Below, piece by piece: positions 1-64,000 of a DNA stretch of 64,000 bases. The notes beneath the pieces are model-generated. The model worked only from the letters and a program-made list of their open reading frames with translations, did not search any database and was not told the DNA's origin. The DNA comes from a virus. Position numbers and translations under genes: made by a program. Location of the stretch: the IMG/VR virus record IMGVR_UViG_3300032116_000037, positions 1-64,000 of that record. One strand, 5' to 3'. The number at the start of each line of letters is the position of its first letter. The stretch's first letter is position 1.

Positions 1-201
1 CGAGCATGCGACTTTGGAGCGGGGGGCGCAGGCCCCTTGAGGGGCCGAGCACAGCGAAGCGGGGGGTAGGCGCAGCCCCCGAGGGGGCGAGCATGCGACT
101 TTGGAGCGGGGGGCGCAGGCCCCTTGAGGGGCCGAGCACAGCGAAGCGGGGGGTAGGCGCAGCCCCCGAGGGGGCGAGCATGCGACTTTGGAGCGGGGGG
201 C
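1..201. repeat. 87-bp GC-rich tandem repeat, 2.3 copies
   Basis: Two full units (1-87 and 88-174) are identical and a third starts at 175 and matches for 27 bases before diverging. Each unit holds the hairpins GGCCCC/GGGGCC (31-46 in the first unit) and GCCCCC/GGGGGC (75-88). The array probably continues to the left of the window. Because 87 is divisible by three, the unit reads open in one frame, but the composition and hairpins point to non-coding repeat DNA. Confidence 0.9.
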
Positions 202-224
202 TGGCGCGGCGCGATAGCAAGCGG

Positions 225-294
225 CATGCCAGGGCTTTGACTGGCATGACGTTTGCAGCGCCATATAGCCAGCTCGTGCGAGGTTTTGCGAGCT
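225..294. repeat. Two hairpins of the GGCTTTG-loop family
   Basis: At 225-248 an 8-bp stem (CATGCCAG/CTGGCATG) encloses the loop GGCTTTGA. At 271-294 a 6-bp stem (AGCTCG/CGAGCT) encloses TGCGAGGTTTTG. The loops match the core of hairpins at 901, 1785, 1886, 9066 and 9173. Confidence 0.7.
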
Positions 295-322
295 CAGTTT
301 TGTTTTTTTAACGGCTAGAGAT

Positions 323-345
323 AAAAAAAGGAGCCTTTCGGCTCC
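323..345 (-). terminator. Rho-independent terminator of the 351-821 gene
   Basis: Read on the minus strand, the perfect stem GGAGCC-GAAA-GGCTCC (330-345) is followed by seven T residues (323-329). It starts 6 bp after the stop codon of the minus-strand gene. The duplicated copy near 1628-1645 has a decayed version of the same hairpin. Confidence 0.85.
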
Positions 346-350
346 ACGGA

Positions 351-821
351 CTAGTTGAAGCAGCCGAAAGTTTCGACTAACTGCACCATCCAGCCGCTTT
401 CCCCATAGGTTCCGATGCAGCTGATGGCGTCTTTGGTAAAGACCCATTTGCCGCCGAACTGGGCGTCAGTCCGAACTGCGATAAGGCAGCGGCGGACTGG
501 GATGTTGTGGACGCGGAGTTCCGCGTTTAGGAACTTGTCTTTCCGCGTGATGCGAACAGCCACTGCGGCTCCGCTAGGGGCAAGAAGGGGTTGGGAGCCT
601 GCATCAAAGGAGACCATTTGGTCAGGCTCCAGCATACAAAGCACCCTAGGAACGGCAGACGTCCACTCCTCGGCGTTTTCTTGGTCTGCAGGACCCTGAC
701 TGACGCGGAAGTCAGACTCTTTTAGGACAGTCCGGCCCGTAATCAGGGCGTCGGAGGGGATGAAGCACCCTGTTTCTTGGCGTTCCGCAGCTTCCGTAAC
801 TCTACCATTTTTCCGTTTCAT
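351..821 (-). CDS. Hypothetical protein, intact copy of an inverted duplicated gene (156 aa)
   Basis: The product is not recognised. The start at 821 is chosen because an AGGAGAGAG ribosome binding site lies just upstream. A longer reading to 971 would begin in the AT-rich spacer. The protein is soluble, with no membrane segment, and has a central stretch VRITRKDKFLNAELRVHNIP followed by a GGKWVF/ESGWMVQL C-terminal part that could be beta-rich. It is much richer in GC than the genes further right and is followed by its own terminator. A diverged, broken copy lies in opposite orientation at 1143-1621, so this gene belongs to an inverted duplication and was probably brought in by transfer. Confidence 0.7.
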   Translation of the reverse strand: MKRKNGRVTEAAERQETGCFIPSDALITGRTVLKESDFRVSQGPADQENAEEWTSAVPRVLCMLEPDQMVSFDAGSQPLLAPSGAAVAVRITRKDKFLNAELRVHNIPVRRCLIAVRTDAQFGGKWVFTKDAISCIGTYGESGWMVQLVETFGCFN

Positions 822-1142
822 AAGCTCTCTCCTAGCAAGTGGGTCGAGAAGTTCGACCCTTCGCGGAAAAGGCGGACGATAGAGTATGAACAATAAAAAA
901 ATGCGTGCGAGGCTTTGCGAGCACTCATCTAGACCGTTACAAGTGTAAGTGGAGAGCGGAAAAAAATGCAAAATTTAAAAAAATTTGAGCTTTGACAAAT
1001 TTTTTTAGTTATCTAATCGCCACTGTGTAGTTAAATCGCAGCCTAATTTTGTATTTTTTTAGCTTGCGGCCGCTCGTAACGGGTAAGCCGCCTAGCGAGG
1101 GTCGAACTTCTCGACACACTTGCGACCAAAGGAGAGAGCGTA
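822..1142. promoter_or_regulatory. Spacer between the inverted gene copies
   Basis: No gene is seen here. The stretch holds a GC-rich leader conserved on both sides (GGGTCGAACTTCTCGAC near 842-858 on the minus side and 1099-1115 on the plus side), one constant-loop hairpin at 901-928, and an AT-rich centre (960-1020) with a TTGACA at 992-997. A TCTAAT follows at 1012, but the 14-bp spacing is short for a sigma70 promoter. The symmetry suggests divergent promoters for the two copies. Confidence 0.45.
901..928. repeat. Constant-loop hairpin
   Basis: The stem ATGCGTGC/GCACTCAT has one mismatch and encloses the 12-base loop GAGGCTTTGCGA, identical to the loops at 1785, 1886, 9066 and 9173 although the stems differ. 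Confidence 0.75.
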
Positions 1143-1621
1143 ATGAAACGAGAAAAATGGCAGAGTTACGGAAGCTTGTATTGCGGAACGACAAGAAACG
1201 GGGTGATTCAGACCCGGAGACCAATGCGTTACGGGACGGACTGTCTTAAAAGAGGATGGCTTTCGCGTCACAAAAGGGTCTGGCAGAGCAAGAAAGCGTC
1301 GAGGAGTGGGCGTTTGCCGTTTCTAGGGTGTTTTGTATGTTGGAGCCCGACCAAATGGTATCATTTGATACAGGGGCCCGACGCCTTATTGTCACTAGTG
1401 GAGACGTAGTGGTTGTTCGCGTCACGTGGAAAGGCGAGTTTTTAAACGCGGGACTACGTGTCCACAATATTCCAGTCTGCCGCTGTCTTATCGCTGTTCG
1501 GAGTGGCTCCTAGTTTGGCGGCGAATTGGTCTTTGCCGAAGACGTTATCAGTTGTATCGGAACCGCCGGGGAAAGCGGCTGGATGGTACAGTTAGTCGAA
1601 ACTTTCGGCTGCTTCAACTAG
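1143..1621 (+). pseudogene. Decayed inverted copy of the 351-821 gene
   Basis: The DNA aligns along its length with the minus-strand gene at 351-821, including the ribosome-binding region (GGAGAGAG) and the first codons ATGAAACG. A one-base insertion after codon 2 to 3 puts the start out of frame. The middle is readable from about 1260 to 1510 (for example MLEPDQMVSFD and RVHNIPVCRCLIAVR, nearly identical to the intact copy). An in-frame TAG at 1511-1513 replaces a glutamine codon. The rest (GESGWMVQLVETFGCFN) then reads to a TAG at 1619. The downstream terminator hairpin is also degraded. The gene is most likely dead. Confidence 0.85.
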
Positions 1622-1706
1622 TCCGTTGAGACGAAAGGATCCTTATTTTAGCTCTGGCCGCTTCTTCGCTGGCGTGGTGCGGTAGCACCATATAGCCAGC
1701 GTGTGC

Positions 1707-1721
1707 GAGCTTTGCGAGCTC
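1707..1721. repeat. Short hairpin of the same repeat family
   Basis: GAGCT/AGCTC encloses TTGCG. The preceding bases (ACCATATAGCCAGC, 1687-1700) are almost the same as those before the 271-294 hairpin (GCCATATAGCCAGC), so a longer unit is shared between 259-294 and 1686-1721. Confidence 0.6.
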
Positions 1722-1759
1722 CATTTTAATGTCACGGTTAAAGTTCGCATCTAAATGCT

Positions 1760-1906
1760 TCAGCGGCCGCAAATAGAACGGTGCGAGGCTTTGCGAGCAC
1801 TCGTTCAGGCCGCAGCGGCCGTAAGCGGCCAGCGACGACCCCCTGGAGGGGGTCTAGCATCGGGGGTGTTGCGTGCCTGTAGTCCGAGGCTTTGCGAGGA
1901 TTACAG
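1760..1906. repeat. 147-bp composite GC-rich repeat, copy 1
   Basis: This copy contains, in order, a hairpin GAACG-GTGC/GCAC-T-CGTTC with loop GAGGCTTTGCGA (1776-1806), the hairpin GACCCCC/GGGGGTC (1837-1854), and the hairpin CTGTAGTCC/GGATTACAG (one G-T pair) with the same GAGGCTTTGCGA loop (1877-1906). The same order and length are found in direct orientation at 9041-9187. No plausible gene is seen between 1622 and 2021. Confidence 0.85.
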
Positions 1907-2021
1907 AACAGCACGCCGCTTGGCAAGGACGCACGCTGCAGGAACGTCAGAGAAGCGGTGAAAGACGTCCCGCAGCGTTCCTTTTGCTGCTAAAGTGCGG
2001 CCAGGGTCTCGGTTGAGACAG

Positions 2022-2048
2022 AAAAAAAGGAGAATGTTTCCACTCTCC
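2022..2048 (-). terminator. Terminator at the end of the minus-strand block
   Basis: On the minus strand GGAGA/TCTCC (2029-2048) is followed by seven T residues (2022-2028). It lies 12 bp beyond the last gene of the minus-strand operon. Confidence 0.75.
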
Positions 2049-2059
2049 CTTTATTTTAT

Positions 2060-2218
2060 TTAATAATCTTCTGGATGAGGAACTTCTGGTCCCGTATACG
2101 CTGGATTCTTAACCCATACATCATATGGTGTTAATATCCATGGTTGTTCTTTTCTTTCTTCAGCTACATTAGCTGCGAATTCTCGCATAGCATCTTGTTC
2201 TGTAGCCATTTCATCCAT
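2060..2218 (-). CDS. Small hypothetical protein (52 aa)
   Basis: Not recognised. The start at 2218 has a strong AGGAGAGAAA site immediately upstream. The N-terminal half (MDEMATEQDAMREFAANVAE) looks helical and acidic; the C-terminal half is rich in proline and aromatic residues (PWILTPYDVWVKNPAY). It is the last gene of the minus-strand block, 13 bp from the next gene, and is followed by a terminator. Confidence 0.65.
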   Translation of the reverse strand: MDEMATEQDAMREFAANVAEERKEQPWILTPYDVWVKNPAYTGPEVPHPEDY

Positions 2219-2231
2219 TTTCTCTCTCCTG

Positions 2232-2459
2232 TTAATATGTTTCCTTAATGAAATCAATGATTTTATCCACACTGTAATCCCAGAAGTATCCAGTCCTTCC
2301 TTCTGGGGGATTCAGTTCTTGAATTTCAAAATACTCCGCAGTTCGGTGCATCTTGAATTTGATTCCTTTATACTCAATATTGGCAATGTGCATATCACCA
2401 TGTTCATCTGGTAATACATCTTCTACTGCCGCAATCCAAATGTTGTCGTTTTGAAACAT
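2232..2459 (-). CDS. Small hypothetical protein (75 aa)
   Basis: Not recognised. An AGGAGAGAA site precedes the ATG at 2459. The sequence suggests a small mixed alpha/beta protein with a charged N-terminal half (DVLPDEHGDMHIANIEYKG) and a C-terminal helix (SVDKIIDFIKETY). No cysteine pairs or membrane segments. It is co-oriented and closely spaced with its neighbours. Confidence 0.7.
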   Translation of the reverse strand: MFQNDNIWIAAVEDVLPDEHGDMHIANIEYKGIKFKMHRTAEYFEIQELNPPEGRTGYFWDYSVDKIIDFIKETY

Positions 2460-2468
2460 TTCTCTCTC

Positions 2469-2666
2469 CTATTGATAAATCTCTCTGAACTGCCTTACAA
2501 ACCACGGCTCTTTAATAAGAGCAAAGATACCAGCAATATTATAATGAAATGTCACAAGATCACCAGTTGTTTTGTGGTACATCTCTACTGGCGACTCTCC
2601 ATTAAGCATAATGACTACTTCATGCCCATGCAACCAAAAACTGCAGAAGAATGTAAAATTCTCCAT
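2469..2666 (-). CDS. Small hypothetical protein (65 aa)
   Basis: Not recognised. A GAAGAGAGAAAAAG site precedes the ATG. The protein is hydrophobic and aromatic at its N-terminus (MENFTFFCSFWLHGHEVVIM) and ends in a basic helix (EPWFVRQFREIYQ). It lies 9 bp upstream of the 2459 start and belongs to the same operon. Confidence 0.65.
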   Translation of the reverse strand: MENFTFFCSFWLHGHEVVIMLNGESPVEMYHKTTGDLVTFHYNIAGIFALIKEPWFVRQFREIYQ

Positions 2667-2688
2667 CTTTTTCTCTCTTCTATTTTAT

Positions 2689-2862
2689 TTACCAAAACCA
2701 CCCATCAAATAACCAATATACAACTTGTCCTGTTGCATATCCTGCATGAGCACTAAACAACCACATAGTTAATATGTTTATTCCTTTGTCCACTGGGCAA
2801 TGTCTTGGTTTTTTCCACTCTTGTTCACTCAAATACTGAGCAAATTCAATAAACTCATCCAT
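2689..2862 (-). CDS. Small probable membrane protein (57 aa)
   Basis: The minus strand encodes MDEFIEFAQYLSEQEWKKP followed by a hydrophobic segment (about residues 29-50, GINILTMWLFSAHAGYATGQ and following) and an aromatic end FDGWFW. An AGGAG site stands 6 bases before the start at 2862. One membrane segment is likely. Function unknown. Confidence 0.6.
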   Translation of the reverse strand: MDEFIEFAQYLSEQEWKKPRHCPVDKGINILTMWLFSAHAGYATGQVVYWLFDGWFW

Positions 2863-2896
2863 GAGTTTCTCCTAGTGATAAAATTGATTCTCTGCT

Positions 2897-3103
2897 TTAC
2901 AGATGGACGCGCACCCGACCCAAAGCCGTGTGCAAATCTTCTACCTTCCTGATAAATTCGTCCGAACAACAGCCCGGATTTGCAAGGATTCGATTACATC
3001 GAGCTTCAAGTTCTTTCAACACACGGAAATCCGACGCCTTATCAATTGCCGGAGGTTGGTTAATTGTTTGATTTGGACTGGCCCAACGTTGCGTTTCATT
3101 CAT
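2897..3103 (-). CDS. Small hypothetical protein (68 aa)
   Basis: The start at 3103 (MNETQRW) is chosen because GGAG lies six bases upstream; an ATG four codons earlier (3115) contains that site within its own codons. The C-terminal two thirds (LKELEARCNRILANPGCCSDEFIRKVEDLHTALGRVR, residues 30-66) is predicted helical by eye. Function unknown. Confidence 0.6.
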   Translation of the reverse strand: MNETQRWASPNQTINQPPAIDKASDFRVLKELEARCNRILANPGCCSDEFIRKVEDLHTALGRVRVHL

Positions 3104-3230
3104 GTCAAACTCCATTCATGCTAATTAAAACCAAACACAATGTACAAAAACCGGTACTCCCAGCAGAGGAGAGATAACTGCTTAGTTTCCCGGTACAACT
3201 TAGAGGGAGAGAATCTCTTAGTTGTTAAAA

Positions 3231-3306
3231 GGTGGGTGACGGGAGTCGAACCCGCATGGATTTGATTCACAGTCAAATTTCTGAAAACCACTACAGAACA
3301 CCCAAC
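3231..3306 (-). tRNA. tRNA-His (GTG)
   Basis: The minus strand folds into a cloverleaf. The acceptor is TTGGGTG with CACCCAC, with one T-C mismatch at 1:72 but a G at -1 opposite C73, the identity mark of tRNA-His. The anticodon stem is TTTGA/TCAAA with loop CTGTGAA (anticodon GTG) and the T arm is GCGGG-TTCGACT-CCCGT. CCA is not encoded. Confidence 0.9.
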
Positions 3307-3423
3307 ATAAAAAACAGCCTTGAGTAACCACACTCTTACTGTACGGCCTTTAATTTCACTTACAAGTAACCAGCCTTCATTCTCAAGTTGAAGCATCTTG
3401 GCATTTTTTCTCTCCTTTATGAA
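3307..3423 (-). other. tRNA-tRNA spacer with a doubtful short reading frame
   Basis: A good AGGAGAGAAA site precedes ATG 3404, but that frame stops after 14 codons. A second ATG at 3396 opens a frame starting MLQLENEGWLLVSEIKGRTV that is protein-like for about 30 residues and then runs straight through the tRNA-His gene. This may be a gene truncated when the tRNA arrived, or a one- or two-base frameshift of a real small gene. Confidence 0.3.
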
Positions 3424-3507
3424 TGGTTTCAGTGGGACTTGAACCCACACGGGATAATTCCCATAGGATTTTAAATCCTAGGTGTCTGCCGATTCCACCA
3501 TGAAACC
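3424..3507 (-). tRNA. tRNA-Leu (TAA)
   Basis: Type II cloverleaf on the minus strand. The acceptor is GGTTTCA/TGAAACC, the D region GGTGGAATCGGCAGAC is typical of tRNA-Leu, the anticodon stem is TAGGA/TCCTA with loop TTTAAAA (anticodon TAA), there is a long variable arm, and the T arm is GTGGG-TTCAAGT-CCCAC. The discriminator is A73. Confidence 0.92.
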
Positions 3508-3514
3508 AAAAAAA

Positions 3515-3699
3515 CAGTTCTACTGGGATGGGCTTCAACCATCAATAGCTTAATAGGTTGTACAATTATTAGGTACATATCCCACCGGCCTTTTAGCTCC
3601 GGATTATTTTTTAGCTATTAGTCTTTCTGATTTAAAAACCAAGTAGACTAGATATACACTCTACTGTGTCTGCCATTTCCGCCATAAAACCAAAAAACA
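3515..3699 (-). ncRNA. Structured RNA or degenerate tRNA-Leu/Tyr-like element
   Basis: On the minus strand the 5' end (GGTTTTATGGCGGAAATGGC, then AGACAC) strongly resembles the 5' half of the adjacent tRNA-Leu. Its GGTTTTA can pair with TAGAACT near 3519-3525, an acceptor-like helix with two G-T pairs. Between them, about 170 bases hold other helices: AGTAGA/TCTACT, TAGCT/AGCTA, TGGGAT/ATCCCA, and a T-arm-like GATGG-TTGAAGC-CCATC. A normal anticodon arm is not visible. It could be a decayed tRNA with an insertion or a distinct structured RNA. Confidence 0.4.
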
Positions 3700-3935
3700 C
3701 GCGGGTTGGTTTTACACCAACTACTCTACTATAGAGCGGTATGGGCTATTAGTATCCATTCAGGTTTGGTTCTGGCTTATTGCTAAACACCCTAACTGCG
3801 ATACGCTGCACCCGCTTCCCTAGAAGGACCTAGTCCCTTGCACGCGTGGTATATTTTACTGTTCATTACGCGAAATTTATTCTATTCTCCTTTGTCAAAG
3901 TTAAACACTGCAAATTAAGTGCAGCATGGGGCTAA
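3700..3935 (-). ncRNA. Hairpin-rich non-coding stretch
   Basis: No gene is seen. On the minus strand CACGCG near 3840-3846 can pair with CGCGTG near 3698-3703, enclosing hairpins such as CTCTA-TAG-TAGAG and GTTGGT-GTAA-AACCAAC. This suggests one folded RNA of about 145 nt, processed together with the neighbouring tRNAs. The identity is unknown. Confidence 0.35.
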
Positions 3936-4008
3936 TGAGACTGGCGAGATTCGAACTCACGACCAGTAAATTAAAAGTTTACTGCTCTACCAACTGAGCT
4001 ACAGTCTC
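3936..4008 (-). tRNA. tRNA-Lys (TTT)
   Basis: Complete 73-nt cloverleaf on the minus strand. The acceptor is GAGACTG/CAGTCTC with A73, the D arm is AGCTCAGTTGGTAGAGC, the anticodon stem is AGTAA/TTACT with loop ACTTTTAAT centred on TTT, and the T arm is GTGAG-TTCGAAT-CTCGC. CCA is not encoded. Confidence 0.95.
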
Positions 4009-4275
4009 CTTTTAAATAGCCGGGAGCACCAATCGGTAACTCTCAGCTTTAAAGCAGTTTTTCACCAGCTACTAAGAGCTATGAATTACCACTGCTTTGA
4101 ATGATTTAAATCAGCAGGCGGGTCCCTGAAACCACTTTAAAACCTGCTGTTTGGGAAGCTCACTGCGTTCGCCTAGAGATAAATTGACTCATTGCTGGGC
4201 CATATCTCAGGCGGGAACACTTTTAAATACGACCGCATGAACCCTGCGACTTCTGGCAGCGGCTCATGTATCCTA
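4009..4275. ncRNA. Three consecutive long hairpins beside the tRNA-Lys gene
   Basis: No gene is seen. Perfect inverted repeats are AAAGCAGT/ACTGCTTT (about 4052-4101), CAGCAGG/CCTGCTG (about 4112-4151) and GAGATA/TATCTC (about 4176-4209). Their regular succession next to tRNAs suggests transcribed, folded RNA rather than protein-coding DNA. The strand is unclear, though the neighbours are all on the minus strand. Confidence 0.4.
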
Positions 4276-4782
4276 TTATATAACAAGGTTAGATTCAAGT
4301 GTGATTACCTCCGTGGGAATATTATGCTGTTGGCAGTACTTGAATGCTTGTGCTGTTCCCCTGCTTGTGGGATTGAATACCCATACCTTATTAACGGAGT
4401 CCATCATCCACTCATTCCGTACAAAATTTGAATGTCGTCCGTTACTGTAGATACTGTCGCAGATGTATTGCGTGTCAGTCGATTGATTCACCAATTCTTG
4501 GAACTCTATCATCCGATTTCGTCCAGTTTGTGAAGTCTGACCCCAGTAATACTCGCCATACCCTGCATTTGGGATGGCTGCACACCAGTCAGTTCTGGTT
4601 AGAATGGCTGCTTTTGCCAATGCTTCATCAAATCCCTCTGCCATCCCGCTGATGACGTAATCCACACGGTCCGAAATGATTTTTCGTGTAAGCAGTTCAA
4701 TCATTTCCGCCATGATGGCTGGTTTGGTTACTAACGACCGACTTCCTGCTCCCGCAATCATATTGTTGTAAACGCAGTTCAT
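4276..4782 (-). CDS. SLOG-superfamily (DprA/YspA-like) Rossmann protein (168 aa)
   Basis: The protein begins with a glycine-rich nucleotide-binding loop (AGAGSRSL, residues 10-17). It continues with the conserved SLOG strand-turn-helix VISGMAEGFDEALAKAA (about 43-59), RNEWMMDSVNKVWVF (about 122-136) and GTAQAFKYCQQHNIP (about 142-156). This arrangement matches YspA/cpYpsA-like SLOG proteins, which bind nucleotides or nucleotide-derived ligands and often act in nucleotide sensing or conflict systems. The AGGAGAG site before ATG 4782 supports the start. It is the first gene upstream of the structured RNA and tRNA cluster. The ligand is not predictable from sequence. Confidence 0.75.
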   Translation of the reverse strand: MNCVYNNMIAGAGSRSLVTKPAIMAEMIELLTRKIISDRVDYVISGMAEGFDEALAKAAILTRTDWCAAIPNAGYGEYYWGQTSQTGRNRMIEFQELVNQSTDTQYICDSIYSNGRHSNFVRNEWMMDSVNKVWVFNPTSRGTAQAFKYCQQHNIPTEVITLESNLVI

Positions 4783-4820
4783 GTCACTCTCCTATTGTTG
4801 TGATAAGCCCACAAGACACA

Positions 4821-4994
4821 TCAAGCATTTTGAATATCTTCTTGAATATCTTGTAACCGTTCTGCCCAATCAATGGCTTCTTGAAGATTCGCAAACTCGT
4901 CAAAAATCTCATCATCAGTCATGGTCTCAATGATCCAATGGCCACCTTCATCATAATTTGCCATTGCCCAATCTTTAATTTCTTGTACTTTCAT
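4821..4994 (-). CDS. Small acidic hypothetical protein (57 aa)
   Basis: The ATG at 4994 follows GGAGAGAAAAG. The protein is acidic, with a C-terminal helix LQEAIDWAERLQDIQEDIQN. An earlier in-frame start would extend into the SD region and is rejected. Function unknown; operon partner of its neighbours. Confidence 0.65.
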   Translation of the reverse strand: MKVQEIKDWAMANYDEGGHWIIETMTDDEIFDEFANLQEAIDWAERLQDIQEDIQNA

Positions 4995-5017
4995 CTTTTC
5001 TCTCCTTGTATTGTTTA

Positions 5018-5248
5018 TCACCAACCAACCCACCACTTATTATTAGATTCTTGCACTCCAAACCCTCTCTTTTTTAATTCTTCAATAGTTTGTGTATATG
5101 TTGATAAATCAATATAGATTCCTCTCATACCTTCTTCAGCAGCTTCTTTGATTTTTTGAATTACTTCTTGGAGTTCTTCATGTACAATTTTTAATTTTAC
5201 TTCATACGCAGTTTTTCTTGCTTGATTTACATCATATTCGATTGTCAT
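5018..5248 (-). CDS. Small hypothetical protein with helical core (76 aa)
   Basis: The start ATG 5248 (MTIEYDVNQ) is preceded by AGGAG. Residues 10-45 form a long amphipathic helix (KIVHEELQEVIQKIKEAAEEG), followed by a beta-alpha-beta-like end (IYIDLS, TIEELKKRGFGVQ, KWWVGW). The end resembles small nucleic-acid- or protein-binding folds, but no family is recognised. Confidence 0.65.
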   Translation of the reverse strand: MTIEYDVNQARKTAYEVKLKIVHEELQEVIQKIKEAAEEGMRGIYIDLSTYTQTIEELKKRGFGVQESNNKWWVGW

Positions 5249-5274
5249 ATCCAACTCCTGCTAATTAAATCCAG

Positions 5275-5348
5275 TAGGGCCGCCCAGACTCGAACTGGGA
5301 ACCTAAAAATTATGAGTTTTTTGCTCTAACCGATTGAGCTACGGCCCC
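5275..5348 (-). tRNA. tRNA with CAT anticodon (Met, or possibly Ile2)
   Basis: 74-nt cloverleaf on the minus strand: acceptor GGGGCCG/CGGCCCT (one G-T), D arm AGCTCAATCGGTTAGAGC, anticodon stem AAAAA/TTTTT with loop CTCATAA, T arm CCCAG-TTCGAGT-CTGGG, A73. It lacks the fMet 1:72 mismatch, so it should be elongator Met or lysidine-modified Ile2. The window has a second CAT tRNA at 21675 and a TilS gene. Confidence 0.9.
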
Positions 5349-5362
5349 ATTATTAATATACC

Positions 5363-5530
5363 CTAAGTCATCTTATTTCTGTCTAACAATTCCTGAATTT
5401 CCTGAGTTCTTTTCTTATTGGCCACTATCCAGACTGTTTTACCCCTGATAAATATTTTTCTCTCTTTTACGGGGTTTTTGAGCTTTTCGAAAAAATTTTG
5501 GACTTTTTTGACAATTTTGAGATTTTTCAT
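5363..5530 (-). CDS. Small basic hypothetical protein (55 aa)
   Basis: Starts at ATG 5530 (MKNLKIVKKVQNFFEKLKNP). The sequence is strongly lysine/arginine rich, with a central RGKTVWIVANKK strand, and may bind nucleic acid. No clear ribosome binding site is visible. A longer reading from a GTG at 5629 would cross the GAACG repeats. Moderate doubt that it is expressed. Confidence 0.4.
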   Translation of the reverse strand: MKNLKIVKKVQNFFEKLKNPVKERKIFIRGKTVWIVANKKRTQEIQELLDRNKMT

Positions 5531-5563
5531 GCTTAAAAAGTGGTGTAAGTCACTACAATATAT

Positions 5564-5725
5564 CGTTAACGTTCTTAGGACGAACGCTAACGCTGCTTTC
5601 AAGTCTTTATCGGTCCGCTTGAGAAACACCGAATTGAGACGGTTGTTAAAACAACACTTACATTTATCACCTGTAAGTATTCTACGTCTTTAAAGAACGT
5701 TATCAGTCTTTAGCGAACGTTAACG
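5564..5725. repeat. Cluster of four GAACGYTAACG motifs
   Basis: CGTTAACGTTC (5564-5574) and GAACGCTAACG (5582-5592) form a near-perfect inverted repeat with a 7-bp spacer. GAACGTTATCA (5695-5705) and GAACGTTAACG (5715-5725) follow, the last overlapping the stop of the next minus-strand gene. The arrangement looks like paired protein-binding sites (operator or initiator iterons). Confidence 0.6.
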
Positions 5726-6016
5726 GTGCCCGCCCCGAATCTGTGCTGCTGTATCGTCAAAAACACGCCAAGCGTTAGCTAATGCTGTACCTACTCTCGC
5801 ATCGTCGTAATAGATGCCAGTTTGCTCCACTTCCTCGATAAAATGTCGAAATTCAGTAAGCAGCCTTTCAATTTTACAATTAACTTCCTCCCGCTCCGCC
5901 TTCCGTCCGGCAGTGTAGGCCGCTTGCCAAAACTGCCACGCAAAAATGTCGTCGCAAGATACCCTATACTCCTTAGCCCGCTTCTCAAACTTCGCTCGCA
6001 TCTTGTCGTCGCTCAT
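5720..6016 (-). CDS. Conserved-looking phage hypothetical protein (98 aa)
   Basis: The protein is highly charged and helical. The central motif IFAWQFWQAAYTAGRKAERE (about residues 24-43) is of a kind seen in many small phage proteins of unknown function (WQAAYxAGR-AERE). The rest is helix (CKIERLLTEFRHFIEEVEQ). The start ATG 6016 overlaps the stop of the upstream gene (ATGA), showing translational coupling. GC content is higher than in the plus-strand region. Confidence 0.75.
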   Translation of the reverse strand: MSDDKMRAKFEKRAKEYRVSCDDIFAWQFWQAAYTAGRKAEREEVNCKIERLLTEFRHFIEEVEQTGIYYDDARVGTALANAWRVFDDTAAQIRGGHR

Positions 6017-6153
6017 TCGCCCCCATCCTTATCACTTGAAATATCTTTCCGTGCCAAATACTTTGCGATTGCCGTTCCAAGCTGAAACGCACAAACTGTC
6101 GATACACCAATGGCTAATCCTGTTATAAACGCATGGATTACTGACTGATACAT
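6013..6153 (-). CDS. Small membrane protein (46 aa)
   Basis: The minus strand encodes MYQSVIHAFITGLAIGVSTV followed by CAFQLGTAIAKYLARKDIS and a short charged tail. A single hydrophobic helix (residues 6-32) is followed by a basic and polar tail. The gene overlaps the next by 4 bp and follows AGGATGAGG-like SD bases. Holin-like size, but the function is unknown. Confidence 0.6.
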   Translation of the reverse strand: MYQSVIHAFITGLAIGVSTVCAFQLGTAIAKYLARKDISSDKDGGE

Positions 6154-6177
6154 TCCTCATCCTTTCCGCAGCGTGCG

Positions 6178-6300
6178 TCAGGCCACTCGCTTCATTGTTT
6201 TATTGCACTTGTGGCACTTTGGCTTTACACCGTTCCACGCCCGCTCTGTGCGTTTGCACTTCGGGCACTTGTAGGTAGCTCCATTCATCTGCTTCGGCAC
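6178..6300 (-). CDS. Zinc-ribbon mini-protein (40 aa)
   Basis: The protein has two CxxC knuckles, YKCPKCKRTE and PKCHKCNKTM, 18 residues apart, typical of a zinc ribbon. The GTG start at 6300 is supported by GGAGG five bases upstream. The next in-frame ATG is four codons later. It probably binds nucleic acid or a protein partner. Confidence 0.65.
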   Translation of the reverse strand: MPKQMNGATYKCPKCKRTERAWNGVKPKCHKCNKTMKRVA

Positions 6301-6456
6301 ATTAACCTCCCGAGCTAGAGAACAACGCGGCCCGCTTCGCCGCGTTCGCCTAGCCCAAATTTGACTTATACTGCACCGAAATGAAAAAGATGACCCAGAA
6401 CACGCATTTTCAAAAATAACGCATTCTGGGTCAAATTTGACGGCTTTATGAGCACT
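6301..6456. promoter_or_regulatory. Intergenic region with two inverted repeats
   Basis: CGCGGC/GCCGCG at 6326-6344 and a perfect 10-bp inverted repeat TGACCCAGAA/TTCTGGGTCA at 6391-6433 with a 23-bp loop. On the minus strand the second could be an operator or weak terminator between the 6457-6678 gene and the zinc-ribbon gene. No T-run is seen. Confidence 0.5.
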
Positions 6457-6678
6457 TTAGGCTCGCTTAGCCAAATCCCTGACAGGAAACCATTCATTAT
6501 GACCAGTGACCCAAAGACAAACTTTGGATTCTTTAGTCTCTCGGTTGGTTAATACCCGAGGTTCCGTCATGATTTTTCCGTTGGTGCCAGTGCTCTTTAC
6601 GAACACTTTTCGGCCAATTGGAAGATTTTCACTGACCCATTCCAAATCTTTAGTGATTTTTTCTGAGTTTGTGCTCAT
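6457..6678 (-). CDS. Hypothetical protein, SH3-like composition (73 aa)
   Basis: ATG 6678 follows AAGGAAAAG. After a helical start (SEKITKDLEWVSENL) the rest is a string of short strands (KVFVKSTGT, KIMTEPRVLT, KVCLWVTGHNEWFPVRDLAK) resembling a small beta-barrel with a conserved W-F-PVRDL end. Function unknown. Confidence 0.65.
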   Translation of the reverse strand: MSTNSEKITKDLEWVSENLPIGRKVFVKSTGTNGKIMTEPRVLTNRETKESKVCLWVTGHNEWFPVRDLAKRA

Positions 6679-6983
6679 TCGTATCTTTTCCTTTGAATAA
6701 CATTGTGGATTTGTTGCATTTGGCAAAACCTCTCAAGAATATGATAATCCCACCTTTCTTGAAAATGCTTCAAATACAGATTATTTACTCTGTTAAGTTC
6801 TTTGAAAGCTTTTTTGGGATTATTTTCCTTTTTGAATACTTCATCAGTTTGATGGAAATATTCTTTTCGCAGTTCAATAATATCCATATAGTCTTCTACA
6901 TGAATATTGAACTTACGGAGCTTTGCCCCTCGTGTTTTTAGTACTACTGCGAGGATTCCCATGGCTCTCCCTTTTTTAGACAT
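6675..6983 (-). CDS. Helical hypothetical protein (102 aa)
   Basis: The start is taken at ATG 6983 (MSKKGRAMG); a GTG ten codons upstream is the alternative. The protein is lysine rich and helical, with a likely coiled-coil stretch ELRKEYFHQTDEVFKKENNP and ERWDYHILERFCQMQQIHNV. It overlaps the next gene's start by 4 bp. Function unknown. Confidence 0.6.
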   Translation of the reverse strand: MSKKGRAMGILAVVLKTRGAKLRKFNIHVEDYMDIIELRKEYFHQTDEVFKKENNPKKAFKELNRVNNLYLKHFQERWDYHILERFCQMQQIHNVIQRKRYE

Positions 6984-7129
6984 TTTGGGGTAACTTGATT
7001 CATCCAATTCCACAAGTCAGCAGGTTTGCCCTGCTTAACTAACTTACTAGCTCCTTCAACAATCTTCCCATTCTTATCACGCGGATAAAGAACAAGGGTC
7101 GGCTTGGGGCTAGTTTCAGCTTTGGACAT
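6944..7129 (-). CDS. Small hypothetical protein (61 aa)
   Basis: ATG 7129 follows GGAAGAATGT. The protein starts MSKAETSPKPTLVLYPRDKN and ends GEPWESSQ. The central GKPADLWNWMNQVTPKCLKK is helical. It overlaps the flanking genes on both sides, as expected in a compact phage operon. Function unknown. Confidence 0.6.
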   Translation of the reverse strand: MSKAETSPKPTLVLYPRDKNGKIVEGASKLVKQGKPADLWNWMNQVTPKCLKKGEPWESSQ

Positions 7130-7646
7130 ACATTCTTCCTTTTTCTGAATCAAACACTTTTTCAAATGAGACACGAGACCCGTTTTTAATTACGAACCAA
7201 TTGCGAGGAAAGCGGCCCTCTGTGGCATTTACATACACTTCCCACATTTCATCTTGGCTCCATCCAGCATGCCCCGTGCCAATCGGAGCAATTAAAAAAT
7301 TGAGGAAGGGCTTCCTTTTTGTATACGAATACAGCTCTTTAAGCTGTGCCTCTATTTCTTCAAGTGGCACGCTGCGGGGTTGGACTGCTGTAGTACACGT
7401 GAGGATACCCCACCCAATTCCATCTGTTCCAGCCATTAGCCCGCTGGATATTCGAAGGACAGCAAACAACCCTCTAACGCGATTGCCACTGTTCCATTGA
7501 TTTTGAAATTTTTTATTATTTTCCCATCCTGATGCTCTGCCCATATAAGCCCATCCGGCACTACCAGCCCCATGAAAACCATTTTCATTTGTTTGAAAAA
7601 CGAAAATATCTCTATGTCCAATAGCACCCAATGCGGGCAGTTCCAT
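7116..7646 (-). CDS. A1S_2505-like phage protein (176 aa)
   Basis: Sequence signatures match the phage A1S_2505-type family: IFVFQTNENGFHGAGSAGWA (residues 13-32, the N-G-x-HGAG loop), WGILTCTTAVQPRSVPLEEI (about 79-98) and FLNFLIAPIGTGHAGWSQDE (about 113-132). The HGAGSA and IGTGHAGW loops resemble the ligand-binding loops of macro/NADAR-type folds, so a nucleotide or ADP-ribose-like ligand is conceivable, but this is inference. The start at 7646 (MELPALGAIG) is chosen where the conserved region begins. An upstream in-frame ATG at 7718 would add a hydrophobic stretch. Confidence 0.7.
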   Translation of the reverse strand: MELPALGAIGHRDIFVFQTNENGFHGAGSAGWAYMGRASGWENNKKFQNQWNSGNRVRGLFAVLRISSGLMAGTDGIGWGILTCTTAVQPRSVPLEEIEAQLKELYSYTKRKPFLNFLIAPIGTGHAGWSQDEMWEVYVNATEGRFPRNWFVIKNGSRVSFEKVFDSEKGRMYVQS

Positions 7647-7738
7647 TTTATTCACTTCATTTGTTAGAGTAAAACAATGTAAGAAAAAAAAGGGTACTAA
7701 GCGTATATATGTGTTCACCGCCGTTCCCCTCTGATAAA

Positions 7739-7825
7739 CTATAGTTTGTATCCAGTAGTTTCTTCAATATGAATGAGAATCATTTTGAAGATTGTAAAGA
7801 ATACAATGAGTGGTAGGATAAACAC
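7739..7825 (-). CDS. Possible 28-aa single-span membrane peptide
   Basis: A GTG start directly follows the stop of the upstream gene. The peptide is hydrophobic (FILPLIVFFTIFKMILI) with a short polar tail. No clear ribosome binding site. It could be real through coupling or chance in an AT-rich gap. The rest of 7647-7827 shows no gene. Confidence 0.3.
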   Translation of the reverse strand: MFILPLIVFFTIFKMILIHIEETTGYKL

Positions 7826-7827
7826 TA

Positions 7828-8484
7828 CTACTCGTCGCTGTCACCATCATCTTCGAGCGAGGCGAACAACTGTCCGAGAGTGTCCAGTCCCAATCCCGGT
7901 ACCGACTCATCACCCTTCGAGTAAAGGATGTCGTCTAACCCATCAGCCTTCGCACGTCCCGGAGTCCAGTAGGTACCATCTTCGGAAGCACCAACAAAGC
8001 TGAGAATCGATTGCGACTCAGATTGAATCGCTTGCAGCTTTGGAATCTGAATCTTCATGGACTGGACCGTGTTCCGCCACATTTCTGACAGCGAAACCTT
8101 TTGTGCCTCAGCCGACGCGTGCAACTTGTTCATGAGAACTTCGTCGCCAATCTTGTCCTGCAACTCTTGGACAGTCCCAATCGCGGTGAGAGCCTCGAAC
8201 TTCTCCAACTTTGCACTTGACAGTTGGTTGCGACGAATGGCTCGTGGGATAATACCCTCTGCCTTCGGGTTCGCTTCGTTCTTGGTAAAAATCTTGCGAT
8301 AGAGTGCTTCAGCTACCGCCTGCCGGTCGTCATCCTTCAGTTCACGGTCGACAAACGTTGACTTGAGATAGTCAATCGCGTCCTTCTTGGACATGTCACC
8401 ACGCTTCATCGCAGTGTACGATTCGAGAAGCTGCTCGTTAGAAACCTTGTTCACGTGAATGCTGTTTTTGCCTTTACGGGCCAT
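7828..8484 (-). CDS. Hypothetical protein with acidic C-terminus (218 aa)
   Basis: The start is placed at ATG 8484 (MARKGKNSIHV). The N-terminal basic part is followed by mostly helical sequence (EQLLESYTAMKRGDMSKKDA; TVQELQDKIGDEVLMNKLHA) and a strongly acidic tail ending EDDGDSDE. GC content and codon use are higher than its AT-rich neighbours, like the protein at 24214. No family is recognised; the layout (basic head, helical body, acidic tail) would suit a nucleoprotein or scaffold. Confidence 0.75.
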   Translation of the reverse strand: MARKGKNSIHVNKVSNEQLLESYTAMKRGDMSKKDAIDYLKSTFVDRELKDDDRQAVAEALYRKIFTKNEANPKAEGIIPRAIRRNQLSSAKLEKFEALTAIGTVQELQDKIGDEVLMNKLHASAEAQKVSLSEMWRNTVQSMKIQIPKLQAIQSESQSILSFVGASEDGTYWTPGRAKADGLDDILYSKGDESVPGLGLDTLGQLFASLEDDGDSDE

Positions 8485-8566
8485 GTGTGTAACCTTTGTA
8501 ACAGATGTGAAAAACCAAAACAAAACTCAAAAATCAAAATCAACCATCGACCAATTTCTTACACTT

Positions 8567-8803
8567 TCAATTCTCCTTTTGACGAAGATACAACTTGCCA
8601 CCACCTTTCACACGAAGATAGTGCAAATTTGTTAACTTACAGTCGCACAAATCCACCATCATCTGATGGTCTTCAACACTTTCAGGAAACTCCAATTTTA
8701 CTGTCACTGGTGGATTATACAATCTCAAAGAAAGCTCATTATCTTGAATGTTCGTTTTCAACACTCCAATCTTACACGCCACTTCCAATATTGTTGCTGT
8801 CAT
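8567..8803 (-). CDS. Small hypothetical protein (78 aa)
   Basis: ATG 8803 (MTATILEVACKIGV) follows AAGGAAAAAG. It has a beta-rich middle (LSLRLYNPPVTVKLEFPES) and a C-terminal strand-rich end (LHYLRVKGGGKLYLR). Overlaps the upstream gene by 32 bp. Function unknown. Confidence 0.6.
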   Translation of the reverse strand: MTATILEVACKIGVLKTNIQDNELSLRLYNPPVTVKLEFPESVEDHQMMVDLCDCKLTNLHYLRVKGGGKLYLRQKEN

Positions 8804-8960
8804 TTTCTTTTTCCTTAAAACACTGACAACCAATAAATTTATTTTTCTTTAATATTTCTTTTATTGTATTATCAGCTTCTTTAATTGTTTTTGCGACACA
8901 CTCAAAAACTAATTTTTTATTTTCCCACCCGCCAGCATTATCATAATATTTAAATTTCAT
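8772..8960 (-). CDS. Small hypothetical protein (62 aa)
   Basis: Starts MKFKYYDNAGGWENKK after AAAGGAAAA. A beta strand KLVFECVAKT is followed by a lysine-rich helix (EADNTIKEILKKN). It is the first gene of the minus-strand block, next to the divergent regulatory region. The strand-strand-helix pattern is loosely like the array proteins on the other side of that region. Confidence 0.6.
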   Translation of the reverse strand: MKFKYYDNAGGWENKKLVFECVAKTIKEADNTIKEILKKNKFIGCQCFKEKENDSNNIGSGV

Positions 8961-9392
8961 TTTTTTTCCTTTTTATTAAATCGCCCGACGATACACTACT
9001 TTTCATTTTTTTATTTTTATTTTTTTATTTTTTTATTTTTTCAGCGACCGCCAGAGGAACGGTGCGAGGCTTTGCGAGCACTCGTTCAGCCGGCAGCGGT
9101 CGCAATGGCCGGCCTAGCGACGACCCCCTGGATAGGGGGTCTAGCATTGGGGGTCGAGTCGAGACCGCAGACGAGGCTTTGCGAGTCAAGGTCGAGACTT
9201 GCTTTTCCGCGTCGCATATTGATAAAAATAATCTCAAAATAATACAGAAAATATATTAGAGGAAAAATTCCCGCCGTAAAGGCTGTTCAAGGGCTGTTAA
9301 AATTCCCTTAAGTCCGGCACGCTGTTTGCTCTATAGTGGCCCGGCAAGTGCCGCATTTCCATTTTATAAATAAAAATAATAAATAAAATAAT
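8961..9392. promoter_or_regulatory. Divergent intergenic region
   Basis: Minus-strand genes end their upstream side here and the plus-strand series starts at 9393. From 9000 to 9040 there is an almost pure T/A tract, then the 147-bp GC-rich repeat, then an AT-rich promoter-like stretch with CTATAGT (9332-9338) and TATAAAT (9365-9371) ahead of the first plus-strand ATG. The GC hairpin region between 9240 and 9360 (GCCGGCAC and GCCCGGCAAGTGCCGC) is also palindromic. Confidence 0.55.
9041..9187. repeat. 147-bp composite GC-rich repeat, copy 2
   Basis: The order of elements is the same as at 1760-1906: CAGCGACCGC, hairpin GAACG-GTGC/GCAC-T-CGTTC with loop GAGGCTTTGCGA (9057-9087), hairpin GACCCCC/GGGGGTC with loop TGGATA (9122-9141), the bases TCTAGCATTGGGGGT, then GAGGCTTTGCGA again (9173-9184), here with only a 3-bp stem GAC/GTC. 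The copies lie in direct orientation 7.28 kb apart. Confidence 0.85.
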
Positions 9393-10079
9393 ATGCAAAA
9401 TAATAATTTTATTGTAGATAAAGTTCATGGTGAATTGTATAATAATATTTTATACTTTACCTTGGAAAAACGCGAAAGTTTAGAATATTTGTGGAATTTT
9501 CGTATCGAAAAGTCAAAGTTTAACAATAATTTTGATAAATTTGCTAAGTTTTGCCGCGAAGTTACTAAAAAGACGGCCACGGAACTTAATAAGTACGTGG
9601 AAAATAAGGAAAAACTGCTCCCTATATTAGAATATAGTGGAAATAGCCCGCAAAAGTTAGAAATTCAGGCCAAACTTAATAAAATTATGCAAAATTTTGC
9701 TGAAATGGGCTTATTCCCATTAAAGCGTGTAGTTAAGTATAATCATATCCCGCTCAAGAAAAATATTACTGGATATGCTATCTTAGCTACTTCTACTTAT
9801 AGTAATCAGTCTCATAATATTAATGCTGAGTATGAGCATCCGCGTGTTGCTATTGTAGAAGAAGAAAATAAAGAAGATAAAAAAGTTAGCTGGGAAATGG
9901 CCCCTCCCAAAAGAAAAGCCCCACGTAAGCGGCAATATACTAAAAGACGTGGGCCTTCTACTAATAATAAATATTTCACTATTGATACCCGCAGCTTAAT
10001 TAAAGAAGATGAAGCTATGGGTATTGCTTATAATGCAGAAAAGAATAATAGTATTAGTAAGTTGCTAGAGGATTTATAA
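9393..10079 (+). CDS. Basic hypothetical protein, distantly like the 24214 protein (228 aa)
   Basis: This is the first gene of the plus-strand series. Residues 60-80 (TKKTATELNKYVENKEKLL) and 104-125 (KIMQNFAEMGLFPLKRVVKY) resemble TKLTTDLNLYIQNRENIQ and RVMVRYQKMGFNYATRTAIY of the protein at 24214, suggesting a shared helical domain. A very basic linker (PPKRKAPRKRQYTKRRG, about 171-187) could bind DNA or RNA. The C-terminus SKLLEDL also recurs in spirit in the 24214 protein (SLEDLL). Function unknown. Its stop overlaps the start of the first array gene (TAATG). Confidence 0.75.
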   Translation: MQNNNFIVDKVHGELYNNILYFTLEKRESLEYLWNFRIEKSKFNNNFDKFAKFCREVTKKTATELNKYVENKEKLLPILEYSGNSPQKLEIQAKLNKIMQNFAEMGLFPLKRVVKYNHIPLKKNITGYAILATSTYSNQSHNINAEYEHPRVAIVEEENKEDKKVSWEMAPPKRKAPRKRQYTKRRGPSTNNKYFTIDTRSLIKEDEAMGIAYNAEKNNSISKLLEDL

Positions 10080-10240
10080 TGGAATATAAAATTTCAGCCA
10101 GATTCTCAGATGCTAAAATGTTTATAATATTAACGTGCAGCTCAGATAAATTAGTAGATGTAATTAGATTGAAAAGAAATCTTATATGTCGTTGGCTTAT
10201 GAATAGTTTAATTATCAGAAAATATGAGAATTTTAATTAA
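10079..10240 (+). CDS. Array small protein 1 (53 aa)
   Basis: First member of the tandem array of tiny genes. ATG overlaps the upstream stop (TAATG). Reads MEYKISARFSDAKMFIILT, then a helix DKLVDVIRLKRN: the strand, strand, turn, helix, strand order seen through the array. No Shine-Dalgarno motif. Function unknown. Confidence 0.6.
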   Translation: MEYKISARFSDAKMFIILTCSSDKLVDVIRLKRNLICRWLMNSLIIRKYENFN

Positions 10241-10385
10241 ATACCGCAATTCCCGCATTTATTTATTTTTTAAAGATGAAAAAATGCGCAATATGGCATA
10301 TACAAAACGTGGCATGATAAATTATCCCCACCAAAGATTTTTCCTATTTACTCGCGGTGAATATGAGAGTATATGCACAAAATAA
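10224..10385 (+). CDS. Array small protein 2 (53 aa)
   Basis: Starts 17 bp inside the previous gene in another frame. MRILIKYRNSRIYLFFKDEK gives two strands and an acidic turn; the end is QRFFLFTRGEYESICTK. Function unknown. Confidence 0.55.
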   Translation: MRILIKYRNSRIYLFFKDEKMRNMAYTKRGMINYPHQRFFLFTRGEYESICTK

Positions 10386-10522
10386 ATGTTAATTTTGACT
10401 CATGGGCGAATAGTTTTTGTCTGAAAACAGAAGATAAAATTATAATGGGTATGATAGTATTTAAAAGAATCATAATAATGCATCCACATATATCTAGTAT
10501 TTATCTTTTAAAAACAATTTAA
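10373..10522 (+). CDS. Array small protein 3 (49 aa)
   Basis: Overlaps the previous gene by 13 bp. Starts MHKINVNFDSWANSFCLKTE, continues with a hydrophobic basic strand (MIVFKRIIIMHPHI). Function unknown. Confidence 0.55.
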   Translation: MHKINVNFDSWANSFCLKTEDKIIMGMIVFKRIIIMHPHISSIYLLKTI

Positions 10523-10523
10523 A

Positions 10524-10676
10524 ATGGATAAAATTCAAGTATATTATTCAGTAAGCCTAAAATGGTTTATATTGAAATATAGTTGCAAAAAAACCGCAGA
10601 TGCTTTAAAAGATAGAATATATCTAATACATATAGATACTCCAGTCTTATCAATGCGCCGCATACTTAAAGACTAA
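10524..10676 (+). CDS. Array small protein 4 (50 aa)
   Basis: One base after the previous stop. MDKIQVYYSVSLKWFILKYS, then helix KKTADALKDRIYLIH. A typical array member: two strands then an ALKDRI helix. Function unknown. Confidence 0.55.
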   Translation: MDKIQVYYSVSLKWFILKYSCKKTADALKDRIYLIHIDTPVLSMRRILKD

Positions 10677-10679
10677 ATT

Positions 10680-10829
10680 ATGATTACAATAGTTCAAGAC
10701 GAATCTACTCTAACGGCAATAAGCAAATATAAATATATATCTTTAATCATGGGGATGAAGTTATTAATATTATCTAATACTGATAAGCTTATTGTTAAGG
10801 GCGGCGCTATTTTAGTTGAAATTGAATAA
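10680..10829 (+). CDS. Array small protein 5 (49 aa)
   Basis: Three bases after the previous stop. MITIVQDESTLTAISKYKYI, then ISLIMGMKLLILSNTDKLIV. Function unknown. Confidence 0.55.
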   Translation: MITIVQDESTLTAISKYKYISLIMGMKLLILSNTDKLIVKGGAILVEIE

Positions 10830-10831
10830 AT

Positions 10832-10981
10832 ATGTCAAATAAAATCATTGTTAGATACACCAGCAACCTTGATTTAATATCAATAATTTTCCCAGAAGAT
10901 AAGATTTTTATGGTCGAAATATTACTAGAAAAACGGGCCGCAATTTCTCCTTTAGAAATAGCATTTTTAATTCAGACTTAA
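10832..10981 (+). CDS. Array small protein 6 (49 aa)
   Basis: Starts two bases after the previous stop. Contains FPEDKIFMVEILLEKRAAIS; the FPEDK turn recurs as FPTDENKISV at 15846 and YPEDKNKIGV at 16058. Function unknown. Confidence 0.55.
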   Translation: MSNKIIVRYTSNLDLISIIFPEDKIFMVEILLEKRAAISPLEIAFLIQT

Positions 10982-10982
10982 A

Positions 10983-11148
10983 ATAAATAGTCAAACTCAA
11001 ACCACACTTTACGCCCGCCGAATTAAAGTATGGCGTATGTATAAATATATACCTAGAAACAGTAGATTGGCATACTCTTGCAAGAAAAATTGCCACTATT
11101 GTAACATTTGATTATTATACTAGAATAATAACATGGCCAAGCCCATAA
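10983..11148 (+). pseudogene. Frameshifted array member (group D)
   Basis: Residues SQTQTTLYARRIKVWRMYKY in one frame and IYLETVDWHTLARKIATIVT in the next line up with SQTQNSLIASSIRVLCYGKY and LYLESLDWLKIDNKIEYIRK of the intact gene at 13101. A one-base change between the halves breaks the frame and there is no ATG at the expected start, so this copy appears dead. Confidence 0.6.
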
Positions 11149-11276
11149 GAGTAAAATACTATCAATATACTTATCATTCTGATAGATATTTATATTTATC
11201 AATAAAAGATAAAGATATGTGGTTAAAAATAAGGGCTAAAATAATTTGTATAAAGAATATCAGGTTTATAATATAA
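11133..11276 (+). CDS. Array small protein 7, group D (47 aa)
   Basis: MAKPIRVKYYQYTYHSDRYL, then YLSIKDKDMWLKIRAKIICI. The IRV-strand, RYLYL strand and WLKI-xx-KI helix match the 13101 protein (IRVLCYGKYLYLES and WLKIDNKIEYI), so the two are paralogues. Starts inside the preceding pseudogene. Function unknown. Confidence 0.6.
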   Translation: MAKPIRVKYYQYTYHSDRYLYLSIKDKDMWLKIRAKIICIKNIRFII

Positions 11277-11315
11277 GTAAAAGGGACGCGGCCCGTAGAT
11301 TTTTGACTGAATAAG

Positions 11316-11480
11316 ATGATTAATACTATATATATAGATATAAACCCTCCAGGTATAGATTTACATATAAACAGTGAATCATTATTAAATACTATAACTC
11401 ATAAAATACGTTGTCTTGGATATATGGAAACTCCTCTTTATGTAAGATATCATGATAAACACTGTATATATAGACAATAA
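11316..11480 (+). CDS. Array small protein 8, group C (54 aa)
   Basis: MINTIYIDINPPGIDLHINS followed by LLNTITHKIRCLGYMETP. Its direct neighbour at 11452 begins MINTVYIDNKGTGIDIACTD, a clear tandem duplicate. A 40-bp AT/GC-mixed spacer precedes it. Function unknown. Confidence 0.65.
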   Translation: MINTIYIDINPPGIDLHINSESLLNTITHKIRCLGYMETPLYVRYHDKHCIYRQ

Positions 11481-11670
11481 AGGTACAGGGATAGATATAG
11501 CCTGTACTGATAATACACTGGAGTTTGCAAACAATATAAGGAAGAAATACCGTTTAATCCGAAATGGCCCGGTTATATCATTTAAAAATACACTCTATAT
11601 TTTTTATTTTACTGAAGAAATGATGGAAAAAGCGCGGGAAAATGGCACTATTTATGAAAAACACGCGTAA
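11452..11670 (+). CDS. Array small protein 9, group C (72 aa)
   Basis: Tandem paralogue of the 11316 gene; starts 29 bp inside it in another frame. After MINTVYIDNKGTGIDIACTD come the helix LEFANNIRKKYRLI and a C-terminal extension EEMMEKARENGTIYEKHA. Function unknown. Confidence 0.65.
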   Translation: MINTVYIDNKGTGIDIACTDNTLEFANNIRKKYRLIRNGPVISFKNTLYIFYFTEEMMEKARENGTIYEKHA

Positions 11671-11873
11671 ATGAAGGGGATTTCGCGTTGATGAAGTTGG
11701 GCCCATAAATGATTATTATATACTTATCCCTATCCCCTCCCCCTCCCATAGGTTATTCTCCCCTTTATATATTCTATATATTGTATGGTATAATAGAGTA
11801 TTATTCCCCTAGTAATATAATGATATATTCCCTGTGTTTTTGGGGGTAAAATGGGGAAATAGGTATTAGCTTT
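11671..11873 (+). promoter_or_regulatory. Array-internal spacer with promoter-like bases
   Basis: The largest gap inside the array. It holds pyrimidine tracts (CCCCTATCCCCTCCCCCTCCC near 11737 is one of them in part), TATAAT at 11790-11795 within an inverted repeat (ATAAT-AGAGT-ATTAT), and GTTTTTGGGGG. It could be an internal promoter for the following genes. No gene is seen. Confidence 0.4.
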
Positions 11874-12044
11874 ATGCAATATTTTAAAGTCGTTTTTCTC
11901 TATGGTATGGGCTATATTTTATACTGCCCGCACGACCAATATGCTATAAATTTACAGACAAAAAATTATTACGTATTTCCTAATCTATATTTAATTATAT
12001 CAAAAGAGATATATAATAACACGATGAACAAAAGAATTATTTAA
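11874..12044 (+). CDS. Array small protein 10 (56 aa)
   Basis: MQYFKVVFLYGMGYILYCPH, then DQYAINLQTKNYYVFPNLYL. Strand-rich, ending in a helix. First gene after the internal spacer. Function unknown. Confidence 0.55.
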   Translation: MQYFKVVFLYGMGYILYCPHDQYAINLQTKNYYVFPNLYLIISKEIYNNTMNKRII

Positions 12045-12065
12045 CCAATTACCTATAATTCATTT

Positions 12066-12239
12066 ATGAAAATTAAAGTAAAAATAATCTACTTACTAAA
12101 TCTTCGTTTTTGGACGCTTGATATCTACGGGCCGAGAAATTTTATAAAAAAAATGGAAGTAAAAAGGGGTTTGATGACTTCTTTTAATAAAACTTGTAGT
12201 ATGTTAAATATTAATTTATTTTATTATAGAGATCAATGA
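12066..12239 (+). CDS. Array small protein 11, group A (57 aa)
   Basis: Group A is marked by a K-I-x-V first strand, a second strand ending in a GP turn, then a helix. Here MKIKVKIIYLL, FWTLDIYGPRNFIKKMEVKR. Compare 13730 (IHYIGPRDSIRQI), 14061 (LFIDGPKNFIKMI) and 15130 (LFLDGPRELMNIL). Function unknown. Confidence 0.65.
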   Translation: MKIKVKIIYLLNLRFWTLDIYGPRNFIKKMEVKRGLMTSFNKTCSMLNINLFYYRDQ

Positions 12240-12397
12240 AAATAAAAGTTGAATTTGACTTACATGCAAATTGTTTTTGGCTCTCACCAAATAATAAATA
12301 TGTATTGTCTATTATTATAGCTAAAAGATATTTGATATGCAGCTGGAATACTCATGGGATTTTCCTTATGAATAAAAATTATGAATGCCAGATATAA
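12236..12397 (+). CDS. Array small protein 12 (53 aa)
   Basis: ATGA overlap with the previous gene. MKIKVEFDLHANCFWLSPNN keeps the KIKV start; then YVLSIIIAKRYLICSW. Function unknown. Confidence 0.6.
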   Translation: MKIKVEFDLHANCFWLSPNNKYVLSIIIAKRYLICSWNTHGIFLMNKNYECQI

Positions 12398-12530
12398 TAG
12401 AAAAATAAAAGCTTTTATAATAACTTTTAATAAAAAGACCGGGGCGTATGCGAAAAACCTCTATCAGAAAAGGTTATTTCTTTATAAAACAGGAGCTGGT
12501 TTGAAAATATACGCAGAATATAAAAAATAA
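12381..12530 (+). CDS. Array small protein 13 (49 aa)
   Basis: Overlaps the previous gene by 17 bp. Basic: MNARYNRKIKAFIITFNKKT, then AYAKNLYQKRLFLYKTGAGL. Function unknown. Confidence 0.55.
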   Translation: MNARYNRKIKAFIITFNKKTGAYAKNLYQKRLFLYKTGAGLKIYAEYKK

Positions 12531-12533
12531 ATT

Positions 12534-12698
12534 ATGAGAACAAGTAAAATATATGTAAGTTGGGATTATAATGTAAAATGTTATAGATTCGATGACCGTG
12601 ATGGAGTATATATGTGGTTAATAGGGATGGTCAGGATTAAAAGAACATTCATTACCAAACACCATATCGGCCGCCACTCTTATCTTCATTTTCGCTAA
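12534..12698 (+). CDS. Array small protein 14 (54 aa)
   Basis: MRTSKIYVSWDYNVKCYRFD, then MWLIGMVRIKRTF and a histidine-rich end KHHIGRHSYLHFR. Its stop overlaps the next ATG (TAATG). Function unknown. Confidence 0.55.
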   Translation: MRTSKIYVSWDYNVKCYRFDDRDGVYMWLIGMVRIKRTFITKHHIGRHSYLHFR

Positions 12699-12853
12699 TG
12701 AATACAATACGGTTTAAATATTATAAAGCGCTCCGCTTATTCTTTTTTTACTTTCAAAACAAAAAACATGCAGAAAGTTTTAAAATAAAAAGTTATTTAA
12801 TTGGTCGTTTTAAGATACACTCTCAATATGAAAATGATTTGGAATCTATATAA
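12698..12853 (+). CDS. Array small protein 15 (51 aa)
   Basis: MNTIRFKYYKALRLFFFYFQ followed by helix KKHAESFKIKSYLIGRFKI. Start overlaps the upstream stop. Function unknown. Confidence 0.55.
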   Translation: MNTIRFKYYKALRLFFFYFQNKKHAESFKIKSYLIGRFKIHSQYENDLESI

Positions 12854-12960
12854 TATTGACGCATCCTTCTGCGATTATGGTTGATTTTATTAGAAAGAAA
12901 AAGAATATGATAAACTGGTTTGTACGCTTGGGCGTATCGCAGAAACACAAACAAACATAA
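12828..12960 (+). pseudogene. Probable frameshifted array member
   Basis: ATG 12828 opens MKMIWNLYNIDASFCDYG and stops; the adjacent frame continues MVDFIRKKKNMINWFVRLGV to a stop at 12958. Joined by one base shift the pieces would give a 44-residue array-type protein (strand, strand, basic helix, strand). Confidence 0.4.
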
Positions 12961-12961
12961 T

Positions 12962-13114
12962 ATGTTTTCAATAATTAATAATAAGTCAAGTTTAATCCTT
13001 ATAACAATAGATAATTTAAAATATTATTATATAGTTTTAAATAAACTGACTGCAATGGTGGATAATTCTATTGTTCTAGAATATAGAAGCCCTAAGATAT
13101 ATGGCCGCAAGTAG
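12962..13114 (+). CDS. Array small protein 16 (50 aa)
   Basis: ATG 12962 is preferred to a TTG 14 codons earlier, because it starts right after the preceding stop and gives the usual length. MFSIINNKSSLILITIDNLK, then helix YYIVLNKLTAMVD and strand SIVLEYRS. A clear example of the strand-strand-helix-strand pattern. Confidence 0.6.
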   Translation: MFSIINNKSSLILITIDNLKYYYIVLNKLTAMVDNSIVLEYRSPKIYGRK

Positions 13115-13271
13115 TCAAACTCAAAACTCACTTATCGCTTCCAGTATTAGAGTGTTGTGTTATGGCAAGTATTTATATTTAGAATCATTAGATTGGCTTA
13201 AAATTGATAATAAAATTGAATATATCAGGAAAAACAGAGGCGTAAGTAAAATAATGGCGTGGCCAAAATGA
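13101..13271 (+). CDS. Array small protein 17, group D (56 aa)
   Basis: MAASSQTQNSLIASSIRVLC, then YGKYLYLESLDWLKIDNKIE. Intact paralogue of the pseudogene at 10983 and relative of 11133. The N-terminal SQTQ extension is missing from other members. Overlaps its neighbours by 14 bp and 4 bp. Confidence 0.65.
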   Translation: MAASSQTQNSLIASSIRVLCYGKYLYLESLDWLKIDNKIEYIRKNRGVSKIMAWPK

Positions 13272-13399
13272 TTAAAATAGACCGAGTTCATTATTATATA
13301 CGTCTTAATATAACAGATAATAGATATATGTGTGGTTTATTATTTGCCCGCCTATTTTTGATTAAATATACTAAAATTCTAACAGAATCATATGATTGA
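13268..13399 (+). CDS. Array small protein 18 (43 aa)
   Basis: Smallest intact member. ATGA overlap. MIKIDRVHYYIRLNITDNRY, then MCGLLFARLFLIKYTKIL. Start ATGATTAAA is shared with 13730, 15130 and 18102. Confidence 0.55.
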   Translation: MIKIDRVHYYIRLNITDNRYMCGLLFARLFLIKYTKILTESYD

Positions 13400-13580
13400 A
13401 CTAATAAATGTAAGAATTAGGCCGCGAAGAGGAATAGATTTATTGATATCTGTGGATTTTAAATGGTTTTATCAAAATATGAACAGTAAAATAATGTGTA
13501 TTGAATATACTAAAACTGTTAATATATATCCATATTGGCCAATGTTCTCCGCGAGGCCATGCTCTCCGCGAGTCAAATAA
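13392..13580 (+). CDS. Array small protein 19 (62 aa)
   Basis: MIELINVRIRPRRGIDLLIS, then VDFKWFYQNMNSKIMCIEYT and a GC-richer tail (FSARPCSPRVK) in which the bases GCGAGG and CTCTCCGCGAG resemble the window's GC repeat material. Function unknown. Confidence 0.55.
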   Translation: MIELINVRIRPRRGIDLLISVDFKWFYQNMNSKIMCIEYTKTVNIYPYWPMFSARPCSPRVK

Positions 13581-13592
13581 AAGATAGACAAA

Positions 13593-13733
13593 ATGTATAT
13601 AAAAACTGATGGTGGTATAGGTATAGATATATATCTTAGTGAAGGGTGGACGAAAGTTACAGAGATGTTTTGGAAAAAGAAAAAACTTATCTATAGATTT
13701 ACCTCAATATATTTTCATTCAAAAGATATATGA
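13593..13733 (+). CDS. Array small protein 20 (46 aa)
   Basis: MYIKTDGGIGIDIYLSEGWT, then KVTEMFWKKKKLIYRFTSIY. The GIGIDI strand recalls group C (PGIDLHI, TGIDIAC). Its stop overlaps the next ATG. Function unknown. Confidence 0.55.
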   Translation: MYIKTDGGIGIDIYLSEGWTKVTEMFWKKKKLIYRFTSIYFHSKDI

Positions 13734-13864
13734 TTAAAGTAAAATTAGTAGATAGGCCTTATTCATTTATGATTCACTATATAGGGCCGCGAGATTCAAT
13801 ACGTCAAATATATTATAAAATAAATAAAATCGGCTATTTTTCTAATTTATATTATAGTTGGTAG
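13730..13864 (+). CDS. Array small protein 21, group A (44 aa)
   Basis: ATGATTAAAGTAAAA start (MIKVKLVDRP), second strand FMIHYIGPRD, helix SIRQIYYKINKI, last strand NLYYSW. A compact group A member. Next gene (13874) is group B; the A-B pair is repeated at 14301/14449. Confidence 0.65.
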   Translation: MIKVKLVDRPYSFMIHYIGPRDSIRQIYYKINKIGYFSNLYYSW

Positions 13865-13873
13865 TGATATTAA

Positions 13874-14068
13874 ATGTATATTTCCTTTCCATCATCTGGT
13901 TATTATGTTCCTATAAATACTGGACATCTTAAATATATCGAACATCCAATATATTTTAATCTTATTTGGACCGATTCTGGCATGTATTATAAAAATATAA
14001 TAGCCAAAAAAATAATACTTATTGCCCCAAGCCAAGATTGTAAGTTTATGAATTATTTTTATGAATAA
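13874..14068 (+). CDS. Array small protein 22, group B (64 aa)
   Basis: Group B is marked by S/T-GYY, a HP or YP-I strand and a helix ending in D-CK-I. MYISFPSSGYYVPINTGHLK, then YIEHPIYFNLIWTDSG. Compare 14449, 14791 and 14955. Function unknown. Confidence 0.65.
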   Translation: MYISFPSSGYYVPINTGHLKYIEHPIYFNLIWTDSGMYYKNIIAKKIILIAPSQDCKFMNYFYE

Positions 14069-14228
14069 TTTTCCACAAAAGTGTGTTAAAATAACAAAAT
14101 CTATTTTACATGGTAGCTCTACAGAGGTCTTATTCATCGATGGGCCTAAGAATTTTATAAAAATGATAAAAAGAAAAGAAAATATGATATCTGATCTCCT
14201 GACCGGTCTAGAGTATCATGTCTATTAA
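14061..14228 (+). CDS. Array small protein 23, group A (55 aa)
   Basis: KCVKITKSILHGSSTEVLFI followed by DGPKNFIKMIKRKENMISDL and LTGLEYHVY. Very close in layout to 14301 (KKENIISIRLSGLNYYV) and 15130 (KKEKIISQRYSGLDYYT), the best-conserved trio of the array. Confidence 0.7.
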   Translation: MNNFPQKCVKITKSILHGSSTEVLFIDGPKNFIKMIKRKENMISDLLTGLEYHVY

Positions 14229-14300
14229 AAAAATTGAAGTAGAGAAAATGTATTTATAAATATGGATCTGTTATAAGTAAAACCACAATGATTGAAACCA
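14229..14300 (+). other. Array gap with remnants
   Basis: Three short ATG frames of 4-13 codons; MSIKKIEVEKMYL from 14218 looks like the first strand of a lost member. Confidence 0.3.
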
Positions 14301-14459
14301 ATGATTAGAATTACAAAAGAAAAGCTTTTAAGCTGGTCTAAAGAAATGTTATTTCTGGAAGCTTGTAATAAAAAAGGTGAGCAATTAGTAGAAATTATAG
14401 ATAAAAAAGAAAATATAATTTCTATAAGATTAAGTGGGTTAAATTATTATGTTAAATAA
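14301..14459 (+). CDS. Array small protein 24, group A (52 aa)
   Basis: MIRITKEKLLSWSKEMLFLE, then ACNKKGEQLVEIIDKKENII and SIRLSGLNYYVK. Shares the KKENIIS-xRLSGL-YY end with 14061 and 15130 but lacks the GP turn. Followed by a group B gene. Confidence 0.7.
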   Translation: MIRITKEKLLSWSKEMLFLEACNKKGEQLVEIIDKKENIISIRLSGLNYYVK

Positions 14460-14646
14460 AATGTTTATAAAATTTGGCTCCACATCTTATTATGTAACTC
14501 AAATAACTGGACCATATTATGTCTTAATAAGACATCCGATATGTATTTATTTTATAAAAGATGGTCAAACACACATGGCTAAACTTTTATTATTTTCAAA
14601 ATTAAGAGCGATTCTTAAAAAAGACTCTAAGATTAGAATCTATTAA
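14449..14646 (+). CDS. Array small protein 25, group B (65 aa)
   Basis: SYYVTQITGPYYVLIRHPIC, IYFIKDG, helix MAKLLLFSKLRAILKKDSKI. The SKLRAILKKDSKIRI end matches SKMREIMRSDCKIII of 14955. Overlaps the previous gene by 11 bp. Confidence 0.7.
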   Translation: MLNKMFIKFGSTSYYVTQITGPYYVLIRHPICIYFIKDGQTHMAKLLLFSKLRAILKKDSKIRIY

Positions 14647-14647
14647 T

Positions 14648-14800
14648 ATGTATTATTTTAAAATAGATTTTTGTAAAATGTGGTGCGAATGTGCACGGCC
14701 AATATTTTATATTAAAAATTATCAAAGTAGATGCAACTTAGTTGCAAAATTATCTTATATAAAAATAAATATAGATATATGTGATATAAAATGCGAGTAA
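14648..14800 (+). CDS. Array small protein 26, cysteine-rich (50 aa)
   Basis: MYYFKIDFCKMWCECARPIF, then YQSRCNLVAKLSYIKINIDI. Six cysteines (FCKMWCEC, RCN, ICDIKCE) could bind metal or be chance. The helix LVAKLSYIKI fits the array pattern. Confidence 0.55.
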   Translation: MYYFKIDFCKMWCECARPIFYIKNYQSRCNLVAKLSYIKINIDICDIKCE

Positions 14801-14958
14801 TATATTATTCACCTGGCGTATATTATTTTGGTGATAGATGGCAATATCTACAATATCCACTAGTAATTAATACTAATGATTATTACAGTTATTATTTATT
14901 TGTAAAACTGACAAAAATTGCATATTTTAAATCTAAAATCTTAATAAAAACTTTATGA
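14791..14958 (+). CDS. Array small protein 27, group B (55 aa)
   Basis: MRVIYYSPGVYYFGDRWQYL, QYPLVINTNDYYSYYLFVKL, ending YFKSKILIKTL. The GVYY and YPLVI pieces place it with 13874 and 14955. Confidence 0.6.
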   Translation: MRVIYYSPGVYYFGDRWQYLQYPLVINTNDYYSYYLFVKLTKIAYFKSKILIKTL

Positions 14959-15137
14959 AAATATCTTTTATTCATACTGGATATTATCTTGCAATATTTA
15001 ATTGGGGCTATATAAATTATCCAATACGTATTTTAATTAGAAAAACTAATTCAGTTGATATATATGCTATATCAAAAATGAGAGAGATTATGCGTTCTGA
15101 CTGTAAAATTATTATTACTTATGAAGTAGATGATTAA
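14955..15137 (+). CDS. Array small protein 28, group B (60 aa)
   Basis: MKISFIHTGYYLAIFNWGYI, NYPIRILIRKTNSVDIYAIS, KMREIMRSDCKIIITYEVDD. ATGA overlap upstream and an 8-bp overlap with the group A gene that follows (B-A order). Confidence 0.65.
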   Translation: MKISFIHTGYYLAIFNWGYINYPIRILIRKTNSVDIYAISKMREIMRSDCKIIITYEVDD

Positions 15138-15294
15138 AGTAACAAGAAGACTAGTATATGGGTTTTCAAGCAATAGAGAAACTTTATTTCTTGATGGTCC
15201 CCGTGAGTTAATGAACATCTTACTAAAAAAAGAAAAGATAATATCTCAGCGCTATAGTGGATTGGATTATTATACTTATTATGGTAGTAAATAA
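15130..15294 (+). CDS. Array small protein 29, group A (54 aa)
   Basis: MIKVTRRLVYGFSSNRETLF, then LDGPRELMNILLKKEKIISQ and RYSGLDYYTYYGSK. The archetype of group A: two strands, DGPR turn, helix, YSGLDYY strand. Confidence 0.7.
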   Translation: MIKVTRRLVYGFSSNRETLFLDGPRELMNILLKKEKIISQRYSGLDYYTYYGSK

Positions 15295-15315
15295 TATAAA
15301 CATATAGTGGCTAAA

Positions 15316-15456
15316 ATGAAAATATTAATCAAAAATGAATATTATATAATACTTCTTTATTTTAAAAATGATGTTAATAGAAATCAGTGTAATATATGTT
15401 CAGTAAAATTTACAAACATATGTAATTTATGGCCTCCTAAAGTGTTTGCCTGTTAA
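15316..15456 (+). CDS. Array small protein 30 (46 aa)
   Basis: MKILIKNEYYIILLYFKNDV, then NRNQCNICSVKFTNICNLWP. Four cysteines in the second half (QCNIC, NICN, FAC). Function unknown. Confidence 0.5.
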   Translation: MKILIKNEYYIILLYFKNDVNRNQCNICSVKFTNICNLWPPKVFAC

Positions 15457-15623
15457 TGATGTATAAAATCACAGTGGATAATATACAGACTAAAAAAGTC
15501 TTAATATATTCAAGCAGCCAAAAAATAGCTTTTGATGTTTGCAAGGTTAAATTGAATTATATCTGGCCTTGGGCAAAGCGTTTATATTTAATTAGAGATT
15601 TGAAGTGTAATGAGTTGATTTAG
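15456..15623 (+). CDS. Array small protein 31 (55 aa)
   Basis: MMYKITVDNIQTKKVLIYSS, helix QKIAFDVCKVKLNYI, strand RLYLIRDLKC. The standard array pattern. Start overlaps the upstream stop by one base. Confidence 0.6.
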   Translation: MMYKITVDNIQTKKVLIYSSSQKIAFDVCKVKLNYIWPWAKRLYLIRDLKCNELI

Positions 15624-15654
15624 TAAAACCCAAATCTCACTTATCAGAACCACA

Positions 15655-15840
15655 ATGATACAATGTATAAGGATTAACACCAACCATTATAATTTTTTAT
15701 ATGGGAGAATGTGCGGTGTTTATTGTTATGATTATCAAATATACTATTTATTTAGAGATAAAATGCTAACTATTATACCTCATAAAGTCCATTATCATTA
15801 TGATGTTTATGATAGATTTTATCTTTTTTTAGTGAATTAA
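15655..15840 (+). CDS. Array small protein 32 (61 aa)
   Basis: MIQCIRINTNHYNFLYGRMC, then YYLFRDKMLTIIPHKVHYHY. Preceded by ACCCAAATCTCACTTATCAG, which resembles the SQTQ region DNA of 13101. Tyrosine- and histidine-rich. Function unknown. Confidence 0.5.
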   Translation: MIQCIRINTNHYNFLYGRMCGVYCYDYQIYYLFRDKMLTIIPHKVHYHYDVYDRFYLFLVN

Positions 15841-15845
15841 GTTCT

Positions 15846-16058
15846 ATGTATATCAAAAATTCTTTATTTAAGATACATGGTAAAAGTCTTGTGGTTAAAA
15901 GACTATTTCCTACTGATGAAAATAAAATATCAGTTTTTATAGAATCTACCGCTTTCTTATTTGGGAATAGTAGAATTGTCGAAGCTGAAATGTTTAATAC
16001 TAAACTTCAATTAATGACTTGGTTAGGTATTGATTTATTTATAGCCGAGGATAAGTAA
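15846..16058 (+). CDS. Array small protein 33, group F (70 aa)
   Basis: MYIKNSLFKIHGKSLVVKRL, FPTDENKISVFIESTAFLFG, then a helical end. Tandem paralogue of 16058, with which it shares the MY-V/I-K start, the [FY]P-x-D-x-NKI-x-V motif and length 70. Confidence 0.65.
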   Translation: MYIKNSLFKIHGKSLVVKRLFPTDENKISVFIESTAFLFGNSRIVEAEMFNTKLQLMTWLGIDLFIAEDK

Positions 16059-16270
16059 TGTATGTTGTTAAGTTGTCTACTAAGACTAATAAATTTCTAG
16101 AACATATTTATCCAGAAGATAAAAATAAAATAGGTGTGTCTACTAATCATTTGAATAAGGTATCTATATATTTTGGCGAGAATGTATTAAAAATAGGTGA
16201 GTCATTAATTGCAAAAGACGCATTTATACTAAATTATCCATTTAGAATCTTCATCTATCTAAATAGATAG
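16058..16270 (+). CDS. Array small protein 34, group F (70 aa)
   Basis: MYVVKLSTKTNKFLEHIYPE, DKNKIGVSTNHLNKVSIYFG, ESLIAKDAFILNYPFRIFIY. Start overlaps the upstream stop (TAATG). Paralogue of the preceding gene. Confidence 0.65.
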   Translation: MYVVKLSTKTNKFLEHIYPEDKNKIGVSTNHLNKVSIYFGENVLKIGESLIAKDAFILNYPFRIFIYLNR

Positions 16271-16276
16271 TATTTT

Positions 16277-16450
16277 ATGTTTAAAGAAAAACAAATATCT
16301 ATAAAGATAGATGGCAAAGATATAATTTTAAATATAACTCTATATTCTTATAGAGAATATTCCAGTTCGCCCGCCAATATTATACGCACAAAAATTATAG
16401 CGGTCCACCCATCAACTAAAATCTTTAGTTTTCTAATCTATTCTAATTGA
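16277..16450 (+). CDS. Array small protein 35 (57 aa)
   Basis: MFKEKQISIKIDGKDIILNI, then YSYREYSSSPANIIRTKIIA and a strand FSFLIYSN. Function unknown. Confidence 0.55.
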   Translation: MFKEKQISIKIDGKDIILNITLYSYREYSSSPANIIRTKIIAVHPSTKIFSFLIYSN

Positions 16451-16455
16451 AATGT

Positions 16456-16659
16456 ATGAATTTAATCAAAGATAAAATTACTGTCAGATTAATAAAACCT
16501 AATATGAGTAGTTGGACTGTTGGTTTATTTACTGACAATAGACAAACTCTTATAAAAAAAGTTCTTATGATTGTAGATTATGATGGCTATCAAGCACATA
16601 GTATTTTAGTTGAAACAAAAAAATGGCTTAATAATTATGAGAACTGGTCTAAATTATAG
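16456..16659 (+). CDS. Array small protein 36, group E (67 aa)
   Basis: ATG 16456 preferred over a TTG three codons earlier. KDKITVRLIKPNMSSWTVGL, FTDNRQTLIKKVLMIVDYDG, SILVETKKWLNNYENWSKL. Aligns with 17034 along its length (GLFTDN-x-LIKK / GIFSKN-x-LLDK, ILVETKKW / ILIESKNW). Confidence 0.65.
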   Translation: MNLIKDKITVRLIKPNMSSWTVGLFTDNRQTLIKKVLMIVDYDGYQAHSILVETKKWLNNYENWSKL

Positions 16660-16834
16660 TAATAATTTAAAGCTTACCGTTATAATTCGATATTATGAAA
16701 CACCAAAATTAACGTACATATGGATACATTCTAATACTTATTTTACAAATGACGCGTTAATACAAAAATTATACTACCTTGGAAGAGCAATGAGAAGGTT
16801 AAATTGTGCGCTGAAGCTGAAGGAGCTGAATTAA
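16637..16834 (+). CDS. Array small protein 37 (65 aa)
   Basis: ATG 16637 preferred over an upstream TTG. LKLTVIIRYYETPKLTYIWI, SNTYFTNDALIQKLYYLGRA, basic end MRRLNCALKLKELN. Overlaps neighbours by 23 bp and 1 bp. Confidence 0.55.
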   Translation: MRTGLNYSNNLKLTVIIRYYETPKLTYIWIHSNTYFTNDALIQKLYYLGRAMRRLNCALKLKELN

Positions 16835-17028
16835 TGATTGAAGTATTTTTCGATTACGGAATGATATGTTTCACTTATAAATCAGGTATTGGTTTACCTT
16901 TTTTGTGGCCAAAATTGCTAAAAATAGATATGAAATTTTTTAACCCTCATAGTAGAATTTTATTACGTAATGATCTTCAAGTTAGTTATAAGAATATTCA
17001 ACGATTTGGTCTATCAAATTTTAGGTGA
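16834..17028 (+). CDS. Array small protein 38 (64 aa)
   Basis: ATG 16834 overlaps the previous stop (TAATG); a TTG further up is rejected. MIEVFFDYGMICFTYKSGIG, then FLWPKLLKIDMKFFNPHSRI. Function unknown. Confidence 0.55.
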   Translation: MIEVFFDYGMICFTYKSGIGLPFLWPKLLKIDMKFFNPHSRILLRNDLQVSYKNIQRFGLSNFR

Positions 17029-17033
17029 AATAA

Positions 17034-17234
17034 ATGGATAAAATATTTGTTGAAATAAGGGAGATACCATATCTCAGGAATCTTCCTTCATCTATAGGCA
17101 TCTTTTCTAAAAATCATGAACCTTTATTAGATAAACTTATAAACGTTATTGGTATAGACGCATATCATAAGTGTAATATCTTAATCGAATCTAAAAACTG
17201 GTTCGAATATCAAAGACAATCATATGAAAATTAG
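17034..17234 (+). CDS. Array small protein 39, group E (66 aa)
   Basis: MDKIFVEIREIPYLRNLPSS, IGIFSKNHEPLLDKLINVIG, NILIESKNWFEYQRQSYEN. Paralogue of 16456. Two unrelated-looking members lie between the pair, so duplication involved a block or was followed by insertions. Confidence 0.65.
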   Translation: MDKIFVEIREIPYLRNLPSSIGIFSKNHEPLLDKLINVIGIDAYHKCNILIESKNWFEYQRQSYEN

Positions 17235-17436
17235 AGTGCAATCTACTCCATGCAGAATTAAGTTCTTATCACGTAAAAGAGGTAGATCTTTTCAAAAATG
17301 TAAAGTAGCATTTGTATTTTATTTTCCTCTTTTAGATAAGCCTTTTTTTAAAAGCGTTTTTAAACACTTTCCTAAAAAATTGCGTATACTCGATACTTCT
17401 CGACTTGATATAACTGAAACTTATAAATATTTATAA
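17224..17436 (+). CDS. Array small protein 40 (70 aa)
   Basis: MKIRVQSTPCRIKFLSRKRG, KVAFVFYFPLLDKPFFKSVF, end LRILDTSRLDITETYKYL. Very basic first half. Overlaps the previous gene by 11 bp. Confidence 0.55.
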   Translation: MKIRVQSTPCRIKFLSRKRGRSFQKCKVAFVFYFPLLDKPFFKSVFKHFPKKLRILDTSRLDITETYKYL

Positions 17437-17438
17437 TA

Positions 17439-17576
17439 ATGATAAAAGTTGTGTTTATGCCAAAATACAGGATTTTTGATTTAATTTGCAGTGACCAAGC
17501 ACTTTTTAATATGTGCGTGAATAAAGCAGGCTTAATACATTTTGATCTTGAGCGTCTCTTCTTTGTATATATCTAA
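17439..17576 (+). CDS. Array small protein 41 (45 aa)
   Basis: MIKVVFMPKYRIFDLICSDQ, ALFNMCVNKAGLIHFDLERL, FFVYI. Complete strand-strand-helix-strand in 45 residues. Its stop shares a base with the next ATG. Confidence 0.55.
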   Translation: MIKVVFMPKYRIFDLICSDQALFNMCVNKAGLIHFDLERLFFVYI

Positions 17577-17725
17577 TGAATATAAAAATAACATTTAACA
17601 AAATAGATAAAGCATTAAATATATTAGTCAAAAGAAACCATAAATTATATAAATCTCTTATTAATAAGAAGCGCACCATCTTTAAAAAAGGGTTATGTAT
17701 TCTTATTCATTATAAAGAAATTTAA
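17576..17725 (+). CDS. Array small protein 42 (49 aa)
   Basis: MNIKITFNKIDKALNILVKR, then KLYKSLINKKRTIFKKGLCI. Strongly basic. Function unknown. Confidence 0.55.
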   Translation: MNIKITFNKIDKALNILVKRNHKLYKSLINKKRTIFKKGLCILIHYKEI

Positions 17726-17746
17726 TTTTGAGACTTAAAAATTAAT

Positions 17747-17905
17747 ATGTTTAAAATTACAGCATATTGCTTTGAAAACGAATATTTTATATGTATTATA
17801 TCTTCACAACCTTGTCCTTTATTAGAAAAGTTAATATTAATTAATCAATACATAGGTAATATTTATATCTATGATGGAACGTGGCTAGAAGAATGTCACA
17901 TATAA
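17747..17905 (+). CDS. Array small protein 43 (52 aa)
   Basis: MFKITAYCFENEYFICIISS, QPCPLLEKLILINQYIGNIY, IYDGTWLEECHI. Good fit to the pattern, with helix LLEKLILINQYI. Confidence 0.6.
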   Translation: MFKITAYCFENEYFICIISSQPCPLLEKLILINQYIGNIYIYDGTWLEECHI

Positions 17906-17919
17906 TTCTGGGTAAAATA

Positions 17920-18105
17920 ATGACCTCAAAGTGGTATATCTTATTTAAAACAAAAGTCGAAATCAATTTTTTTATCCATATTTACATAGCTAGGAAAAAA
18001 CATTTTCTAGCTTTAGAGAAAAAACTGAATATAATTAATGTAGGCAGAGATGATATTTATCACTGTGTCTATGGAAAATTCTGGCTTGTAGATACACGAC
18101 AATGA
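17920..18105 (+). CDS. Array small protein 44 (61 aa)
   Basis: ATG 17920 preferred over an upstream GTG/ATG that would overlap the previous gene. MTSKWYILFKTKVEINFFIH, ARKKHFLALEKKLNIINVGR, DDIYHCVYGKFWLVDTRQ. Fits the pattern with a long helix. Confidence 0.6.
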   Translation: MTSKWYILFKTKVEINFFIHIYIARKKHFLALEKKLNIINVGRDDIYHCVYGKFWLVDTRQ

Positions 18106-18263
18106 TTAAAGTAATACCTTCTACTGATCTTGATTATACTATAATACTTATAGATGAAGAATTTCTATCATATTATTTAGTATTAGAGAAAATGAATAAA
18201 ATAAGTTATCTTTATCCTGGTGTTTGTATAATGACTGAATCTCTATATTTAGATAGCCTTTAG
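18102..18263 (+). CDS. Array small protein 45 (53 aa)
   Basis: ATGATTAAAGTAATA start (MIKVIPSTDLDYTIILIDEE), helix YYLVLEKMNKISY, then VCIMTESLYLDSL. Same gene start sequence as 13730 and 15130. Confidence 0.6.
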   Translation: MIKVIPSTDLDYTIILIDEEFLSYYLVLEKMNKISYLYPGVCIMTESLYLDSL

Positions 18264-18337
18264 TCTTGCTCAAAGTGAGTAGTCTAAACCATGACTCCGT
18301 ATTTTAATATGGACAAATATAATAATACGGTATTCAA
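18264..18337 (+). other. Array gap
   Basis: Only a 16-codon frame (MTPYFNMDKYNNTVFK) is open; possible remnant. Confidence 0.3.
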
Positions 18338-18499
18338 ATGATAATCCATACATGTAGTATCCTCGACAATCGTATTTTTAATAGAAAATATCTAATTTTC
18401 TGTAAAGATAGAAAATTTTATGAAGCTTTATCTGGAAAATGTTATCTTATTATTAAAAAATATTCGTTCAAAAATTTCGCAATAATTTTACAATCTTAA
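18338..18499 (+). CDS. Array small protein 46 (53 aa)
   Basis: MIIHTCSILDNRIFNRKYLI, FCKDRKFYEALSGKCYLIIK, KYSFKNFAIILQS. Followed by 60 bp that read CYIGDKIRIIDLYYR to a stop, perhaps the end of a lost member. Confidence 0.55.
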   Translation: MIIHTCSILDNRIFNRKYLIFCKDRKFYEALSGKCYLIIKKYSFKNFAIILQS

Positions 18500-18561
18500 A
18501 AAAATAAAGATTGCTATATTGGTGATAAAATTAGAATCATTGATTTATATTATAGATAATA

Positions 18562-18729
18562 ATGTATATTACATATAGACAAGAATATCTTAGAAGACGT
18601 ATAGAAATATATGTTAGTGTAGATTTTATTACAAAAAAAAGTTTTCATATAAATGAATATAATATGTTATGGGAAAAATATCACACTATTCTACAATCGC
18701 CGGACAATGCGACATTAATCATAAGATGA
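18562..18729 (+). CDS. Array small protein 47 (55 aa)
   Basis: MYITYRQEYLRRRIEIYVSV, DFITKKSFHINEYNMLWEKY, HTILQSPDNATLIIR. ATGA overlap with the next gene. Confidence 0.55.
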   Translation: MYITYRQEYLRRRIEIYVSVDFITKKSFHINEYNMLWEKYHTILQSPDNATLIIR

Positions 18730-18956
18730 AAGTATATTTATATTCTTTTAATGAAATATTTAAGCATCCTACTGGTTTTTTTATTTATACTGGCTCATAT
18801 TTTAAAATATGCGTAGCAAAAATACAAACTATAGATAAGAAATCAATAGTTTTACAATCCGCAAATAAAGATAATCATATATGCTGTAAGTGTTGCGGGG
18901 TTATGTACTGGAGTCTTTTCTGCGATGCGAAAGATTTTAATTCAACAAAGTATTAA
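18726..18956 (+). CDS. Array small protein 48 with CxxC-like cysteines (76 aa)
   Basis: ATG 18726 (MKVYLYSFNEIF) is chosen because of the ATGA overlap; an ATG at 18669 would sit within the previous gene. GFFIYTGSYFKICVAKIQTI, then HICCKCCGVMYWSLFCDAKD, which contains ICCKCC and could bind zinc. Confidence 0.55.
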   Translation: MKVYLYSFNEIFKHPTGFFIYTGSYFKICVAKIQTIDKKSIVLQSANKDNHICCKCCGVMYWSLFCDAKDFNSTKY

Positions 18957-19128
18957 TGAGACTGGATTTTGTTTAGTTACTAATGATAATATTATATATC
19001 AAAAACTTAATTTAATTAAAAAAACTACAGGTATTGAAATCGATAAATATTATTGTAATAAACCATTGAAATGCGTTGGAAATAATAAATATAGCACTCC
19101 AATTTTGGTATATATTTATGATTTTTAG
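18925..19128 (+). CDS. Array small protein 49 (67 aa)
   Basis: MRKILIQQSINETGFCLVTN, DNIIYQKLNLIKKTTGIEID, ending STPILVYIYDF. Overlaps the previous gene by 32 bp. Clear helix IIYQKLNLIKKT. Confidence 0.6.
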   Translation: MRKILIQQSINETGFCLVTNDNIIYQKLNLIKKTTGIEIDKYYCNKPLKCVGNNKYSTPILVYIYDF

Positions 19129-19369
19129 ACCAACTTTTAAAGTCAGAAATAGAAGATATTCATTTTATATTGTAAAATTTGATGCAGATAAATTAATAGA
19201 TATTTTCAACTGCGACGGTGATTTATTTTACAGATTAAATCTGATAAATATCAATAAACGCTATTTTGTGACTGGCAAGTATTATTTTTTAGGTAGAATA
19301 TGTTTTCACAATTATTGTAAAAAAGCAATATATTGGTGCGGATTTAATGAATATAAATTTAGAAAATAA
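19118..19369 (+). CDS. Array small protein 50 (83 aa)
   Basis: Largest member. ATG 19118 preferred over a TTG inside the previous gene. RRYSFYIVKFDADKLIDIFN, RLNLININKRYFVTGKYYFL, then a cysteine/tyrosine-rich tail. Function unknown. Confidence 0.6.
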   Translation: MIFRPTFKVRNRRYSFYIVKFDADKLIDIFNCDGDLFYRLNLININKRYFVTGKYYFLGRICFHNYCKKAIYWCGFNEYKFRK

Positions 19370-19691
19370 ATTAATTAAAAAAATAGAATGTATACATCCA
19401 AAATACGTTGAATTTTTTAAGACGGTGAATACACTGGCTAAATCTTACCGTAAATTAATTATCGGTGAGACGTACTTAGTATTTTTTATGTTTTTAGTAA
19501 TTATATTTCTAATATGTGTAATGATTTCTATTATAGATAATCCAGAACAACCTATAGTTTCTGTTTTTATGGCAATATGTAGTATGGGTGCGCAGTTCGG
19601 TGTTAGTTGTGAAAAGCTTCTTGATTCTCATGATAGATACGAATTCTATAATAATCAAAGAATGCGACCTTTTAAAGATTTTTTACGATGA
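19347..19691 (+). CDS. Two-span membrane protein within the array (114 aa)
   Basis: Unlike its neighbours it has an amphipathic N-terminal helix (ENKLIKKIECIHPKYVEFFK) and two hydrophobic segments, TYLVFFMFLVIIFLICVMIS (about 42-61) and PIVSVFMAICSMGAQFGVSC (about 69-88), with a basic C-terminus. A small inner-membrane protein, possibly holin-like or a membrane anchor. Overlaps both neighbours. Confidence 0.65.
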   Translation: MNINLENKLIKKIECIHPKYVEFFKTVNTLAKSYRKLIIGETYLVFFMFLVIIFLICVMISIIDNPEQPIVSVFMAICSMGAQFGVSCEKLLDSHDRYEFYNNQRMRPFKDFLR

Positions 19692-19858
19692 TATTTAGAT
19701 ATAAAATAGAAAACAGTTTTGTTCCTGGCTGTCCATTTATAATAATTTGCGATATTAATACATATAATATTTTGCATCGTAAAGTACATCTAATAACTAA
19801 AACTATATTAAACCAATATAGTATTATTGATTATGCTAAAAAATCTGTGTGGATGTAA
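19688..19858 (+). CDS. Array small protein 51 (56 aa)
   Basis: MIFRYKIENSFVPGCPFIII, CDINTYNILHRKVHLITKTI, LNQYSIIDYAKKSVWM. Same MIFR start as 19118 (MIFRPTFKV). Overlaps both neighbours. Confidence 0.6.
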   Translation: MIFRYKIENSFVPGCPFIIICDINTYNILHRKVHLITKTILNQYSIIDYAKKSVWM

Positions 19859-20348
19859 AACTTGTGTATGCACTACTGGCGGCTATCAAGTTCATATTAC
19901 AATTGAAAATCTTAACGCAAAAGTATCAGCTTTTATTAATGAAAATGGCGGAGAGATAATTAAATTAAAAAATTATACAAATGACAGTTTTTATGAAGAA
20001 AATATAACTTCAAAGAACTATAATAAGTATGAAGATGCTTATGAAGAAATGTATAAGTGGGATGAAATTATAAAAAGCTTGGGTAGTTCTGTTACTAGAC
20101 TTAAAATTGAGTCACACCCAAAAGAAGCATCTCAGTCACTCTATTACGAATATCATTATAAAATCTCAAGACAAGAAACTGAGCAGTATAAAAAACTTGG
20201 ATGTTTTATTTCTGAAAATAGTAAAGGGACTATATTTGCTACTAAGAGAAGTAAAGAACCAGTGAATCCTATTAAGCCTGAACATAGATTAGAAAAAGTT
20301 TGTATTGATTCAAATCCTGGTTTAGATAAAAGAATGATGTCTAAATAG
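19833..20348 (+). CDS. Hypothetical protein with cysteine-rich N-terminus (171 aa)
   Basis: ATG 19833 (MLKNLCGCKTCVCTTGGYQV) gives four clustered cysteines at residues 6-14 (CGCKTCVC), a possible metal site. The rest is an alpha/beta protein (HITIENLNAKVSAFINENGG; KYEDAYEEMYKWDEIIKSLG) with a basic C-terminal tail (ATKRSKEPVNPIKPEHRLEK). No family recognised. It lies between array genes and tilS. Confidence 0.65.
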   Translation: MLKNLCGCKTCVCTTGGYQVHITIENLNAKVSAFINENGGEIIKLKNYTNDSFYEENITSKNYNKYEDAYEEMYKWDEIIKSLGSSVTRLKIESHPKEASQSLYYEYHYKISRQETEQYKKLGCFISENSKGTIFATKRSKEPVNPIKPEHRLEKVCIDSNPGLDKRMMSK

Positions 20349-20356
20349 ACTTATTT

Positions 20357-20545
20357 ATGAAAAAATCTTTTTTAATAAAAAAAGGCATAGCAAATTATTA
20401 TTATATATGTATTGAATGTTATAATACTCAATATATAACATTAAGACAAAAACTAAATAAAATTAGTCCTTGTGTATGCAGAGGGCGTTATTGTTTTGAG
20501 AATAATTTTAGTTTAAGTCTTATAGCGCTATATCAAAAATTATGA
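20357..20545 (+). CDS. Array small protein 52 (62 aa)
   Basis: MKKSFLIKKGIANYYYICIE, CYNTQYITLRQKLNKISPCV, CRGRYCFENN. Array pattern with helix ITLRQKLNKI. Its stop overlaps the tilS-like start by 4 bp. Confidence 0.6.
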   Translation: MKKSFLIKKGIANYYYICIECYNTQYITLRQKLNKISPCVCRGRYCFENNFSLSLIALYQKL

Positions 20546-21084
20546 AAATTACAAAACTTCCTAAAACATGCCATCTTGCCTTAAGTGGCGGAATTGATTC
20601 TATGTTTGGTTTGGTTTTTTTAATGAGCGGGCCGCCTAGAATTGAATCATGTATCCATATTAATCATGGAACTGAAAGAGCTAATGAATATGAAGATTTT
20701 TGCTCTAATATTTGTAATTATTATGGTATCAGACTTGATGTACATCACTATGATAAAAATAAACCAATGACTGAGGATGCTTGGCATTCTTTTAGATATG
20801 ATATTTTCTCTTCCTATCCTAAAAAAGTAATTGTTTGCCATCATAAAGATGATAATCTTGAAAACAAATTACTGTTTGGTAAGATTATGAAGCCCGAAAA
20901 TGGTAATATTGTAAGACCTTTTTTGCAAGTTACTAAAGCAGAAATTAGAAATAGAATGGCTGGTTATGCGTATATTGAAGACCCGACCAATCTTGATGAA
21001 AATTTTACTAAAAGAAATAAAGTAAGACGAATTATTCAAGAGTTAAAAGATATTGGTTGTGCATTAGATAGTTTACTACAATGA
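20542..21084 (+). CDS. tilS: Minimal tRNA(Ile)-lysidine synthetase, TilS N-type PP-loop protein (180 aa)
   Basis: The PP-loop SGGIDS (residues 15-20), HHKDDNLEN (100-108), EDPTNLDENF (146-155) and RNKVRR (158-163) are the signature motifs of TilS, in the right order and spacing. TilS adenylates C34 of tRNA-Ile(CAU) with ATP and attaches lysine, giving lysidine, so that the tRNA reads AUA and is charged with Ile instead of Met. Cellular TilS is usually 300-430 residues; here only the catalytic N-terminal domain is present. A CAT-anticodon tRNA with an Ile2-like anticodon arm lies 0.6 kb downstream. TtcA-like thiolation enzymes are the alternative but lack the DPTN-RN motif and carry other cysteines. 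Confidence 0.85.
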   Translation: MKITKLPKTCHLALSGGIDSMFGLVFLMSGPPRIESCIHINHGTERANEYEDFCSNICNYYGIRLDVHHYDKNKPMTEDAWHSFRYDIFSSYPKKVIVCHHKDDNLENKLLFGKIMKPENGNIVRPFLQVTKAEIRNRMAGYAYIEDPTNLDENFTKRNKVRRIIQELKDIGCALDSLLQ

Positions 21085-21263
21085 TAACAGTTCTTCCACA
21101 AAAAAATTCAAGTTTTTGTATGTTATTACAAATTAATTTTACACAATCTGAAGAAATAACAGATGAAGATAGATTAAAAATATTTTTGAAAAAAAGTATT
21201 AATGAGAAAATTGCCAATATAGAAACAATAAACTGGCCTTTACCAATAGTTGTACAATCATAG
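21081..21263 (+). CDS. Array small protein 53 (60 aa)
   Basis: MITVLPQKNSSFCMLLQINF, TQSEEITDEDRLKIFLKKSI, NWPLPIVVQS. ATGA overlap with tilS. Array pattern with helix DRLKIFLKKSI. Confidence 0.6.
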   Translation: MITVLPQKNSSFCMLLQINFTQSEEITDEDRLKIFLKKSINEKIANIETINWPLPIVVQS

Positions 21264-21274
21264 ATGGAGATTAA

Positions 21275-21469
21275 ATGTATACTGCACAAATTCTTTTGTT
21301 AATTTTGTTTATTTGTCGCTCGTTTTTAACTATTGTTAATACTGCAAAAAATAACAGGAAATCAAATCTTTCAATGGGAGAGGATTTATTCGCATCAGTG
21401 ATTGCTATAGGTGTTATTTATGCTTTATTGTATTATGCTGGTTCATTTAGTTTGATTTTTAAAAATTAA
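21275..21469 (+). CDS. Small two-span membrane protein (64 aa)
   Basis: MYTAQILLLILFICRSFLTI (1-20) and LFASVIAIGVIYALLYYAGS (about 38-57) are hydrophobic, separated by a polar loop NTAKNNRKSNLSMGED. GGAG stands seven bases upstream of the ATG, unlike array genes. Function unknown. Confidence 0.6.
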   Translation: MYTAQILLLILFICRSFLTIVNTAKNNRKSNLSMGEDLFASVIAIGVIYALLYYAGSFSLIFKN

Positions 21470-21610
21470 ATGATTGAGATTAGATTACCATACATAAGCG
21501 CTCGCAATATTGATTTATATTGTAAAGACTCAAGTGTATTTAATATTATATTTGATAAAATTGATCTAATTAATAAATATTATGTGACCTCAAAAATTCA
21601 AGTTTATTGA
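21470..21610 (+). CDS. Array small protein 54, last member (46 aa)
   Basis: MIEIRLPYISARNIDLYCKD, SSVFNIIFDKIDLINKYYVT, KIQVY. Full strand-strand-helix-strand pattern. Followed by a 64-bp spacer and tRNA genes. Confidence 0.6.
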   Translation: MIEIRLPYISARNIDLYCKDSSVFNIIFDKIDLINKYYVTSKIQVY

Positions 21611-21674
21611 TAAATATGATATGCTCGGTCATACAAGAATAATAGATCATTTAATGTGTAATTATTAATTACCT

Positions 21675-21748
21675 CCGCCATTAGCTCAATCGGTTAGAGC
21701 AGGAAACTCATAATTTCAAGGTTCCAAGTTCGAGTCTTGGATGGCGGA
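21675..21748 (+). tRNA. tRNA with CAT anticodon, probably tRNA-Ile2 (lysidine target)
   Basis: Cloverleaf with acceptor CCGCCAT/ATGGCGG, D arm AGCTCAATCGGTTAGAGC, anticodon stem GGAAA/TTTCA-type with loop CTCATAA, T arm CCAAG-TTCGAGT-CTTGG and A73. The stretch AGCAGG-xx-ACTCATAAT-xx matches the anticodon arm of bacterial tRNA-Ile(CAU) more closely than tRNA-Met. With tilS 591 bp upstream, Ile2 identity is the favoured reading. Confidence 0.85.
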
Positions 21749-21754
21749 CTATTT

Positions 21755-21826
21755 GCTCCCATAGCTCAAGGGATAGAGCAATGGATTTCTAATCCATCGA
21801 TATAGGTTCGAATCCTATTGGGAGTA
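21755..21826 (+). tRNA. tRNA-Arg (TCT)
   Basis: 72-nt cloverleaf: acceptor GCTCCCA/TGGGAGT, D arm AGCTCAAGGGATAGAGC, anticodon stem ATGGA/TCCAT with loop TTTCTAA (TCT), T arm ATAGG-TTCGAAT-CCTAT, A73. It reads AGA/AGG, frequent in this AT-rich coding sequence. Lies 6 bp after the preceding tRNA. Confidence 0.93.
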
Positions 21827-21850
21827 TTTTTCTTTTTTTAGGAGATATTT

Positions 21851-22060
21851 ATGAAAAAATCTTATCAAGAGTATTTAAAAGCATTAAACAAATCAATTCC
21901 ATATGAACATCTGAGGGCTGGTCAACATGCAATGAACTTATTATATTCTCACAACTTAGAATTGTACGAAAAGATATTGGGTTCTAATATAGACCCATTT
22001 TATCTTAATAATAGACTTGGTTCTTTTTTCTCTCATTTAGAGGAGCATTGGGATGATTAG
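21851..22060 (+). CDS. Small helical hypothetical protein (69 aa)
   Basis: MKKSYQEYLKALNKSIPYEH, then an amphipathic helical sequence ending SFFSHLEEHWDD. TAGGAGATATTT gives a strong ribosome binding site, marking the return of normal SD-led genes after the array. Function unknown. Confidence 0.7.
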   Translation: MKKSYQEYLKALNKSIPYEHLRAGQHAMNLLYSHNLELYEKILGSNIDPFYLNNRLGSFFSHLEEHWDD

Positions 22061-22256
22061 ATTAGTAACTTTTAATCCTGGAAAACCTAGGACTACTAAT
22101 GCAGATTTATCTGTTAGTAAAGGTGTTCCGTTTAAATGGATTTATGTAGATGAAAATACTGGTAAAACTTATAGCAGAAAAGAAGTTAAAAGAATTGCCA
22201 AAAAGACGAAAATGAAAATTGCCGGACTGTATAACCCTTCTAGTTTTCTTAATTAA
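22053..22256 (+). CDS. Small basic hypothetical protein (67 aa)
   Basis: MIRLVTFNPGKPRTTNADLS, then FKWIYVDENTGKTYSRKEVK and RIAKKTKMKI. Beta-rich start and a basic helix; possible nucleic-acid binding. Overlaps the previous gene by 8 bp. Confidence 0.65.
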   Translation: MIRLVTFNPGKPRTTNADLSVSKGVPFKWIYVDENTGKTYSRKEVKRIAKKTKMKIAGLYNPSSFLN

Positions 22257-22279
22257 TTATTTTTTGAGGTTTTGTTACT

Positions 22280-22600
22280 ATGAGCACTAATTTGGTAAAA
22301 GAAGTTCCTTACATGTATCTGACTAAGACCAGTGACCACGCAGCAATTAAGATGCTCGTTAAGAGTATTGACCAAGAAAAGGTTGCTGTTGATAAGGAAT
22401 TGGTTGAAATGCCAGAAGGTCTTAATGTTAATTATCTACTGTTTGTTTATCTCGGTAAATATGGAGAAAACTTTAGTGGAGTATTGACTTATAATCAAGA
22501 AATTGATGAGGCTAACGCTCCAAAGGCGGCTCATATGCTTGATTTTTCTAATTTTATTAAGGTATGTAAATACGAGCATGAGACGCAAACCGACTACTAA
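22280..22600 (+). CDS. Hypothetical protein (106 aa)
   Basis: MSTNLVKEVPYMYLTKTSDH, with acidic and hydrophobic stretches VAVDKELVEMPEGLNVNYLL and a YLGKYGENFSGVLTY segment. GAGG lies 11 bases before the ATG. More G and C at third codon positions than its neighbours, suggesting higher expression. Function unknown. Confidence 0.7.
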   Translation: MSTNLVKEVPYMYLTKTSDHAAIKMLVKSIDQEKVAVDKELVEMPEGLNVNYLLFVYLGKYGENFSGVLTYNQEIDEANAPKAAHMLDFSNFIKVCKYEHETQTDY

Positions 22601-22817
22601 TCAGAATAATTATTATTGTGTAGATATTAAGAAATTAGATAGTTCAGCAGTTGCAATGCTTCATAAAATGACAGGAATTCGTAGATATGAAGAAAGTAAT
22701 CCTATGGGATTCTTCGTAGTAAGAATTGTTGGTATTAAACAATATGTGTACAGCACTAATTTTAGTGTTGGAGAAGAAGTAGATATAAGTAAATTTTTGG
22801 AGATCATCAAACAATGA
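22578..22817 (+). CDS. Small hypothetical protein (79 aa)
   Basis: ATG 22578 (MRRKPTTNQNNYYCVDIKKL) is preferred; starts upstream lie within the previous gene. Mixed alpha/beta: AVAMLHKMTGIRRYEE helix, FFVVRIVGIKQYVY strands. Function unknown. Confidence 0.6.
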   Translation: MRRKPTTNQNNYYCVDIKKLDSSAVAMLHKMTGIRRYEESNPMGFFVVRIVGIKQYVYSTNFSVGEEVDISKFLEIIKQ

Positions 22818-23473
22818 TATTTGTTGGGGATACTCATGGGAAATACTATGAGTATTATGATATAGTTAAAAATGAAAAGGCAAGTCTTCAACTAGGAGAT
22901 TTTGGCTTTCAAAATAGTTGGAATAAATTAATGTATTCCGATTTGAATCATGAGATGCATAAAGTTGGACAAGGCAACCACGACCCTCATGAATTTTTGA
23001 CTAAAGATATGCCTTATTGGACTGGAAGATTTGGAAAACTTTCTATAGATAAAAATGATATGTACTGGATTGGTGGAGCTTTATCCATAGATTTGGTATA
23101 TAGAGTCGGTGATTGGCTTTCTAGAGAAAGAAATCCAATGTATAAAACTTGGTGGTCAAATGAGCAGCTTGATTTATTTGAAATGGAGGCTTGCAAAAAG
23201 GAATTTTTACAAGAAAAGCCGCGAATAGTAGTTTCTCATACTTGTCCATCAACAATAATTCCACTTTTTAATAATAATAAAAGTGGTAATATTATGGACC
23301 ATTACGGCTGGGGTCATGGATATAATGATATGACTAGTCAATTTTTACAAATATTGCTAGAACAATATCAACCAGAGCTTTGGTTGTTTGGGCATTTCCA
23401 TAATAATTTTGAGTCTACTATAAATGGGACAAAATTTATTTGCCTTGGAGAACTCCAAACGTATAAAATATGA
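22814..23473 (+). CDS. Calcineurin-like metallophosphoesterase (219 aa)
   Basis: The metal-binding motifs appear in order: GDTHG (residues 5-9), GDF (32-34), GNHDPH (about 54-59), SHTCPS (about 143-148) and GHFHNNF (about 194-200). These are the D-x-H, GD, GNHD/E, H and GHxH blocks of the superfamily, which holds two metal ions and cleaves phosphoesters (serine/threonine phosphatases, nucleotide or RNA phosphoesterases). The substrate is not evident. ATGA overlap with the previous gene and overlap with the next. A different metallophosphoesterase lies at 48118. Confidence 0.85.
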   Translation: MIFVGDTHGKYYEYYDIVKNEKASLQLGDFGFQNSWNKLMYSDLNHEMHKVGQGNHDPHEFLTKDMPYWTGRFGKLSIDKNDMYWIGGALSIDLVYRVGDWLSRERNPMYKTWWSNEQLDLFEMEACKKEFLQEKPRIVVSHTCPSTIIPLFNNNKSGNIMDHYGWGHGYNDMTSQFLQILLEQYQPELWLFGHFHNNFESTINGTKFICLGELQTYKI

Positions 23474-23694
23474 TAATCTATGGAAAACAAGTTAGAGAAG
23501 TTCTAACAAAATTAAAAACCCCCAAATTTTTATGGGAGGATTGTTTTAGTGAAGGTTTGCTTTATGCGGTGATCGCTGCAAAAAAGTATGATAAAACTAA
23601 AGGCAGTCTTAATAATTGGATTAAAATATGCGTATTTCATAATATGAAAAGGTATTTAAATAATGAAAAGACTGCAAGGGGAATTGAAATCTGA
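23470..23694 (+). CDS. Sigma-factor region-2-like small protein (74 aa)
   Basis: Residues 22-64 read WEDCFSEGLLYAVIAAKKYD and KTKGSLNNWIKICVFHNMK. The pattern (E/D-x-SEG-LL-A---K-YD-x-TKG-L--WI------M-RYL) is that of sigma70 region 2, where -10 DNA and the polymerase clamp bind. It is also the part kept in T4-type late sigma proteins (gp55). No region 4 is present. It could be a phage late sigma factor piece or a polymerase-binding adaptor. A second, similarly built protein lies at 52719. Confidence 0.55.
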   Translation: MIIYGKQVREVLTKLKTPKFLWEDCFSEGLLYAVIAAKKYDKTKGSLNNWIKICVFHNMKRYLNNEKTARGIEI

Positions 23695-23899
23695 ATTTAT
23701 TTCTTCTTTCAGGAAGATGCTTGATAAGTATCCTTCTTTAAAAGAAATATATGAGGAGCGCTTGGAATTATCAGCACAAAGGGAAAAAATGTATGATAAT
23801 TTAAGTGAGAGCGATTATAAAAATCCTGAAATAATGGAAAGTTTTTTTAATGATGTCTCTGTTATTGTTCTTCTGGCTGTTTTAGAAGGTACTATATGA
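23663..23899 (+). CDS. Small helical protein (78 aa)
   Basis: MKRLQGELKSEFISSFRKML, a helical acidic body (LKEIYEERLELSAQREKMYD) and a hydrophobic end (DVSVIVLLAVLEGTI). It overlaps the sigma-like gene by 32 bp, so the two may act together. Function unknown. Confidence 0.6.
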   Translation: MKRLQGELKSEFISSFRKMLDKYPSLKEIYEERLELSAQREKMYDNLSESDYKNPEIMESFFNDVSVIVLLAVLEGTI

Positions 23900-24081
23900 A
23901 AGTGCAAAATCCAGTTGTTGGTATTGGTAGTGTTGTTGATGGCAATCGTGTAACAAGCATTGATGGCCGTTGGCAAAATATCAATTTAGTAAATGAGTCT
24001 GGTGTTGTAAGTGTTATGAGTTTTCAGGAAGTTGAAAAATTTTATGAGCAACAAAGAAAGCAAGAACAACCAACAACATAA
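23896..24081 (+). CDS. Small beta-rich hypothetical protein (61 aa)
   Basis: MKVQNPVVGIGSVVDGNRVT, RWQNINLVNESGVVSVMSFQ, then an acidic/glutamine-rich tail. The strand pattern resembles a small SH3-like barrel. ATGA overlap upstream. Confidence 0.6.
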   Translation: MKVQNPVVGIGSVVDGNRVTSIDGRWQNINLVNESGVVSVMSFQEVEKFYEQQRKQEQPTT

Positions 24082-24199
24082 GGACAAAAAGAAAAAAGAA
24101 GCTGACGAACGTTCTTCAGCATCTAAAAGAAAGTTCAAGCGTGAAGTTCAAGAAGAGGAAACTCTACAAGAACTTAAAGATTTTTTAAAAGGTTTTTAG
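24044..24199 (+). CDS. Highly charged small protein (51 aa)
   Basis: MSNKESKNNQQHKDKKKKEA followed by KRKFKREVQEEE and LQELKDFLKGF. Very lysine-rich and disordered-looking, ending in a short hydrophobic helix. Overlaps the previous gene by 38 bp. The C-terminus (ELKDFL) resembles the LEDLL end of the next gene. Confidence 0.5.
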   Translation: MSNKESKNNQQHKDKKKKEADERSSASKRKFKREVQEEETLQELKDFLKGF

Positions 24200-24213
24200 T
24201 ATAGAGGTGTTTT

Positions 24214-24609
24214 ATGAATCGTCATAAGTTTAGTGGTTTTAAGTCAGAACGGCGTGAAGAAATGTTGGTAGAAGCTCTTGAGCACGATATGTCTAGCCAA
24301 GATTTGTTTGATAAGTATCAGACAGAATTGACAACTTATGGTGTTACTACTTATCAAGAGTTGCATAGTGCTCTGTATCCTAAGTGTACTAAGCTTACTA
24401 CTGATTTGAATCTTTACATTCAGAATCGTGAGAACATTCAAAAGATGTCATCCGAAAAGCGTGCTAAGGTCGAGCGTGTTATGGTTCGTTACCAAAAGAT
24501 GGGTTTTAATTACGCTACACGCACAGCGATTTATGAGAATCTTCGTAAGTCGTCTGGTACTGCCAAGGAATCTCTAGAAGATTTGTTGGCTGATTTTACT
24601 GTTGAATAG
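24214..24609 (+). CDS. Hypothetical protein related to the 9393 protein (131 aa)
   Basis: TKLTTDLNLYIQNRENIQKM and RVMVRYQKMGFNYATRTAIY (residues 60-110) resemble two segments of the 228-aa protein at 9393. AGAGGTGTT before the ATG is a good ribosome binding site. Codon usage is more GC-rich than its neighbours, a sign of strong expression. The sequence is helical throughout and ends in an acidic SLEDLLADF. It may be a small DNA-binding or structural protein. Confidence 0.7.
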   Translation: MNRHKFSGFKSERREEMLVEALEHDMSSQDLFDKYQTELTTYGVTTYQELHSALYPKCTKLTTDLNLYIQNRENIQKMSSEKRAKVERVMVRYQKMGFNYATRTAIYENLRKSSGTAKESLEDLLADFTVE

Positions 24610-24632
24610 TTGGCACACTATTAACAGTTCCA

Positions 24633-24696
24633 TTTGCTATAGTTTAATCGGTAAAACATATTACAGTATATGCGGGTTCGAATCCTGTTAGCAAAT
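24633..24696 (+). tRNA. tRNA-like gene with shortened anticodon arm (64 nt)
   Basis: The acceptor TTTGCTA/TAGCAAA pairs perfectly. The D arm (GTTT-AATCGGTA-AAAC) and T arm (GCGGG-TTCGAAT-CCTGT) are normal. Only 14 bases (ATATTACAGTATAT) are left for the anticodon arm plus variable loop, about 9 fewer than usual. They form a small palindrome with no clear anticodon. Either a decayed tRNA or a tRNA-like RNA with another job. Confidence 0.6.
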
Positions 24697-24737
24697 TTAT
24701 TTTTCAATATGGAGATTTTTATTTCTAAATTATTATT

Positions 24738-24938
24738 ATGAATTACAAGCAAATGGTTTTAATATTGACTGCGTGCGGATGGACAAAAATTTCAAAACCT
24801 TATAGAATAGGATCTTCTGATTATAGAAAAAAAGATAAGACGTGCTATCTTGGATGGCATCTAGATTATTATAATCTGATAGAATATCGTTATACTTTAG
24901 AAAATGCAAAAAAAGCAATCCAAAAAATAATGGTTTAA
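24738..24938 (+). CDS. Small hypothetical protein (66 aa)
   Basis: MNYKQMVLILTACGWTKISK, then IGSSDYRKKDKTCYLGWHLD and helix LENAKKAIQKIMV. It resembles short single-domain nucleic-acid-binding proteins by composition only. Function unknown. Confidence 0.6.
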   Translation: MNYKQMVLILTACGWTKISKPYRIGSSDYRKKDKTCYLGWHLDYYNLIEYRYTLENAKKAIQKIMV

Positions 24939-24940
24939 AC

Positions 24941-25036
24941 ATGACTTTACAAGATATATTCATATATAGTTCAATTCAACAAAGGATAATTAATGATAGT
25001 ATTGTATGCATATACTGGTTTGCAAATTCCATATGA
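24941..25036 (+). CDS. Leader-like mini-ORF upstream of prs (31 aa)
   Basis: MTLQDIFIYSSIQQRIINDS runs into the prs start. Its sequence contains the prs ribosome binding site (AAAGGATAATTA). A second mini-ORF starting MTLQDVFYIS stands in the same place before the AAA+ gene at 31031, so the first five residues are conserved. It may be a translational-coupling leader. Confidence 0.45.
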   Translation: MTLQDIFIYSSIQQRIINDSIVCIYWFANSI

Positions 25037-25859
25037 AATCTTAAACTTTCCAGACGGTGAAACTTTTGTAAAGTTGGCCGTATCAAAAGATGATAAGATA
25101 TCTATACTATGGAAGTATGAGAACGACGGCGAATTATTTACTCTCGGTTTGTTAGCTGATGTTATCAAAAATAACAAAGCTTCATTAGAGAAAATCATAA
25201 TTCCTTATTTTCCTCATGCTAGACAAGATAGGGCGACCGCACCTAATCAACCGTTCTCTCTGAAAGTTTTCATGGAGATTCTAAAGAGTATTATTGGTAA
25301 AGATTCTACGCAAATATATACTCTTGATATTCATTCCAATACGCCATTCGATTTAATAAATCATGGTAGTCTAACAAATATAAGTTCATCAATACTAACC
25401 ACTAATTTTAGTTTTAGTAATATAGATTGTTTAATTTGTCCAGATAAAGGGGCAAGGAGTAGAGTAGAGGAATGGGCGTTAATGTTAAATTTGCCAATTT
25501 TATATTGCGAAAAAACCCGCGACCCGTCAACTGGCAAATTGAGTAATCCTACTGTAGTTAATAAAAGTAATCTTAAAGAAGATTGGAAATACTTATTAGT
25601 TGATGATATTGGTACAGGATTTGGAACTCATATAGGATTAGCAAAAAGTATCAAAAGTTTAACAAACGTTTCTATTGAAATTGTTGTTTCTCATGCTGGA
25701 TTCTCTAATGGAATAGAGCCAGTATTAGAGGTCTTTGACAAAATTTATACAACAGATAGTTTAATTAAGGGATATAATAAAATAAAAGATTCAGAAAGTT
25801 TCAATAGCCGTATATTTGTAATGCCAGTAGAAAAAGTTTTTAATTTGCCTACCGTATAA
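24993..25859 (+). CDS. prs: Ribose-phosphate pyrophosphokinase (PRPP synthetase, 288 aa)
   Basis: The enzyme makes PRPP from ribose 5-phosphate and ATP. Motifs: PDGETFVK (20-27, ribose-phosphate side), PYFPHARQDR (71-80, ATP and metal site), DIHS (112-115) and the PRPP loop LLVDDIGTG (201-209). It is slightly shorter than bacterial Prs (about 315). It sits directly before nadV, whose enzyme uses PRPP, so the two form an NAD-precursor pathway; PRPP also feeds nucleotide synthesis. ATG 24993 has AAAGGA seven bases upstream. Confidence 0.93.
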   Translation: MIVLYAYTGLQIPYEILNFPDGETFVKLAVSKDDKISILWKYENDGELFTLGLLADVIKNNKASLEKIIIPYFPHARQDRATAPNQPFSLKVFMEILKSIIGKDSTQIYTLDIHSNTPFDLINHGSLTNISSSILTTNFSFSNIDCLICPDKGARSRVEEWALMLNLPILYCEKTRDPSTGKLSNPTVVNKSNLKEDWKYLLVDDIGTGFGTHIGLAKSIKSLTNVSIEIVVSHAGFSNGIEPVLEVFDKIYTTDSLIKGYNKIKDSESFNSRIFVMPVEKVFNLPTV

Positions 25860-25871
25860 AGGAAAATATAA

Positions 25872-27335
25872 ATGAAAGTTTTACCAATTCTATTGTCTGA
25901 TAGTTATAAACAATTTCATTGGATGATGTACCCAAAAGGGATTACTAAACTTTATAGTAATATGACCCCAAGGAATTTTAAGCACTTAAAAACTGATAAG
26001 GCTGTTTTTTTTGGATTACAGTATTATGTCAAAGAATATCTAATGAAGCAGTGGAATGAAAACTTTTTTAATCAACCAAAAGAAAAGGTATTACAAGAGT
26101 TTAAGCGATTCCATAAATATTTTAGCAACTATGATATGTCAACAGAACATATTGAAAAGTTGCATGATTTAGGTTATCTACCAATTTCCATTAAAGCTCT
26201 ACCAGAAGGCAGTCTTGTTAAAGAAAAGATTCCTTTCTTTACTATAACAAATACCCATCCTGATTTTGCCTGGTTAGTTAATTTCCTTGAAACTCAAATG
26301 AGTACTAGTATTTGGGATTGCTGTGTAGTTGCTACAATAGCATATGAATATAAAAAGATATTAAATAAATGGGCAGACCTTACTTGTGATGATAGAAGTT
26401 TTGTACAATGGCAGGGTCATGATTTTTCTCAAAGAGGAAGAAGTAGCCAAGAAAGTACATTAAATCAGGCTGGGCATCTTTTAAGTTTTACTGGCACTGA
26501 TACTATTCCTAGCGTATTAATGCTAGAAGAATATTATAATGCCAACATGGAAAATGAATTAATTGCCAGTAGCGTGCCAGCAACTGAACATTCAGTTATG
26601 ACAAGTTATGGTAAAGAAAATGAAATCAATGCATTCGAAAGAATTTTAGAACAATTCCCTACTGGGATAGTTTCTGTCGTAAGTGATAGTTTTGATTTGT
26701 GGGCAGTGTGTACTGACTTTTGCGTTAAGCTTAAAGATAAGATATTGAATAGAGATGGAAAGTTAGTTATCCGCCCTGATAGTGGAGATCCTGTTGATAT
26801 TGTTTGTGGTTTAAATACTACAGATAAAGCACATCAATTAGATCATCCTTCATCTAAAGGCGTTGTTGAACTTCTTTGGAATGTTTTCGGTGGAAAAATT
26901 AATAGCAAGGGTTATAAAGAATTAGACCCCCATATTGGTGTTATCTATGGTGATAGTATCAGCAGAGAAAGAGCAGAAGAAATTTGCAAGCGATTAGAAC
27001 AAAAAGGTTTTGCAAGTAACAATATAGTTTTTGGTATAGGAAGCTATACTTATAACTATAATACTAGAGATAGTCTTGGGATAGCTGTTAAGAGCACTTA
27101 TTGTGAAGTAGACGGAATCCCTAGAGAAATCTTTAAGGACCCTGTCACCGATGATGGAATCAAAAAGAGCGCAAAGGGTTTGCTTAAAGTTAATAAAGAC
27201 AATGGAGAATATTCTTTACAAGATATGGTTTCTCCAGAAGATGAAAAAGGAGGATTCTTAGATACAGTATTCCTGGATGGAAAATTGTTAATAGACCATC
27301 GTCTAGGAGATATTAGGTCAAGGTTACAATCATAA
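25872..27335 (+). CDS. nadV: Nicotinamide phosphoribosyltransferase (487 aa)
   Basis: NAMPT/NadV family enzyme joining nicotinamide and PRPP to nicotinamide mononucleotide. Diagnostic stretches: FGLQYYVKEYL (46-56), GRSSQESTLNQAGHLLSFTG (about 196-215) leading to TDT, SVPATEHSVMTSYG (about 238-251), VVSDSFDLW, and VIRPDSGDPVDIV (about 300-312), the PRPP-binding region. Full length for the family (about 460-490). It lies 12 bp after prs. Phage NadV with Prs restores NAD pools, including after host defences consume NAD; the NMN adenylyltransferase that would finish NAD is not in this window. Confidence 0.95.
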   Translation: MKVLPILLSDSYKQFHWMMYPKGITKLYSNMTPRNFKHLKTDKAVFFGLQYYVKEYLMKQWNENFFNQPKEKVLQEFKRFHKYFSNYDMSTEHIEKLHDLGYLPISIKALPEGSLVKEKIPFFTITNTHPDFAWLVNFLETQMSTSIWDCCVVATIAYEYKKILNKWADLTCDDRSFVQWQGHDFSQRGRSSQESTLNQAGHLLSFTGTDTIPSVLMLEEYYNANMENELIASSVPATEHSVMTSYGKENEINAFERILEQFPTGIVSVVSDSFDLWAVCTDFCVKLKDKILNRDGKLVIRPDSGDPVDIVCGLNTTDKAHQLDHPSSKGVVELLWNVFGGKINSKGYKELDPHIGVIYGDSISRERAEEICKRLEQKGFASNNIVFGIGSYTYNYNTRDSLGIAVKSTYCEVDGIPREIFKDPVTDDGIKKSAKGLLKVNKDNGEYSLQDMVSPEDEKGGFLDTVFLDGKLLIDHRLGDIRSRLQS

Positions 27336-27338
27336 GAG

Positions 27339-27554
27339 ATGAATAATATGATTCAATGTGCTATTTGTAAAGCTGAAATACCGCTAGAGCGTCTTGAGTG
27401 TGGTTTTAAGACTTGCATAAATTGTTCAAATACGAAAAAAGTTGTAGGATTTATGTCGTACGGGCATAAAACTGCTGCTGAAGTTGTAATTATTCCATCT
27501 ACAGATACTGAGTCTGTAAGACGAGCGAATAATGCATTTAATAGAAAGCGTTAA
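27339..27554 (+). CDS. Zinc-ribbon small protein (71 aa)
   Basis: IQCAICKAEIPLERLECGF and KTCINCSNTKKV supply four cysteines (CxxC and CxxC, 21 residues apart). The following GFMSYGHKTAAEVVII is typical of phage zinc-finger proteins of the DksA/TraR-like size class. Probably regulatory. Four bases after nadV, so co-transcribed. Confidence 0.7.
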   Translation: MNNMIQCAICKAEIPLERLECGFKTCINCSNTKKVVGFMSYGHKTAAEVVIIPSTDTESVRRANNAFNRKR

Positions 27555-27565
27555 CGGAGGTTACT

Positions 27566-27862
27566 ATGTCTTACAAGCAAGCATTACAAAATGTTAGTGC
27601 TGAAATTTTTGGCATTAGATTTTATCCAGTGATTCTATCATATGATGATGAATACGTTGCGTATAAAATCTCTTGGCACGCCCGAAATAGAGAAGGTATT
27701 TTAACTCCTCAAGTAAGTGAAGAGTTATTTTATGATGGCGAGCCACAATATGTAGTAGATAATTTTTTCAAAGAGCTTGAAAGAGTTCTATTGGAAGAAT
27801 TAGATATTTCTTATAATCAGTATAGTATCAATGAAGACCAAGAAATTAATTACACACTGTGA
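27566..27862 (+). CDS. Hypothetical protein (98 aa)
   Basis: A very good ribosome binding site (GGAGGTTACT) precedes ATG. Strand-rich first half (FGIRFYPVILSYDDEYVAYK) and helical acidic second half (VVDNFFKELERVLLEELDIS). Function unknown. Confidence 0.65.
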   Translation: MSYKQALQNVSAEIFGIRFYPVILSYDDEYVAYKISWHARNREGILTPQVSEELFYDGEPQYVVDNFFKELERVLLEELDISYNQYSINEDQEINYTL

Positions 27863-28238
27863 AAATATAGCCTCTGTTAATATTAATAAACATCCTTTAT
27901 TTTATGATAGTGGAAGAAAATTGCATTTTTCTTTTATCATAGCTGATGGAGGTATTATTGAATGGGGTTGTAATATGTCTCACGTACCACCAATCCATAT
28001 GGGATATTCTCAAAGGATTGGGGGGAATGAGCCAAAACTACATAGTGAACTTGTGGCTTATAATAAATCGAAAGGTTTACTTAAAAATAATTTTGATATA
28101 ATTAATGTCAGATTTAATAGAGCGGGCCAGCTTAGAATAAGCATGCCCTGTTCTGTATGTTATTCAATCTTAAAAGGATTGGGTTGTAAAGTTTTTTTCT
28201 TCTCAAATGAAGATGGTACTTATGGAAAAATTAGATAA
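27831..28238 (+). CDS. Cytidine-deaminase-fold protein (135 aa)
   Basis: KLHSELVAYNK (about 69-79) and MPCSVCYSILKGLGC (about 105-119) are the H-[AS]-E and P-C-x-x-C zinc and catalytic motifs of the cytidine/deoxycytidylate/tRNA deaminase superfamily. The Glu acts as proton shuttle and His plus two Cys hold zinc. The length fits single-domain phage deaminases. The substrate (CMP, dCMP, cytidine or a nucleic acid) cannot be told. Overlaps its neighbours. Confidence 0.8.
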   Translation: MKTKKLITHCENIASVNINKHPLFYDSGRKLHFSFIIADGGIIEWGCNMSHVPPIHMGYSQRIGGNEPKLHSELVAYNKSKGLLKNNFDIINVRFNRAGQLRISMPCSVCYSILKGLGCKVFFFSNEDGTYGKIR

Positions 28239-29370
28239 ATTTATTAGAAGATTGTGTTTTGAAGAAAGTTTCTTCTCAGCACTTTCAATTCACATTGATA
28301 AGCGATTTATCAAAGATGATAAAATTACAGCTTATGTGGCAGTAAAGAAAGACTCTGATATAGAGTTAGTAATTAACGAAAATTTTTGGGATACCTTAAC
28401 TGAAGACCAAAAATATGGTATTATCAAACATGAGTTGTATCACATCTCTTTTTTCCATTTATTTAAAATGATGGAAAATAAGGCCCTGGATAATATAGCT
28501 AAGGATATTGTTGTTAATCAATATATTCCAGCTAATATGCTTCCTCCCGGTGCGGCTACTATAGAGCAATTTGCTCATCTTAATTTACTACCTCTACAAG
28601 ATTTCATGACTTATTATAATATTCTGATGCAAAATCAGGATGATAAGAAAGTTAAGCAATATACTGATGCTTATAATGAAATGGGGGGCGGTGATTTAAG
28701 AGAGTGCCAAGATGGTGATGAAGGTGAGCAGTCTGATGCTAAAAAGTATGGAGAAGCTCAACTAAAGAATAACATGAAGAAAATCTTCAATGATGTTCTT
28801 AAACGCAATCGTGGAAAAATTCCTGCCGGTCTTGAATCTATAATGGATTATGTTAATACTGCTGTTGTAGATGAATTGAATTGGAAAGAAAAGTTAAAGT
28901 ATTTTGCTTCTGCTGCACGCAGAGTGAAAATTCATTTAACACGAAATAAGCTAAATAAACGTCTAGGAATGGATTATCCTGGTACAAATATTAAGCGTAA
29001 AACAAAAGTGTTAGTTGCCATAGATACGTCTGGCTCAGTAGCTGACGAAGAATTAATGAAATTTATGGAACAAGTATACTTAATGAGCAAAACAGACTGC
29101 GAAATAACAATCGTAGAATGTGATGCTAAAATGTATGAGCCTTGGTTATTTAATAAAAAACGTAAAATTAAGTTTAAAGGACGAGGTGGAACTTCTTTTG
29201 ACCCTGTATTAGAATATTTTAACAAAGAACCTTATAATGGCCTAATCTATTTCACAGATGGTTATTGTAGCACTAGCATTTCTACAAATAAGAAAATTTT
29301 GTGGGTTGTGACTAGTGGTGGAACAATGGAATTTCAAGCTCCCGGCAATAAAGTACAGATTAAGAATTAA
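28207..29370 (+). CDS. Metallopeptidase-like (DUF2201-type) plus VWA domain protein, copy 1 (387 aa)
   Basis: The N-terminal part contains KHELYHISFFH (about 74-84), the HExxH zinc motif of the DUF2201-type putative metallopeptidase domain. The C-terminal part is a VWA-like domain with the metal site AIDTSGSVADEE (about 271-282) and IYFTDG. A charged linker (ECQDGDEGEQSDAKKYGEAQ) separates them. Such proteins work with MoxR-type AAA+ ATPases, one of which follows 25 bp later. A second copy lies at 35108. ATG 28207 overlaps the previous gene; ATG 28222 is possible. Confidence 0.85.
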   Translation: MKMVLMEKLDKFIRRLCFEESFFSALSIHIDKRFIKDDKITAYVAVKKDSDIELVINENFWDTLTEDQKYGIIKHELYHISFFHLFKMMENKALDNIAKDIVVNQYIPANMLPPGAATIEQFAHLNLLPLQDFMTYYNILMQNQDDKKVKQYTDAYNEMGGGDLRECQDGDEGEQSDAKKYGEAQLKNNMKKIFNDVLKRNRGKIPAGLESIMDYVNTAVVDELNWKEKLKYFASAARRVKIHLTRNKLNKRLGMDYPGTNIKRKTKVLVAIDTSGSVADEELMKFMEQVYLMSKTDCEITIVECDAKMYEPWLFNKKRKIKFKGRGGTSFDPVLEYFNKEPYNGLIYFTDGYCSTSISTNKKILWVVTSGGTMEFQAPGNKVQIKN

Positions 29371-29395
29371 GTTTTTTAAAAAAAGGATAATAATT

Positions 29396-30538
29396 ATGAG
29401 TTCTTCGAAAGATATCCAAAATACTTTGACTTACGTTTTCAATAATAATAAGGAGTTGGCAAAAAAGAATCGCCCACCAGTAGCACTAGAAATTATCGGT
29501 CCTGCTGGTATTGGTAAGACTAGCGTGATTATTGATTTTTGCAAGTATAACTCTCTTGATTATGCTAAGATTAACTTAGCTCAAATGGATGAGTTGGCAG
29601 AACTTATTGGTTGGCAAGTTCGTGAATTCAAGACTGTTGATGGTGAATGGATTAACGAAAAGCAAACTGAAAATAATAAAGTTAAGTTGACTAACGAAAC
29701 TCGTACTTCTTGGTGTCCTCCTAAATGGGTTCCTACTGATACTAAGGGTGGCGTACTAATTCTTGACGACTGGAATCGTGCTGACCCACGATTTACTCAA
29801 GCTGTTATGGAGTTGATTGACCGTGGAGAATATGTTTCTTGGAAAATGCCACAGAATTGGACTATTGTATTAACGAGTAATCCTGATAATGGTGATTACT
29901 CTGTTAATACTGTTGACCCTGCTCAACGCACTCGTTATTTGACTGTCGAAATGTCTTTCAACCACAAAGAATGGGCTACTTGGGCTGAATTTAATAATAT
30001 TGATTCGCGTTGTATCAATTTCGTATTGATGAATCCAGAAATCATTAATAATAAGAAGGTAAATCCTCGTGCAGCTACAAAGTTCTTCGATGTGATTTCT
30101 TCTATTAAAGACTTTTCTGATAATTTAGATTTCATTTCTACTATTGGTCATGGATTAGGTGAAGAATTTACTACCTGTTTCATTTTGGCAGTTCAAAACC
30201 GCCAAGATAAAATCATTGATATCTCTGATATCTTTGCACTGGATTTCCCATCTGTAAAGAATCAAATGAATGATTGTACTGGTTTTGGTAGTAAGAAGTA
30301 TAAGAGCAGTGTTGGTGCAACTATTATTACTCGTATGGTGAACTACCTTGCAAAACTTAATGTTGAAGGTAAGATTACTAAGAGTCATTATAATCGTTTG
30401 CGTGAATTTTGTGACACCGCTCTACTTCCAAAGGAAAATTATTCTTATCTTTTGAAGGAAATTGCAACCATTGATAATCCAATCACTGATGCAATTTATA
30501 AGTCTAACGACACGGTCTTTACTCAATATATTCACTAA
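29396..30538 (+). CDS. MoxR-type AAA+ ATPase, partner of copy 1 (380 aa)
   Basis: Walker A GPAGIGKT (35-42), Walker B GGVLILDDWNRA (119-130) and the sensor-like TSNPDNGDY. AAAGGATAATAATT is the ribosome binding site for ATG 29396; upstream starts in the previous gene are rejected. It resembles MoxR/CbbQ-type ATPases that remodel or load VWA partners. A paralogue at 36527 is alike throughout (CPPKWVP, IDSRCINFVL in both). GC at codon third positions is raised, so the gene may be well expressed. Confidence 0.88.
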   Translation: MSSSKDIQNTLTYVFNNNKELAKKNRPPVALEIIGPAGIGKTSVIIDFCKYNSLDYAKINLAQMDELAELIGWQVREFKTVDGEWINEKQTENNKVKLTNETRTSWCPPKWVPTDTKGGVLILDDWNRADPRFTQAVMELIDRGEYVSWKMPQNWTIVLTSNPDNGDYSVNTVDPAQRTRYLTVEMSFNHKEWATWAEFNNIDSRCINFVLMNPEIINNKKVNPRAATKFFDVISSIKDFSDNLDFISTIGHGLGEEFTTCFILAVQNRQDKIIDISDIFALDFPSVKNQMNDCTGFGSKKYKSSVGATIITRMVNYLAKLNVEGKITKSHYNRLREFCDTALLPKENYSYLLKEIATIDNPITDAIYKSNDTVFTQYIH

Positions 30539-30598
30539 TTTTTGAATTTAATTTTATTTTTTTTATTTTTTTTATTTTTTGCTACGAGGATAATATAT
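30539..30598 (+). other. T-rich spacer
   Basis: Almost pure T/A (poly-T blocks) between the AAA+ gene and the 30599 gene, ending in the ribosome-binding bases ACGAGGATAA. Confidence 0.5.
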
Positions 30599-30949
30599 AT
30601 GTCTACTTCTACTATTCATGATTTGCGGCGTGCTGGTTACAAAGTTCATGTTGACCATTACCGATATTTTATCGAAGATGTAACTTGTGATTATATCTTT
30701 ACTGATAAAATCAGGAAGCGTACTAAGACCCATAAGATTCCAGTGCTAAAGAAATATAGTATGTCAACTATTACGAAAGATCGTAAGAAAGATGTGTTCG
30801 CACGCGGAGGTGAAACTGTTGTAACTATTACAACTAATGCTGGTACTTTTAGTAGCAATGTTCATTGTTCAATTGATGATAATTATAATAAAAAGGAAGG
30901 TGCAAGTCAAGCTCTAACCAAGCTTCTCGCTGCCATAAAGTTATCATAA
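30599..30949 (+). CDS. Hypothetical protein of the MoxR/VWA module (116 aa)
   Basis: ATG 30599 (MSTSTIHDLRRAGYKVHVDH) with GAGGATAATA upstream; a TTG in the T-rich spacer is rejected. Basic middle (KIRKRTKTHKIPVLKKY), then a polar glycine/threonine-rich beta part (ARGGETVVTITTNAGTF). It lies between two AAA+ genes. Function unknown. Confidence 0.65.
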   Translation: MSTSTIHDLRRAGYKVHVDHYRYFIEDVTCDYIFTDKIRKRTKTHKIPVLKKYSMSTITKDRKKDVFARGGETVVTITTNAGTFSSNVHCSIDDNYNKKEGASQALTKLLAAIKLS

Positions 30950-30950
30950 C

Positions 30951-31034
30951 ATGACTCTACAAGACGTTTTTTATATCTCCGCCCTTATTACTTTATGCAT
31001 CAATATTTTATTCAATAAAAAGGATTATCAATGA
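30951..31034 (+). CDS. Leader-like mini-ORF upstream of an AAA+ gene (27 aa)
   Basis: MTLQDVFYISALITLCINIL then FNKKDYQ. It ends by overlapping the next ATG (ATGA) and holds that gene's ribosome site (AAAAGGATTATCA). The first residues equal those of the mini-ORF before prs at 24941. Confidence 0.5.
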   Translation: MTLQDVFYISALITLCINILFNKKDYQ

Positions 31035-31894
31035 GTATTTTTAAACCAGAGCTAAACAAAACATATTTTGTTAACAAAGATATTACCAGTCTATTTACTT
31101 ATGTTGAAAATCAGCGTAAGACTAAGACCCAAAAAGTTTTACTTAAAGGACCTCATGGTGCTGGTAAAACTGAAATGGCGATGCATTATGCTGCTGTAAA
31201 TAAGCTACCAATGCTAATTATGGATTGTGCTAATTTGCGTGAGCCAAGAGATTGGTTTGGATATAAGAAGATTGAGAAGTCTAAGATTGTTTGGCATGAA
31301 AGTCAATTTGATAAGACTTTAGGCGAAGGTAATGTTGTTGTATTATTGGATGAGATTAATCGTGTACATCCAAGTATTCTGAATACTCTACTCCCATTGC
31401 TAGATAATCGTGGATTCACGTATCTAGAAGAAAAAGGTTCTAATATTGTTGTTGGACCTGGAGTTGTATTTTTTGCTACTATGAATGAAGGGGCTGTTTA
31501 TACTGGCACTACTTCTATTGACGTTGCTTTAAAAGATAGATTTCCTCGTATTATCGAAGTAAAATATCTGGAAGCTGACAAGGAAGTAGAATTGTTAGTT
31601 AAACGCACTGGTATAGAGCAAGATGATGCCACAAGTCTAGTACATATTGCTAACCAAATTAGAGAAAAAAGCTCTGGTATTTCTTCATCTTTTTCTAATA
31701 CTATGTCTACTCGTCAACTATTAGCTGCGGCTGAAGATTTTGTTGATGGTGGAGTTGATAGTTTAACATTTACTATTACTAATTTGTTCTCACCAGAAGG
31801 TGGAACATCTAGCGAACGAGCCTCTGTATTACAATTAATACAAGGTAAGTTTGGTGGAGTGCGTTCTAAGGCTAAGTCTCGTCTAAGTAAGTGA
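31031..31894 (+). CDS. MoxR/CbbQ-type AAA+ ATPase (287 aa)
   Basis: Walker A GPHGAGKT (40-47), Walker B VVVLLDEINR (102-111) and sensor 1 FFATMNEG with a D-RF arginine finger region (ALKDRFPRI). It is closer to NorQ/CbbQ-type ATPases than to the 29396 and 36527 pair. The CobT-like VWA gene follows 4 bp later, the usual partner of this class; together they probably form an ATP-driven chaperone or metal-insertion-like machine. Confidence 0.88.
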   Translation: MSIFKPELNKTYFVNKDITSLFTYVENQRKTKTQKVLLKGPHGAGKTEMAMHYAAVNKLPMLIMDCANLREPRDWFGYKKIEKSKIVWHESQFDKTLGEGNVVVLLDEINRVHPSILNTLLPLLDNRGFTYLEEKGSNIVVGPGVVFFATMNEGAVYTGTTSIDVALKDRFPRIIEVKYLEADKEVELLVKRTGIEQDDATSLVHIANQIREKSSGISSSFSNTMSTRQLLAAAEDFVDGGVDSLTFTITNLFSPEGGTSSERASVLQLIQGKFGGVRSKAKSRLSK

Positions 31895-31898
31895 AAAA

Positions 31899-33689
31899 AT
31901 GTCTAAGAATTATAAAAAAAAGTGGTGGTACGATAAGTACGACTTTGATGATGAATTTTATAAGAAAGAACAAAAAAAAGATGATGATTTTAGCTCATCT
32001 TCTTGGTGGAAAACATCTTATAAGAATCCAACCAAAAGTTGGATGTCTAAATTAGGTGGCTACACTTATTCTTTTGGAGAATCTTCTGATGAGAAGTATC
32101 ATAAAGTATTAAAACAATTACAAACATCAATTAATATTATTAATAATAATGATATTGTTGTAAAATGGAGTGATAATACTAACAAAAATAAACATGATGA
32201 TAATATTGTTTATTTGTCGCCTAATAATTTATTAAAAGGTGGAGAAATAGATGATAATGAAATTGATGTTCTTACTGGAGAAGTTTATTTATCTAGAATG
32301 ATTAAAGAGCAATCTAATAAAGACTATGATGCAAAAAAAACTGTGTCTGAGTCAGCTTTATGGAAAGCTCTTGAGATAAATATCGCTAAAACTAATCTTG
32401 AAAAAGATTGGCCTGGTTTTATTCCTAATGTTTTGAAAAATTTAGATAATAAAAACTGTGATAAAACAAAAGTTGAAAATGTTTTAAATGCAGAAACAGT
32501 ATCTATAGAAGCTATAACATCAGGTTTAAGCTGGAATTTAGTTAATCCTCATGATATGGTAGAAATACCAGAAAAATATAATGCTTGTTTAGATGCGGCG
32601 TCAGAAATATTAGCGGATGATAAAGTCGAGTATAATAGATTAGACGCTTGTAAACAAATTATAAAAAAGATTAAAGAAATTCTTGGTGTAGATGAAGATT
32701 TTGAAAAAGATTTACCTGCCCCAAAATTAGAAAGATTGTTTGGTGAAGAAAGAATATCTAATACTATTGGAGAAGGATTAAAAAATCAATCTGCTGAATC
32801 TAAAACGGATGATTTAGGTTCGCCAAAAGTTGAAGGAACTTTGGCTAAACAAGAATTATATGCTCATTTTACTTTAATGAAAAATAGAAGAATAGGCATA
32901 TATGAAAAACAGGCTAGAGAATTAACAAATCAAATTAATCATATCAAAAATAATTTGATGTTTATGGATAATAAAATGCACAATCATTCTTTTGGGCATT
33001 TATCTGGAGATATAGATGAAAATTCTCTTTTTAAAATTAAATTAAAAGATGAAAGATTAATGTCTAGACCAGATATTTTATCTAGAAAGCAGAATGCATT
33101 TTGCTTTTTATTAGATGAAAGTGGTTCAATGGGTTGTGATAATAGAATTAGTGAAGCGCGAAAAGTATTAATTACATTAACAGAGGCGTTAAAAGATAAA
33201 TTTAATATTTCTGTTTATGGGCATACTGCAGAAGGTAACGCTCCTGATGGACGTTTTATTCGCGGCACTATAATTAATGAATATTATTCTCCAAGAAATT
33301 CTGATTATAAAAGTATAATTGAAGCAAAAGCAAGACACCAAAATTTTGATGGTATGGCCATTAAACAATGTGGAAAAAGGCTTTTGCAAGATTATCCAGA
33401 ATCTAGAAAAATCTTATTCCATATAGCAGATGGTAAACCATATACTAACTATATGTATGGAGAAAAAGCAGAACAATATGTAAAAGAAGTATCTGATGAA
33501 TTAAAAAAGAAAGGTGTTGAAGTTTATTGTATAGGTATTTGTAACGCCTTCCATCGAACAGAAGGTGAAAAAATGTACGGAAAAGATCGTTTCGTTATAA
33601 TAAACGATGTCGCTTCATCCGTAGGTATTTTATCAAGATTTATTCAACAAATTTGCAACAAGAGTATAGCCGCTTATGTACAAAGTTAA
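31899..33689 (+). CDS. CobT/NorD-like VWA domain protein (596 aa)
   Basis: A long acidic and lysine-rich N-terminal part ends in a C-terminal VWA domain (about 395-596). The MIDAS motif is LLDESGSMG (about 402-410), followed by ISVYGHTAEG and LFHIADGKPYTN. The N-terminus is full of aromatic and charged repeats (KKWWYDKYDFDDEF, SSSWWKTSYK). CobT-type proteins couple MoxR/CbbQ ATPases to their targets. It overlaps the next gene by 14 bp. Confidence 0.83.
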   Translation: MSKNYKKKWWYDKYDFDDEFYKKEQKKDDDFSSSSWWKTSYKNPTKSWMSKLGGYTYSFGESSDEKYHKVLKQLQTSINIINNNDIVVKWSDNTNKNKHDDNIVYLSPNNLLKGGEIDDNEIDVLTGEVYLSRMIKEQSNKDYDAKKTVSESALWKALEINIAKTNLEKDWPGFIPNVLKNLDNKNCDKTKVENVLNAETVSIEAITSGLSWNLVNPHDMVEIPEKYNACLDAASEILADDKVEYNRLDACKQIIKKIKEILGVDEDFEKDLPAPKLERLFGEERISNTIGEGLKNQSAESKTDDLGSPKVEGTLAKQELYAHFTLMKNRRIGIYEKQARELTNQINHIKNNLMFMDNKMHNHSFGHLSGDIDENSLFKIKLKDERLMSRPDILSRKQNAFCFLLDESGSMGCDNRISEARKVLITLTEALKDKFNISVYGHTAEGNAPDGRFIRGTIINEYYSPRNSDYKSIIEAKARHQNFDGMAIKQCGKRLLQDYPESRKILFHIADGKPYTNYMYGEKAEQYVKEVSDELKKKGVEVYCIGICNAFHRTEGEKMYGKDRFVIINDVASSVGILSRFIQQICNKSIAAYVQS

Positions 33690-33951
33690 AATATTAAATC
33701 CTTTAAAATTTAAAAAGATAATTAATAAAGCGATTTTAATATCTAAAACTTTAGACGAAGTAAGATTCTTTTATAAGAATGAATTTTATTTAAGCGTCTT
33801 ACCAGATGGTTATATTCTAGATGTAAAAGATAAAACTTTTTCGATATCTAAAAATTTAGATTATTATATTGCTTACAATGGTTCTAAAGAAGATTTTCAA
33901 CATTTCATTAACATAGTGAGAAAAGAATATGCACCCAGAAAATTGGCCTAA
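33676..33951 (+). CDS. Hypothetical protein of the MoxR/VWA module (91 aa)
   Basis: MYKVKILNPLKFKKIINKAI, strands VRFFYKNEFYLSVLPDGYIL, and a DFQHFINIVRKEY helix. The start overlaps the VWA gene and the end overlaps the following gene, so it is likely co-translated with the module. Function unknown. Confidence 0.65.
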   Translation: MYKVKILNPLKFKKIINKAILISKTLDEVRFFYKNEFYLSVLPDGYILDVKDKTFSISKNLDYYIAYNGSKEDFQHFINIVRKEYAPRKLA

Positions 33952-34312
33952 CTCGATTAAGGAAAGCGAATATTTTTGCATTTCTGATTTAAGTTCTGAA
34001 GTTTCAACTCCAGTAGACCAAGCGCATGTAATGGATTTATTCAAGTATGTTGGATATCCATTTAAGTTTGAAGGATTTTATGCTGGTAGTATGATTTTGG
34101 CCTCTGATAAGAAAGGTCCTCTTCCAATTAAGCTAAAGTATATTGAACGAGTGACAAAAATTTCTAATGAAGAAGTTGAAAAATTCTTTAACTGCATGAA
34201 TTCTGCTCAGGATGATACTGTTGATAAGTTGAAAGGCTTATTTTCAAAGATGGTTAATCCTCAAGAACCTCCAAAAGAAGAAGGAAGCGAAGATGATACT
34301 ATACAAGGATAG
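33929..34312 (+). CDS. Hypothetical protein of the MoxR/VWA module (127 aa)
   Basis: MHPENWPNSIKESEYFCISD, ending in an acidic and proline-rich tail (VNPQEPPKEEGSEDDTIQ). The middle (VSTPVDQAHVMDLFKYVGYP) looks structured. No family recognised. Confidence 0.65.
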   Translation: MHPENWPNSIKESEYFCISDLSSEVSTPVDQAHVMDLFKYVGYPFKFEGFYAGSMILASDKKGPLPIKLKYIERVTKISNEEVEKFFNCMNSAQDDTVDKLKGLFSKMVNPQEPPKEEGSEDDTIQG

Positions 34313-35108
34313 ATTGTTCTTTACAATTCCTCCAAAAGAATCTGAAATTGGTTTGACTTCTAATCATTTCTATTTTGTGAAAGGTACTGTTGGATGCCGC
34401 GAAACCCATAAGCATTTATATAGCAAATATATGATTAAAGAAGTAGAAAATATTATAAATGCAGATATGATTGTTATGGAGTGGCCATCATTTAAGTCTC
34501 ATCATATAGATGTTAAAACAGATGATTTTAAAATGATTGAAAAATTCTATGCTATAGAACATAGCAAATTATATTTTCATGAAGTAGAAAAAATTTGGAA
34601 AGAATTTTTTGATAAACCAAAAATAAGTATAAATACTTTTTTATCTTATTTTTTATCTGACAGAGAAGAATTGACTAAAGATACTTTTTTAGATTTGTAT
34701 AATAAATGTTTACGCTGTTCTACTCCTGAATCACTAAATGTTTTATTATCTAAAATTGTAAATATAGATATTAAATATAAACATTTAATAGGCTGTCTTA
34801 ATTTTGCTATTGATAGTTCTTCTTGTGGAAGATATGGGGCGTCAGGTAATACTTTCTTTAGAAAGAGCGCTCACTCAAATATAAGGAGACTTTCTCCATG
34901 GCATTTGTTTAACGCCTATCATAATGAAGAATTCGCTCAAGAAGAAAACAATATCATTGAACAAATTTTAAATAATGATAAAGATTTCTTTCTAGAGGAA
35001 CTAGAGCTTAAAAAGAGATATCCGCATTTAGAATTGAGTATTTCTAAAAAGAAAAAAATGGAAGTGGAACAACCAATAGCCGCTTCTACTTCATGGGGTG
35101 ATTTTTAA
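34293..35108 (+). CDS. Module accessory protein 1 (271 aa)
   Basis: No known domain. It is helical in the middle (TFLSYFLSDREELTKDTFLD) and ends with basic and acidic segments and the short motif STSWGDF. The protein at 37698 has a similar size, a similar helical segment after a first half rich in aromatic residues, and a comparable end (TETNKWDL). They appear to be diverged accessory proteins, one for each metallopeptidase-VWA copy. Overlaps the next gene by one base. Confidence 0.6.
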   Translation: MILYKDRLFFTIPPKESEIGLTSNHFYFVKGTVGCRETHKHLYSKYMIKEVENIINADMIVMEWPSFKSHHIDVKTDDFKMIEKFYAIEHSKLYFHEVEKIWKEFFDKPKISINTFLSYFLSDREELTKDTFLDLYNKCLRCSTPESLNVLLSKIVNIDIKYKHLIGCLNFAIDSSSCGRYGASGNTFFRKSAHSNIRRLSPWHLFNAYHNEEFAQEENNIIEQILNNDKDFFLEELELKKRYPHLELSISKKKKMEVEQPIAASTSWGDF

Positions 35109-36295
35109 TGAGTTATAATGTCTATGATGCCATCAAAGATTTGATGTTATTAGACCCATTTTATGGCAATCTATCCATTCAGTTAGATAAATATATGACT
35201 GAATCTGTAGATACTGCCTGCGTGTCCTTGAAAAAGGATAAGATGAATATTGATTTATTAGTAAGCCCAAAATATTGGGATAAACTTAGTAATAATTTAC
35301 GTCTTGGTCTAATTAAGCATGAAATGCTTCATGTGGCATTCTTTCATCTATTTCTTGTACCTGGATATGAAGATAAAAAATTATTCAATATTGCTGCTGA
35401 TTTGTGCGTGAACCAATATATTGACGCAAATCAAGTAGGTGATAACTGGATTACTTTTAAGTCTTTTCCAGACATATCTTTTAAACCAAAAGAAAGCACA
35501 GATTATTATTATAATGTTTTAGAACAAAATAAAAATAATCCAACTGTAAAATCTTTATTAGACCATTTAAATGCTGGAAAACCAGCAGTATGTTCTCATA
35601 AAGGTTGGGAAGGTATTCAAGATGTACCAGAAGAAATGAGAGAATTGGCCAAAAAACAACTTGAGTATCAGATGAAAGATATTTTTGATAATATCTTAAA
35701 TAAAAATAGAGGTTTATTACCCGGTCATTTGGCTGGTTTGATAGACAGTTTTGGAAAAATTCAGCCTCCTATATTAGATTGGAAGCAAGCTATACGTAGA
35801 TTTGCTACTGGTTCTAATAAAATTAAGTTTAAGTTAAACAAAAACAAACTTAATAAAAGATATGAAGGTTGTGATTTTCCTGGCTCTATTATTAAAAGAA
35901 AGCGAAAATTACTTGTTGCAATAGATACTTCTGGTTCAGTTTCAGGAGAAGAATTAAAGCAATTCTTAACACAAATACATCATATTTGGCGAACTGATAC
36001 TGAAATCGATATTATCCAATGCGATGCTAAAATCCAGAATATTGCTAAGTATACTGGTAAAACAGTAGATTTTAAAATATTTGGAAGAGGTGGTACTGCT
36101 TTTGACCCTCCAGTGCAATATTTAAATGAAAATAACTACAATGGTTTAATTTATTTTACTGATGGAGCAGGTAGCTGCAGTGTCAAAACATTAAAACCAA
36201 TTCTATGGGTTATATCTGGAAGAAATCCATCTCATTATGGAGTATCTCAGTATATAGACCAATTACCCGGAAAGAAAGTGTTTATAGAGAAATAA
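35108..36295 (+). CDS. Metallopeptidase-like plus VWA domain protein, copy 2 (395 aa)
   Basis: Paralogue of the 28207 protein: KHEMLHVAFFH (about 70-80, HExxH), a linker, then the VWA-like domain with AIDTSGSVSGEE (about 271-282) and IYFTDGAG. The two copies share whole blocks (FGRGGTAFDP / KGRGGTSFDP, NGLIYFTDG). Its AAA+ partner copy follows at 36527. Duplication of the pair suggests different substrates or hetero-complexes. Confidence 0.85.
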   Translation: MSYNVYDAIKDLMLLDPFYGNLSIQLDKYMTESVDTACVSLKKDKMNIDLLVSPKYWDKLSNNLRLGLIKHEMLHVAFFHLFLVPGYEDKKLFNIAADLCVNQYIDANQVGDNWITFKSFPDISFKPKESTDYYYNVLEQNKNNPTVKSLLDHLNAGKPAVCSHKGWEGIQDVPEEMRELAKKQLEYQMKDIFDNILNKNRGLLPGHLAGLIDSFGKIQPPILDWKQAIRRFATGSNKIKFKLNKNKLNKRYEGCDFPGSIIKRKRKLLVAIDTSGSVSGEELKQFLTQIHHIWRTDTEIDIIQCDAKIQNIAKYTGKTVDFKIFGRGGTAFDPPVQYLNENNYNGLIYFTDGAGSCSVKTLKPILWVISGRNPSHYGVSQYIDQLPGKKVFIEK

Positions 36296-36296
36296 T

Positions 36297-36521
36297 ATGG
36301 ATTTTAGAAAACATGTTGACGAACAGTTAGAGAAAAACAGACATAAAAAGAAAATAACCTCTGTTCATGAAGGTTATGGTCTTTTGATAGAAGAAGTAGA
36401 TGAGTTTTTTGATGAAGTAAAAAAGAAAACATCTGTAAGATTTAGAGAAGATGTTGTAAAAGAACTCGCTCAAATAGCAGCAATGTGTGAACGTATCTAT
36501 AATGATTTGTATAAAGGGTAA
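36297..36521 (+). CDS. MazG-like nucleotide pyrophosphohydrolase domain protein (74 aa)
   Basis: HEGYGLLIEEVDEFFDEVKK (about 24-43) followed by VVKELAQIAAMCERIYNDL (about 53-71). The EExxE pair with a downstream E-L-A-x-I-A-A-M helix is the arrangement of short phage MazG/dUTPase-like all-alpha NTP pyrophosphohydrolases. Only four helices fit in 74 residues, so it would work as a dimer or tetramer. One base after the previous gene. Confidence 0.65.
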   Translation: MDFRKHVDEQLEKNRHKKKITSVHEGYGLLIEEVDEFFDEVKKKTSVRFREDVVKELAQIAAMCERIYNDLYKG

Positions 36522-36526
36522 TAAAT

Positions 36527-37693
36527 ATGCATAAAGTATCTGTCTCTTATAAGCCGTCTGAAGTCCGGAGCTTGCTCCAACATATTGTTAATAATAATCA
36601 ATACTTGGTTGAAAATGATTTACAACCATTAGCTATTGAAATTGTTGGTGAGCCTGGAATTGGTAAGACAACTCTAGTAATAGATGAGGCAAAAAGATTA
36701 GGTTTAGATTATTATAAACTATCTATGTCTCAAACAGATGAATTATCTGATTTAGTTGGTTTTCCTATTCGTGAGTTTAAAACAAATACTGGAGAATGGA
36801 TTAGTGAAAAACAGCTAAATTCTTCTCACGAATTAAGTGGTGAAGCTCGCACAGCATGGTGTCCACCTAAGTGGGTTCCAAATGATGAAAATAGTAAAGG
36901 AGTATTGATTCTAGACGATTGGACTCGTGCTGATTCTAGATTTGCTCAAGCCACAATGGAATTAATTGAGAAATCAGAATATATGAGCTGGAAATTGCCA
37001 AAGGGCTGGAGTATTGTATTAACAAGCAATCCAGATAATGGTGATTATGCTGTTAATAGCCTAGATACTGCGCAAAAAACACGCTATCTCTCTATCAATA
37101 TGAAATATGATAAGGATGATTGGGCGGAGTGGGCGGAAGCAAATAGTATTGACTCTCGTTGTATTAACTTTGTGCTTCTTAATCCTGAAGTTCTAGATGT
37201 AAATAAGAATTTGAACGCAAGAATTGTAACTAAATTTTTCAATTCAATTTCATCTATTAGTTCTTTTAAGGGAAATCTTAGACTTATTAGAACTCTTGGA
37301 GAAGCCTCTGTTGGTTCAGATTTTGTTGAAAGATTCTTAGTCTTTATTAATAATGAGCAAGATAGAATTCCATCTCCTCATGAAATACTAACTCATGATA
37401 ATGAAGAATATATTATTGGTAAAATTAAGCAGGTATCAGGAGATAGAGAAGACACTTCTTATAAAGCTGCGGTTGCCGGGACTATTGCTGCAAGATTAGT
37501 TAATTATATTAAATATTCAGTTACTGAACCTAAAAAGTTCAAGAAAAAGGCTTTTACTGAACGTATTAAGAATATAATGTTAGCTAAATTATTCCATGAT
37601 GATACTAATTATTATCTAACAGCATCATTTTCTGTAATTCCTCAATTTGAAGCGTTCTTGCAAGATCCTCATATTAAGCAATTTATTAGGTAA
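36527..37693 (+). CDS. MoxR-type AAA+ ATPase, partner of copy 2 (388 aa)
   Basis: Walker A GEPGIGKTT (about 42-50), Walker B KGVLILDDWTRA (about 126-137), TSNPDNGDYAVN. Clear paralogue of the 29396 ATPase (shared AWCPPKWVP, IDSRCINFVLLNPEVL). Together with 35108 it repeats the gene order of the first copy. Confidence 0.88.
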   Translation: MHKVSVSYKPSEVRSLLQHIVNNNQYLVENDLQPLAIEIVGEPGIGKTTLVIDEAKRLGLDYYKLSMSQTDELSDLVGFPIREFKTNTGEWISEKQLNSSHELSGEARTAWCPPKWVPNDENSKGVLILDDWTRADSRFAQATMELIEKSEYMSWKLPKGWSIVLTSNPDNGDYAVNSLDTAQKTRYLSINMKYDKDDWAEWAEANSIDSRCINFVLLNPEVLDVNKNLNARIVTKFFNSISSISSFKGNLRLIRTLGEASVGSDFVERFLVFINNEQDRIPSPHEILTHDNEEYIIGKIKQVSGDREDTSYKAAVAGTIAARLVNYIKYSVTEPKKFKKKAFTERIKNIMLAKLFHDDTNYYLTASFSVIPQFEAFLQDPHIKQFIR

Positions 37694-37697
37694 TAAA

Positions 37698-38504
37698 ATG
37701 GACTATAAAAATCATTTTATAATTATACCAAATGAAAAAGCAAGATTAGCCCTCAGATGGTATGGAAGTAGTTCACAAACAGAGTCATCACGCTATGGTA
37801 CGCCTTTGATAGAACAAGAATTAAATGACGCTTTAACAGAAGTATCCAAGAGAAAAATTGATATTACAAATAAAACAATTTTTTTCTTAAATGGTATTGA
37901 AATAAAGCAAGAATTATATAAAAAAAATTATAATCTTAAAACTACTAAAGACCCCGAAAAAGCTGATTATATTGTCTTTGGTCAAAGACATATTCATAAA
38001 AATTATTGGGGATATGGATATTACCATATAAATAAAAATATTATTGATATATGTAAAAAATATCATGATAAGTTTTTAGATTATAGAAACATTATGGCTG
38101 CGGCAACTAAACAACAAACTTTAACTCATGAAAATGCGTTAAAACTTTTTAGAATGTCGTGTGCTGAAGATGATGTAAATGCTAAATTATTAAAAACATT
38201 AGTAATTGATATAGATTATAATGAATATCCTCTTCTTATGTCAATTTTATTAAGGAAAATAAGAACTAGAACGAGTGATGGAATATTTTTAAATTATTAC
38301 AATCAATTTAGAGCAAGTAGTGCCTATATAAATTTAGGTAATGTATATTCTAACCATATTGATTTAAAATGGATAATTGATAATGTTGGTGCAAAAGATT
38401 TAGAATTGGTTATTGGCTTATTTAATGAGCAAATACCAGACTTTCAATTAGTCAGAAAGAATCCAGCACCGGCTTTGACTGAAACTAATAAATGGGATTT
38501 ATGA
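37698..38504 (+). CDS. Module accessory protein 2 (268 aa)
   Basis: Start MDYKNHFIIIPNEKARLALR at 37698; an upstream start lies within the AAA+ gene. First half mixed alpha/beta with DPEKADYIVFGQRHIHKNYW, second half helical. Ends in TETNKWDL. Likely counterpart of the 34293 protein. Function unknown. Confidence 0.6.
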   Translation: MDYKNHFIIIPNEKARLALRWYGSSSQTESSRYGTPLIEQELNDALTEVSKRKIDITNKTIFFLNGIEIKQELYKKNYNLKTTKDPEKADYIVFGQRHIHKNYWGYGYYHINKNIIDICKKYHDKFLDYRNIMAAATKQQTLTHENALKLFRMSCAEDDVNAKLLKTLVIDIDYNEYPLLMSILLRKIRTRTSDGIFLNYYNQFRASSAYINLGNVYSNHIDLKWIIDNVGAKDLELVIGLFNEQIPDFQLVRKNPAPALTETNKWDL

Positions 38505-38863
38505 TATATATAGTAAATCATTCTATTAAAAAAGGCACTGAAATTATTTTAAAAAATAAATTACATTATTCTAAGAAAATTTCAGGTATATATGAAGATT
38601 TAACTAAAAATAAAGTAGACTCTAGGTATATTTATATTGCTTATGATGGAGATATACCTATCGGTTGTGCTTTATCTAGTACTAATGCGACAGCAATGGT
38701 TTTCATATCGCCTAAATATAGGCGTAAAGGTTTAGGTACTTTATTAATTACAAAATTATGCGAAGAAAACAAAAAAAATTATTTTCTTTCTGTAGACAAA
38801 ACCAGTTCAAAAAGTAAAAAACATTTTTGGGATTATGTTAAAAATAAGATATATAAATGTTGA
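38501..38863 (+). CDS. GNAT-family N-acetyltransferase (120 aa)
   Basis: IPIGCALSSTNATAMVFISP (strands 3-4) leads into KYRRKGLGTLLITKLCEEN (about 72-90), the R/Q-x-x-G-x-G/A acetyl-CoA pyrophosphate-binding loop of GNAT enzymes. It is shorter than usual (about 140-160) but keeps the core. ATGA overlap with the previous gene. The acceptor substrate is unknown. Confidence 0.75.
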   Translation: MIYIVNHSIKKGTEIILKNKLHYSKKISGIYEDLTKNKVDSRYIYIAYDGDIPIGCALSSTNATAMVFISPKYRRKGLGTLLITKLCEENKKNYFLSVDKTSSKSKKHFWDYVKNKIYKC

Positions 38864-39107
38864 ATGTGATAAATGTGGCGAAGTTATTTTACCTTATAAT
38901 AAAATTATAGAATGTCGATGTGGACAAAAAATTAAATATACTTATAAAGTAGAAAAAAGCCCAATGGATTTAGCATTTTCAACACTAATATCTTTAGGTT
39001 ATTCTAACAATGAAATTAGAAATGCGATACATAACTCATACTTTTTGACACCTCAAGATATGATTGAGCATGTAAAAAAATATGTTAATAGGACAAAACA
39101 AGGTTAA
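38835..39107 (+). CDS. Zinc-ribbon protein with RuvA domain-III-like tail (90 aa)
   Basis: VECDKCGEVILPYNKI and ECRCGQKIKY provide two CxxC/CxC knuckles (about residues 11-31). The tail SPMDLAFSTLISLGYSNNEI (about 43-62) followed by RNAI has the spacing of RuvA domain III and UBA-like three-helix folds (A-x-x-x-L-x-x-LGY-x-x-x-E). RuvA domain III is the part that binds RuvB. The next gene is RuvB-like and overlaps it, so a role as its DNA-targeting adaptor is inferred. Confidence 0.55.
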   Translation: MLKIRYINVECDKCGEVILPYNKIIECRCGQKIKYTYKVEKSPMDLAFSTLISLGYSNNEIRNAIHNSYFLTPQDMIEHVKKYVNRTKQG

Positions 39108-39942
39108 AAAACAAATAGAGTTAATAACTCAAAATGAATTTAAACCGACTTTAATATGCGGGCCGAGCGGTTATGGTAAAACCACGTTCGCCAGCTATAT
39201 TTCAGAATCATTAAATCAAGATATTACGGTGATAAATTGCGCAACAAAAACAAACAAGCAGGATATTATCAAAGATATCCTTAGAGTGTCAAAATATTCT
39301 TGTGTATTATTAGATGAGATTCATTCATTACCTAATTCTTACCAGGAAATAGTTTATTCTTTTTTGGATAAGCAGCAAATAAATTTTAATAAATTAAAAT
39401 TGGACGTTTCAACTATTAATTTTATAGGAGCGACAACCGATGAAGGCTCTTTACTAGAGCCTCTCTTAAATAGATTTGTTTATAAACTTAGATTAGATAA
39501 TTATACTGATGATGATTTAGGTCATATTATTTATAATTATTTACAGCAAGCATATAATAAAGACGATTGTTTTGCTTTAGGTAAAACAGCTAGAGGTTGC
39601 CCACGTGTTGCAATAGCCAGAGCTAATGCTTTTAAAATCAGTAAAAGTTTAAGTAATTTTTTTGAATATTGGGATGTTTCTCCAGAAGGTTTTGAAAAGC
39701 CAGATTATCAATATTTAGAATTATTGCGAGACAATTATCCAAAACCAGTCTCTCTTAAAACAATAGAACAAAAATTAAAAATGTCTTCTGATTCTGTAGT
39801 TAATAATATTGAATCTTTTTTGATTCATAAAGACTTAATTATAAAATCTTCTAAGGGTAGAGAGCTGACTAGAAAAGGGTTGGATTTTATGAATATTGAT
39901 AATATTGATAAATTTCTACAAAACGATTTAAGCTGGTTATAA
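39082..39942 (+). CDS. RuvB-like Holliday-junction branch-migration ATPase (286 aa)
   Basis: IGQNKVKKQIEL (3-14) matches the RuvB start. Walker A GPSGYGKT (27-34), Walker B VLLDEIH (75-81), sensor 1 FIGATTDEGSLLEPLLNRF (114-132) and ARGCPRVAIARAN (about 169-181) all follow RuvB. The C-terminal winged helix (NYPKPVSLKTIEQKLKMSSD to LIIKSSKGRELTRKGLDF) is present. Bacterial RuvB is about 330-350 residues. It would drive branch migration during phage recombination or replication restart, or clamp-loader-like remodelling. A strong terminator follows. Confidence 0.75.
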   Translation: MLIGQNKVKKQIELITQNEFKPTLICGPSGYGKTTFASYISESLNQDITVINCATKTNKQDIIKDILRVSKYSCVLLDEIHSLPNSYQEIVYSFLDKQQINFNKLKLDVSTINFIGATTDEGSLLEPLLNRFVYKLRLDNYTDDDLGHIIYNYLQQAYNKDDCFALGKTARGCPRVAIARANAFKISKSLSNFFEYWDVSPEGFEKPDYQYLELLRDNYPKPVSLKTIEQKLKMSSDSVVNNIESFLIHKDLIIKSSKGRELTRKGLDFMNIDNIDKFLQNDLSWL

Positions 39943-39965
39943 AATAACGCGCCTGCTTCGCAAAA

Positions 39966-40017
39966 ACGGCCCGTCTGCGCATTTCTTTTGAGATTGCGTG
40001 GTCCGGGCCGTTTTTTT
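39966..40017 (+). terminator. Rho-independent terminator
   Basis: ACGGCCCG (39966-39973) pairs with CGGGCCGT (40004-40011) and is followed by seven T residues. The long loop (30 nt) contains TGCGCA. It ends the transcript that includes the MoxR/VWA module and the RuvB-like gene. Confidence 0.85.
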
Positions 40018-40051
40018 ATGTAAACGCATTATAAACGAAATTTGGAGTTTT

Positions 40052-40363
40052 ATGAATATTTTTATTCTTAAAGAAGATTTTTTCTTGTTAACTAAAATCT
40101 TTCTTACATTCCCTAAATCTTACATAATTTTTAACAGTTCTTATCTATATCCTTCAGATCATGCATTATTATCGTTACTAAATAAAATATATAGTAGATA
40201 TTCCAAGATATATTTTAAAGAATATGTTAAACAACAAGAATATTCTTTACACGCCTTTGAATTAAAATTACTTAAAAGTATTAGTGAAGCTCGTCATGCT
40301 TGGGTGTCAAGCCAAATTCTCCCTTCTCAATCTAAACTTTTCTTTAAATTGGTGGTCGAATGA
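40052..40363 (+). CDS. Hypothetical protein (103 aa)
   Basis: ATG 40052 with GGAG seven bases upstream. MNIFILKEDFFLLTKIFLTF, aromatic and leucine-rich; ends LPSQSKLFFKLVVE. Not recognised. First gene after the terminator. Confidence 0.65.
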   Translation: MNIFILKEDFFLLTKIFLTFPKSYIIFNSSYLYPSDHALLSLLNKIYSRYSKIYFKEYVKQQEYSLHAFELKLLKSISEARHAWVSSQILPSQSKLFFKLVVE

Positions 40364-40689
40364 AAACAAAAATGAAAAAGAAACAAATAATAGTTGATCA
40401 TATGTTTATTCAAGAATTATGTCATTTTAATTCTATTAGAGAAGCATTAACTTATTACGCGCAAATATATATAAGTGGGTATGATAAATTAGATTATGAT
40501 GATTTTAACGATTTGATTGCTTGTAAAACGCGAGAAGAAACTGATGAAGAGTTTAATAAACGTATAAAGAATGAAAAAGAAAAAAGAGCAAAACGCAATG
40601 CACAAATTAAAAGAGAAAAAGAGCAACAAAAAGAAAAAAGACGCGAGCAATATGAAAAATTAAAAAAGGAATTTGAAGATGAAGCCTGA
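40360..40689 (+). CDS. Charged coiled-coil protein, REETD paralogue 1 (109 aa)
   Basis: After a folded N-terminal half comes CKTREETDEEFNKRIKNEKE and a long lysine/glutamate helix ending KLKKEFEDEA. The next gene carries the same layout (CKYREETDAEYEERMQSEEK and KLKKKFENEG), so the two arose by tandem duplication. Likely a coiled-coil adaptor. ATGA overlap. Confidence 0.7.
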   Translation: MKTKMKKKQIIVDHMFIQELCHFNSIREALTYYAQIYISGYDKLDYDDFNDLIACKTREETDEEFNKRIKNEKEKRAKRNAQIKREKEQQKEKRREQYEKLKKEFEDEA

Positions 40690-40969
40690 AAAAATAATAA
40701 AAATGTTTGAAGAAAAATATCTAGATTTAGAAGGAGATATTAAAGATGCGTTGATAACACTATCTAAATTATTAGGTGAAGGTTTTACTAAAATAGATAC
40801 TGAATACGATGATGATACTAAAAAATTCTATGCGTGTAAATACAGAGAAGAAACTGATGCGGAATATGAAGAAAGAATGCAATCAGAAGAAAAACAAAGA
40901 CAAAGAACTTTATATTATGAAAAACAGATGTATGAAAAATTGAAGAAAAAATTTGAAAATGAGGGATGA
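40679..40969 (+). CDS. Charged coiled-coil protein, REETD paralogue 2 (96 aa)
   Basis: ATG 40679 (MKPEKIIKMFEEKYLDLEGD) is preferred over a TTG two codons earlier. Paralogue of 40360: DALITLSKLLGEGFTKIDTE then CKYREETD and a charged helix. Function unknown. Confidence 0.7.
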   Translation: MKPEKIIKMFEEKYLDLEGDIKDALITLSKLLGEGFTKIDTEYDDDTKKFYACKYREETDAEYEERMQSEEKQRQRTLYYEKQMYEKLKKKFENEG

Positions 40970-41187
40970 AAATGTCAAGAGTTGACGATCAGTTTAATTC
41001 TGGAGTTTTATGTACAATTTGTATAGTTTTATTTTTTCTTATTGAAATAATGATAGTTTATACTACTCATTGTATTACTCATTATCAAATTTGGAATGAG
41101 GCTGTGCATTATGGCCACGCTATAAAAATTAAAACAAATGAAGGTGATTCTTTTATTTGGAAAAAAGCTGAAGAGGTAAAAGAATGA
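40966..41187 (+). CDS. Single-span membrane protein (73 aa)
   Basis: GVLCTICIVLFFLIEIMIVY (about 13-32) is a clear membrane segment, followed by a soluble, mixed-charge C-terminal part. ATGA overlap with both neighbours. Function unknown. Confidence 0.65.
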   Translation: MKMSRVDDQFNSGVLCTICIVLFFLIEIMIVYTTHCITHYQIWNEAVHYGHAIKIKTNEGDSFIWKKAEEVKE

Positions 41188-41417
41188 TAAAATGTTATGA
41201 TGTAACTATTAAAATACTCCATAAAAAACATTTACCATCTATATTAAAAAAAAATAATATTGAAAATTTATTAGTTCCGTTTTTTGAACCTGATAAAGAT
41301 ATAAATGAAATAATAAAACGTATGGTTCAGTATGCTCCTGAGAGTGAAAATATATGTTATTGTTTTTATGAAAATAATGAATGGGGTTTTGTTTGTTTTA
41401 AGGATGATGAGGTTTAA
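41184..41417 (+). CDS. Hypothetical protein (77 aa)
   Basis: MIKCYDVTIKILHKKHLPSI then IENLLVPFFEPDKDINEIIK and NICYCFYENNEWGFVCFKDD. Mixed alpha/beta. ATGA overlap. Function unknown. Confidence 0.65.
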   Translation: MIKCYDVTIKILHKKHLPSILKKNNIENLLVPFFEPDKDINEIIKRMVQYAPESENICYCFYENNEWGFVCFKDDEV

Positions 41418-41419
41418 AA

Positions 41420-41803
41420 ATGTTTACTGTTGATGAAGCTAGAGAGTTCCTATTAAAGGCTCATATTTGTTTTGGTGTTGATGAAGATGGTATTTATGAT
41501 GAAGCAGAAAACGACCCAAAGTGGAATCAAACAATTAATTTAAATGACGCTATGCATTGGGCTATGTCAGATATGCAATATATAGAAGATGAAGAATTAC
41601 CTAGAGTTGCACGATTGTTTTGGTTATATGGTTGGGCCGGTATTTTATATTGGGTTTGTAAAGAAAAGCGTAAAAATGAAATGCCAACATTTGAAGACGC
41701 AAAAAGACAAATTCAATTTGTTGAAAACGAAGAAAATATAATGAAAGAATGTCCAGAGTCTTCTAAGAGAGCTTACTTAAAGAGACAGTATACTATAGGA
41801 TAA
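41420..41803 (+). CDS. Acidic hypothetical protein (127 aa)
   Basis: MFTVDEAREFLLKAHICFGV, VDEDGIYDEAENDPKWNQTI, ARLFWLYGWAGILYWVCKEK and a charged C-terminal helix. The hydrophobic LYGWAGILYWV is likely a buried helix. Two bases after the previous gene. Function unknown. Confidence 0.7.
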   Translation: MFTVDEAREFLLKAHICFGVDEDGIYDEAENDPKWNQTINLNDAMHWAMSDMQYIEDEELPRVARLFWLYGWAGILYWVCKEKRKNEMPTFEDAKRQIQFVENEENIMKECPESSKRAYLKRQYTIG

Positions 41804-41811
41804 ATTTAATT

Positions 41812-42108
41812 ATGATAAAAATTACTAAAAAAGGTGATAGCAATATTACTCATATCAAAATGGTTGATATGTTAAATTATCCAAATGAAGTATTTCAAGA
41901 ATATTCTAAAGGGAAGCCTCAAGAATGGTATTTTATTAATCCTGGAATTAACGAAAAAAATCTTATTGTTATTTGGTATGATGATGAAGATAAGGAATAC
42001 AAGTTATCGACTGAAGATAAAAAAGGATTAAAAGAATATAATTCTTTTGTTACTGCGGTAAAAGTCACTGACAATATTGATATTTCAATTAATATTGAGA
42101 AAAAATAA
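41812..42108 (+). CDS. Hypothetical protein (98 aa)
   Basis: MIKITKKGDSNITHIKMVDM, QEWYFINPGINEKNLIVIWY, DDEDKEYKLSTEDKKGLKEY. Beta-rich and charged. Function unknown. Confidence 0.65.
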   Translation: MIKITKKGDSNITHIKMVDMLNYPNEVFQEYSKGKPQEWYFINPGINEKNLIVIWYDDEDKEYKLSTEDKKGLKEYNSFVTAVKVTDNIDISINIEKK

Positions 42109-42365
42109 TGGAAAATATAGAATTTACTTTTAAAGTGTATGATGAACCTTTTTTTAAATTATCCGCAAGAAAAAATTTTCCAAATAGATGGGGCGTAAGT
42201 ATTATATTAGGTAAATATACTTATGGAGGTTGCCAATTATTATGGGAATTAGCAGTTCTTTATGATGATGAGATAAATTATACATCTATGTTGACTTCTG
42301 ATGTAATAGGATATTTGACTATGACTGAAGTACAAGAACTTACAAAACAAGTAGCTAGTTGGTAG
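42108..42365 (+). CDS. Hypothetical protein (85 aa)
   Basis: MENIEFTFKVYDEPFFKLSA, GVSIILGKYTYGGCQLLWEL, then a C-terminal helix MTEVQELTKQVASW. Start overlaps the upstream stop. Function unknown. Confidence 0.65.
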   Translation: MENIEFTFKVYDEPFFKLSARKNFPNRWGVSIILGKYTYGGCQLLWELAVLYDDEINYTSMLTSDVIGYLTMTEVQELTKQVASW

Positions 42366-42373
42366 AATATAAA

Positions 42374-42793
42374 ATGTATAAATTTAGAATTTGGGATAAA
42401 ACTAATAAAGTTTTTGTGTATATGGATTTTCACCGTATTAAAGCGCAAAACGTCAACAGATATACAGATGGTAAAATTCGCTTACAATTAGAGTTTAAAT
42501 ATACAAATCAATTTGCTCCAGAAGTTAAAAATTTACATCAACAAGAAGATAATTATGTGATTCAAATTTATACTGGGAAAAAAGATAAGCATGGTAAAGA
42601 AATCTATGAAGGAGATATAATTGAATGCTATCATTGGTTTGATGGATTAGAATCAAAAGCAACAGAAAAATCTAAAATACCAGTCACATGTTCTATTAGT
42701 AGTTCTTTAGACCCAGAATATTCCACTTGTTATGATGGTGTCGACCATTTTGAAGATATAGAAATTATTGGGCACATTTTTGAAGAAAAATAA
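42374..42793 (+). CDS. YopX-family protein (139 aa)
   Basis: Starts with YKFRIWDKTNKVFVYMDFHR and contains IQIYTGKKDKHGKEIYEGDI (about 79-98), then EIIGHIFE at the end: the hallmarks of the YopX family (KFRxWD, YTGxKDKxGKxIYEGDI, GNI/H-E). The family is common in phages, folds as a small beta-barrel and is of unknown function. ATG 42374 is used rather than an earlier TTG. Confidence 0.88.
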   Translation: MYKFRIWDKTNKVFVYMDFHRIKAQNVNRYTDGKIRLQLEFKYTNQFAPEVKNLHQQEDNYVIQIYTGKKDKHGKEIYEGDIIECYHWFDGLESKATEKSKIPVTCSISSSLDPEYSTCYDGVDHFEDIEIIGHIFEEK

Positions 42794-42795
42794 AT

Positions 42796-43125
42796 ATGTT
42801 TATTACATTTATACAAAATAATCCTGGCGGAAAATTTATTGGACCTACAACTGTAGTTATTGAGGGAAATTCTTATGCTGATATATTAGATAGCGCAGAA
42901 GATTATGGAATTTATTTTGATGGAGTAGAAGAAGGCACTGATTGTAAATGTTGTGGTGATAGATGGAATTGTCCAAGCGAATCAAAAATGAATAAAAATA
43001 TAATGTTTTATGGTAAAGAAATTGATATGTTAAAAAGCTACATAATTTTTGGAAAAAATTTATTTTTAAATTCTGAAGGTAATCGTGATTTTATAATAAT
43101 CCCAAAAAATAAAAATGAAAAGTAA
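42796..43125 (+). CDS. Hypothetical protein with CxCCGDRW motif (109 aa)
   Basis: MFITFIQNNPGGKFIGPTTV, YADILDSAEDYGIYFDGVEE, then CKCCGDRWNCPSESK, four cysteines in 10 residues that may hold a metal. The C-terminal half is mixed. Similar DCxCCGxRW motifs occur in small phage proteins of unknown function. Confidence 0.65.
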   Translation: MFITFIQNNPGGKFIGPTTVVIEGNSYADILDSAEDYGIYFDGVEEGTDCKCCGDRWNCPSESKMNKNIMFYGKEIDMLKSYIIFGKNLFLNSEGNRDFIIIPKNKNEK

Positions 43126-43321
43126 AATTTATTGCCCGCGCTCTGGTTGTGGCAAAGCAAATGGGGCCGCTCCGCCATGTCCAGTGAAGTGTAAAAATTG
43201 TGGATATGGTACTTATGAAAAACCTTATGTATTAACTAATGTTGACAAAATTTGTATAAAATGTAAATATTGCTTATCGTGTGGAAGAATTAGTAAAAAA
43301 GAGTATTATAATAATGTATGA
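43115..43321 (+). CDS. Double zinc-knuckle protein (68 aa)
   Basis: CPRSGCGKANG, CPVKCKNCGYG and CIKCKYCLSCGR give ten cysteines, enough for two zinc ribbons. Probably nucleic-acid or protein binding. Overlaps the previous gene by 11 bp. Confidence 0.65.
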   Translation: MKSKIYCPRSGCGKANGAAPPCPVKCKNCGYGTYEKPYVLTNVDKICIKCKYCLSCGRISKKEYYNNV

Positions 43322-43685
43322 GAATTATAGTGGTCCAGGCAAAAGTGAAAAAATATTTATAATATCTATTATCATATTATCATTTTTATTCAATTTTTTA
43401 TTAATGTGTAATATCATTTCCATTCTAAATAGGAATGAGAATTTTGGTGGTATACCGATATTATTATTTATATATATAATAATGGGGGTATTTCTGGGTA
43501 ATTTAATACCTATATATAATGTGGTATCTAAAGATTATATAGAAGAGATGTGTTTTTTTAAGTTGCGTATAATTAAGCCCACCCACAACACTCATATTCC
43601 TTTAACCATAGGAATGAGTTATTCTCATACTAACATTATCGTTCATTTAAAACCCTTACCAAGTTATTTTCTGCAAAATTCTTAA
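43314..43685 (+). CDS. Two-span membrane protein (123 aa)
   Basis: ATG 43314 (MYENYSGPGKSEK) overlaps the previous gene. Hydrophobic segments FIISIIILSFLFNFLLMCNI (about 15-34) and ILLFIYIIMGVFLGNLIPIY (about 48-67) are followed by a basic, histidine-rich C-terminal part. Topology suggests a small envelope protein. Function unknown. Confidence 0.6.
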   Translation: MYENYSGPGKSEKIFIISIIILSFLFNFLLMCNIISILNRNENFGGIPILLFIYIIMGVFLGNLIPIYNVVSKDYIEEMCFFKLRIIKPTHNTHIPLTIGMSYSHTNIIVHLKPLPSYFLQNS

Positions 43686-43861
43686 ATTTCTTATTTTCTT
43701 TGTTAAATTAGAGCAGTTCTCTTTATAATATCTATGTCGCCCCGTCGAGCGTTATAGTATATATACTACATTTCCCTGGCGGACTGTAAGTATTATAAAG
43801 ACAAGTGCTCCATATTTTCAAAAAATATTGTCTATTTTAAAAAAATAAAGGAAAAAATAAA
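43686..43861 (+). promoter_or_regulatory. Promoter-like intergenic region before the RNA ligase gene
   Basis: It contains TTATAATAT (43723-43731) and the palindrome AGTATATATACT (43756-43767) followed by ACATTT, similar to motifs before the genes at 45163 (GGTGTATACT) and 53894 (GGTGTATATACT). AAAGGAAAAAAT is the ribosome binding site of the next gene. No gene is seen. Confidence 0.5.
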
Positions 43862-45103
43862 ATGCTGAATATTGTTAATAATGACGCGAACTATTGCGGG
43901 ACGATAGTTAAAGTTAAAGAGTTGAATGATATTCCAAATATGGACAACTGTTTGTCTATGCCTATATTTGGATATAACGCTATAGTTAGTAAGACAACTA
44001 AGATAGGAGACTATGGAATAGTATTTGGTCCAGAGACTCAACTATCAGAAGCATTTTGCCATTTTAATAATTTATTTTCTAATGCAGAAGAAAATACAGA
44101 TAAAAATATAAAAGGCTATCTTGGTGCTAATAGACGGGTCCGCTCTATAAAATTACGCGGAAATTTTTCTACTTGTTTATTTATGCCGATATCTGCTTTA
44201 GCATACTTAGGAGTATCTTTAGAAGATATAAAAGAAGGTGACTCGTTCACTTCTATAAACGGTGTTGAAATATGCAAGAAGTATTTTATACAAGAAAAAA
44301 CTCAACACGGGGCTCATAATAAAAAGTTTAAGGAAAGAATAGACGATAGATTATTTCCAAAACATATCAAGACTCTACATTTAATGAAAGAGTTAGATAA
44401 GTTTGATGCTGAAGATGATATAGTTGTTACATGTAAGCTACACGGCACTTCTGGCCGCTTCACTCATCAATTAATTGATAGAAAACTTTCTTTGATGGAA
44501 AGATTCTTATCTATGTTTGTGAATATAAATAAGAAACAATATGAATTATTTTGTGGTACGCGTAATACAATAAAATATGATAGTAAATTTGACCAAAACT
44601 TTTATGGCCATGATGTATGGCAAGAAACTTTAAATAAAATTAAAGATAAAATTCCTAAGAACTATGTTATATATGGAGAAATAATTGGTTGGGCTGGTGA
44701 AAAAGAGATACAGAAAAATTATACATACTGTTTACCAAAAAATCATAATGAGTTCTATGTATATAGAATATCAATAGTTAATGAAGATGGTATTCAATCT
44801 GATTTATCTTGGGACCAGCTTAAGACTTTTTGCGCAGAGAAAAATTTAAAAGTTGTTCCAGAAGTTTGGAGAGGTAAGTTTAAAAACTTTGACCACTCTA
44901 TTTATGAAAATAAAAACTTTTATGAAGAACTTGGTTTTAAACAATGTTTAAGATTAGATTCTAATTCTCCTTGCGATGAGGGTGTAGTAGTTAGAAAAGA
45001 TGGAGTAATACCATTCTTAACTAAGTTTAAATCACCCAAGTTTTTAATTATGGAAACCAAATTATTAGACGAGAATGTAGTGTCTATGGAGGATGAAAGC
45101 TAA
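43862..45103 (+). CDS. RNA ligase, Rnl5/DRB0094-like (413 aa)
   Basis: The nucleotidyltransferase motifs are in order: motif I CKLHGTSGR (lysine near residue 192), motif III FCGTRNT, IIIa IYGEIIGWAG, motif IV EGVVVR and motif V LTKFKSPKFL. An N-terminal domain of about 150 residues (ANRRVRSIKLRGNFSTCLFM) corresponds to the OB-like module found in DRB0094-type RNA ligases, which seal 3'-OH/5'-phosphate ends in duplex contexts. Likely role: repair of tRNAs cut by host anticodon nucleases, or RNA processing. It has its own promoter-like region. Confidence 0.85.
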   Translation: MLNIVNNDANYCGTIVKVKELNDIPNMDNCLSMPIFGYNAIVSKTTKIGDYGIVFGPETQLSEAFCHFNNLFSNAEENTDKNIKGYLGANRRVRSIKLRGNFSTCLFMPISALAYLGVSLEDIKEGDSFTSINGVEICKKYFIQEKTQHGAHNKKFKERIDDRLFPKHIKTLHLMKELDKFDAEDDIVVTCKLHGTSGRFTHQLIDRKLSLMERFLSMFVNINKKQYELFCGTRNTIKYDSKFDQNFYGHDVWQETLNKIKDKIPKNYVIYGEIIGWAGEKEIQKNYTYCLPKNHNEFYVYRISIVNEDGIQSDLSWDQLKTFCAEKNLKVVPEVWRGKFKNFDHSIYENKNFYEELGFKQCLRLDSNSPCDEGVVVRKDGVIPFLTKFKSPKFLIMETKLLDENVVSMEDES

Positions 45104-45162
45104 TATTTGCGGTGTATACTATTTTAGTTATTTTTTTAACATAGTTTTTATTTTATGCTAAA
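45104..45162 (+). promoter_or_regulatory. Promoter-like motif before the 45163 gene
   Basis: GCGGTGTATACTATTTTAG (45109-45127) matches TGGTGTATATACTCTTTATA at 53817; the spacing to the start codon is 43 bp. TAAAAT adjoins the start. Confidence 0.45.
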
Positions 45163-45372
45163 ATGATTAAAATACCTCAATATGTTATTGAGGATAAGTA
45201 TACGTCAGAATTGATAGCTATTTATAATGAAACTCATTCTTTTTGTTTTGGCGAAATAATAGTATCAAAAGATTCAAAACGTATAGGATTAACTTATGTA
45301 GCCTACAAAGCTAATATAAAAGCTATGTACGGTGAACGATATGATTTTATGAAAGGGATAAATTATGGATAA
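45163..45372 (+). CDS. Small hypothetical protein (69 aa)
   Basis: MIKIPQYVIEDKYTSELIAI, beta-rich FGEIIVSKDSKRIGLTYVAY, helical end MKGINYG. Superficially like array proteins (IKI start) but follows a promoter motif. Function unknown. Confidence 0.6.
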   Translation: MIKIPQYVIEDKYTSELIAIYNETHSFCFGEIIVSKDSKRIGLTYVAYKANIKAMYGERYDFMKGINYG

Positions 45373-45577
45373 TTGCTGCAATGGTCAAATTCAAAATTTT
45401 GACGAAAATAATAAGTGTTGTAAAGGTAAAGGGACGCAACTCGACGTTCAACAAACCTATTACGACTTAGGTTTTAATTCTGGCAGACAGACTATTAAGA
45501 ATGAGATTAAGAAAATAATTGATTCTGGTATGACTGATACTGCTATTGTTCATTGGCTAAAGGGCTTAATATCTTGA
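45365..45577 (+). CDS. Small cysteine-rich hypothetical protein (70 aa)
   Basis: MDNCCNGQIQNFDENNKCCK, then helical YYDLGFNSGRQTIKNEIKKI. Four cysteines near the N-terminus. Overlaps neighbours by 8 bp and 1 bp. Confidence 0.65.
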   Translation: MDNCCNGQIQNFDENNKCCKGKGTQLDVQQTYYDLGFNSGRQTIKNEIKKIIDSGMTDTAIVHWLKGLIS

Positions 45578-45969
45578 TGATGAAAAGCTGTAAGTGTGGG
45601 CATCAAGTTAGGATTGCTAGAAAAAAGTGTCCTAAATGTGCTTACAAGTTTAAACAGGATGATAAATTCTACTCTAAAGAAGAAATTATAGTAAAAAAAT
45701 ACTGTAGCAAAATAGGCGCAAAACAAGGAGACGTAATTACGCACTGCCCTAGTGTTGATTTATCTGAGATACCAGAATTTCAACCTGAAGAAGGCTGGGT
45801 TAATGAAATCATTGAGATGTTCTTAGAAAGAAAAAGAATATTAATGCCTGAAGCAATAGTATATATAGCCGCAAGGAAATATGGATATAAGAGCGATACT
45901 TTTATGAAGATAATAGAAGAGGCTTCTGAAGTATTCGATGAATTTGAGATATTGGATAGTAGATTATGA
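45577..45969 (+). CDS. Zinc-ribbon hypothetical protein (130 aa)
   Basis: ATG 45577 overlaps the previous stop (TGATGATG, so 45580 is also possible). SCKCGHQVRIARKKCPKCAY is a zinc ribbon; the rest is helical with an acidic end (EVFDEFEILDSRL). Function unknown. Confidence 0.65.
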   Translation: MMKSCKCGHQVRIARKKCPKCAYKFKQDDKFYSKEEIIVKKYCSKIGAKQGDVITHCPSVDLSEIPEFQPEEGWVNEIIEMFLERKRILMPEAIVYIAARKYGYKSDTFMKIIEEASEVFDEFEILDSRL

Positions 45970-46028
45970 AGTGTAAATTTAAAAAAGGGATGCTGTAATT
46001 TTAGATTAGCTACAGAGGAAGAGTTATA

Positions 46029-46412
46029 ATGCCAAAGATTAAATTAATTAGAATCCATGATAGTTCTTATTATGAAGACATAAATATAAGTCAATCAGAT
46101 CTTTCTGATTGGGAAGAAGTTTCTCAAGAAGATTTAGATTATTTATTGTCATGGGAATCTATGTCAGTTTTTGTTAAAGATAGAATTAAAATAGTAGTAT
46201 TAGAAGATGTCACATCAAAAGAAAATATTCGTGGATATATAAAAAATATTAAAAATTTTATCAAAGAACAGCAAATAAAACAAGAAGAAAAAGCTAAAAA
46301 ATATAAAGCTGCCGAAGCTAAAAGAAAAGCAGAGGCCGAAAAAAAGAAACTAGAAAAAGCCAAGAAATTACTTGAAAAAAGTGGTTTAAAAATTATTCAA
46401 GATAAGGTATAG
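46029..46412 (+). CDS. Hypothetical protein with coiled-coil tail (127 aa)
   Basis: MPKIKLIRIHDSSYYEDINI and a folded first half, then from about residue 75 a long lysine/alanine/glutamate helix (EEKAKKYKAAEAKRKAEAEK). GAGGAAGAG before the ATG is a good ribosome site. May be a scaffold-type protein. Confidence 0.65.
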   Translation: MPKIKLIRIHDSSYYEDINISQSDLSDWEEVSQEDLDYLLSWESMSVFVKDRIKIVVLEDVTSKENIRGYIKNIKNFIKEQQIKQEEKAKKYKAAEAKRKAEAEKKKLEKAKKLLEKSGLKIIQDKV

Positions 46413-46414
46413 TA

Positions 46415-47254
46415 ATGAGTGATAATTTACAAAACGAAATAGTTGATAATCTAAAAAAGATAGCTGGTATTACTGAGTATAATGAAGAATGGGATGAGTT
46501 TATCTCAGAAGCAGAAGTTGAAGAGATATATGATGAAAACGATGTAATAATTGCTGAAGAAAAAGGTAAAAAGAAAGTAAAACTTAATAAACCTTTTAGA
46601 ACACCTGACGGGCCAAAAAAATTTAGTGTTTATGTTAAAAACGACAAAGGAAATGTTGTTAAGGTAAATTTTGGTGACCCTAATATGGAAATTAAAAGAG
46701 ATGACCCAGAACGTAGGAAAAGTTTTAGAGCAAGGCATAATTGCGATAACCCCGGTCCAAAATATAAAGCAAGATATTGGTCTTGTAAAATGTGGGAAAG
46801 TAATAAGAGTGTAACAGATTATACAAGTGGTGAAGATTCTTATATGACAAGAGAAGAAATTTTATCAGAAGCTGAAAAAAAGAAACCTGGCTTATGGGAT
46901 AATATTCGCAAGAAGAAAGAAAAGATGGGTAAAAGATATCGTCCAGCCCGTCCCGGTTCTCCAGATAGACCAGACCCAAAACAATGGGATAAGCTCACAA
47001 AAAGTGAAGATGTTGAAGAAAATGAAAATGAAACAGTAGAACAAGAATTTCAAGAATATAAAGATGATTTTCTCGGCATGATTATCGGTTCTTTAGAAAG
47101 TATTAAGGCTCACACTGAACAAATTCTAATGAATATTGAAAATCCTCAAGTAAGAGAAAATCTTACAGAACCATTTCTACAGCAGGCTGCTGTATTAGCT
47201 GAAGATTATATTTTGACAATACATAATTACGTGATGTTTAATAAAGAAAGTTAA
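46415..47254 (+). CDS. Phage protein with KVNFGDPNM/RARHNCD domain (279 aa)
   Basis: The core KKFSVYVKNDKGNVVKVNFG, then DPNMEIKRDDPERRKSFRAR, HNCDNPGP and YWSCKMW (about 68-128) is a compact cysteine-containing domain that recurs in proteins near phage capsid and portal genes. Flanks are acidic (WDEFISEAEVEEIYDENDVI) and the C-terminus is helical. Function unknown; association with head morphogenesis is inference from family context. Confidence 0.65.
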   Translation: MSDNLQNEIVDNLKKIAGITEYNEEWDEFISEAEVEEIYDENDVIIAEEKGKKKVKLNKPFRTPDGPKKFSVYVKNDKGNVVKVNFGDPNMEIKRDDPERRKSFRARHNCDNPGPKYKARYWSCKMWESNKSVTDYTSGEDSYMTREEILSEAEKKKPGLWDNIRKKKEKMGKRYRPARPGSPDRPDPKQWDKLTKSEDVEENENETVEQEFQEYKDDFLGMIIGSLESIKAHTEQILMNIENPQVRENLTEPFLQQAAVLAEDYILTIHNYVMFNKES

Positions 47255-47256
47255 AA

Positions 47257-47766
47257 ATGACAGAGCAAGAAAAATATCAAGCAGTAAAAGAATTTGGCGA
47301 TGATATTATTCATGATACAGAATTTTTTCAAACATATTATAATCCAAAAGCGGAGGAAGTACTTTTTGTACTACCAAATTCTTCTAAAGGAATTGGCGAG
47401 CAGAAACTAAAAAAGCCATTATTAAATGAGAATGGCTGGATTAGGAAAATAAAATTCTTATATGAGGAATTTCCCACTAAAGATTCTGGTTTTCATCTAG
47501 TCTCTAATGGTTCTCAAGAAACAGTAATTGAAGAAGTGGTGGAAACCACAACTACTATTGCTCCAGAAATAGCGAAAAGAGACCAAATGCTAATACCTAT
47601 TCAAACTAAATTTCCATGCGGGAATTTTAGAGCAAATCCAGACGACCCCAAATCTATTATTGGTTCTAGAAAAAACGGCGCCAATTATGAAGTTGTAGTG
47701 CCACCAGATTTACGCGAGAATTTTATATATTTATTAAACCAAGTCAACACTTTGCTTAAGCTATAA
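47257..47766 (+). CDS. Hypothetical protein (169 aa)
   Basis: MTEQEKYQAVKEFGDDIIHD, a threonine-rich middle (VIEEVVETTTTIAPEIAKRD), and NAPE-like helical end FIYLLNQVNTLLKL. The VLFVLPNSSKGIGEQKLKKP region is basic. No domain recognised. Confidence 0.6.
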   Translation: MTEQEKYQAVKEFGDDIIHDTEFFQTYYNPKAEEVLFVLPNSSKGIGEQKLKKPLLNENGWIRKIKFLYEEFPTKDSGFHLVSNGSQETVIEEVVETTTTIAPEIAKRDQMLIPIQTKFPCGNFRANPDDPKSIIGSRKNGANYEVVVPPDLRENFIYLLNQVNTLLKL

Positions 47767-47767
47767 T

Positions 47768-48118
47768 ATGAATGAAGATTTTAATAAACTTTTATATGAA
47801 AAAACAAAAAGAGATTATATTTTACAATTAATAAGACAAATATCTCAACCAACTTTTAATAAGAAAAATTTATCTAAAACAGACTTGGAATATTGGGATG
47901 AAACTTGTGAGCTAATATATCGACAAAAAATTTTTCTAGAAAAAGAATTAGTTAAAGTTAATCAACAATATAAAGAATTACTTATTAAAAAAACAAATTA
48001 TATGAATCCTAGTTATATGTCAACAGTTTATTATAAACAAGACCCAAATAATCCTTATGGAATGATAAAAATAACAGACAGTTGGGGCACTAGCTGGGGA
48101 AGGAACTCTACTGAATAA
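47768..48118 (+). CDS. Hypothetical protein (116 aa)
   Basis: MNEDFNKLLYEKTKRDYILQ, helical, and a C-terminal part with PSYMSTVYYKQDPNNPYGMI. Acidic and basic clusters. Function unknown. Confidence 0.6.
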   Translation: MNEDFNKLLYEKTKRDYILQLIRQISQPTFNKKNLSKTDLEYWDETCELIYRQKIFLEKELVKVNQQYKELLIKKTNYMNPSYMSTVYYKQDPNNPYGMIKITDSWGTSWGRNSTE

Positions 48119-48726
48119 TGAAATATTTTATATCAGATTTACATTTTGGCCACCATAAGATGGTCACTTTTCCTGGAAGAACATCTTTTACATTAGAACA
48201 ATGGGAGAAGATGTATTTAGATATAATCAATAGTAAACTTACTAAAGACGATTTTTTATATTTACTAGGTGATTTTGCTTTTAAACCAGAAAAAGTTAAA
48301 CACAAAATTAAAAATAAAAATGTTGTGCTGATTCATGGTAACCACGACCCGTCTTATGAAAAATGTGTGCGTGTATTTGGTAAGTCAAATTTCTTTATAA
48401 CAAAAGATATAAAGATAAAAGATAAGAACGTTTTCTTATCTCATTATCCACACTTGGCTTGGCCAGCATCTCACCATGGTACTTTCCATTTATATGGACA
48501 TGTTCATGATCAAAGAAGCGAATATTGGCAGCAAATTCCAGAATTAAGTGAAATGCGCAGTATGGATGTATCACCAGAATCGTATTTTAGGCAATATAGT
48601 GAGTTTGGAATTTTTTCTGAAGAACAAGTATATGAGACTTTATCTAAGCTAAAAGGGCATGATAATGTCGAATGGTATAATAAAAGAAATGGAAAATATG
48701 AGAAAAAGGGTGCTAATAGCATGTGA
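48118..48726 (+). CDS. Calcineurin-like metallophosphoesterase, second type (202 aa)
   Basis: The metal motifs SDLHFGHHK (about 5-13), LLGDFAF (about 48-54), HGNHDPS (about 70-76), LSHYPHLAW (about 105-113) and LYGHVHDQR (about 123-131) mark a class related to phage and bacterial phosphoesterases of about 170-210 residues. It is distinct from the 22814 enzyme. Overlaps the next gene by 68 bp, depending on that gene's start. Confidence 0.85.
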   Translation: MKYFISDLHFGHHKMVTFPGRTSFTLEQWEKMYLDIINSKLTKDDFLYLLGDFAFKPEKVKHKIKNKNVVLIHGNHDPSYEKCVRVFGKSNFFITKDIKIKDKNVFLSHYPHLAWPASHHGTFHLYGHVHDQRSEYWQQIPELSEMRSMDVSPESYFRQYSEFGIFSEEQVYETLSKLKGHDNVEWYNKRNGKYEKKGANSM

Positions 48727-49294
48727 AGAATCTCAAACGCTTACTATAGAATTTAGACTTCTAGGTATAGAAGCTTTCTCTTGCGATATTGTACCAACTA
48801 GCGGCCCGCATAAAGAATGGCATTTACAACAAGATGTAATTCCATTACTTAAAGAAAAATGGGACGCTATTTTTGCTTTTCCTCCTTGCACTCATTTAGC
48901 ATCTTCTGGTGCTAGATGGTTTAAACAAAAACAAAAAGATGGTAGGCAAAAACAAGGTATAGATTTTTTCATGTCGATAGCAAATGCTGATTGCGACAAA
49001 ATCTTGATAGAAAATCCTGTAGGTATAATGTCTAGTATTTTTAGAAAACCAGACCAAGTCATTCATCCTTGGATGTTTGGACATAAAGAAAATAAAGCAA
49101 CGTGCTTATGGTTAAAAAATTTACCACTATTAAAACCAACAAGAAATGTGCAACATTTAATGAAAAGTTTACCTAAAAGTAAAACAGATAAGATTTGGTA
49201 TATGTCTCCTGGACCAGATAGAGCAAGACTAAGAAGTAAAACATATAGTGGAATAGCAAAAGCTATAGCTAAACAATATTATTCAATAATATAA
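48659..49294 (+). CDS. DNA cytosine-methyltransferase-like phage protein (up to 211 aa)
   Basis: KRVLIACEESQTLTIEFR (the AdoMet-binding start), PPCTHLASSGARWF (PPC catalytic loop of C5-methyltransferases), LIENPVG (ENV-like motif) and a C-terminal region with HPWMFGHKENKATCLWLKNL. About 190 residues is short for C5 methyltransferases and the target-recognition half is absent, as in a group of small phage members. The start is uncertain (ATG at 48659, 48689 or 48698). It may modify or scan DNA; activity is unproven. Confidence 0.65.
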   Translation: MIMSNGIIKEMENMRKRVLIACEESQTLTIEFRLLGIEAFSCDIVPTSGPHKEWHLQQDVIPLLKEKWDAIFAFPPCTHLASSGARWFKQKQKDGRQKQGIDFFMSIANADCDKILIENPVGIMSSIFRKPDQVIHPWMFGHKENKATCLWLKNLPLLKPTRNVQHLMKSLPKSKTDKIWYMSPGPDRARLRSKTYSGIAKAIAKQYYSII

Positions 49295-49498
49295 ATGGAA
49301 AGTAGTAAAAATATGAGAGATTTTGTAATACTTGCTATCATAGTATGGTCAATTTTACTTTCAATTGAATTAATTTTTGGTAAATTAGATTATGAAAAAA
49401 TAACATTTTGGTGTCTACTAATGTATTTTATCTTAGATAATTTAGAGATGCTTGTCGATTATTTAAAAAATCGAAAAAACTTAAATAAACAGGATTAA
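49295..49498 (+). CDS. Small membrane protein (67 aa)
   Basis: VILAIIVWSILLSIELIFGK (about 11-30) and ITFWCLLMYFILDNLEMLVD (about 35-54) are likely membrane spans or a hairpin. The end is charged (KNRKNLNKQD). Two bases before the IMPDH-like gene. Confidence 0.6.
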   Translation: MESSKNMRDFVILAIIVWSILLSIELIFGKLDYEKITFWCLLMYFILDNLEMLVDYLKNRKNLNKQD

Positions 49499-49499
49499 A

Positions 49500-50468
49500 A
49501 TGAAAGAAAGAGGATTGGATTATAAAGATATACATTTATTACCACATGAAGTATCATCTTTCTCGTCTAGAGACGATGTGTCAACAGATATAATATTTTG
49601 CGGACAAAAACTAAAATTTGGAATTCTCGCTGCCCCTATGCCAGATGTTTCAGACGGAGCTTTCTGTTATGAATTACATAAGTTTGGAGGATTCGGTTTT
49701 ATACACAGATTTCAAGAAATAGCAACGCAAGTCTGTGATTTTAGACATTGTGGTCAAAAAGCTGGTTGCGCAATAGGTATTAATGGTGATTATAAAGAAA
49801 GATATCAAGCATTATATGATAATGGATGCAGGATTTTTCTAATAGATGTCGCAAATGGCGCCAATCTTAATATAGGAAAAATAGTTAATGAATTATATTC
49901 TGCTTATAGTGATATTTATATTATTGCCGGTAATATAGCTTCTAGAGAAGGTTTAAAATTTCTTAATGATATAGGAGTTTATGCCGCTCGAGTTGGTATT
50001 GCTGGCGGCTCTGTTTGTAGTACAAAGATAGCTACTGGTATATATACTCCAATGTTTTCTGTATTAAAAGATTTATATCAATATAAACAAGATTTTAATT
50101 TTGATATAAAAATTATAGCAGATGGAGGAATTAAAATTCCCGCAGATTATTGCAAGGCAATGTGTGTAGCAGATATAGCTATGGCTGGTGGAATTTTTGC
50201 CGGTACAGATGAATCTCCAGGCAATGTAATTAAAAACGATGGAAAATTATATAAAATTTTTAGGGGCGCTGCTTCATATGGAGTACAAAAATATGATGCG
50301 GGTAAAGAACCAAAGTATGTAGAAGGTTTAGAAACTTTAGTAGAATATAAAGGCTCTTTAGAAAAAGTAGTAACATCATTTAATAATGGTTTAAAATCAT
50401 GTCTTTCTTATATGAATGCAAAAGATATAGATGAATTGAAAACTAAATATCATTATGTTACTGCGTAA
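49500..50468 (+). CDS. IMP dehydrogenase / GMP reductase family enzyme (322 aa)
   Basis: (beta/alpha)8-barrel purine enzyme: LDYKDIHLLP start, LAAPMPDVSD, IIAGNIASREGL, then the catalytic loop GIAGGSVCSTKIATG (Cys about 175) and ADGGIKIPADYCKA. Length and lack of a CBS insert fit GMP reductase (about 320-345) better than IMPDH, and the FRGAASYG flap resembles GMPR. Either GMP to IMP (NADPH) or IMP to XMP (NAD) is possible. Probably recycles purines for phage DNA synthesis. Confidence 0.75.
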   Translation: MKERGLDYKDIHLLPHEVSSFSSRDDVSTDIIFCGQKLKFGILAAPMPDVSDGAFCYELHKFGGFGFIHRFQEIATQVCDFRHCGQKAGCAIGINGDYKERYQALYDNGCRIFLIDVANGANLNIGKIVNELYSAYSDIYIIAGNIASREGLKFLNDIGVYAARVGIAGGSVCSTKIATGIYTPMFSVLKDLYQYKQDFNFDIKIIADGGIKIPADYCKAMCVADIAMAGGIFAGTDESPGNVIKNDGKLYKIFRGAASYGVQKYDAGKEPKYVEGLETLVEYKGSLEKVVTSFNNGLKSCLSYMNAKDIDELKTKYHYVTA

Positions 50469-50483
50469 CTAAGAATATAAATA

Positions 50484-50957
50484 ATGAATATATTTTACAG
50501 CGATCCATGCCCAGTAAAATGCGCAATTAATTTAGATTCAAAAAGAGTTGTCAAGATGACACTTGAAACATGTCAAATTTTAATGACTTCATTGAATTGC
50601 TATGGTGTGTCAACGCCATATAAAGCTACTCACAAAAACCATCCGTGTTGCATCTGGGCCAGAGAAACTAGAGCTAATTTTGAATGGTTATTAAAACATT
50701 TTATAGCTTTGTTATCAGAGTATCAGTATAGATATGGGAAAAAGCATAAATGTTTTGGATATGTAAATTTTCTATATTCTAATATTAATGTAATTCCTAC
50801 TGGTAATTTAACAGACCATAAAAATTGCACAAAATTTAAAGAAGTTGATGATATTATATTAGCGTATAGAATGGCGTTAAAAGATAAGTGGATAAATGAT
50901 AAAAGAAAACCAGTTTTTCACAAAAGGAACCAGCCTAGTTGGTATAATAAAATATGA
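50484..50957 (+). CDS. Conserved phage protein of unknown function (157 aa)
   Basis: The pattern MNIFYSDPCPVKCAINLDSK, ETCQILMTSLN, THKNHPCCIWARETRANFEW (about 55-74), EYQYRYGKKHKC and ILAYRMALKDKWI is that of a well-populated but uncharacterised phage family (H-P-C-x-W-x-R core). A catalytic role is possible, since the conserved His, Cys and Arg cluster, but no activity is known. Confidence 0.7.
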   Translation: MNIFYSDPCPVKCAINLDSKRVVKMTLETCQILMTSLNCYGVSTPYKATHKNHPCCIWARETRANFEWLLKHFIALLSEYQYRYGKKHKCFGYVNFLYSNINVIPTGNLTDHKNCTKFKEVDDIILAYRMALKDKWINDKRKPVFHKRNQPSWYNKI

Positions 50958-51004
50958 AGTTATGACTGTTGATTTTAACATACGCAATAAAGGAAAATAA
51001 TTAC

Positions 51005-51694
51005 ATGGAACTTCTTTCTATAGGCACTAATGCAAAAACCATTAAGAGTGATGCTTTAGGTGTATATTTGACCGCAATACAATATTTGTCTCCGCATAAA
51101 ATAAGTGGTAAGAATTTTTGTCCACAAGCTTCTAAAGGCTGCATAGCAACATGCTTAAATACAGCTGGGCGTGGAGCTTTTCATGTTGTTCAAAAATCGA
51201 GATTAAGAAAATCATTATTGTTTATTAATGATAGAAAACAATACAAAGAATTATTATTACAAGATTTAAACACTTTCAAGAAAAAGTGCGAAAAAGAAAA
51301 AGTAAAACCCGCAGTCAGATTAAATGGAACATCTGATTTACAATGGGAAGATATATTTCCTGAAATTTTTGATAATTATAAAGATTTTCAATTTTATGAT
51401 TATACAAAACAAAAAAGAAGATATCTAAATTTTTTAGAAGGAAATTTTCCATCCAATTATCATCTTACTTTTTCAAGAAGTGAAAATAACGAAACAGCTT
51501 GTTTAGATTTTTTAAATAAATATAAACACGCAAGAATCGCAGTTGTCTTTGAAAAAGTGCCAAAAAAATGGAATAATTATGCGGTAAATACTGGTGATGA
51601 GAATGATTTACGTTTTTTAGATAAGAAACCAATATGTGGTTTGATAGCTAAAGGACGTGCCAAGAAAGATACAACTGGATTCGTAGTAAGATAA
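51005..51694 (+). CDS. Gene product 88 (GP88) family protein (229 aa)
   Basis: GTNAKTIKSDALGVYLTAIQ, FCPQASKGCIATCLNTAGRG (about 37-56), VRLNGTSDLQWED, FYDYTKQKRRY, YHLTFSRSENNE and the end CGLIAKGRAKKDTTGFV match the GP88 family of phages. The conserved C-P-x-A-S-x-G-C-x-x-x-C suggests metal or cluster binding. Function unknown. ATG 51005 has AAAGGAAAATAATTAC upstream; a start 12 codons earlier has no ribosome site. Confidence 0.85.
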   Translation: MELLSIGTNAKTIKSDALGVYLTAIQYLSPHKISGKNFCPQASKGCIATCLNTAGRGAFHVVQKSRLRKSLLFINDRKQYKELLLQDLNTFKKKCEKEKVKPAVRLNGTSDLQWEDIFPEIFDNYKDFQFYDYTKQKRRYLNFLEGNFPSNYHLTFSRSENNETACLDFLNKYKHARIAVVFEKVPKKWNNYAVNTGDENDLRFLDKKPICGLIAKGRAKKDTTGFVVR

Positions 51695-51705
51695 TAAGGA
51701 TTAAT

Positions 51706-52764
51706 ATGTATAATTTAATGATGCCAATCAATACAACATCTTATGGTATTGTAGGCTATAATATAGCAAAAAATTGGGATGAAGAATTTTCTCTTTTCCC
51801 AATTTATTCTATGAAAGATATTTATGTTGAAAAAGATGGCGAAGTTGATTTTATTAAAAACGCAATAACAAACTCAGACGCGTGGGATAGTAATAAACCA
51901 GCTTTAAAACTATGGCACCAACACTCAATGGAGTTATTTCCTAAATGTTCTAAGCGAGTTGGTTTTCCTATTTTTGAATTAGATGAATTTACTAGGAAAG
52001 AAAAACACAATTTACTAAGTTTAGATAAAATTATTGTTTGTTCTAAATGGGCAAAAGATATAATTCATTCGCATGCTTTATTAGCAAATACTAATGTAGA
52101 GGTTGTGAATTTAGGCACGGATACATCTCTATTTAATGATAATTGGCAAGATGCTAGAAAAGACGGTCCTTATGTATTCCTAAATATAGGAAAACTAGAA
52201 AAAAGAAAGGGTCATGATGTTTTATGCGAAATGTTTAATCGAGCATTTAGCCCGACCGATGATGTAGCATTAGTAATTTATTGGGAAAATCATTTTCTTT
52301 CAAAAGAAGAGCATGAAAAAGTAGCATCTATGTATAAATCATCTAAAATGGGTGATAAAATACATATAATGCCTAGAGTACCAAAACAAGCTGATGTAGC
52401 TAATATTATTAAAGCTGCGCAGGCGTATATCTCTCCAGCTAGGGCAGAAGGATGGAATATGCCTCTTTATGATGCGATTGCTTGCAATAAACCAGTAATT
52501 ACTACTAACTGCACTGCACATACAGAATATTGTAATAAATCAAATTCATTTTTAGTAGATGCATCAGAAACAGAAATTGCTCATGATGGTTTATTCTTTA
52601 AGCAGTATGTTGGAAGCTGGCATAAAATAACAAATAAGCAAATTGATGAATTTGCGGAATACATGAGGCATTGTTATAAGAATGATATAACAAGAATGCA
52701 GAAAACGGAGGTCAATACGTGGAAAAATGTGGCCCAGAATCTCAAGAACTCTCTACAGAATTAG
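51706..52764 (+). CDS. GT4-type glycosyltransferase (352 aa)
   Basis: The C-terminal half has FLNIGKLEKRKGHDVLCEMF (about 160-179) and ISPARAEGWNMPLYDAIACN (about 243-262) followed by KPVI, the nucleotide-sugar-binding fold of retaining GT4 enzymes. The second Glu of the usual E-x7-E motif is Asp here. It may glycosylate phage DNA bases, host surface or virion proteins. Its last 46 bp overlap the next gene. Confidence 0.83.
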   Translation: MYNLMMPINTTSYGIVGYNIAKNWDEEFSLFPIYSMKDIYVEKDGEVDFIKNAITNSDAWDSNKPALKLWHQHSMELFPKCSKRVGFPIFELDEFTRKEKHNLLSLDKIIVCSKWAKDIIHSHALLANTNVEVVNLGTDTSLFNDNWQDARKDGPYVFLNIGKLEKRKGHDVLCEMFNRAFSPTDDVALVIYWENHFLSKEEHEKVASMYKSSKMGDKIHIMPRVPKQADVANIIKAAQAYISPARAEGWNMPLYDAIACNKPVITTNCTAHTEYCNKSNSFLVDASETEIAHDGLFFKQYVGSWHKITNKQIDEFAEYMRHCYKNDITRMQKTEVNTWKNVAQNLKNSLQN

Positions 52765-53168
52765 TAAACGAATATAAGCAAATAATTAGAAAAACATTGC
52801 ATTATTTTTATATTCCTGATTTGTATAAAGAAGATCTTGAAGTAGATTTATTATATGTTCTTTTTAAAGCAGATAAAGATTTTAATGGAGTTGGTTCAAT
52901 TCATGGTTATAGAAAAACTATGATGGGTTATTATATTAAAAACTTTTTACGGAAGCTAAAAAGAGAAAATGAAATTAAAAAAGTACAAATTCATGAGAAC
53001 ATTCAAGCAAAAGATATCAAAGATTTTGATTACCTTTCATATGAGGAAAAGCGCCTCTTATTAGATAAGTATGTCTATAAAAATCCTATGTCATCTTTTT
53101 CTAAAAATGAAAAGAAATCTTTAGAATTAGCTTTAGAAAAGGTGAAATATAATGAAAATAACAGTTGA
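52719..53168 (+). CDS. Sigma-factor-like protein (149 aa), GTG start
   Basis: The GTG at 52719 is chosen because GGAGG lies nine bases upstream, inside the glycosyltransferase gene. Residues 33-80 (DLYKEDLEVDLLYVLFKADK, GVGSIHGYRKTMMGYYIKNF) follow sigma70 region 2: an acidic helix, the D-F-x-G loop and an aromatic helix ending R-K-L-K-R. The rest is helical and charged. As in the 23470 protein no typical region 4 is seen. Likely a phage late sigma-type factor or polymerase modifier. Confidence 0.5.
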   Translation: MEKCGPESQELSTELVNEYKQIIRKTLHYFYIPDLYKEDLEVDLLYVLFKADKDFNGVGSIHGYRKTMMGYYIKNFLRKLKRENEIKKVQIHENIQAKDIKDFDYLSYEEKRLLLDKYVYKNPMSSFSKNEKKSLELALEKVKYNENNS

Positions 53169-53379
53169 AGTATTAGATGACAGTATAAATTTTGATTTTA
53201 CAGAAGGTACTGAAGCAGAATACGCAGAGGTCATGGCAGATATTTTTAGTGTAGATTTATTATATTTCTTTATTAATAATAAACAAGAGCAATATCAAAA
53301 AACTATTGATTTATTAAAAGAGATAATTAAAAATAGGAAACCAGTTGTAAATCCAAAAAATATTTTTAAAACAGATTAA
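53152..53379 (+). CDS. Small hypothetical protein (75 aa)
   Basis: MKITVEVLDDSINFDFTEGT, helix AEYAEVMADIFSVDLLYFFI, then a basic end. The beta-beta-alpha start is reminiscent of the array fold. Overlaps the previous gene by 17 bp. Function unknown. Confidence 0.65.
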   Translation: MKITVEVLDDSINFDFTEGTEAEYAEVMADIFSVDLLYFFINNKQEQYQKTIDLLKEIIKNRKPVVNPKNIFKTD

Positions 53380-53380
53380 T

Positions 53381-53812
53381 ATGACAGATAAAAAAATAAT
53401 TTGGCAGCATTTTGCCAATCCGTTTGAAACAAAAATTGAACCAAGACTCGGTTTTATTGACCCTTCAGCCATTGAAAAAGAAATGGATGAATCTGACAAT
53501 TTAGCTATGTTAGAAGAAGATGAGTTAAATAAAAAAGATTTTTTAGAAGGAATTATTACGCAACATGGAGTTATAGGGATTAATGAATCTTATAATCCTT
53601 ATGATTTTTGGGTTGGGCACTGTTCTTTTAAAATAACCGATCATATTGAGCATATTATAGAAAACTCAGAAGGCGTAGAATATTTAAAGGTTCTTTCTCC
53701 ATACCGATTTAAAATTGCTGTAGCAAGGTACTTTTCACAACATAATTTACGTGGAAAAGTGCTTAAAAACATTGAAATGAGAATTTTCCAATTTTTAGAT
53801 TGCGTATCATAA
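53381..53812 (+). CDS. Hypothetical protein (143 aa)
   Basis: MTDKKIIWQHFANPFETKIE, EEDELNKKDFLEGIITQHGV, then PYDFWVGHCSFKITDHIEHI and a basic C-terminal part (FKIAVARYFSQHNLRGKVLK). One base after the preceding gene. No family recognised. Confidence 0.65.
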   Translation: MTDKKIIWQHFANPFETKIEPRLGFIDPSAIEKEMDESDNLAMLEEDELNKKDFLEGIITQHGVIGINESYNPYDFWVGHCSFKITDHIEHIIENSEGVEYLKVLSPYRFKIAVARYFSQHNLRGKVLKNIEMRIFQFLDCVS

Positions 53813-53893
53813 CTGGTGGTGTATATACTCTTTATAAGACCGGATTAAAATATTAGGAAATAGGAAAAAGAAAATTCTTATAAGGTTGTAATA
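53813..53893 (+). promoter_or_regulatory. Promoter-like region of the 53894 gene
   Basis: GGTGTATATACTC (53818-53830) followed by TTTATAAGA, similar to the motifs at 43756 and 45111. TAAGGTTG before ATG. The gene downstream ends in terminators, so this is likely a strong promoter of its own. Confidence 0.5.
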
Positions 53894-54328
53894 ATGCGTA
53901 CTGTAGTTAATCGTTTGGCTTCAAATCCATCATATTTTAAATTATCTGATGGTACTGCTGTAAGTACTCCTACTGAAATTGTAGTTGACGGCGGTGTTTA
54001 TATGGGCGGTCCTTCTGGAGATAAACTAAGTGGTATATCTTTAGGTGGAACTTACTATGATTTAGTTGATACTGGTAATTATCCAGATGTAATGTTTAAA
54101 GGTTTGCCAGGAATACCATATTCTTCATATGGTGGCGATGCTATTCATTACTTTAATTCTGACTACGCTGATGGCGTTGGTCCTGCTATACGAGAAGGTT
54201 ATTGGAATCCAGTTGAAGGCGCTTGGACTACTTCACCAAGTGGTGATATAACCACCTTTGCTGCTGATACTACTAACTTTATTGTATTCACTTACGGTGC
54301 TCCGAATCCAGATTCAAGCACTATCTAG
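53894..54328 (+). CDS. Glycine/threonine-rich probable structural protein (144 aa)
   Basis: The composition is rich in Gly, Ser, Thr, Asp and Tyr with many short strands (VVDGGVYMGGPSGDKLSGIS, GAIRE-like GPAIREGYWNPVEGAW). No lysine-rich or helical parts. The sequence looks like a beta-sheet capsid decoration, fibre or head protein. It stands alone, flanked by a promoter-like motif and two terminators, and its codons are more balanced than its neighbours, all of which suggest high expression. The exact function is not recognisable. Confidence 0.65.
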   Translation: MRTVVNRLASNPSYFKLSDGTAVSTPTEIVVDGGVYMGGPSGDKLSGISLGGTYYDLVDTGNYPDVMFKGLPGIPYSSYGGDAIHYFNSDYADGVGPAIREGYWNPVEGAWTTSPSGDITTFAADTTNFIVFTYGAPNPDSSTI

Positions 54329-54334
54329 TTCACC

Positions 54335-54348
54335 GCCGTAAACACGGC
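54335..54348 (+). terminator. Short hairpin, first of two terminators
   Basis: GCCGT-AAAC-ACGGC followed by TTTAT directly after the stop of the glycine-rich gene. Weak T-run, so it probably assists the next hairpin. Confidence 0.5.
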
Positions 54349-54356
54349 TTTATACT

Positions 54357-54390
54357 ACCGCTCTAAAATAAAATTTAGGGCGGTTTTTTT
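54357..54390 (+). terminator. Rho-independent terminator
   Basis: ACCGCTCTAAA pairs with TTTAGGGCGGT (one G-T), loop ATAAAA, followed by seven T residues. Confidence 0.9.
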
Positions 54391-54409
54391 ATACAAAAAA
54401 GGAATAAAA

Positions 54410-54601
54410 ATGTTTGAAATAGTACTTCTAGAAAGATATAAAGACGGAAAACCAACCGGAAAGAAAATATCAAAACAGTCAGATAAAGGTATAGATTTAT
54501 GGTATTTTATGCATAAAAATATGCCTAAAAGTATACAAGAAAAAAATGGTTTAGATAAAAACGATTTTAAGAAAGATAAAAAAGAAAAGAGAGAAGAATA
54601 A
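54410..54601 (+). CDS. Small charged hypothetical protein (63 aa)
   Basis: MFEIVLLERYKDGKPTGKKI, then PKSIQEKNGLDKNDFKKDKK and EKREE. Starts the nucleotide metabolism operon; its stop TAATG overlaps nrdB. AAAGGAATAAAA gives the ribosome site. Function unknown. Confidence 0.65.
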   Translation: MFEIVLLERYKDGKPTGKKISKQSDKGIDLWYFMHKNMPKSIQEKNGLDKNDFKKDKKEKREE

Positions 54602-55581
54602 TGGGTGTTTATGATAAAAGAAAGGCTTTTAAACCTTATGAATATCCAGAAGTTTTAGAATTTAGAGAAGCTATTAAACATTCTAGATGGGATGTAGAAG
54701 AGTTTAATTTAGAAGCAGACGCTTTTGAATTCAATCATAAACTGAGTCAAAGCGAACAAGAGCTAATTAAACGCGCACTTCTCGCAATATCTCAAATAGA
54801 AATTGCGGTAAAAACTTTTTGGGCAAAACTTGGTGAACATTTACCTAAACCTGAATTTAATTCAGTTGGTATTACATTTGCTGAGAATGAAATAGTGCAT
54901 GCCGAAGCGTATTCTAAATTATTAGAAGTGTTAGGTTTTAATAATGAATTCGACCAACTTTTAACTAATCCAGTTATTGGTGGGCGCGTTGATTATTTAA
55001 CTAAATATTTAAAGAATGAAGCAGATTCAGTCAAAGAAGCATATACTCTTAATTTAACTCTCTTTTCTCTATTTATAGAAAACGTATCTCTATTTTCTCA
55101 ATTTGCAATTATTAAATCTTTTTTGCAAAATAAGAATTATTTAAAAGAAGTAGATACAATAGTTGAAGCGACCATGAAAGAAGAAACTATTCATGGTAAA
55201 TTTGGAGTCTATCTTATCAATCTTATTAAAAAAGAATATCCTAAATGGTTTAATGAAGATTTTTATGAAAAGATAGAGAAAGCCTGTAAGAAAGCTTTTA
55301 ATGCAGAAATGAAAATTATAGATTGGATGTTTGAAGCTGGAGAAGTAGACTCCGTTTCAAAAGAAGCTATAATTGAATTTATTAAACATAGATTTAATTC
55401 CTCTCTTAAAGATATCGGAGCTAAAGAAATTTTTGAGATTGACGATAAAAAGTTAAGCTCATTGTATTGGATGGTTGAAGCAATTTATGCTTATACTAGA
55501 AATGATTTCTTCTGTACTCAGAGCACAAACTACACAAAATTTAACAAATCAGTAACAATTAACGATTTATTTGATGACTAA
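54601..55581 (+). CDS. nrdB: Ribonucleotide reductase class I beta subunit (326 aa)
   Basis: Small subunit that holds the metal-radical cofactor. Metal-ligand stretches: RSRWDVEEFNLEADAFEF-type helix near 28-44, then FAENEIVHAEAYSKLL (about 97-112, E and H ligands) and ATMKEETIHGKFGVYL (about 190-205, EExxH). The C-terminus (NKSVTINDLFDD) carries the tail that docks on the alpha subunit. nrdA follows with a one-base overlap. The family length is about 320-380. Confidence 0.93.
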   Translation: MGVYDKRKAFKPYEYPEVLEFREAIKHSRWDVEEFNLEADAFEFNHKLSQSEQELIKRALLAISQIEIAVKTFWAKLGEHLPKPEFNSVGITFAENEIVHAEAYSKLLEVLGFNNEFDQLLTNPVIGGRVDYLTKYLKNEADSVKEAYTLNLTLFSLFIENVSLFSQFAIIKSFLQNKNYLKEVDTIVEATMKEETIHGKFGVYLINLIKKEYPKWFNEDFYEKIEKACKKAFNAEMKIIDWMFEAGEVDSVSKEAIIEFIKHRFNSSLKDIGAKEIFEIDDKKLSSLYWMVEAIYAYTRNDFFCTQSTNYTKFNKSVTINDLFDD

Positions 55582-57224
55582 TGGCAAAATTTGATTGGTA
55601 TAACGACACCTCTAAAGAATTTCTCGATAGAGGTTATTTAAATAATAAGACTATTTATCAAAGAATCGATGATATAGCTAATACTGTATATCACGTTTAC
55701 AATGATACCGAAGTTAGAGACAAAGTTAAAGAATATATTGAACTTGGTTATTATGTATTACCAAGCCCAGTATGGTCTAATGTAGGTACAGGTAAAGCTG
55801 CAGGCATTAGTTGCTTTAATTCATATATAGAAGATAGTGTTAAATCTATTCTACATACAGCCGCAGAGGTTGGTATGTTATGTAAAATAGGTGGTGGAAC
55901 ATCTGCGTATTTTGGTAATATCCGTCCAGCTGGTAGTAACATATCCGTTGGCGGAACTACTTATGGCAGTGTCCATTTTATGAAAATCTTTGATGTAATT
56001 AAGAATACTATAAGCCAAGGTTCAACTAGAAGAGGTGAGTTTGCAGCTTATCTAGATATATCTCATGGAGACATAGAAGAATTTTTAAGAATTAATCAAG
56101 AAGGACATCCTCTCCAAAGATTTCCTTTTGGAGTATGCGTATCTGATGAATGGCTAGAGAGCATGAAAAATGGAGATGCTCATAAGAGAAAAATATGGGC
56201 GTCTTTATTAGAAGCGCGAGGTAAGACCGGCTTCCCTTATATTATGTTTTCAGATACAGTAAATAATAATACTGTAGATGTGTATAAAGATAAAGGAATG
56301 AGAATATATTCATCTAATATGTGTTCTGAAATTTTATTACCAACTAATTCCGAAGAGACGTTTGTCTGTGATTTAATTGGTATGAATTTAACTAAATATG
56401 ATGAGTGGAAAAATACCGATGCCGTAAGAATTGCCACTTATATTGCAGATGCAGTTTTAGAAGAATTTATTGAACTTTATGAAAATGAAGACTTGATTAA
56501 AAGATCAATTAACTTTGCAAAAAGACATAGGGCGCTTGGTATAGGCGCAAGTGGATATCATTCATTACTTCAAAGTAAAATGATTGCGTTTGAGAGTATG
56601 GAGGCTAAATTTTTAAATTTAGAAATGTTTAAGCATATACAAACAAATGCGTGGAAAGCCTCGAAAGAACTCGCTGAAAGATACGGTGCGCCAGAACTCC
56701 TGCGAGATTATGGCCGACGCAATACTACTCTTACCGCTATTGCTCCAAATACTTCTTCTTCTATGATTATGGGACAACATTCTCAATCAATAGAACCTTA
56801 TACGGCAAATTATTATATTAAAAAATCTGCCAAAAAGAAGTTAAGTGTAAAAAATCCATACTTAGAAAAAGTATTAGATGCTAAAAATCATAATACTATG
56901 GATGTGTGGGAATCTATATTAATTAAGGGTGGCAGCGTACAACATTTACCATTTTTATCAGAGCAAGAGAAAAAGATTTTTAGAACTTTTGGAGAAATAT
57001 CTCAAAAAGAGATATTGATACAAGCCAGTCAAAGACAACAATATGTTGACCAAGGGCAGTCTTTAAATCTTATGATTCATCCAAATACTTCAATTAAAGA
57101 TATTAACAAGTTAATGTTGGAAGCTCATGAAATGGGGATTAAAACTTTATATTATCAATTAAGTACTAATGCGGCCCAAGAATTTATTAGAGATATATTA
57201 TCTTGTGATAATTGCGCTGGATAG
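55581..57224 (+). CDS. nrdA: Ribonucleotide reductase class I alpha subunit (547 aa)
   Basis: Catalytic subunit reducing NDPs to dNDPs. Active-site residues: C in AGISCFNSY (about 78), SSNMCSEILLP (about 245-255, N-x-C-x-E), the partner cysteine in CDLIGMNL (about 264), radical-transfer tyrosines in KTLYYQLST and the C-terminal redox pair CDNCAG. It is shorter than cellular NrdA (about 730-760) and has no N-terminal ATP-cone, so dATP inhibition through that cone is absent. Confidence 0.93.
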   Translation: MAKFDWYNDTSKEFLDRGYLNNKTIYQRIDDIANTVYHVYNDTEVRDKVKEYIELGYYVLPSPVWSNVGTGKAAGISCFNSYIEDSVKSILHTAAEVGMLCKIGGGTSAYFGNIRPAGSNISVGGTTYGSVHFMKIFDVIKNTISQGSTRRGEFAAYLDISHGDIEEFLRINQEGHPLQRFPFGVCVSDEWLESMKNGDAHKRKIWASLLEARGKTGFPYIMFSDTVNNNTVDVYKDKGMRIYSSNMCSEILLPTNSEETFVCDLIGMNLTKYDEWKNTDAVRIATYIADAVLEEFIELYENEDLIKRSINFAKRHRALGIGASGYHSLLQSKMIAFESMEAKFLNLEMFKHIQTNAWKASKELAERYGAPELLRDYGRRNTTLTAIAPNTSSSMIMGQHSQSIEPYTANYYIKKSAKKKLSVKNPYLEKVLDAKNHNTMDVWESILIKGGSVQHLPFLSEQEKKIFRTFGEISQKEILIQASQRQQYVDQGQSLNLMIHPNTSIKDINKLMLEAHEMGIKTLYYQLSTNAAQEFIRDILSCDNCAG

Positions 57225-57231
57225 GAGTTAT

Positions 57232-57447
57232 ATGCCAATACCAAAAAGAGAAAAAAGCGAAAAAGTCAAAAAATTCATAAGTAGATGTATGGATGACTCT
57301 GTAATGAAAGAAGAATATCCAGATATTAAACAAAGATTTGCAATTTGTAAATCAAACGCTCAAATAGAAAATAATCTTGCTAGTGAAATAGAAGATAATT
57401 TAGAATTAAATAATATTGAAAAGGAATATTTCAATGGACAAAGTTAA
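57232..57447 (+). CDS. Small phage protein with FISRCM motif (71 aa)
   Basis: ATG 57232 has AGGAGTTAT upstream. PIPKREKSEKVKKFISRCMD, then YPDIKQRFAICKSNAQ. This pattern (KSEK-x-FISRCM ... QR-AIC) is a short domain seen in phage proteins near head-maturation genes. Acidic end. Function unknown. Confidence 0.65.
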   Translation: MPIPKREKSEKVKKFISRCMDDSVMKEEYPDIKQRFAICKSNAQIENNLASEIEDNLELNNIEKEYFNGQS

Positions 57448-57859
57448 TGCAGAAAGAGCGTATTCTTGGGAATGTCTAGGGTGCGGCGAGCAACACTTTT
57501 TTAAAGTTGATTTTGATAGTAATATAGATAATCCTAATGCTGAAAAACATATTAGAGACTATCTTGAATTAGAAGAGTGGCAAGACATTCCAGAAAATCA
57601 TGGATTAGAAGTCGCCCGTCTACCTACTGAAGTAATATGCAATAGTTGTGGAATGGCTTTTGCTATTTATTACGATGATGCATATTATGAAGATGAAGAT
57701 GAGGATGAGGATGGATCAGATGATAACGATCAATTTATCGATGAAGATGAAGATGATATTTTGGACACCTCGTACGATATTACAAGATCATCACAGGAAG
57801 ATCTTTTATTTGAAGATGATGATGATAACGAGTTCGGAGAATATGAGGATGAGTCATGA
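57434..57859 (+). CDS. Zinc-ribbon protein with acidic tail (141 aa)
   Basis: ATG 57434. WECLGCGEQHFF and VICNSCGMAF form a zinc ribbon (C-x-x-C pair spaced by about 47). Then a long run of Asp/Glu (for example EDEDEDEDGSDD) forms an acidic tail, suggesting a DNA mimic or a basic-protein binder. Overlaps both neighbours. Confidence 0.7.
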   Translation: MDKVNAERAYSWECLGCGEQHFFKVDFDSNIDNPNAEKHIRDYLELEEWQDIPENHGLEVARLPTEVICNSCGMAFAIYYDDAYYEDEDEDEDGSDDNDQFIDEDEDDILDTSYDITRSSQEDLLFEDDDDNEFGEYEDES

Positions 57860-58434
57860 ATTTGTCAATTAAACTTGATATGGATGGCGTAATAGCCGAT
57901 TTCATTGGCGGCGTATTTAAAATCATGAAAGAAAGAAAAATGATTAAAGATACTGTCACTAAAGAAATGTGGACTGAATTTAATGCACACGGCAATTTAG
58001 GTATTACAGATTTTCAATGGCAAACATTATTTAAAGAAATATCTTACGATTCTTTCTTTTGGTCGAAATTAGATAAAGAACCTCATTTTGATGATTTAAT
58101 TAAAATAGTAAATGATTTTGATATAGATTATGAAATAGTAACAGATGCACCGTCTATATACGCTTCTCATGGCAAACAAGTATGGTTAAGGAATCATGGT
58201 ATATATAATAACATGCATACTGAAAAAAATAAATATAAACATGCTTCGCCACACGCCGTGTTAATAGATGATAAACCACTTAATTGTGATTTATTTATTA
58301 AATATGGTGGAAAAGCAATATTATATGCCCAACCATGGAATGCAACATATAAAGGATTGGCCCCAAGATTAAGTGTAGATAATAAAGAAGAATTTATAAA
58401 TATATTGCAAGGATATGAACTTGCAGCAAAATAA
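57856..58434 (+). CDS. HAD-family 5'(3')-deoxyribonucleotidase-like protein (192 aa)
   Basis: KLDMDGVIADF (about 6-16, catalytic DxD), the T/S motif IVTDAPSIYASHG (about 94-106) and the acidic motif VLIDDKPLNCDLF (about 135-147) are the three HAD motifs. Length and the DGVIADF start fit the NT5C/YorS-like nucleotidases that dephosphorylate dNMPs. Fits the operon's nucleotide theme. ATGA overlap. Confidence 0.8.
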   Translation: MNLSIKLDMDGVIADFIGGVFKIMKERKMIKDTVTKEMWTEFNAHGNLGITDFQWQTLFKEISYDSFFWSKLDKEPHFDDLIKIVNDFDIDYEIVTDAPSIYASHGKQVWLRNHGIYNNMHTEKNKYKHASPHAVLIDDKPLNCDLFIKYGGKAILYAQPWNATYKGLAPRLSVDNKEEFINILQGYELAAK

Positions 58435-58458
58435 TTTAAAATATAAACTAGTCTATAT

Positions 58459-58686
58459 ATGGTATATCTAAGTAATAATAATTGTATATTAAATAATATA
58501 AATAGTAAATTTACACTTATGTATGAAAGAACGCCCAAAAATTATATAGATGCGATTAGATTCTTTTTTATGTTAGAGCAATGTTTAGATTATGAAATGG
58601 ATTCGTTCGAAGATGAAATTCCCAAAACTATACAAAAAGACAGCGACAGGTGCGACCCAAACTTGGGAAATAGAGGTTCTAGATAA
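58459..58686 (+). CDS. Small hypothetical protein overlapping the ligase gene (75 aa)
   Basis: MVYLSNNNCILNNINSKFTL, helix NYIDAIRFFFMLEQCLDYEM, acidic end. Overlap with the ligase shrinks to 74 bp if the ligase begins at 58613. Plausible but could be chance. Function unknown. Confidence 0.5.
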   Translation: MVYLSNNNCILNNINSKFTLMYERTPKNYIDAIRFFFMLEQCLDYEMDSFEDEIPKTIQKDSDRCDPNLGNRGSR

Positions 58687-59716
58687 TAAATTTAGAACCT
58701 ACAGCGGCCAAGTAGATGGTATTATTACTATCTCTGAATGGACTTATTGCGCTGGTAAGAATATTGGTAAGAAAAATGAAACTTCTCCAGACCAACAGGC
58801 TTATAAAGAAGCAGAAGCCAAATGGACAAAAAAACAAGAAAGGGAAACTTATGTTAAAAATATTGATGACGTAGATACATTAATTTATCATAAGCCAATG
58901 TTAGCCCATATTTACAATGATTATAAAGACAGATTGAATTTTAAAGACGGAGTCTGGACTAATATTAAATATAATGGTGTCAGATGTATAGCAACTAAAA
59001 ATGGGTTGTTTTCTAGAAAAGGAAAAGAAATTAAAAGTTGTCCGCATATCAACCAAGCTTTAAAAGCAATTTTTGAAGAGCATCCAAATCTCATTTTAGA
59101 TGGCGAATTATTTAATGATGATTTAAAGCAAAATCTTGGAGAACTAATATCCTTAGTAGCGAAGAAAGAGCCTGACCCAAAAGCAAAGGATATTGTTCAG
59201 TATTGGATTTATGATATTATTGATATTTCAAAAAACTATAATGAAAGATATTCATTCATAAAAAAATCAATAAAAGAAAATAAAATTATAAAAAAGTGCC
59301 CAAGAACTCAAGTTTCCGACTATATTAGTATAGACCAACATTTGGCCGAGGCTGAAAAAAATGGCCAAGAAGGAATTATGGTCCGCACCAACGGTGTATA
59401 TCAATGCAAGAGATCAAAACATCTTCTAAAATATAAAAGTTTTTTTGATGAAGAATTCAAAATTATTGATATAGAAGAAGGTAAAGGTAACTTAGCTGGA
59501 ATGGCTGGTACTATTATCCTTCTAGCTAAGAATGGCGAACCTTTTGGTGCGTCACCCACCGGATCTCATGAGTCTTGGTCATCAATGTGGGCAAATAGGC
59601 AAAGCTTAATAGGTAAAATGGCTACTGTTAAATACAAGGAGCTAACTCCTGTAACTAAACGGGGTGGCGGAGTGCCAAGTTTTGCCAAAGTAATATCTAT
59701 AAGAGACTATGAATAA
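58592..59716 (+). CDS. ATP-dependent DNA ligase with WGR-like N-terminus (374 aa)
   Basis: Motif I IKYNGVRCIA (adenylated Lys about residue 125), motif III LDGELFNDD, motif IV EGIMVR and motif V LLKYKSFFDEEFKI show an ATP-dependent DNA ligase, with an OB-like end. The N-terminal 100 residues (KTATGATQTWEIEVLDNKFR, GKNIGKKNETSPDQQAYKEA) resemble the WGR domain seen in phage ligases. ATG 58613 (MKFPKLYKK) is an alternative start with less overlap. Seals nicks in phage DNA. Confidence 0.9.
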   Translation: MKWIRSKMKFPKLYKKTATGATQTWEIEVLDNKFRTYSGQVDGIITISEWTYCAGKNIGKKNETSPDQQAYKEAEAKWTKKQERETYVKNIDDVDTLIYHKPMLAHIYNDYKDRLNFKDGVWTNIKYNGVRCIATKNGLFSRKGKEIKSCPHINQALKAIFEEHPNLILDGELFNDDLKQNLGELISLVAKKEPDPKAKDIVQYWIYDIIDISKNYNERYSFIKKSIKENKIIKKCPRTQVSDYISIDQHLAEAEKNGQEGIMVRTNGVYQCKRSKHLLKYKSFFDEEFKIIDIEEGKGNLAGMAGTIILLAKNGEPFGASPTGSHESWSSMWANRQSLIGKMATVKYKELTPVTKRGGGVPSFAKVISIRDYE

Positions 59717-60401
59717 TAAACGACAAACGAAAAAAAGCAAGCGTGTCGATGAAGCTCAAGAAAATAAAGTTGAATTAATTAAATACATTAAACCAAAAAC
59801 AAGGGGTCAATATAATTACTATAAAGCTATAGAAAATAATAGAATTGTTCTTGTAAGTGGTCCAGCAGGTACTGGAAAAACAAGCCTATCATGTTATTAT
59901 GCAGCTAAGTCTTTAATAGCAAATAAGTATAGAAAAGTAATAATCACTAGACCAGCTATTGAAGCGTGTAATGAAAATTTTGGTTTCTTAAAAGGCGATA
60001 TTGATTCGAAAATTTATCCATATTTAATACCAATTTACGAAGAATTAGAAAAGTACGTAGATAAACAAGTAGTGCAAAGGTGGAAAGCAGATAAAACAAT
60101 TGAGATTGCTCCACTTGCTTTCATGAGAGGAAGAAATTTAGAATCTTGTTTTATCATTGCTGATGAATGTCAAAATATGAGTATGGAGCAATTTAAAATG
60201 ATTCTAACAAGAATGCACGATGATAGTAAAATAGTTCTATGCGGTGACTTTGAACAATCGGATTTAAAAAATAAAGGAAATGATTTCAGAACAGCTTGTG
60301 AAAGATTAGATGGTATGGAAAGTGCCGCCTATATTAATCTAACAGACGACGATATTGTTAGAAGCAGGTTTATATCTGAAATCTTAGACAGATTAAGATA
60401 A
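59709..60401 (+). CDS. phoH: PhoH-like ATPase (230 aa)
   Basis: Walker A GPAGTGKTSLSCYYA (about 50-64), ITRPAIEACNENFGFLKGDI (about 77-96, the RP-x-E-GFLPG region of PhoH) and Walker B IIADECQNMSMEQF (about 149-162), then ILTRMHDDSKIVLCGDFEQ. PhoH-like RNA-helicase-type ATPases are widespread in phages; the role is unclear. Overlaps the ligase gene by 8 bp. Confidence 0.9.
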   Translation: MNNKRQTKKSKRVDEAQENKVELIKYIKPKTRGQYNYYKAIENNRIVLVSGPAGTGKTSLSCYYAAKSLIANKYRKVIITRPAIEACNENFGFLKGDIDSKIYPYLIPIYEELEKYVDKQVVQRWKADKTIEIAPLAFMRGRNLESCFIIADECQNMSMEQFKMILTRMHDDSKIVLCGDFEQSDLKNKGNDFRTACERLDGMESAAYINLTDDDIVRSRFISEILDRLR

Positions 60402-60649
60402 TGCCTATATATTTATACAAGTGTGAGCAGTGTGATGATTCTTTTGATATTATCGCACCTATGAAAGACGCATCAGTCAAGCGCAAGTGCCCTAAGTGTA
60501 AAAGTTGTAAAACTTATAGAGATTATGCTGGAGAAAAACATCATAATTTCATTCCTCATACACTAGGGCACTTGGCTGATGTAAATGCATCAAAACTATC
60601 ACAAGAAGCAAAAGATTTTAAATCAGGACAGAATAGGAAAAATGATTAA
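60401..60649 (+). CDS. FmdB-type zinc-ribbon protein (82 aa)
   Basis: MPIYLYKCEQCDDSFDIIAP, CPKCKSCKTYRDY: the FmdB family start (MPxYxYxCxxC) and second CxxC. Probably regulatory or structural zinc protein. Starts on the last base of phoH. Confidence 0.75.
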   Translation: MPIYLYKCEQCDDSFDIIAPMKDASVKRKCPKCKSCKTYRDYAGEKHHNFIPHTLGHLADVNASKLSQEAKDFKSGQNRKND

Positions 60650-60944
60650 CACTTTTTATTTTACAACAGGTAAAGAAAAATTAACAGATAATGAAAAGGT
60701 GGCATTGGCTTGTAAAGAAGTTTCGCCACAAGAAATAAGATATTATCTAAGAATTTCTATAAGAGATCATACATTGTTATCTTATGATACTATGCCGGAT
60801 TTTAGAGAGAACAATATTAATTTAAATCTTATTACAAAATGGAAGAAAGTCAGCGAAAAAGCTTTTACTCATTATATTAATTATCTGTCGAATAAACATC
60901 AACAGAATTATAGATACGCGACATTAGAATTAACTGGAGGATAA
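60642..60944 (+). CDS. Hypothetical protein (100 aa)
   Basis: ATG 60642 (MINTFYFTTGKEKLTDNEKV). Helical and basic (EIRYYLRISIRDHTLLSYDT; KKVSEKAFTHYINYLSNKHQ). Overlaps the FmdB gene by 8 bp. Possibly a replication accessory by context only. Confidence 0.6.
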   Translation: MINTFYFTTGKEKLTDNEKVALACKEVSPQEIRYYLRISIRDHTLLSYDTMPDFRENNINLNLITKWKKVSEKAFTHYINYLSNKHQQNYRYATLELTGG

Positions 60945-60945
60945 T

Positions 60946-61428
60946 ATGACAGATAAATTAGCAAGTGAGATTTTACGTAATGTGTATAAAGGTGGAACTC
61001 TGGCAGACATTCTTAATAAAATTGGAGCTTCTGAGAAAGAAGTCTTATTAGTCTTGAATAAAACTAAGATTAATTTAGATGCTTTATTAGTAAAAGATGA
61101 GCCAAAAACTAATAGTAAAGTTGAAGAATGGGATGCTCAAAGTAGAAATCTAAAAATTGAAGCGGTCCAAAAGTTGATAGAAAAGGGTTATAATGAAGTA
61201 GTGGCGGCAAATTTAGTAGAAAAGGGTTATGAAAATTTCATTATAGATGAAAACACTAGCTCTGACATGATCGTTAATGCCGCCCTGCTTAAAGCTAGGA
61301 AAAATGATTTAATTAGTGTAAAACCAGGAATCGCCGTTATGAATCAGGCAGCATCTCAATTAGTAGATGCCCAGAAGAAAAATATTTCAAACAAGTCAGT
61401 TAAAGATGACGGAATCTATAAAATATGA
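60946..61428 (+). CDS. Hypothetical protein with repeated helical segments (160 aa)
   Basis: MTDKLASEILRNVYKGGTLA, QKLIEKGYNEVVAANLVEKG, VNAALLKARKNDLISVKPGI. Two short repeats of the form xIEKGYNE / VEKGYEN suggest small UBA-like or HTH helices. Function unknown. One base after the previous gene. Confidence 0.6.
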   Translation: MTDKLASEILRNVYKGGTLADILNKIGASEKEVLLVLNKTKINLDALLVKDEPKTNSKVEEWDAQSRNLKIEAVQKLIEKGYNEVVAANLVEKGYENFIIDENTSSDMIVNAALLKARKNDLISVKPGIAVMNQAASQLVDAQKKNISNKSVKDDGIYKI

Positions 61429-61786
61429 TTCTAAATATTCTCCTGGTAAAAAAGTAAGTGGCCTTAAACTAATAATAGAAATAGTATGCGAAAACAAAGC
61501 TAAAAAAGATAATAAGGAACTCCCCATTCAATTCTGGAAAATTAAAGAGTGGGAAAATTATTATAAATCGCAGCTTCGTGCTGGTTCTAAACTATGTAAA
61601 GAATTCGGTGAAAATCGAGTTCTTTCTTTTATAAGAAAAAATACAGTGTATTCACTGCATCCTAAATGGATTAAAGAAGCTATTGCAAAAATACCAGAAG
61701 AAAAAATACAAGAATCAAAATTAAAAATACCAGAAACAGCAAAAGTTAAAACTAAAAAAATAGATAAATTAAAAGGTTTAGAATAA
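61406..61786 (+). CDS. Hypothetical basic protein before uvsX (126 aa)
   Basis: ATG 61406 (MTESIKYDSKYSPGKKVSGL). Lysine-rich, with WKIKEWENYYKSQLRAGSKL and a basic tail (AKVKTKKIDKLKGLE). May be a DNA-binding accessory; position before uvsX is the only hint. Stop overlaps the uvsX start by one base. Confidence 0.6.
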   Translation: MTESIKYDSKYSPGKKVSGLKLIIEIVCENKAKKDNKELPIQFWKIKEWENYYKSQLRAGSKLCKEFGENRVLSFIRKNTVYSLHPKWIKEAIAKIPEEKIQESKLKIPETAKVKTKKIDKLKGLE

Positions 61787-62784
61787 TGGCTAAAACCAAA
61801 AATATAGAACAAGATATTTTTAAGGAATTCGGAATAGACCCGAATAAATATTTAAATGATGTTATTACGTCAGATGATTATGCTACTTTCAGCATTTCTC
61901 CTAGGATTGATGTTACTTGTGGCGGTGGTATAAAAGAGGGTAGTTTAGTATTAGTTTCAGGACAAGAGAAGCTAGGTAAAACTACATTATGTTTAGCCGC
62001 GGCTGCTTCTGCACAGAACCAAAAAGATGGTATTCATAGAAAAGTATATTACATAGATGTTGAGAATAGAATCCAACCAAGAGATTTAAAGGCTTTTGGT
62101 TTAAAAACAGATGAAGATAGTCTGTGTGTAATAGGTTCTGTATCTGGCAGATTATTGTCTGCTGAAGATGTTTTTAAAATCTGTGAGAAGCTTGTATCTA
62201 ATGTTAGAAATGCCGTAATAATTATAGATTCTATTTCTATGCTTTGCACAAAATCAGAAATGGATTATGATTACGAAAACCAGTTCAGGCAAGACGTGCA
62301 AAAATTAACAGCTATTTTTTGCAGGAAGATGGCCCAAGTATTAAGACCTAGTAAAAATACTATTTTTGGTATTTTACATATGCACGCCAATCAAAATGCT
62401 AATAGTCCATATGCTCCTAAAACTATCGAACAAGGCGGCACTAAGTTAAAATATGCGGCCAACTATCAGTTTAAATTAACTCATAAAGAAGAAGTTAAGA
62501 ACGGTGATGAACATATAGGTAATAAAGTACATTTTAAGTGCTTATATCATCCTGGAGAGGGTCCAGCGACTACAAGTTATTTTCAGCATAGATTTGGATA
62601 TGGGATAGATATTGTGAAAGAAACAATAGAATTAGCTAAAGATATTGGCGCTATTAAGAGCGCAGGAGCTTGGTTAAAATTACCAGATGGTACACAATAC
62701 CAAGGTCTGGAAAACCTAACAGAAGCTTGTCGCAATAACAAAGAAGTTTTTGATTTGATTAAAACTTCTATAGAAAATATATGA
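61786..62784 (+). CDS. uvsX: UvsX/RecA-like recombinase (332 aa)
   Basis: Walker A SGQEKLGKTT (58-67), Walker B NAVIIIDSISML (about 144-155), glutamate-ligand region VYYIDVENRIQPRDL and a long loop 2 region ending QGGTKLKYAANYQFKLTHKE. Close to T4 UvsX in size and motifs. It forms ATP-dependent filaments on single-stranded DNA for strand exchange, and pairs naturally with the ligase, RuvB-like ATPase and nuclease of this window. Confidence 0.85.
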   Translation: MAKTKNIEQDIFKEFGIDPNKYLNDVITSDDYATFSISPRIDVTCGGGIKEGSLVLVSGQEKLGKTTLCLAAAASAQNQKDGIHRKVYYIDVENRIQPRDLKAFGLKTDEDSLCVIGSVSGRLLSAEDVFKICEKLVSNVRNAVIIIDSISMLCTKSEMDYDYENQFRQDVQKLTAIFCRKMAQVLRPSKNTIFGILHMHANQNANSPYAPKTIEQGGTKLKYAANYQFKLTHKEEVKNGDEHIGNKVHFKCLYHPGEGPATTSYFQHRFGYGIDIVKETIELAKDIGAIKSAGAWLKLPDGTQYQGLENLTEACRNNKEVFDLIKTSIENI

Positions 62785-63173
62785 AATTAAATCTAATAAC
62801 GTTAGATGGACACAGCTTATCTCATAAAATTGAATCTAATATATTAACTACAAGGTCTGAGCTGCATTTAAAAGCCAGAGAATTACTTCAACAAGAATTC
62901 CCTTTTGTTTCTATATTAGAAGAAGTTTATATGCCTGTGTTAAAAAAGAAAAAACTTCCTTTTGATTTTTTTATTCCTAAAAATAATTTAATTATAGAAG
63001 TTCATGGCGAGCAACATTTTAAATACATTCCTTTTTATCATAAAACTAAATTCGACTATTTGCGAAGTAAAGTAAGAGATAATGATAAAAAAGAATGGTG
63101 CAATTTAAATAAGTTTAGGTTAGTTGAATTTTTATGGAATGAGAATATAGAAACATGGAAAATGAAGCTATAA
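62781..63173 (+). CDS. PD-(D/E)XK / VSR-like endonuclease (130 aa)
   Basis: SELHLKARELLQQEFP (about 27-42), LPFDFFIPKNNLIIEVHGEQ (about 60-79) followed by HF: the D-x9-E-x-H-G-x-Q-H core of VSR/DUF559-type nucleases. The C-terminal part is basic and ends near KLVEFLW. ATGA overlap with uvsX suggests recombination or repair work (end processing, or homing-type cleavage). Confidence 0.7.
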   Translation: MKLNLITLDGHSLSHKIESNILTTRSELHLKARELLQQEFPFVSILEEVYMPVLKKKKLPFDFFIPKNNLIIEVHGEQHFKYIPFYHKTKFDYLRSKVRDNDKKEWCNLNKFRLVEFLWNENIETWKMKL

Positions 63174-63616
63174 TAGAAAAAGTTACAAAACTACATAAAG
63201 ATGTTGTTGGTTTTGATAAAATAGATAAGTGCAAGCAAGAAGATATAGAAACATATCTACAATATAGTGGAGAAGATTTAAAAAATCTTTCAGAAAATGA
63301 ATGCGAGCTCATCTCAATCAAAATTTTACAACACTGCTTATTCATCCAACGAAAAGTTAATTGTATTAAAGCTGCATCTGATTGGATACAGTACGAACTC
63401 AAAAAAATCATATCAAGAGACATACAAAATATCAAAGGTGTTAGCTGGGAAAATGCGGAACAAATAGTTATTAATAATAATCCCACTGCATTAATGATGC
63501 AAGAAAAAATACAAAATTATAAAATAATGCTTAACACTTCATATAATATAGTTAACTTGTTAGATAATTTTTCTAAAAGAATAGATAGTATAAAATTTAG
63601 TAAAAAAGGAAGATAG
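63155..63616 (+). CDS. Helical hypothetical protein (153 aa)
   Basis: MENEAIIEKVTKLHKDVVGF, KQEDIETYLQYSGEDLKNLS, YELKKIISRDIQNIKGVSWE, helical throughout. It overlaps the nuclease gene by 19 bp. It may be a recombination accessory (by neighbourhood only). Function unknown. Confidence 0.65.
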   Translation: MENEAIIEKVTKLHKDVVGFDKIDKCKQEDIETYLQYSGEDLKNLSENECELISIKILQHCLFIQRKVNCIKAASDWIQYELKKIISRDIQNIKGVSWENAEQIVINNNPTALMMQEKIQNYKIMLNTSYNIVNLLDNFSKRIDSIKFSKKGR

Positions 63617-63617
63617 C

Positions 63618-63992
63618 ATGATTAGAATGACAGAATCTATGCTTAATAAATTAAGTAAAAAAGAATTAATACAGTTAATTCTAGATGCTCAAGAAGTAAA
63701 GGAAAAGGTTTATCCTCCTAATAAGGTTATAATTAATGAGCCTACTCAAATAATTAAACCTACACAGACTAAGCATGGTTCACAAGTATTAGCTCAAATT
63801 GATTATGATGATGTCCCTGTCGAAGTCGAGTGGAAAGAAGGCGCAAAACCTATTCCACGACGACCTTCTGATGAAACAACGTATATTTGTCGTAGATGTA
63901 CGACGAAGTTTAAAGCTAAAGCCGGACTGTTTGCTAAAGATAGAAATGAACCCATATGTAATAGGTGTATGAATGGAAGTGCTGGCGGATAG
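63618..63992 (+). CDS. Zinc-ribbon protein at the window end (124 aa)
   Basis: MIRMTESMLNKLSKKELIQL, a proline/threonine-rich linker, then YICRRCTTKFKAKAGLF and CNRCMNG (CxxC pairs, about 95-121). The zinc ribbon stands at the C-terminus, as in some transcription or DNA-processing adaptors. Function unknown. The window ends 8 bases later. Confidence 0.65.
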   Translation: MIRMTESMLNKLSKKELIQLILDAQEVKEKVYPPNKVIINEPTQIIKPTQTKHGSQVLAQIDYDDVPVEVEWKEGAKPIPRRPSDETTYICRRCTTKFKAKAGLFAKDRNEPICNRCMNGSAGG

Positions 63993-64000
63993 TAATAGTG

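Follow-up and report, generated by a model that had tools for sequence, protein, structure and literature searches.

The poxvirus gene accordion supplies arms-race variants by tandem copy expansion, and the SPO1 host-takeover module consists of heterologous genes that each have their own ribosome-binding site. That module comprises 26 early genes of a B. subtilis phage, and two reports describe its small early genes as reprogramming the host (PMC6873191, PMC10531801). The archaeal viruses SIRV2 and SIFV have terminal early clusters with the anti-CRISPR/anti-defence genes AcrID1 and AcrIIIB1; these genes are mostly monocistronic behind a shared promoter element, with few paralogues of one family (PMC11065993). 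Phage accessory and counter-defence sets consist of small non-essential proteins of unrelated families that counter host immunity (PMC12373910).

The array described here occupies positions 10079–21610 (plus strand) of the window, the 64,000 nt at positions 1–64,000 of IMGVR_UViG_3300032116_000037. Its host genome is that of a tailed phage known solely from environmental DNA, and all results rest on this single genome, a metagenome assembly. Like the SPO1 module it is a cluster of many small co-directed genes, but it is a single family (about 55 genes) with Shine-Dalgarno motifs at background level. It shares with the SIRV2 and SIFV clusters (early in those viruses) a run of small, poorly conserved genes with several paralogues per genome, whereas here 55 paralogues form one co-directional block without a shared promoter element. 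Tandem copy expansion is common to the array and the poxvirus accordion, yet the latter involves recent, near-identical copies of larger genes, and the array genes are ancient, strongly diverged and about 50 codons long. Unlike the accessory and counter-defence sets, the array is one family and has no convincing PADLOC match. Its best explanation is a polycistronic block encoding about 55 basic proteins that belong to a single phage-specific family.

Layout of the array

The plus strand of the interval carries 59 ATG-started ORFs of at least 40 aa that cover 93.6% of it, and its minus strand carries nine, with 12% coverage. Two hundred dinucleotide shuffles of the same interval gave a mean of 4.9 ORFs and 6% coverage, with a maximum of 16.7%. 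The tiling by tiny co-oriented frames described in an earlier note on this DNA was thus borne out in its coordinates, orientation, sizes and junctions. The note counted about 53 genes; the family has 54 ATG-started members plus one hidden frame (10987–11150, with no ATG, GTG or TTG near its 5′ end), and, as a correction to the note, five genes of the interval are not members. Most members are 43–83 residues long, and the ancestral protein had about 50. The stop codon of the ORFan ahead of the array overlaps the first array ATG (TAATG). The features are as follows.

9393–10079 (+) 228-aa ORFan ahead of array, without Pfam or PHROGs match
10079–10240 (+) array member; AGGA upstream of start (few members have an SD-like motif)
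10224–10385 (+) array member
10373–10522 (+) array member, paralogue of 12236
10524–10676 (+) array member
10680–10829 (+) array member, weak (family HMM E 0.24)
10832–10981 (+) array member
10987–11150 (+) hidden array member, open frame starting ATA, IVKLKPHFTPAELKYGVCINIYLETVDWHTLARKIATIVTF...
11133–11276 (+) array member (group D of the earlier note)
11316–11480 (+) array member, group C
11452–11670 (+) array member, group C
11709–11849 (+) proline-rich 46-aa frame, non-member
11874–12044 (+) array member, weak
12066–12239 (+) array member, distant group A
12236–12397 (+) array member, best match to family profile; AlphaFold2-modelled
12381–12530 (+) array member
12534–12698 (+) array member
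12698–12853 (+) array member
12962–13114 (+) array member, frame open from TTG 12920
13101–13271 (+) array member, frameshifted paralogue of 10987–11150 with new N-terminus
13268–13399 (+) array member
13392–13580 (+) array member
13593–13733 (+) array member
13730–13864 (+) array member
13874–14068 (+) array member, group B, first B-A block
14061–14228 (+) array member, group A, first B-A block
14301–14459 (+) array member, group A
14461–14646 (+) array member, group B
14648–14800 (+) array member, weak
14791–14958 (+) array member, group B
14955–15137 (+) array member, group B, second B-A block
15130–15294 (+) array member, group A, second B-A block
15316–15456 (+) array member
15456–15623 (+) array member
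15620–15658 (+) relic, 12 codons of a 10987-type gene (LVKPKSHLSEPQ*)
15655–15840 (+) array member
15846–16058 (+) array member, group F
16058–16270 (+) array member, group F
16277–16450 (+) array member
16456–16659 (+) array member, group E
16637–16834 (+) array member
16834–17028 (+) array member, weak; GGAG upstream
17034–17234 (+) array member, group E
17224–17436 (+) array member, weak
17439–17576 (+) array member
17576–17725 (+) array member
17747–17905 (+) array member
17893–18105 (+) array member
18102–18263 (+) array member
18338–18499 (+) array member
18562–18729 (+) array member
18726–18956 (+) array member, Cys-rich tail
18925–19128 (+) array member
19118–19369 (+) array member
19347–19691 (+) 114-aa membrane-type protein within array, non-member
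19688–19858 (+) array member
19833–20348 (+) 171-aa protein within array, non-member; weak AbiEi profile match
20357–20545 (+) array member
20542–21084 (+) TilS-like PP-loop ATPase (Pfam PF01171) within array, non-member
21081–21263 (+) array member, weak
21275–21469 (+) small membrane-type protein, non-member; SD present
21470–21610 (+) last array member; AlphaFold2-modelled
21675–21827 (+) tRNA(CAT), possibly tRNA-Ile2, and tRNA-Arg(TCT), closing array

Homology, motif and fold of the array proteins

The 54 ATG-started genes and the hidden frame belong to a single protein family. Leave-one-out profiles recognised 34 of the 54 members at p≤0.05 (2.7 expected), and at E<0.03 the family HMM picks up 53 array ORFs, the best non-array ORF of the genome having E 0.19. 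Smith-Waterman comparison gives 53 protein pairs with scores of 40 or more, where shuffled sets give 10.6, and seven with scores of 60 or more, where shuffled sets give none. The members have diverged to about 20% identity, and their conserved surface is limited to one helix. Every member of the family alignment has the helix motif hydrophobic-x-x-[K/R]-x-x-x-[I/L/V/M], with K or R at one column in 54/54 and hydrophobic residues at −3 and +4 in 54/54; the best K column in shuffled sets has a mean of 0.33 and a maximum of 0.54. This column lies at a median of 32.5 residues from the start (IQR 30–39), and the genes start just before strand 1. When members were held out, 49 of 55 aligned through the K column, against ~31% of shuffled sequences aligning there with K/R, a test that is partly alignment-driven in that 86% of the shuffled sequences aligning at the column also show K/R. 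The frames are genuine homologues of one another under protein-level constraint, and that these are real genes of common descent is almost certain.

The AlphaFold2 model of the 12236 protein has strands at residues 3–8 and 13–18 and a helix at 21–34; its strand-strand-helix part is confident (pLDDT about 92, residues 1–30) and its C-terminal strand is not (pLDDT in the 50s). The model of the 21470 protein consists of the helix alone (21–34), at moderate confidence. Foldseek searches with the β-β-helix-β model, whose arrangement was compared with a minimal β-grasp/ubiquitin-like fold, found nothing significant (best PDB match E 1.6, best viral match E 0.42). The family is best explained as sharing a predicted strand-strand-helix(-strand) scaffold with a fixed helix lysine or arginine. 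The array proteins are basic (median pI 9.45 versus 6.96 for the downstream proteins, median net charge +4), with some neutral to acidic members (net charge −5 to 0).

The earlier note had proposed one or a few small alpha/beta folds, to be checked by profile comparison and structure prediction. Both came out in its favour, the former through the leave-one-out recognition and the latter through the 12236 model, and the relationship is tighter than it claimed, a single superfamily. It was right about a helix lysine, although the pattern is the one given above and not K-x-x-I. Its paralogue groups B (Smith-Waterman z 6–10), C (z 8.7) and E (z 13.9) stand, and group F is weak (z 3.2). In group A, 14061, 14301 and 15130 are strongly related (z 12–20) and 12066 less so (z 5.4), but 13730 falls outside the listed pairs. 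The group D pair 11133/13101 has z 5.3, but 13101 has a better partner in the frame that was missed, 10987–11150 (z 9.4).

Scans of 58 frames gave scattered single matches only with Pfam (best E 0.0009), PHROGs (best E 0.0018) and NCBIfam (best E 0.018). Family members had no convincing match among the PADLOC models; the strongest matches there (AbiEi, spbK, CARF_TM) belong to the non-members 19833 and 19347, and there were two weak single-frame matches besides (PDC-S63, E 0.0006; PDC-M43A, E 0.0096). Array relatives were found neither by pooled tblastn of 50,697 phage genomes, nor in two distant cousin phage genomes, nor in a genome-contig pattern scan, and the phage collections searched yielded no orthologous array. 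Pattern scans of IMG/VR viral contigs with RNR and NAMPT recovered relatives, and those with 31899 (596 aa), 9393, the phosphoesterase 22814, 19833, the TilS-like 20542 and member 15130 recovered none; the group A alignment was too diverged for such a scan. A 4.7-kb stretch without listed frames (G000, 104–108.7 kb) turned out to be one giant minus-strand ORF cut by a slice boundary.

Translation and growth of the array

When the genes were called as a chain, 46 of the 58 junctions measured −32 to +12 nt, the commonest being −4 (nine times) and −1 (five times). For termination-reinitiation, genes must overlap or be separated by very little, roughly −8 to +10 nt (PMC10666635), and 31 of the 58 junctions fall in that range; some, at +21 to +151 nt, are too far apart for reinitiation without a start signal of their own. 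Shine-Dalgarno motifs precede 12 of 59 array starts (20%, background 18%), as against 53 of 80 downstream genes of the same phage (66%, background 28%). That most junctions overlap or nearly touch suggests serial termination-reinitiation, and the array genes are probably translated in this coupled manner. AUA makes up 7.1% of array codons versus 3.2%, and the TilS-like gene and the tRNA(CAT) gene adjoin; this codon composition appears to set array expression apart and counts toward the polycistronic-block explanation. A promoter scan gave no signal above chance, and no shared promoter element was found in the array.

Protein similarity decays with distance along the array (permutation p 0.003). 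A two-gene B-A block is duplicated (13874–14228 and 14955–15294) with the same 8-nt overlap in both copies; over the whole array, block duplication at the best lag is not significant (p 0.14). A 25-nt repeat at 10988, 13112 and 15621 was considered as a shared regulatory element placed at a constant distance from the starts, and rejected as such. It codes for the beginning of strand 1 in a duplicated gene; the 10987 frame reads it in phase, the 13101 frame does not, and at 15621 it is a relic. Together the distance decay, block duplication, frameshifted copies and relics indicate growth by tandem birth and death, and with the family HMM they uphold the earlier proposal of tandem duplication followed by far divergence. 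Local duplication, both tandem and in blocks, together with frameshift and decay evidently shaped the growth of the family. When the closest pairs were aligned as DNA without regard to frame, the alignments were largely in frame, and most pairs showed more change at third than at second positions, which speaks for constraint at the protein level. Within-array Ka/Ks, which bears on the arms-race role put forward in the earlier note, is about 0.3–1.0 with synonymous sites near saturation (~1 for one pair), a range that would fit weak or diversifying constraint, short of proof.

Possible roles and alternative explanations

In the proposed mechanism, ribosomes would enter upstream or at the few genes that bear Shine-Dalgarno motifs, and serial termination-reinitiation would then yield a mixture of many distinct small proteins from a single transcript. 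The block would be expressed early, ahead of the replication genes. With the scaffold and helix lysine kept and the surface diverged in each protein, each might recognise its own target in the host, a defence system or a competitor, or the members might follow one target through its successive variants. The array would then be a repertoire of binders for host takeover or anti-defence, which the birth and death of genes would keep renewing. We consider a putative repertoire of host or defence binders to have a little less than an even chance of being correct. More tentatively, it may be antibody-like: a single 50-residue strand-strand-helix scaffold would exist in over 50 variants, produced together from one mRNA through serial reinitiation, each binding another host or defence target, and new variants arising by duplication and frameshift. 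The toxin/antitoxin-like role that the earlier note listed among possible arms-race roles finds no support here: there is one family throughout, with no alternating pairs and no TA profile match.

Chance open frames would suit AT-rich DNA, and the sequence is ~73% AT, but the coverage, homology and motif of the array all lie far beyond the shuffles, and this explanation can be dismissed with near certainty. Tandem homologous units of similar length, with frame changes between them, might also be expected of a decayed polyprotein or giant repeat protein split by frameshifts; the placement of starts just before strand 1, with the K column at the distance given above, and the classic −4/−1 overlaps make that very improbable. 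Selfish or neutral tandem expansion, with duplication and decay outrunning selection and many members dispensable, would account for the pair with Ka/Ks near 1, the relics and frameshifted copies, and the weak members. It is nevertheless quite unlikely, with 94% of the DNA staying open on one strand and the K/R and flanking hydrophobic residues retained in all members, and useless DNA is quickly shed from phage genomes.

Unlikely, if slightly less so, is a role as small basic regulators that bind phage or host RNA or DNA, the helix lysine contacting phosphate. The high pI, net positive charge and fixed helix K/R speak for it, as does SPO1 Gp49, a small host-takeover protein reported to bind RNA (PMC10531801); against it are the neutral and acidic members, and no array frame matched a nucleic-acid-binding family among the Pfam, PHROGs and NCBIfam profiles. 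Paralogues in overlapping genes may alternatively be subunits of a heteromeric complex, and such subunits are enriched among overlapping gene pairs (PMC10666635), and tight co-translation could aid the assembly of a variable polymer, shell or filament from a common scaffold whose hydrophobic strands could self-associate. More than 50 subunits at about 20% identity, conserved on the surface of one helix alone, would however be extreme, and block birth and death would alter the stoichiometry, so that one such assembly seems improbable.

Most small genes of phages are orphans without an explanation, and here divergence has concealed that dozens of seeming orphans form one family. The array also preserves the steps of gene birth within one genome, namely duplication, frameshift with a new start, and a relic. 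If the array proteins are indeed a repertoire of binders, the array would offer, in little space, many mini-proteins built on one scaffold and aimed at host or defence targets, and it would allow extended series of reinitiation without Shine-Dalgarno motifs to be studied.

Small frames and their shared helix motif

In the one assembled genome on which the array results rest, 93.6% of the plus strand between 10079 and 21610 lies within 59 ATG-started frames of 40 codons or more, as against no more than 16.7% in all of 200 dinucleotide-preserving shuffles and 12% on the minus strand; this bears out the near-gapless tiling by tiny frames described in the earlier note. Of the 58 junctions, 46 are tight: −4, −1, 0–12 nt, or an overlap no longer than 32 nt. 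A scan of the rest of the phage and of its cousins G003 and G005 for 10-kb stretches with many small genes turned up one other, in G005 (25 genes, Shine-Dalgarno (SD) motifs at 92% of starts, no clear paralogy). Among these three phages the array is unique in small-gene density, paralogy and SD absence.

Judged by sequence, the array members form one family. Their pairwise protein scores lie above those of shuffled sets. Of the 54 members, 34 are recognized by leave-one-out profiles at p ≤ 0.05. The family profile picks up 53 frames of the array at E < 0.03, while the best-scoring frame outside the array reaches E 0.19. The helix motif hydrophobic-x-x-[K/R]-x-x-x-[I/L/V/M] is present in 54 of 54 aligned members, position −3 being hydrophobic in all; in shuffled sets the best lysine column has a mean of 0.33 and a maximum of 0.54. 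The K-x-x-I helix proposed earlier keeps its lysine at the central column (51 K and three R), but I, L, V or M sits at +4. When sequences were held out, 49 of 55 aligned through this column, all with K or R (31% for shuffles), a result that is partly alignment-driven, as 86% of shuffles aligning there also carry K/R. Outside the motif the members have diverged to about 10–35% identity when profile-aligned.

An AlphaFold2 model of member 12236 (named by its start), built on an alignment of 20 family members, predicts part of the expected strand-strand-turn-helix-strand fold, namely two strands (residues 3–8 and 13–18) and the helix (21–34), with pLDDT about 92 over residues 1–30; toward the C terminus the model is uncertain, pLDDT dropping to the 50s. 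A model of member 21470 has the same helix at lower confidence. Foldseek gave no significant match in PDB or viral structures, nor did a profile search match PDB sequences. Two non-family proteins in the array have weak PADLOC profile matches: a membrane-type protein (19347–19691; CARF-TM) and a 171-aa protein (19833–20348; AbiEi, E 1e-7).

Growth and possible roles of the array

Similarity between members drops as their distance within the array rises (permutation p 0.003), and a duplication has copied a pair of genes from paralog groups B and A together with their 8-nt overlap. The 25-nt repeat that the DNA shows at 10988, 13112 and 15621 (0.01 expected) is the beginning of a coding unit. 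The frame at 10987–11150 encodes a family member with the helix motif; its first codon is ATA, with no ATG, GTG or TTG near the beginning, and it may have a nonstandard start or be a gene whose start was lost. The DNA of 13101–13271 is homologous to it (protein z 9.4) with small indels, which shift the reading frame of its first part, now begun at a new ATG; at 15620–15658 a 12-codon relic is all that remains of such a unit. Distance decay, duplicated pair, frameshifted copy and relic agree with the tandem duplication and later divergence suggested in the earlier note.

Frame-blind DNA alignment of the closest pairs shows the frame largely kept, most pairs having more change at third than second codon positions, and Ka/Ks is about 0.3–1.0 with Ks near-saturated. 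The picture is one of birth and death, probably under weak or diversifying constraint; near-neutral expansion we consider improbable. No function is named by family profiles, structure or neighbors. Most members are basic (the median pI is 9.45), and that they are nucleic-acid binders is conceivable though unlikely; a heteromeric assembly appears slightly less likely still. Since the array precedes metabolic and replication genes and accompanies tRNA genes, its position and company suggest early expression. We tentatively favor a putative repertoire of small host-takeover or anti-defense proteins on one scaffold.

The phage, its relatives and the left flank

The window covers the first half of an IMG/VR virus record of 128,386 bases. 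The record belongs to a tailed phage encoding a PolA-type DNA polymerase, primase, terminase/helicase-like protein, tail fiber proteins, RNR, NAMPT, PRPP synthetase, RuvB- and RecA-like proteins and ligases. Its distant cousins, the longer records G003 at 160 kb and G005 at 145 kb, have a largely collinear core at ∼30–45% protein identity. Array DNA had no match among phage records, and no orthologous array was found; the literature covered was open-access, and the array may already be described elsewhere.

Two contigs share the RNR of this phage (100% and 93% identity). In the 93% relative the large subunit frame has 1237 aa (L008:4874–8587) versus 547 aa at window 55581–57224, through an in-frame insert in L008, perhaps an intein. 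NAMPT (window 25872–27335) is 74–77% identical to its G003 and G005 counterparts, other shared proteins mostly 25–50%, which may reflect slow evolution or recent exchange. The glycosyltransferase L005:16782–18407 is 75% identical to that of Synechococcus phage ACG-2014f over 362 residues, and its fused C-terminal part has weak methyltransferase similarity.

Window 1–9300 has minus-strand genes, a GC content of 0.39–0.55 and AUA as 7% of Ile codons (39–54% elsewhere), with an 87-bp tandem repeat at 1–201 and a poly-T stretch at 9000–9040. Because base composition and codon usage set these left 9 kb apart, the left array boundary could be an assembly join, and the segment is possibly such a join or a recent acquisition. 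On its other side the array is continuous with the rest of the phage.

Translation and AUA decoding

An SD-like triplet stands before 12 of the 59 starts in the array (background 18%) but before 53 of the 80 farther downstream (background 28%); with the SD-rich starts in G005, this indicates that the host uses SD initiation and the array does not. Termination-reinitiation requires overlaps or spacings of about −8 to +10 nt (PMC10666635), and the SD-less starts and short junctions point to such a mechanism for the array genes. Gaps of more than 20 nt, at 12 of 58 junctions, would need another start signal; several coincide with relics or decayed genes.

AUA makes up 7.1% of codons in the array versus 3.2% downstream, and the following features lie in or beside it:

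20542–21084, plus strand, TilS-like gene inside the array, ∼34% identical to phage PA5oct TilS
21675–21827, plus strand, tRNA(CAT) and tRNA-Arg(TCT), after the TilS-like gene

A TilS-like gene and tRNA(CAT) beside an AUA-rich array suggest phage-supplied AUA decoding; if the tRNA(CAT) is tRNA-Ile2, the block is predicted to provide its own decoding of AUA.
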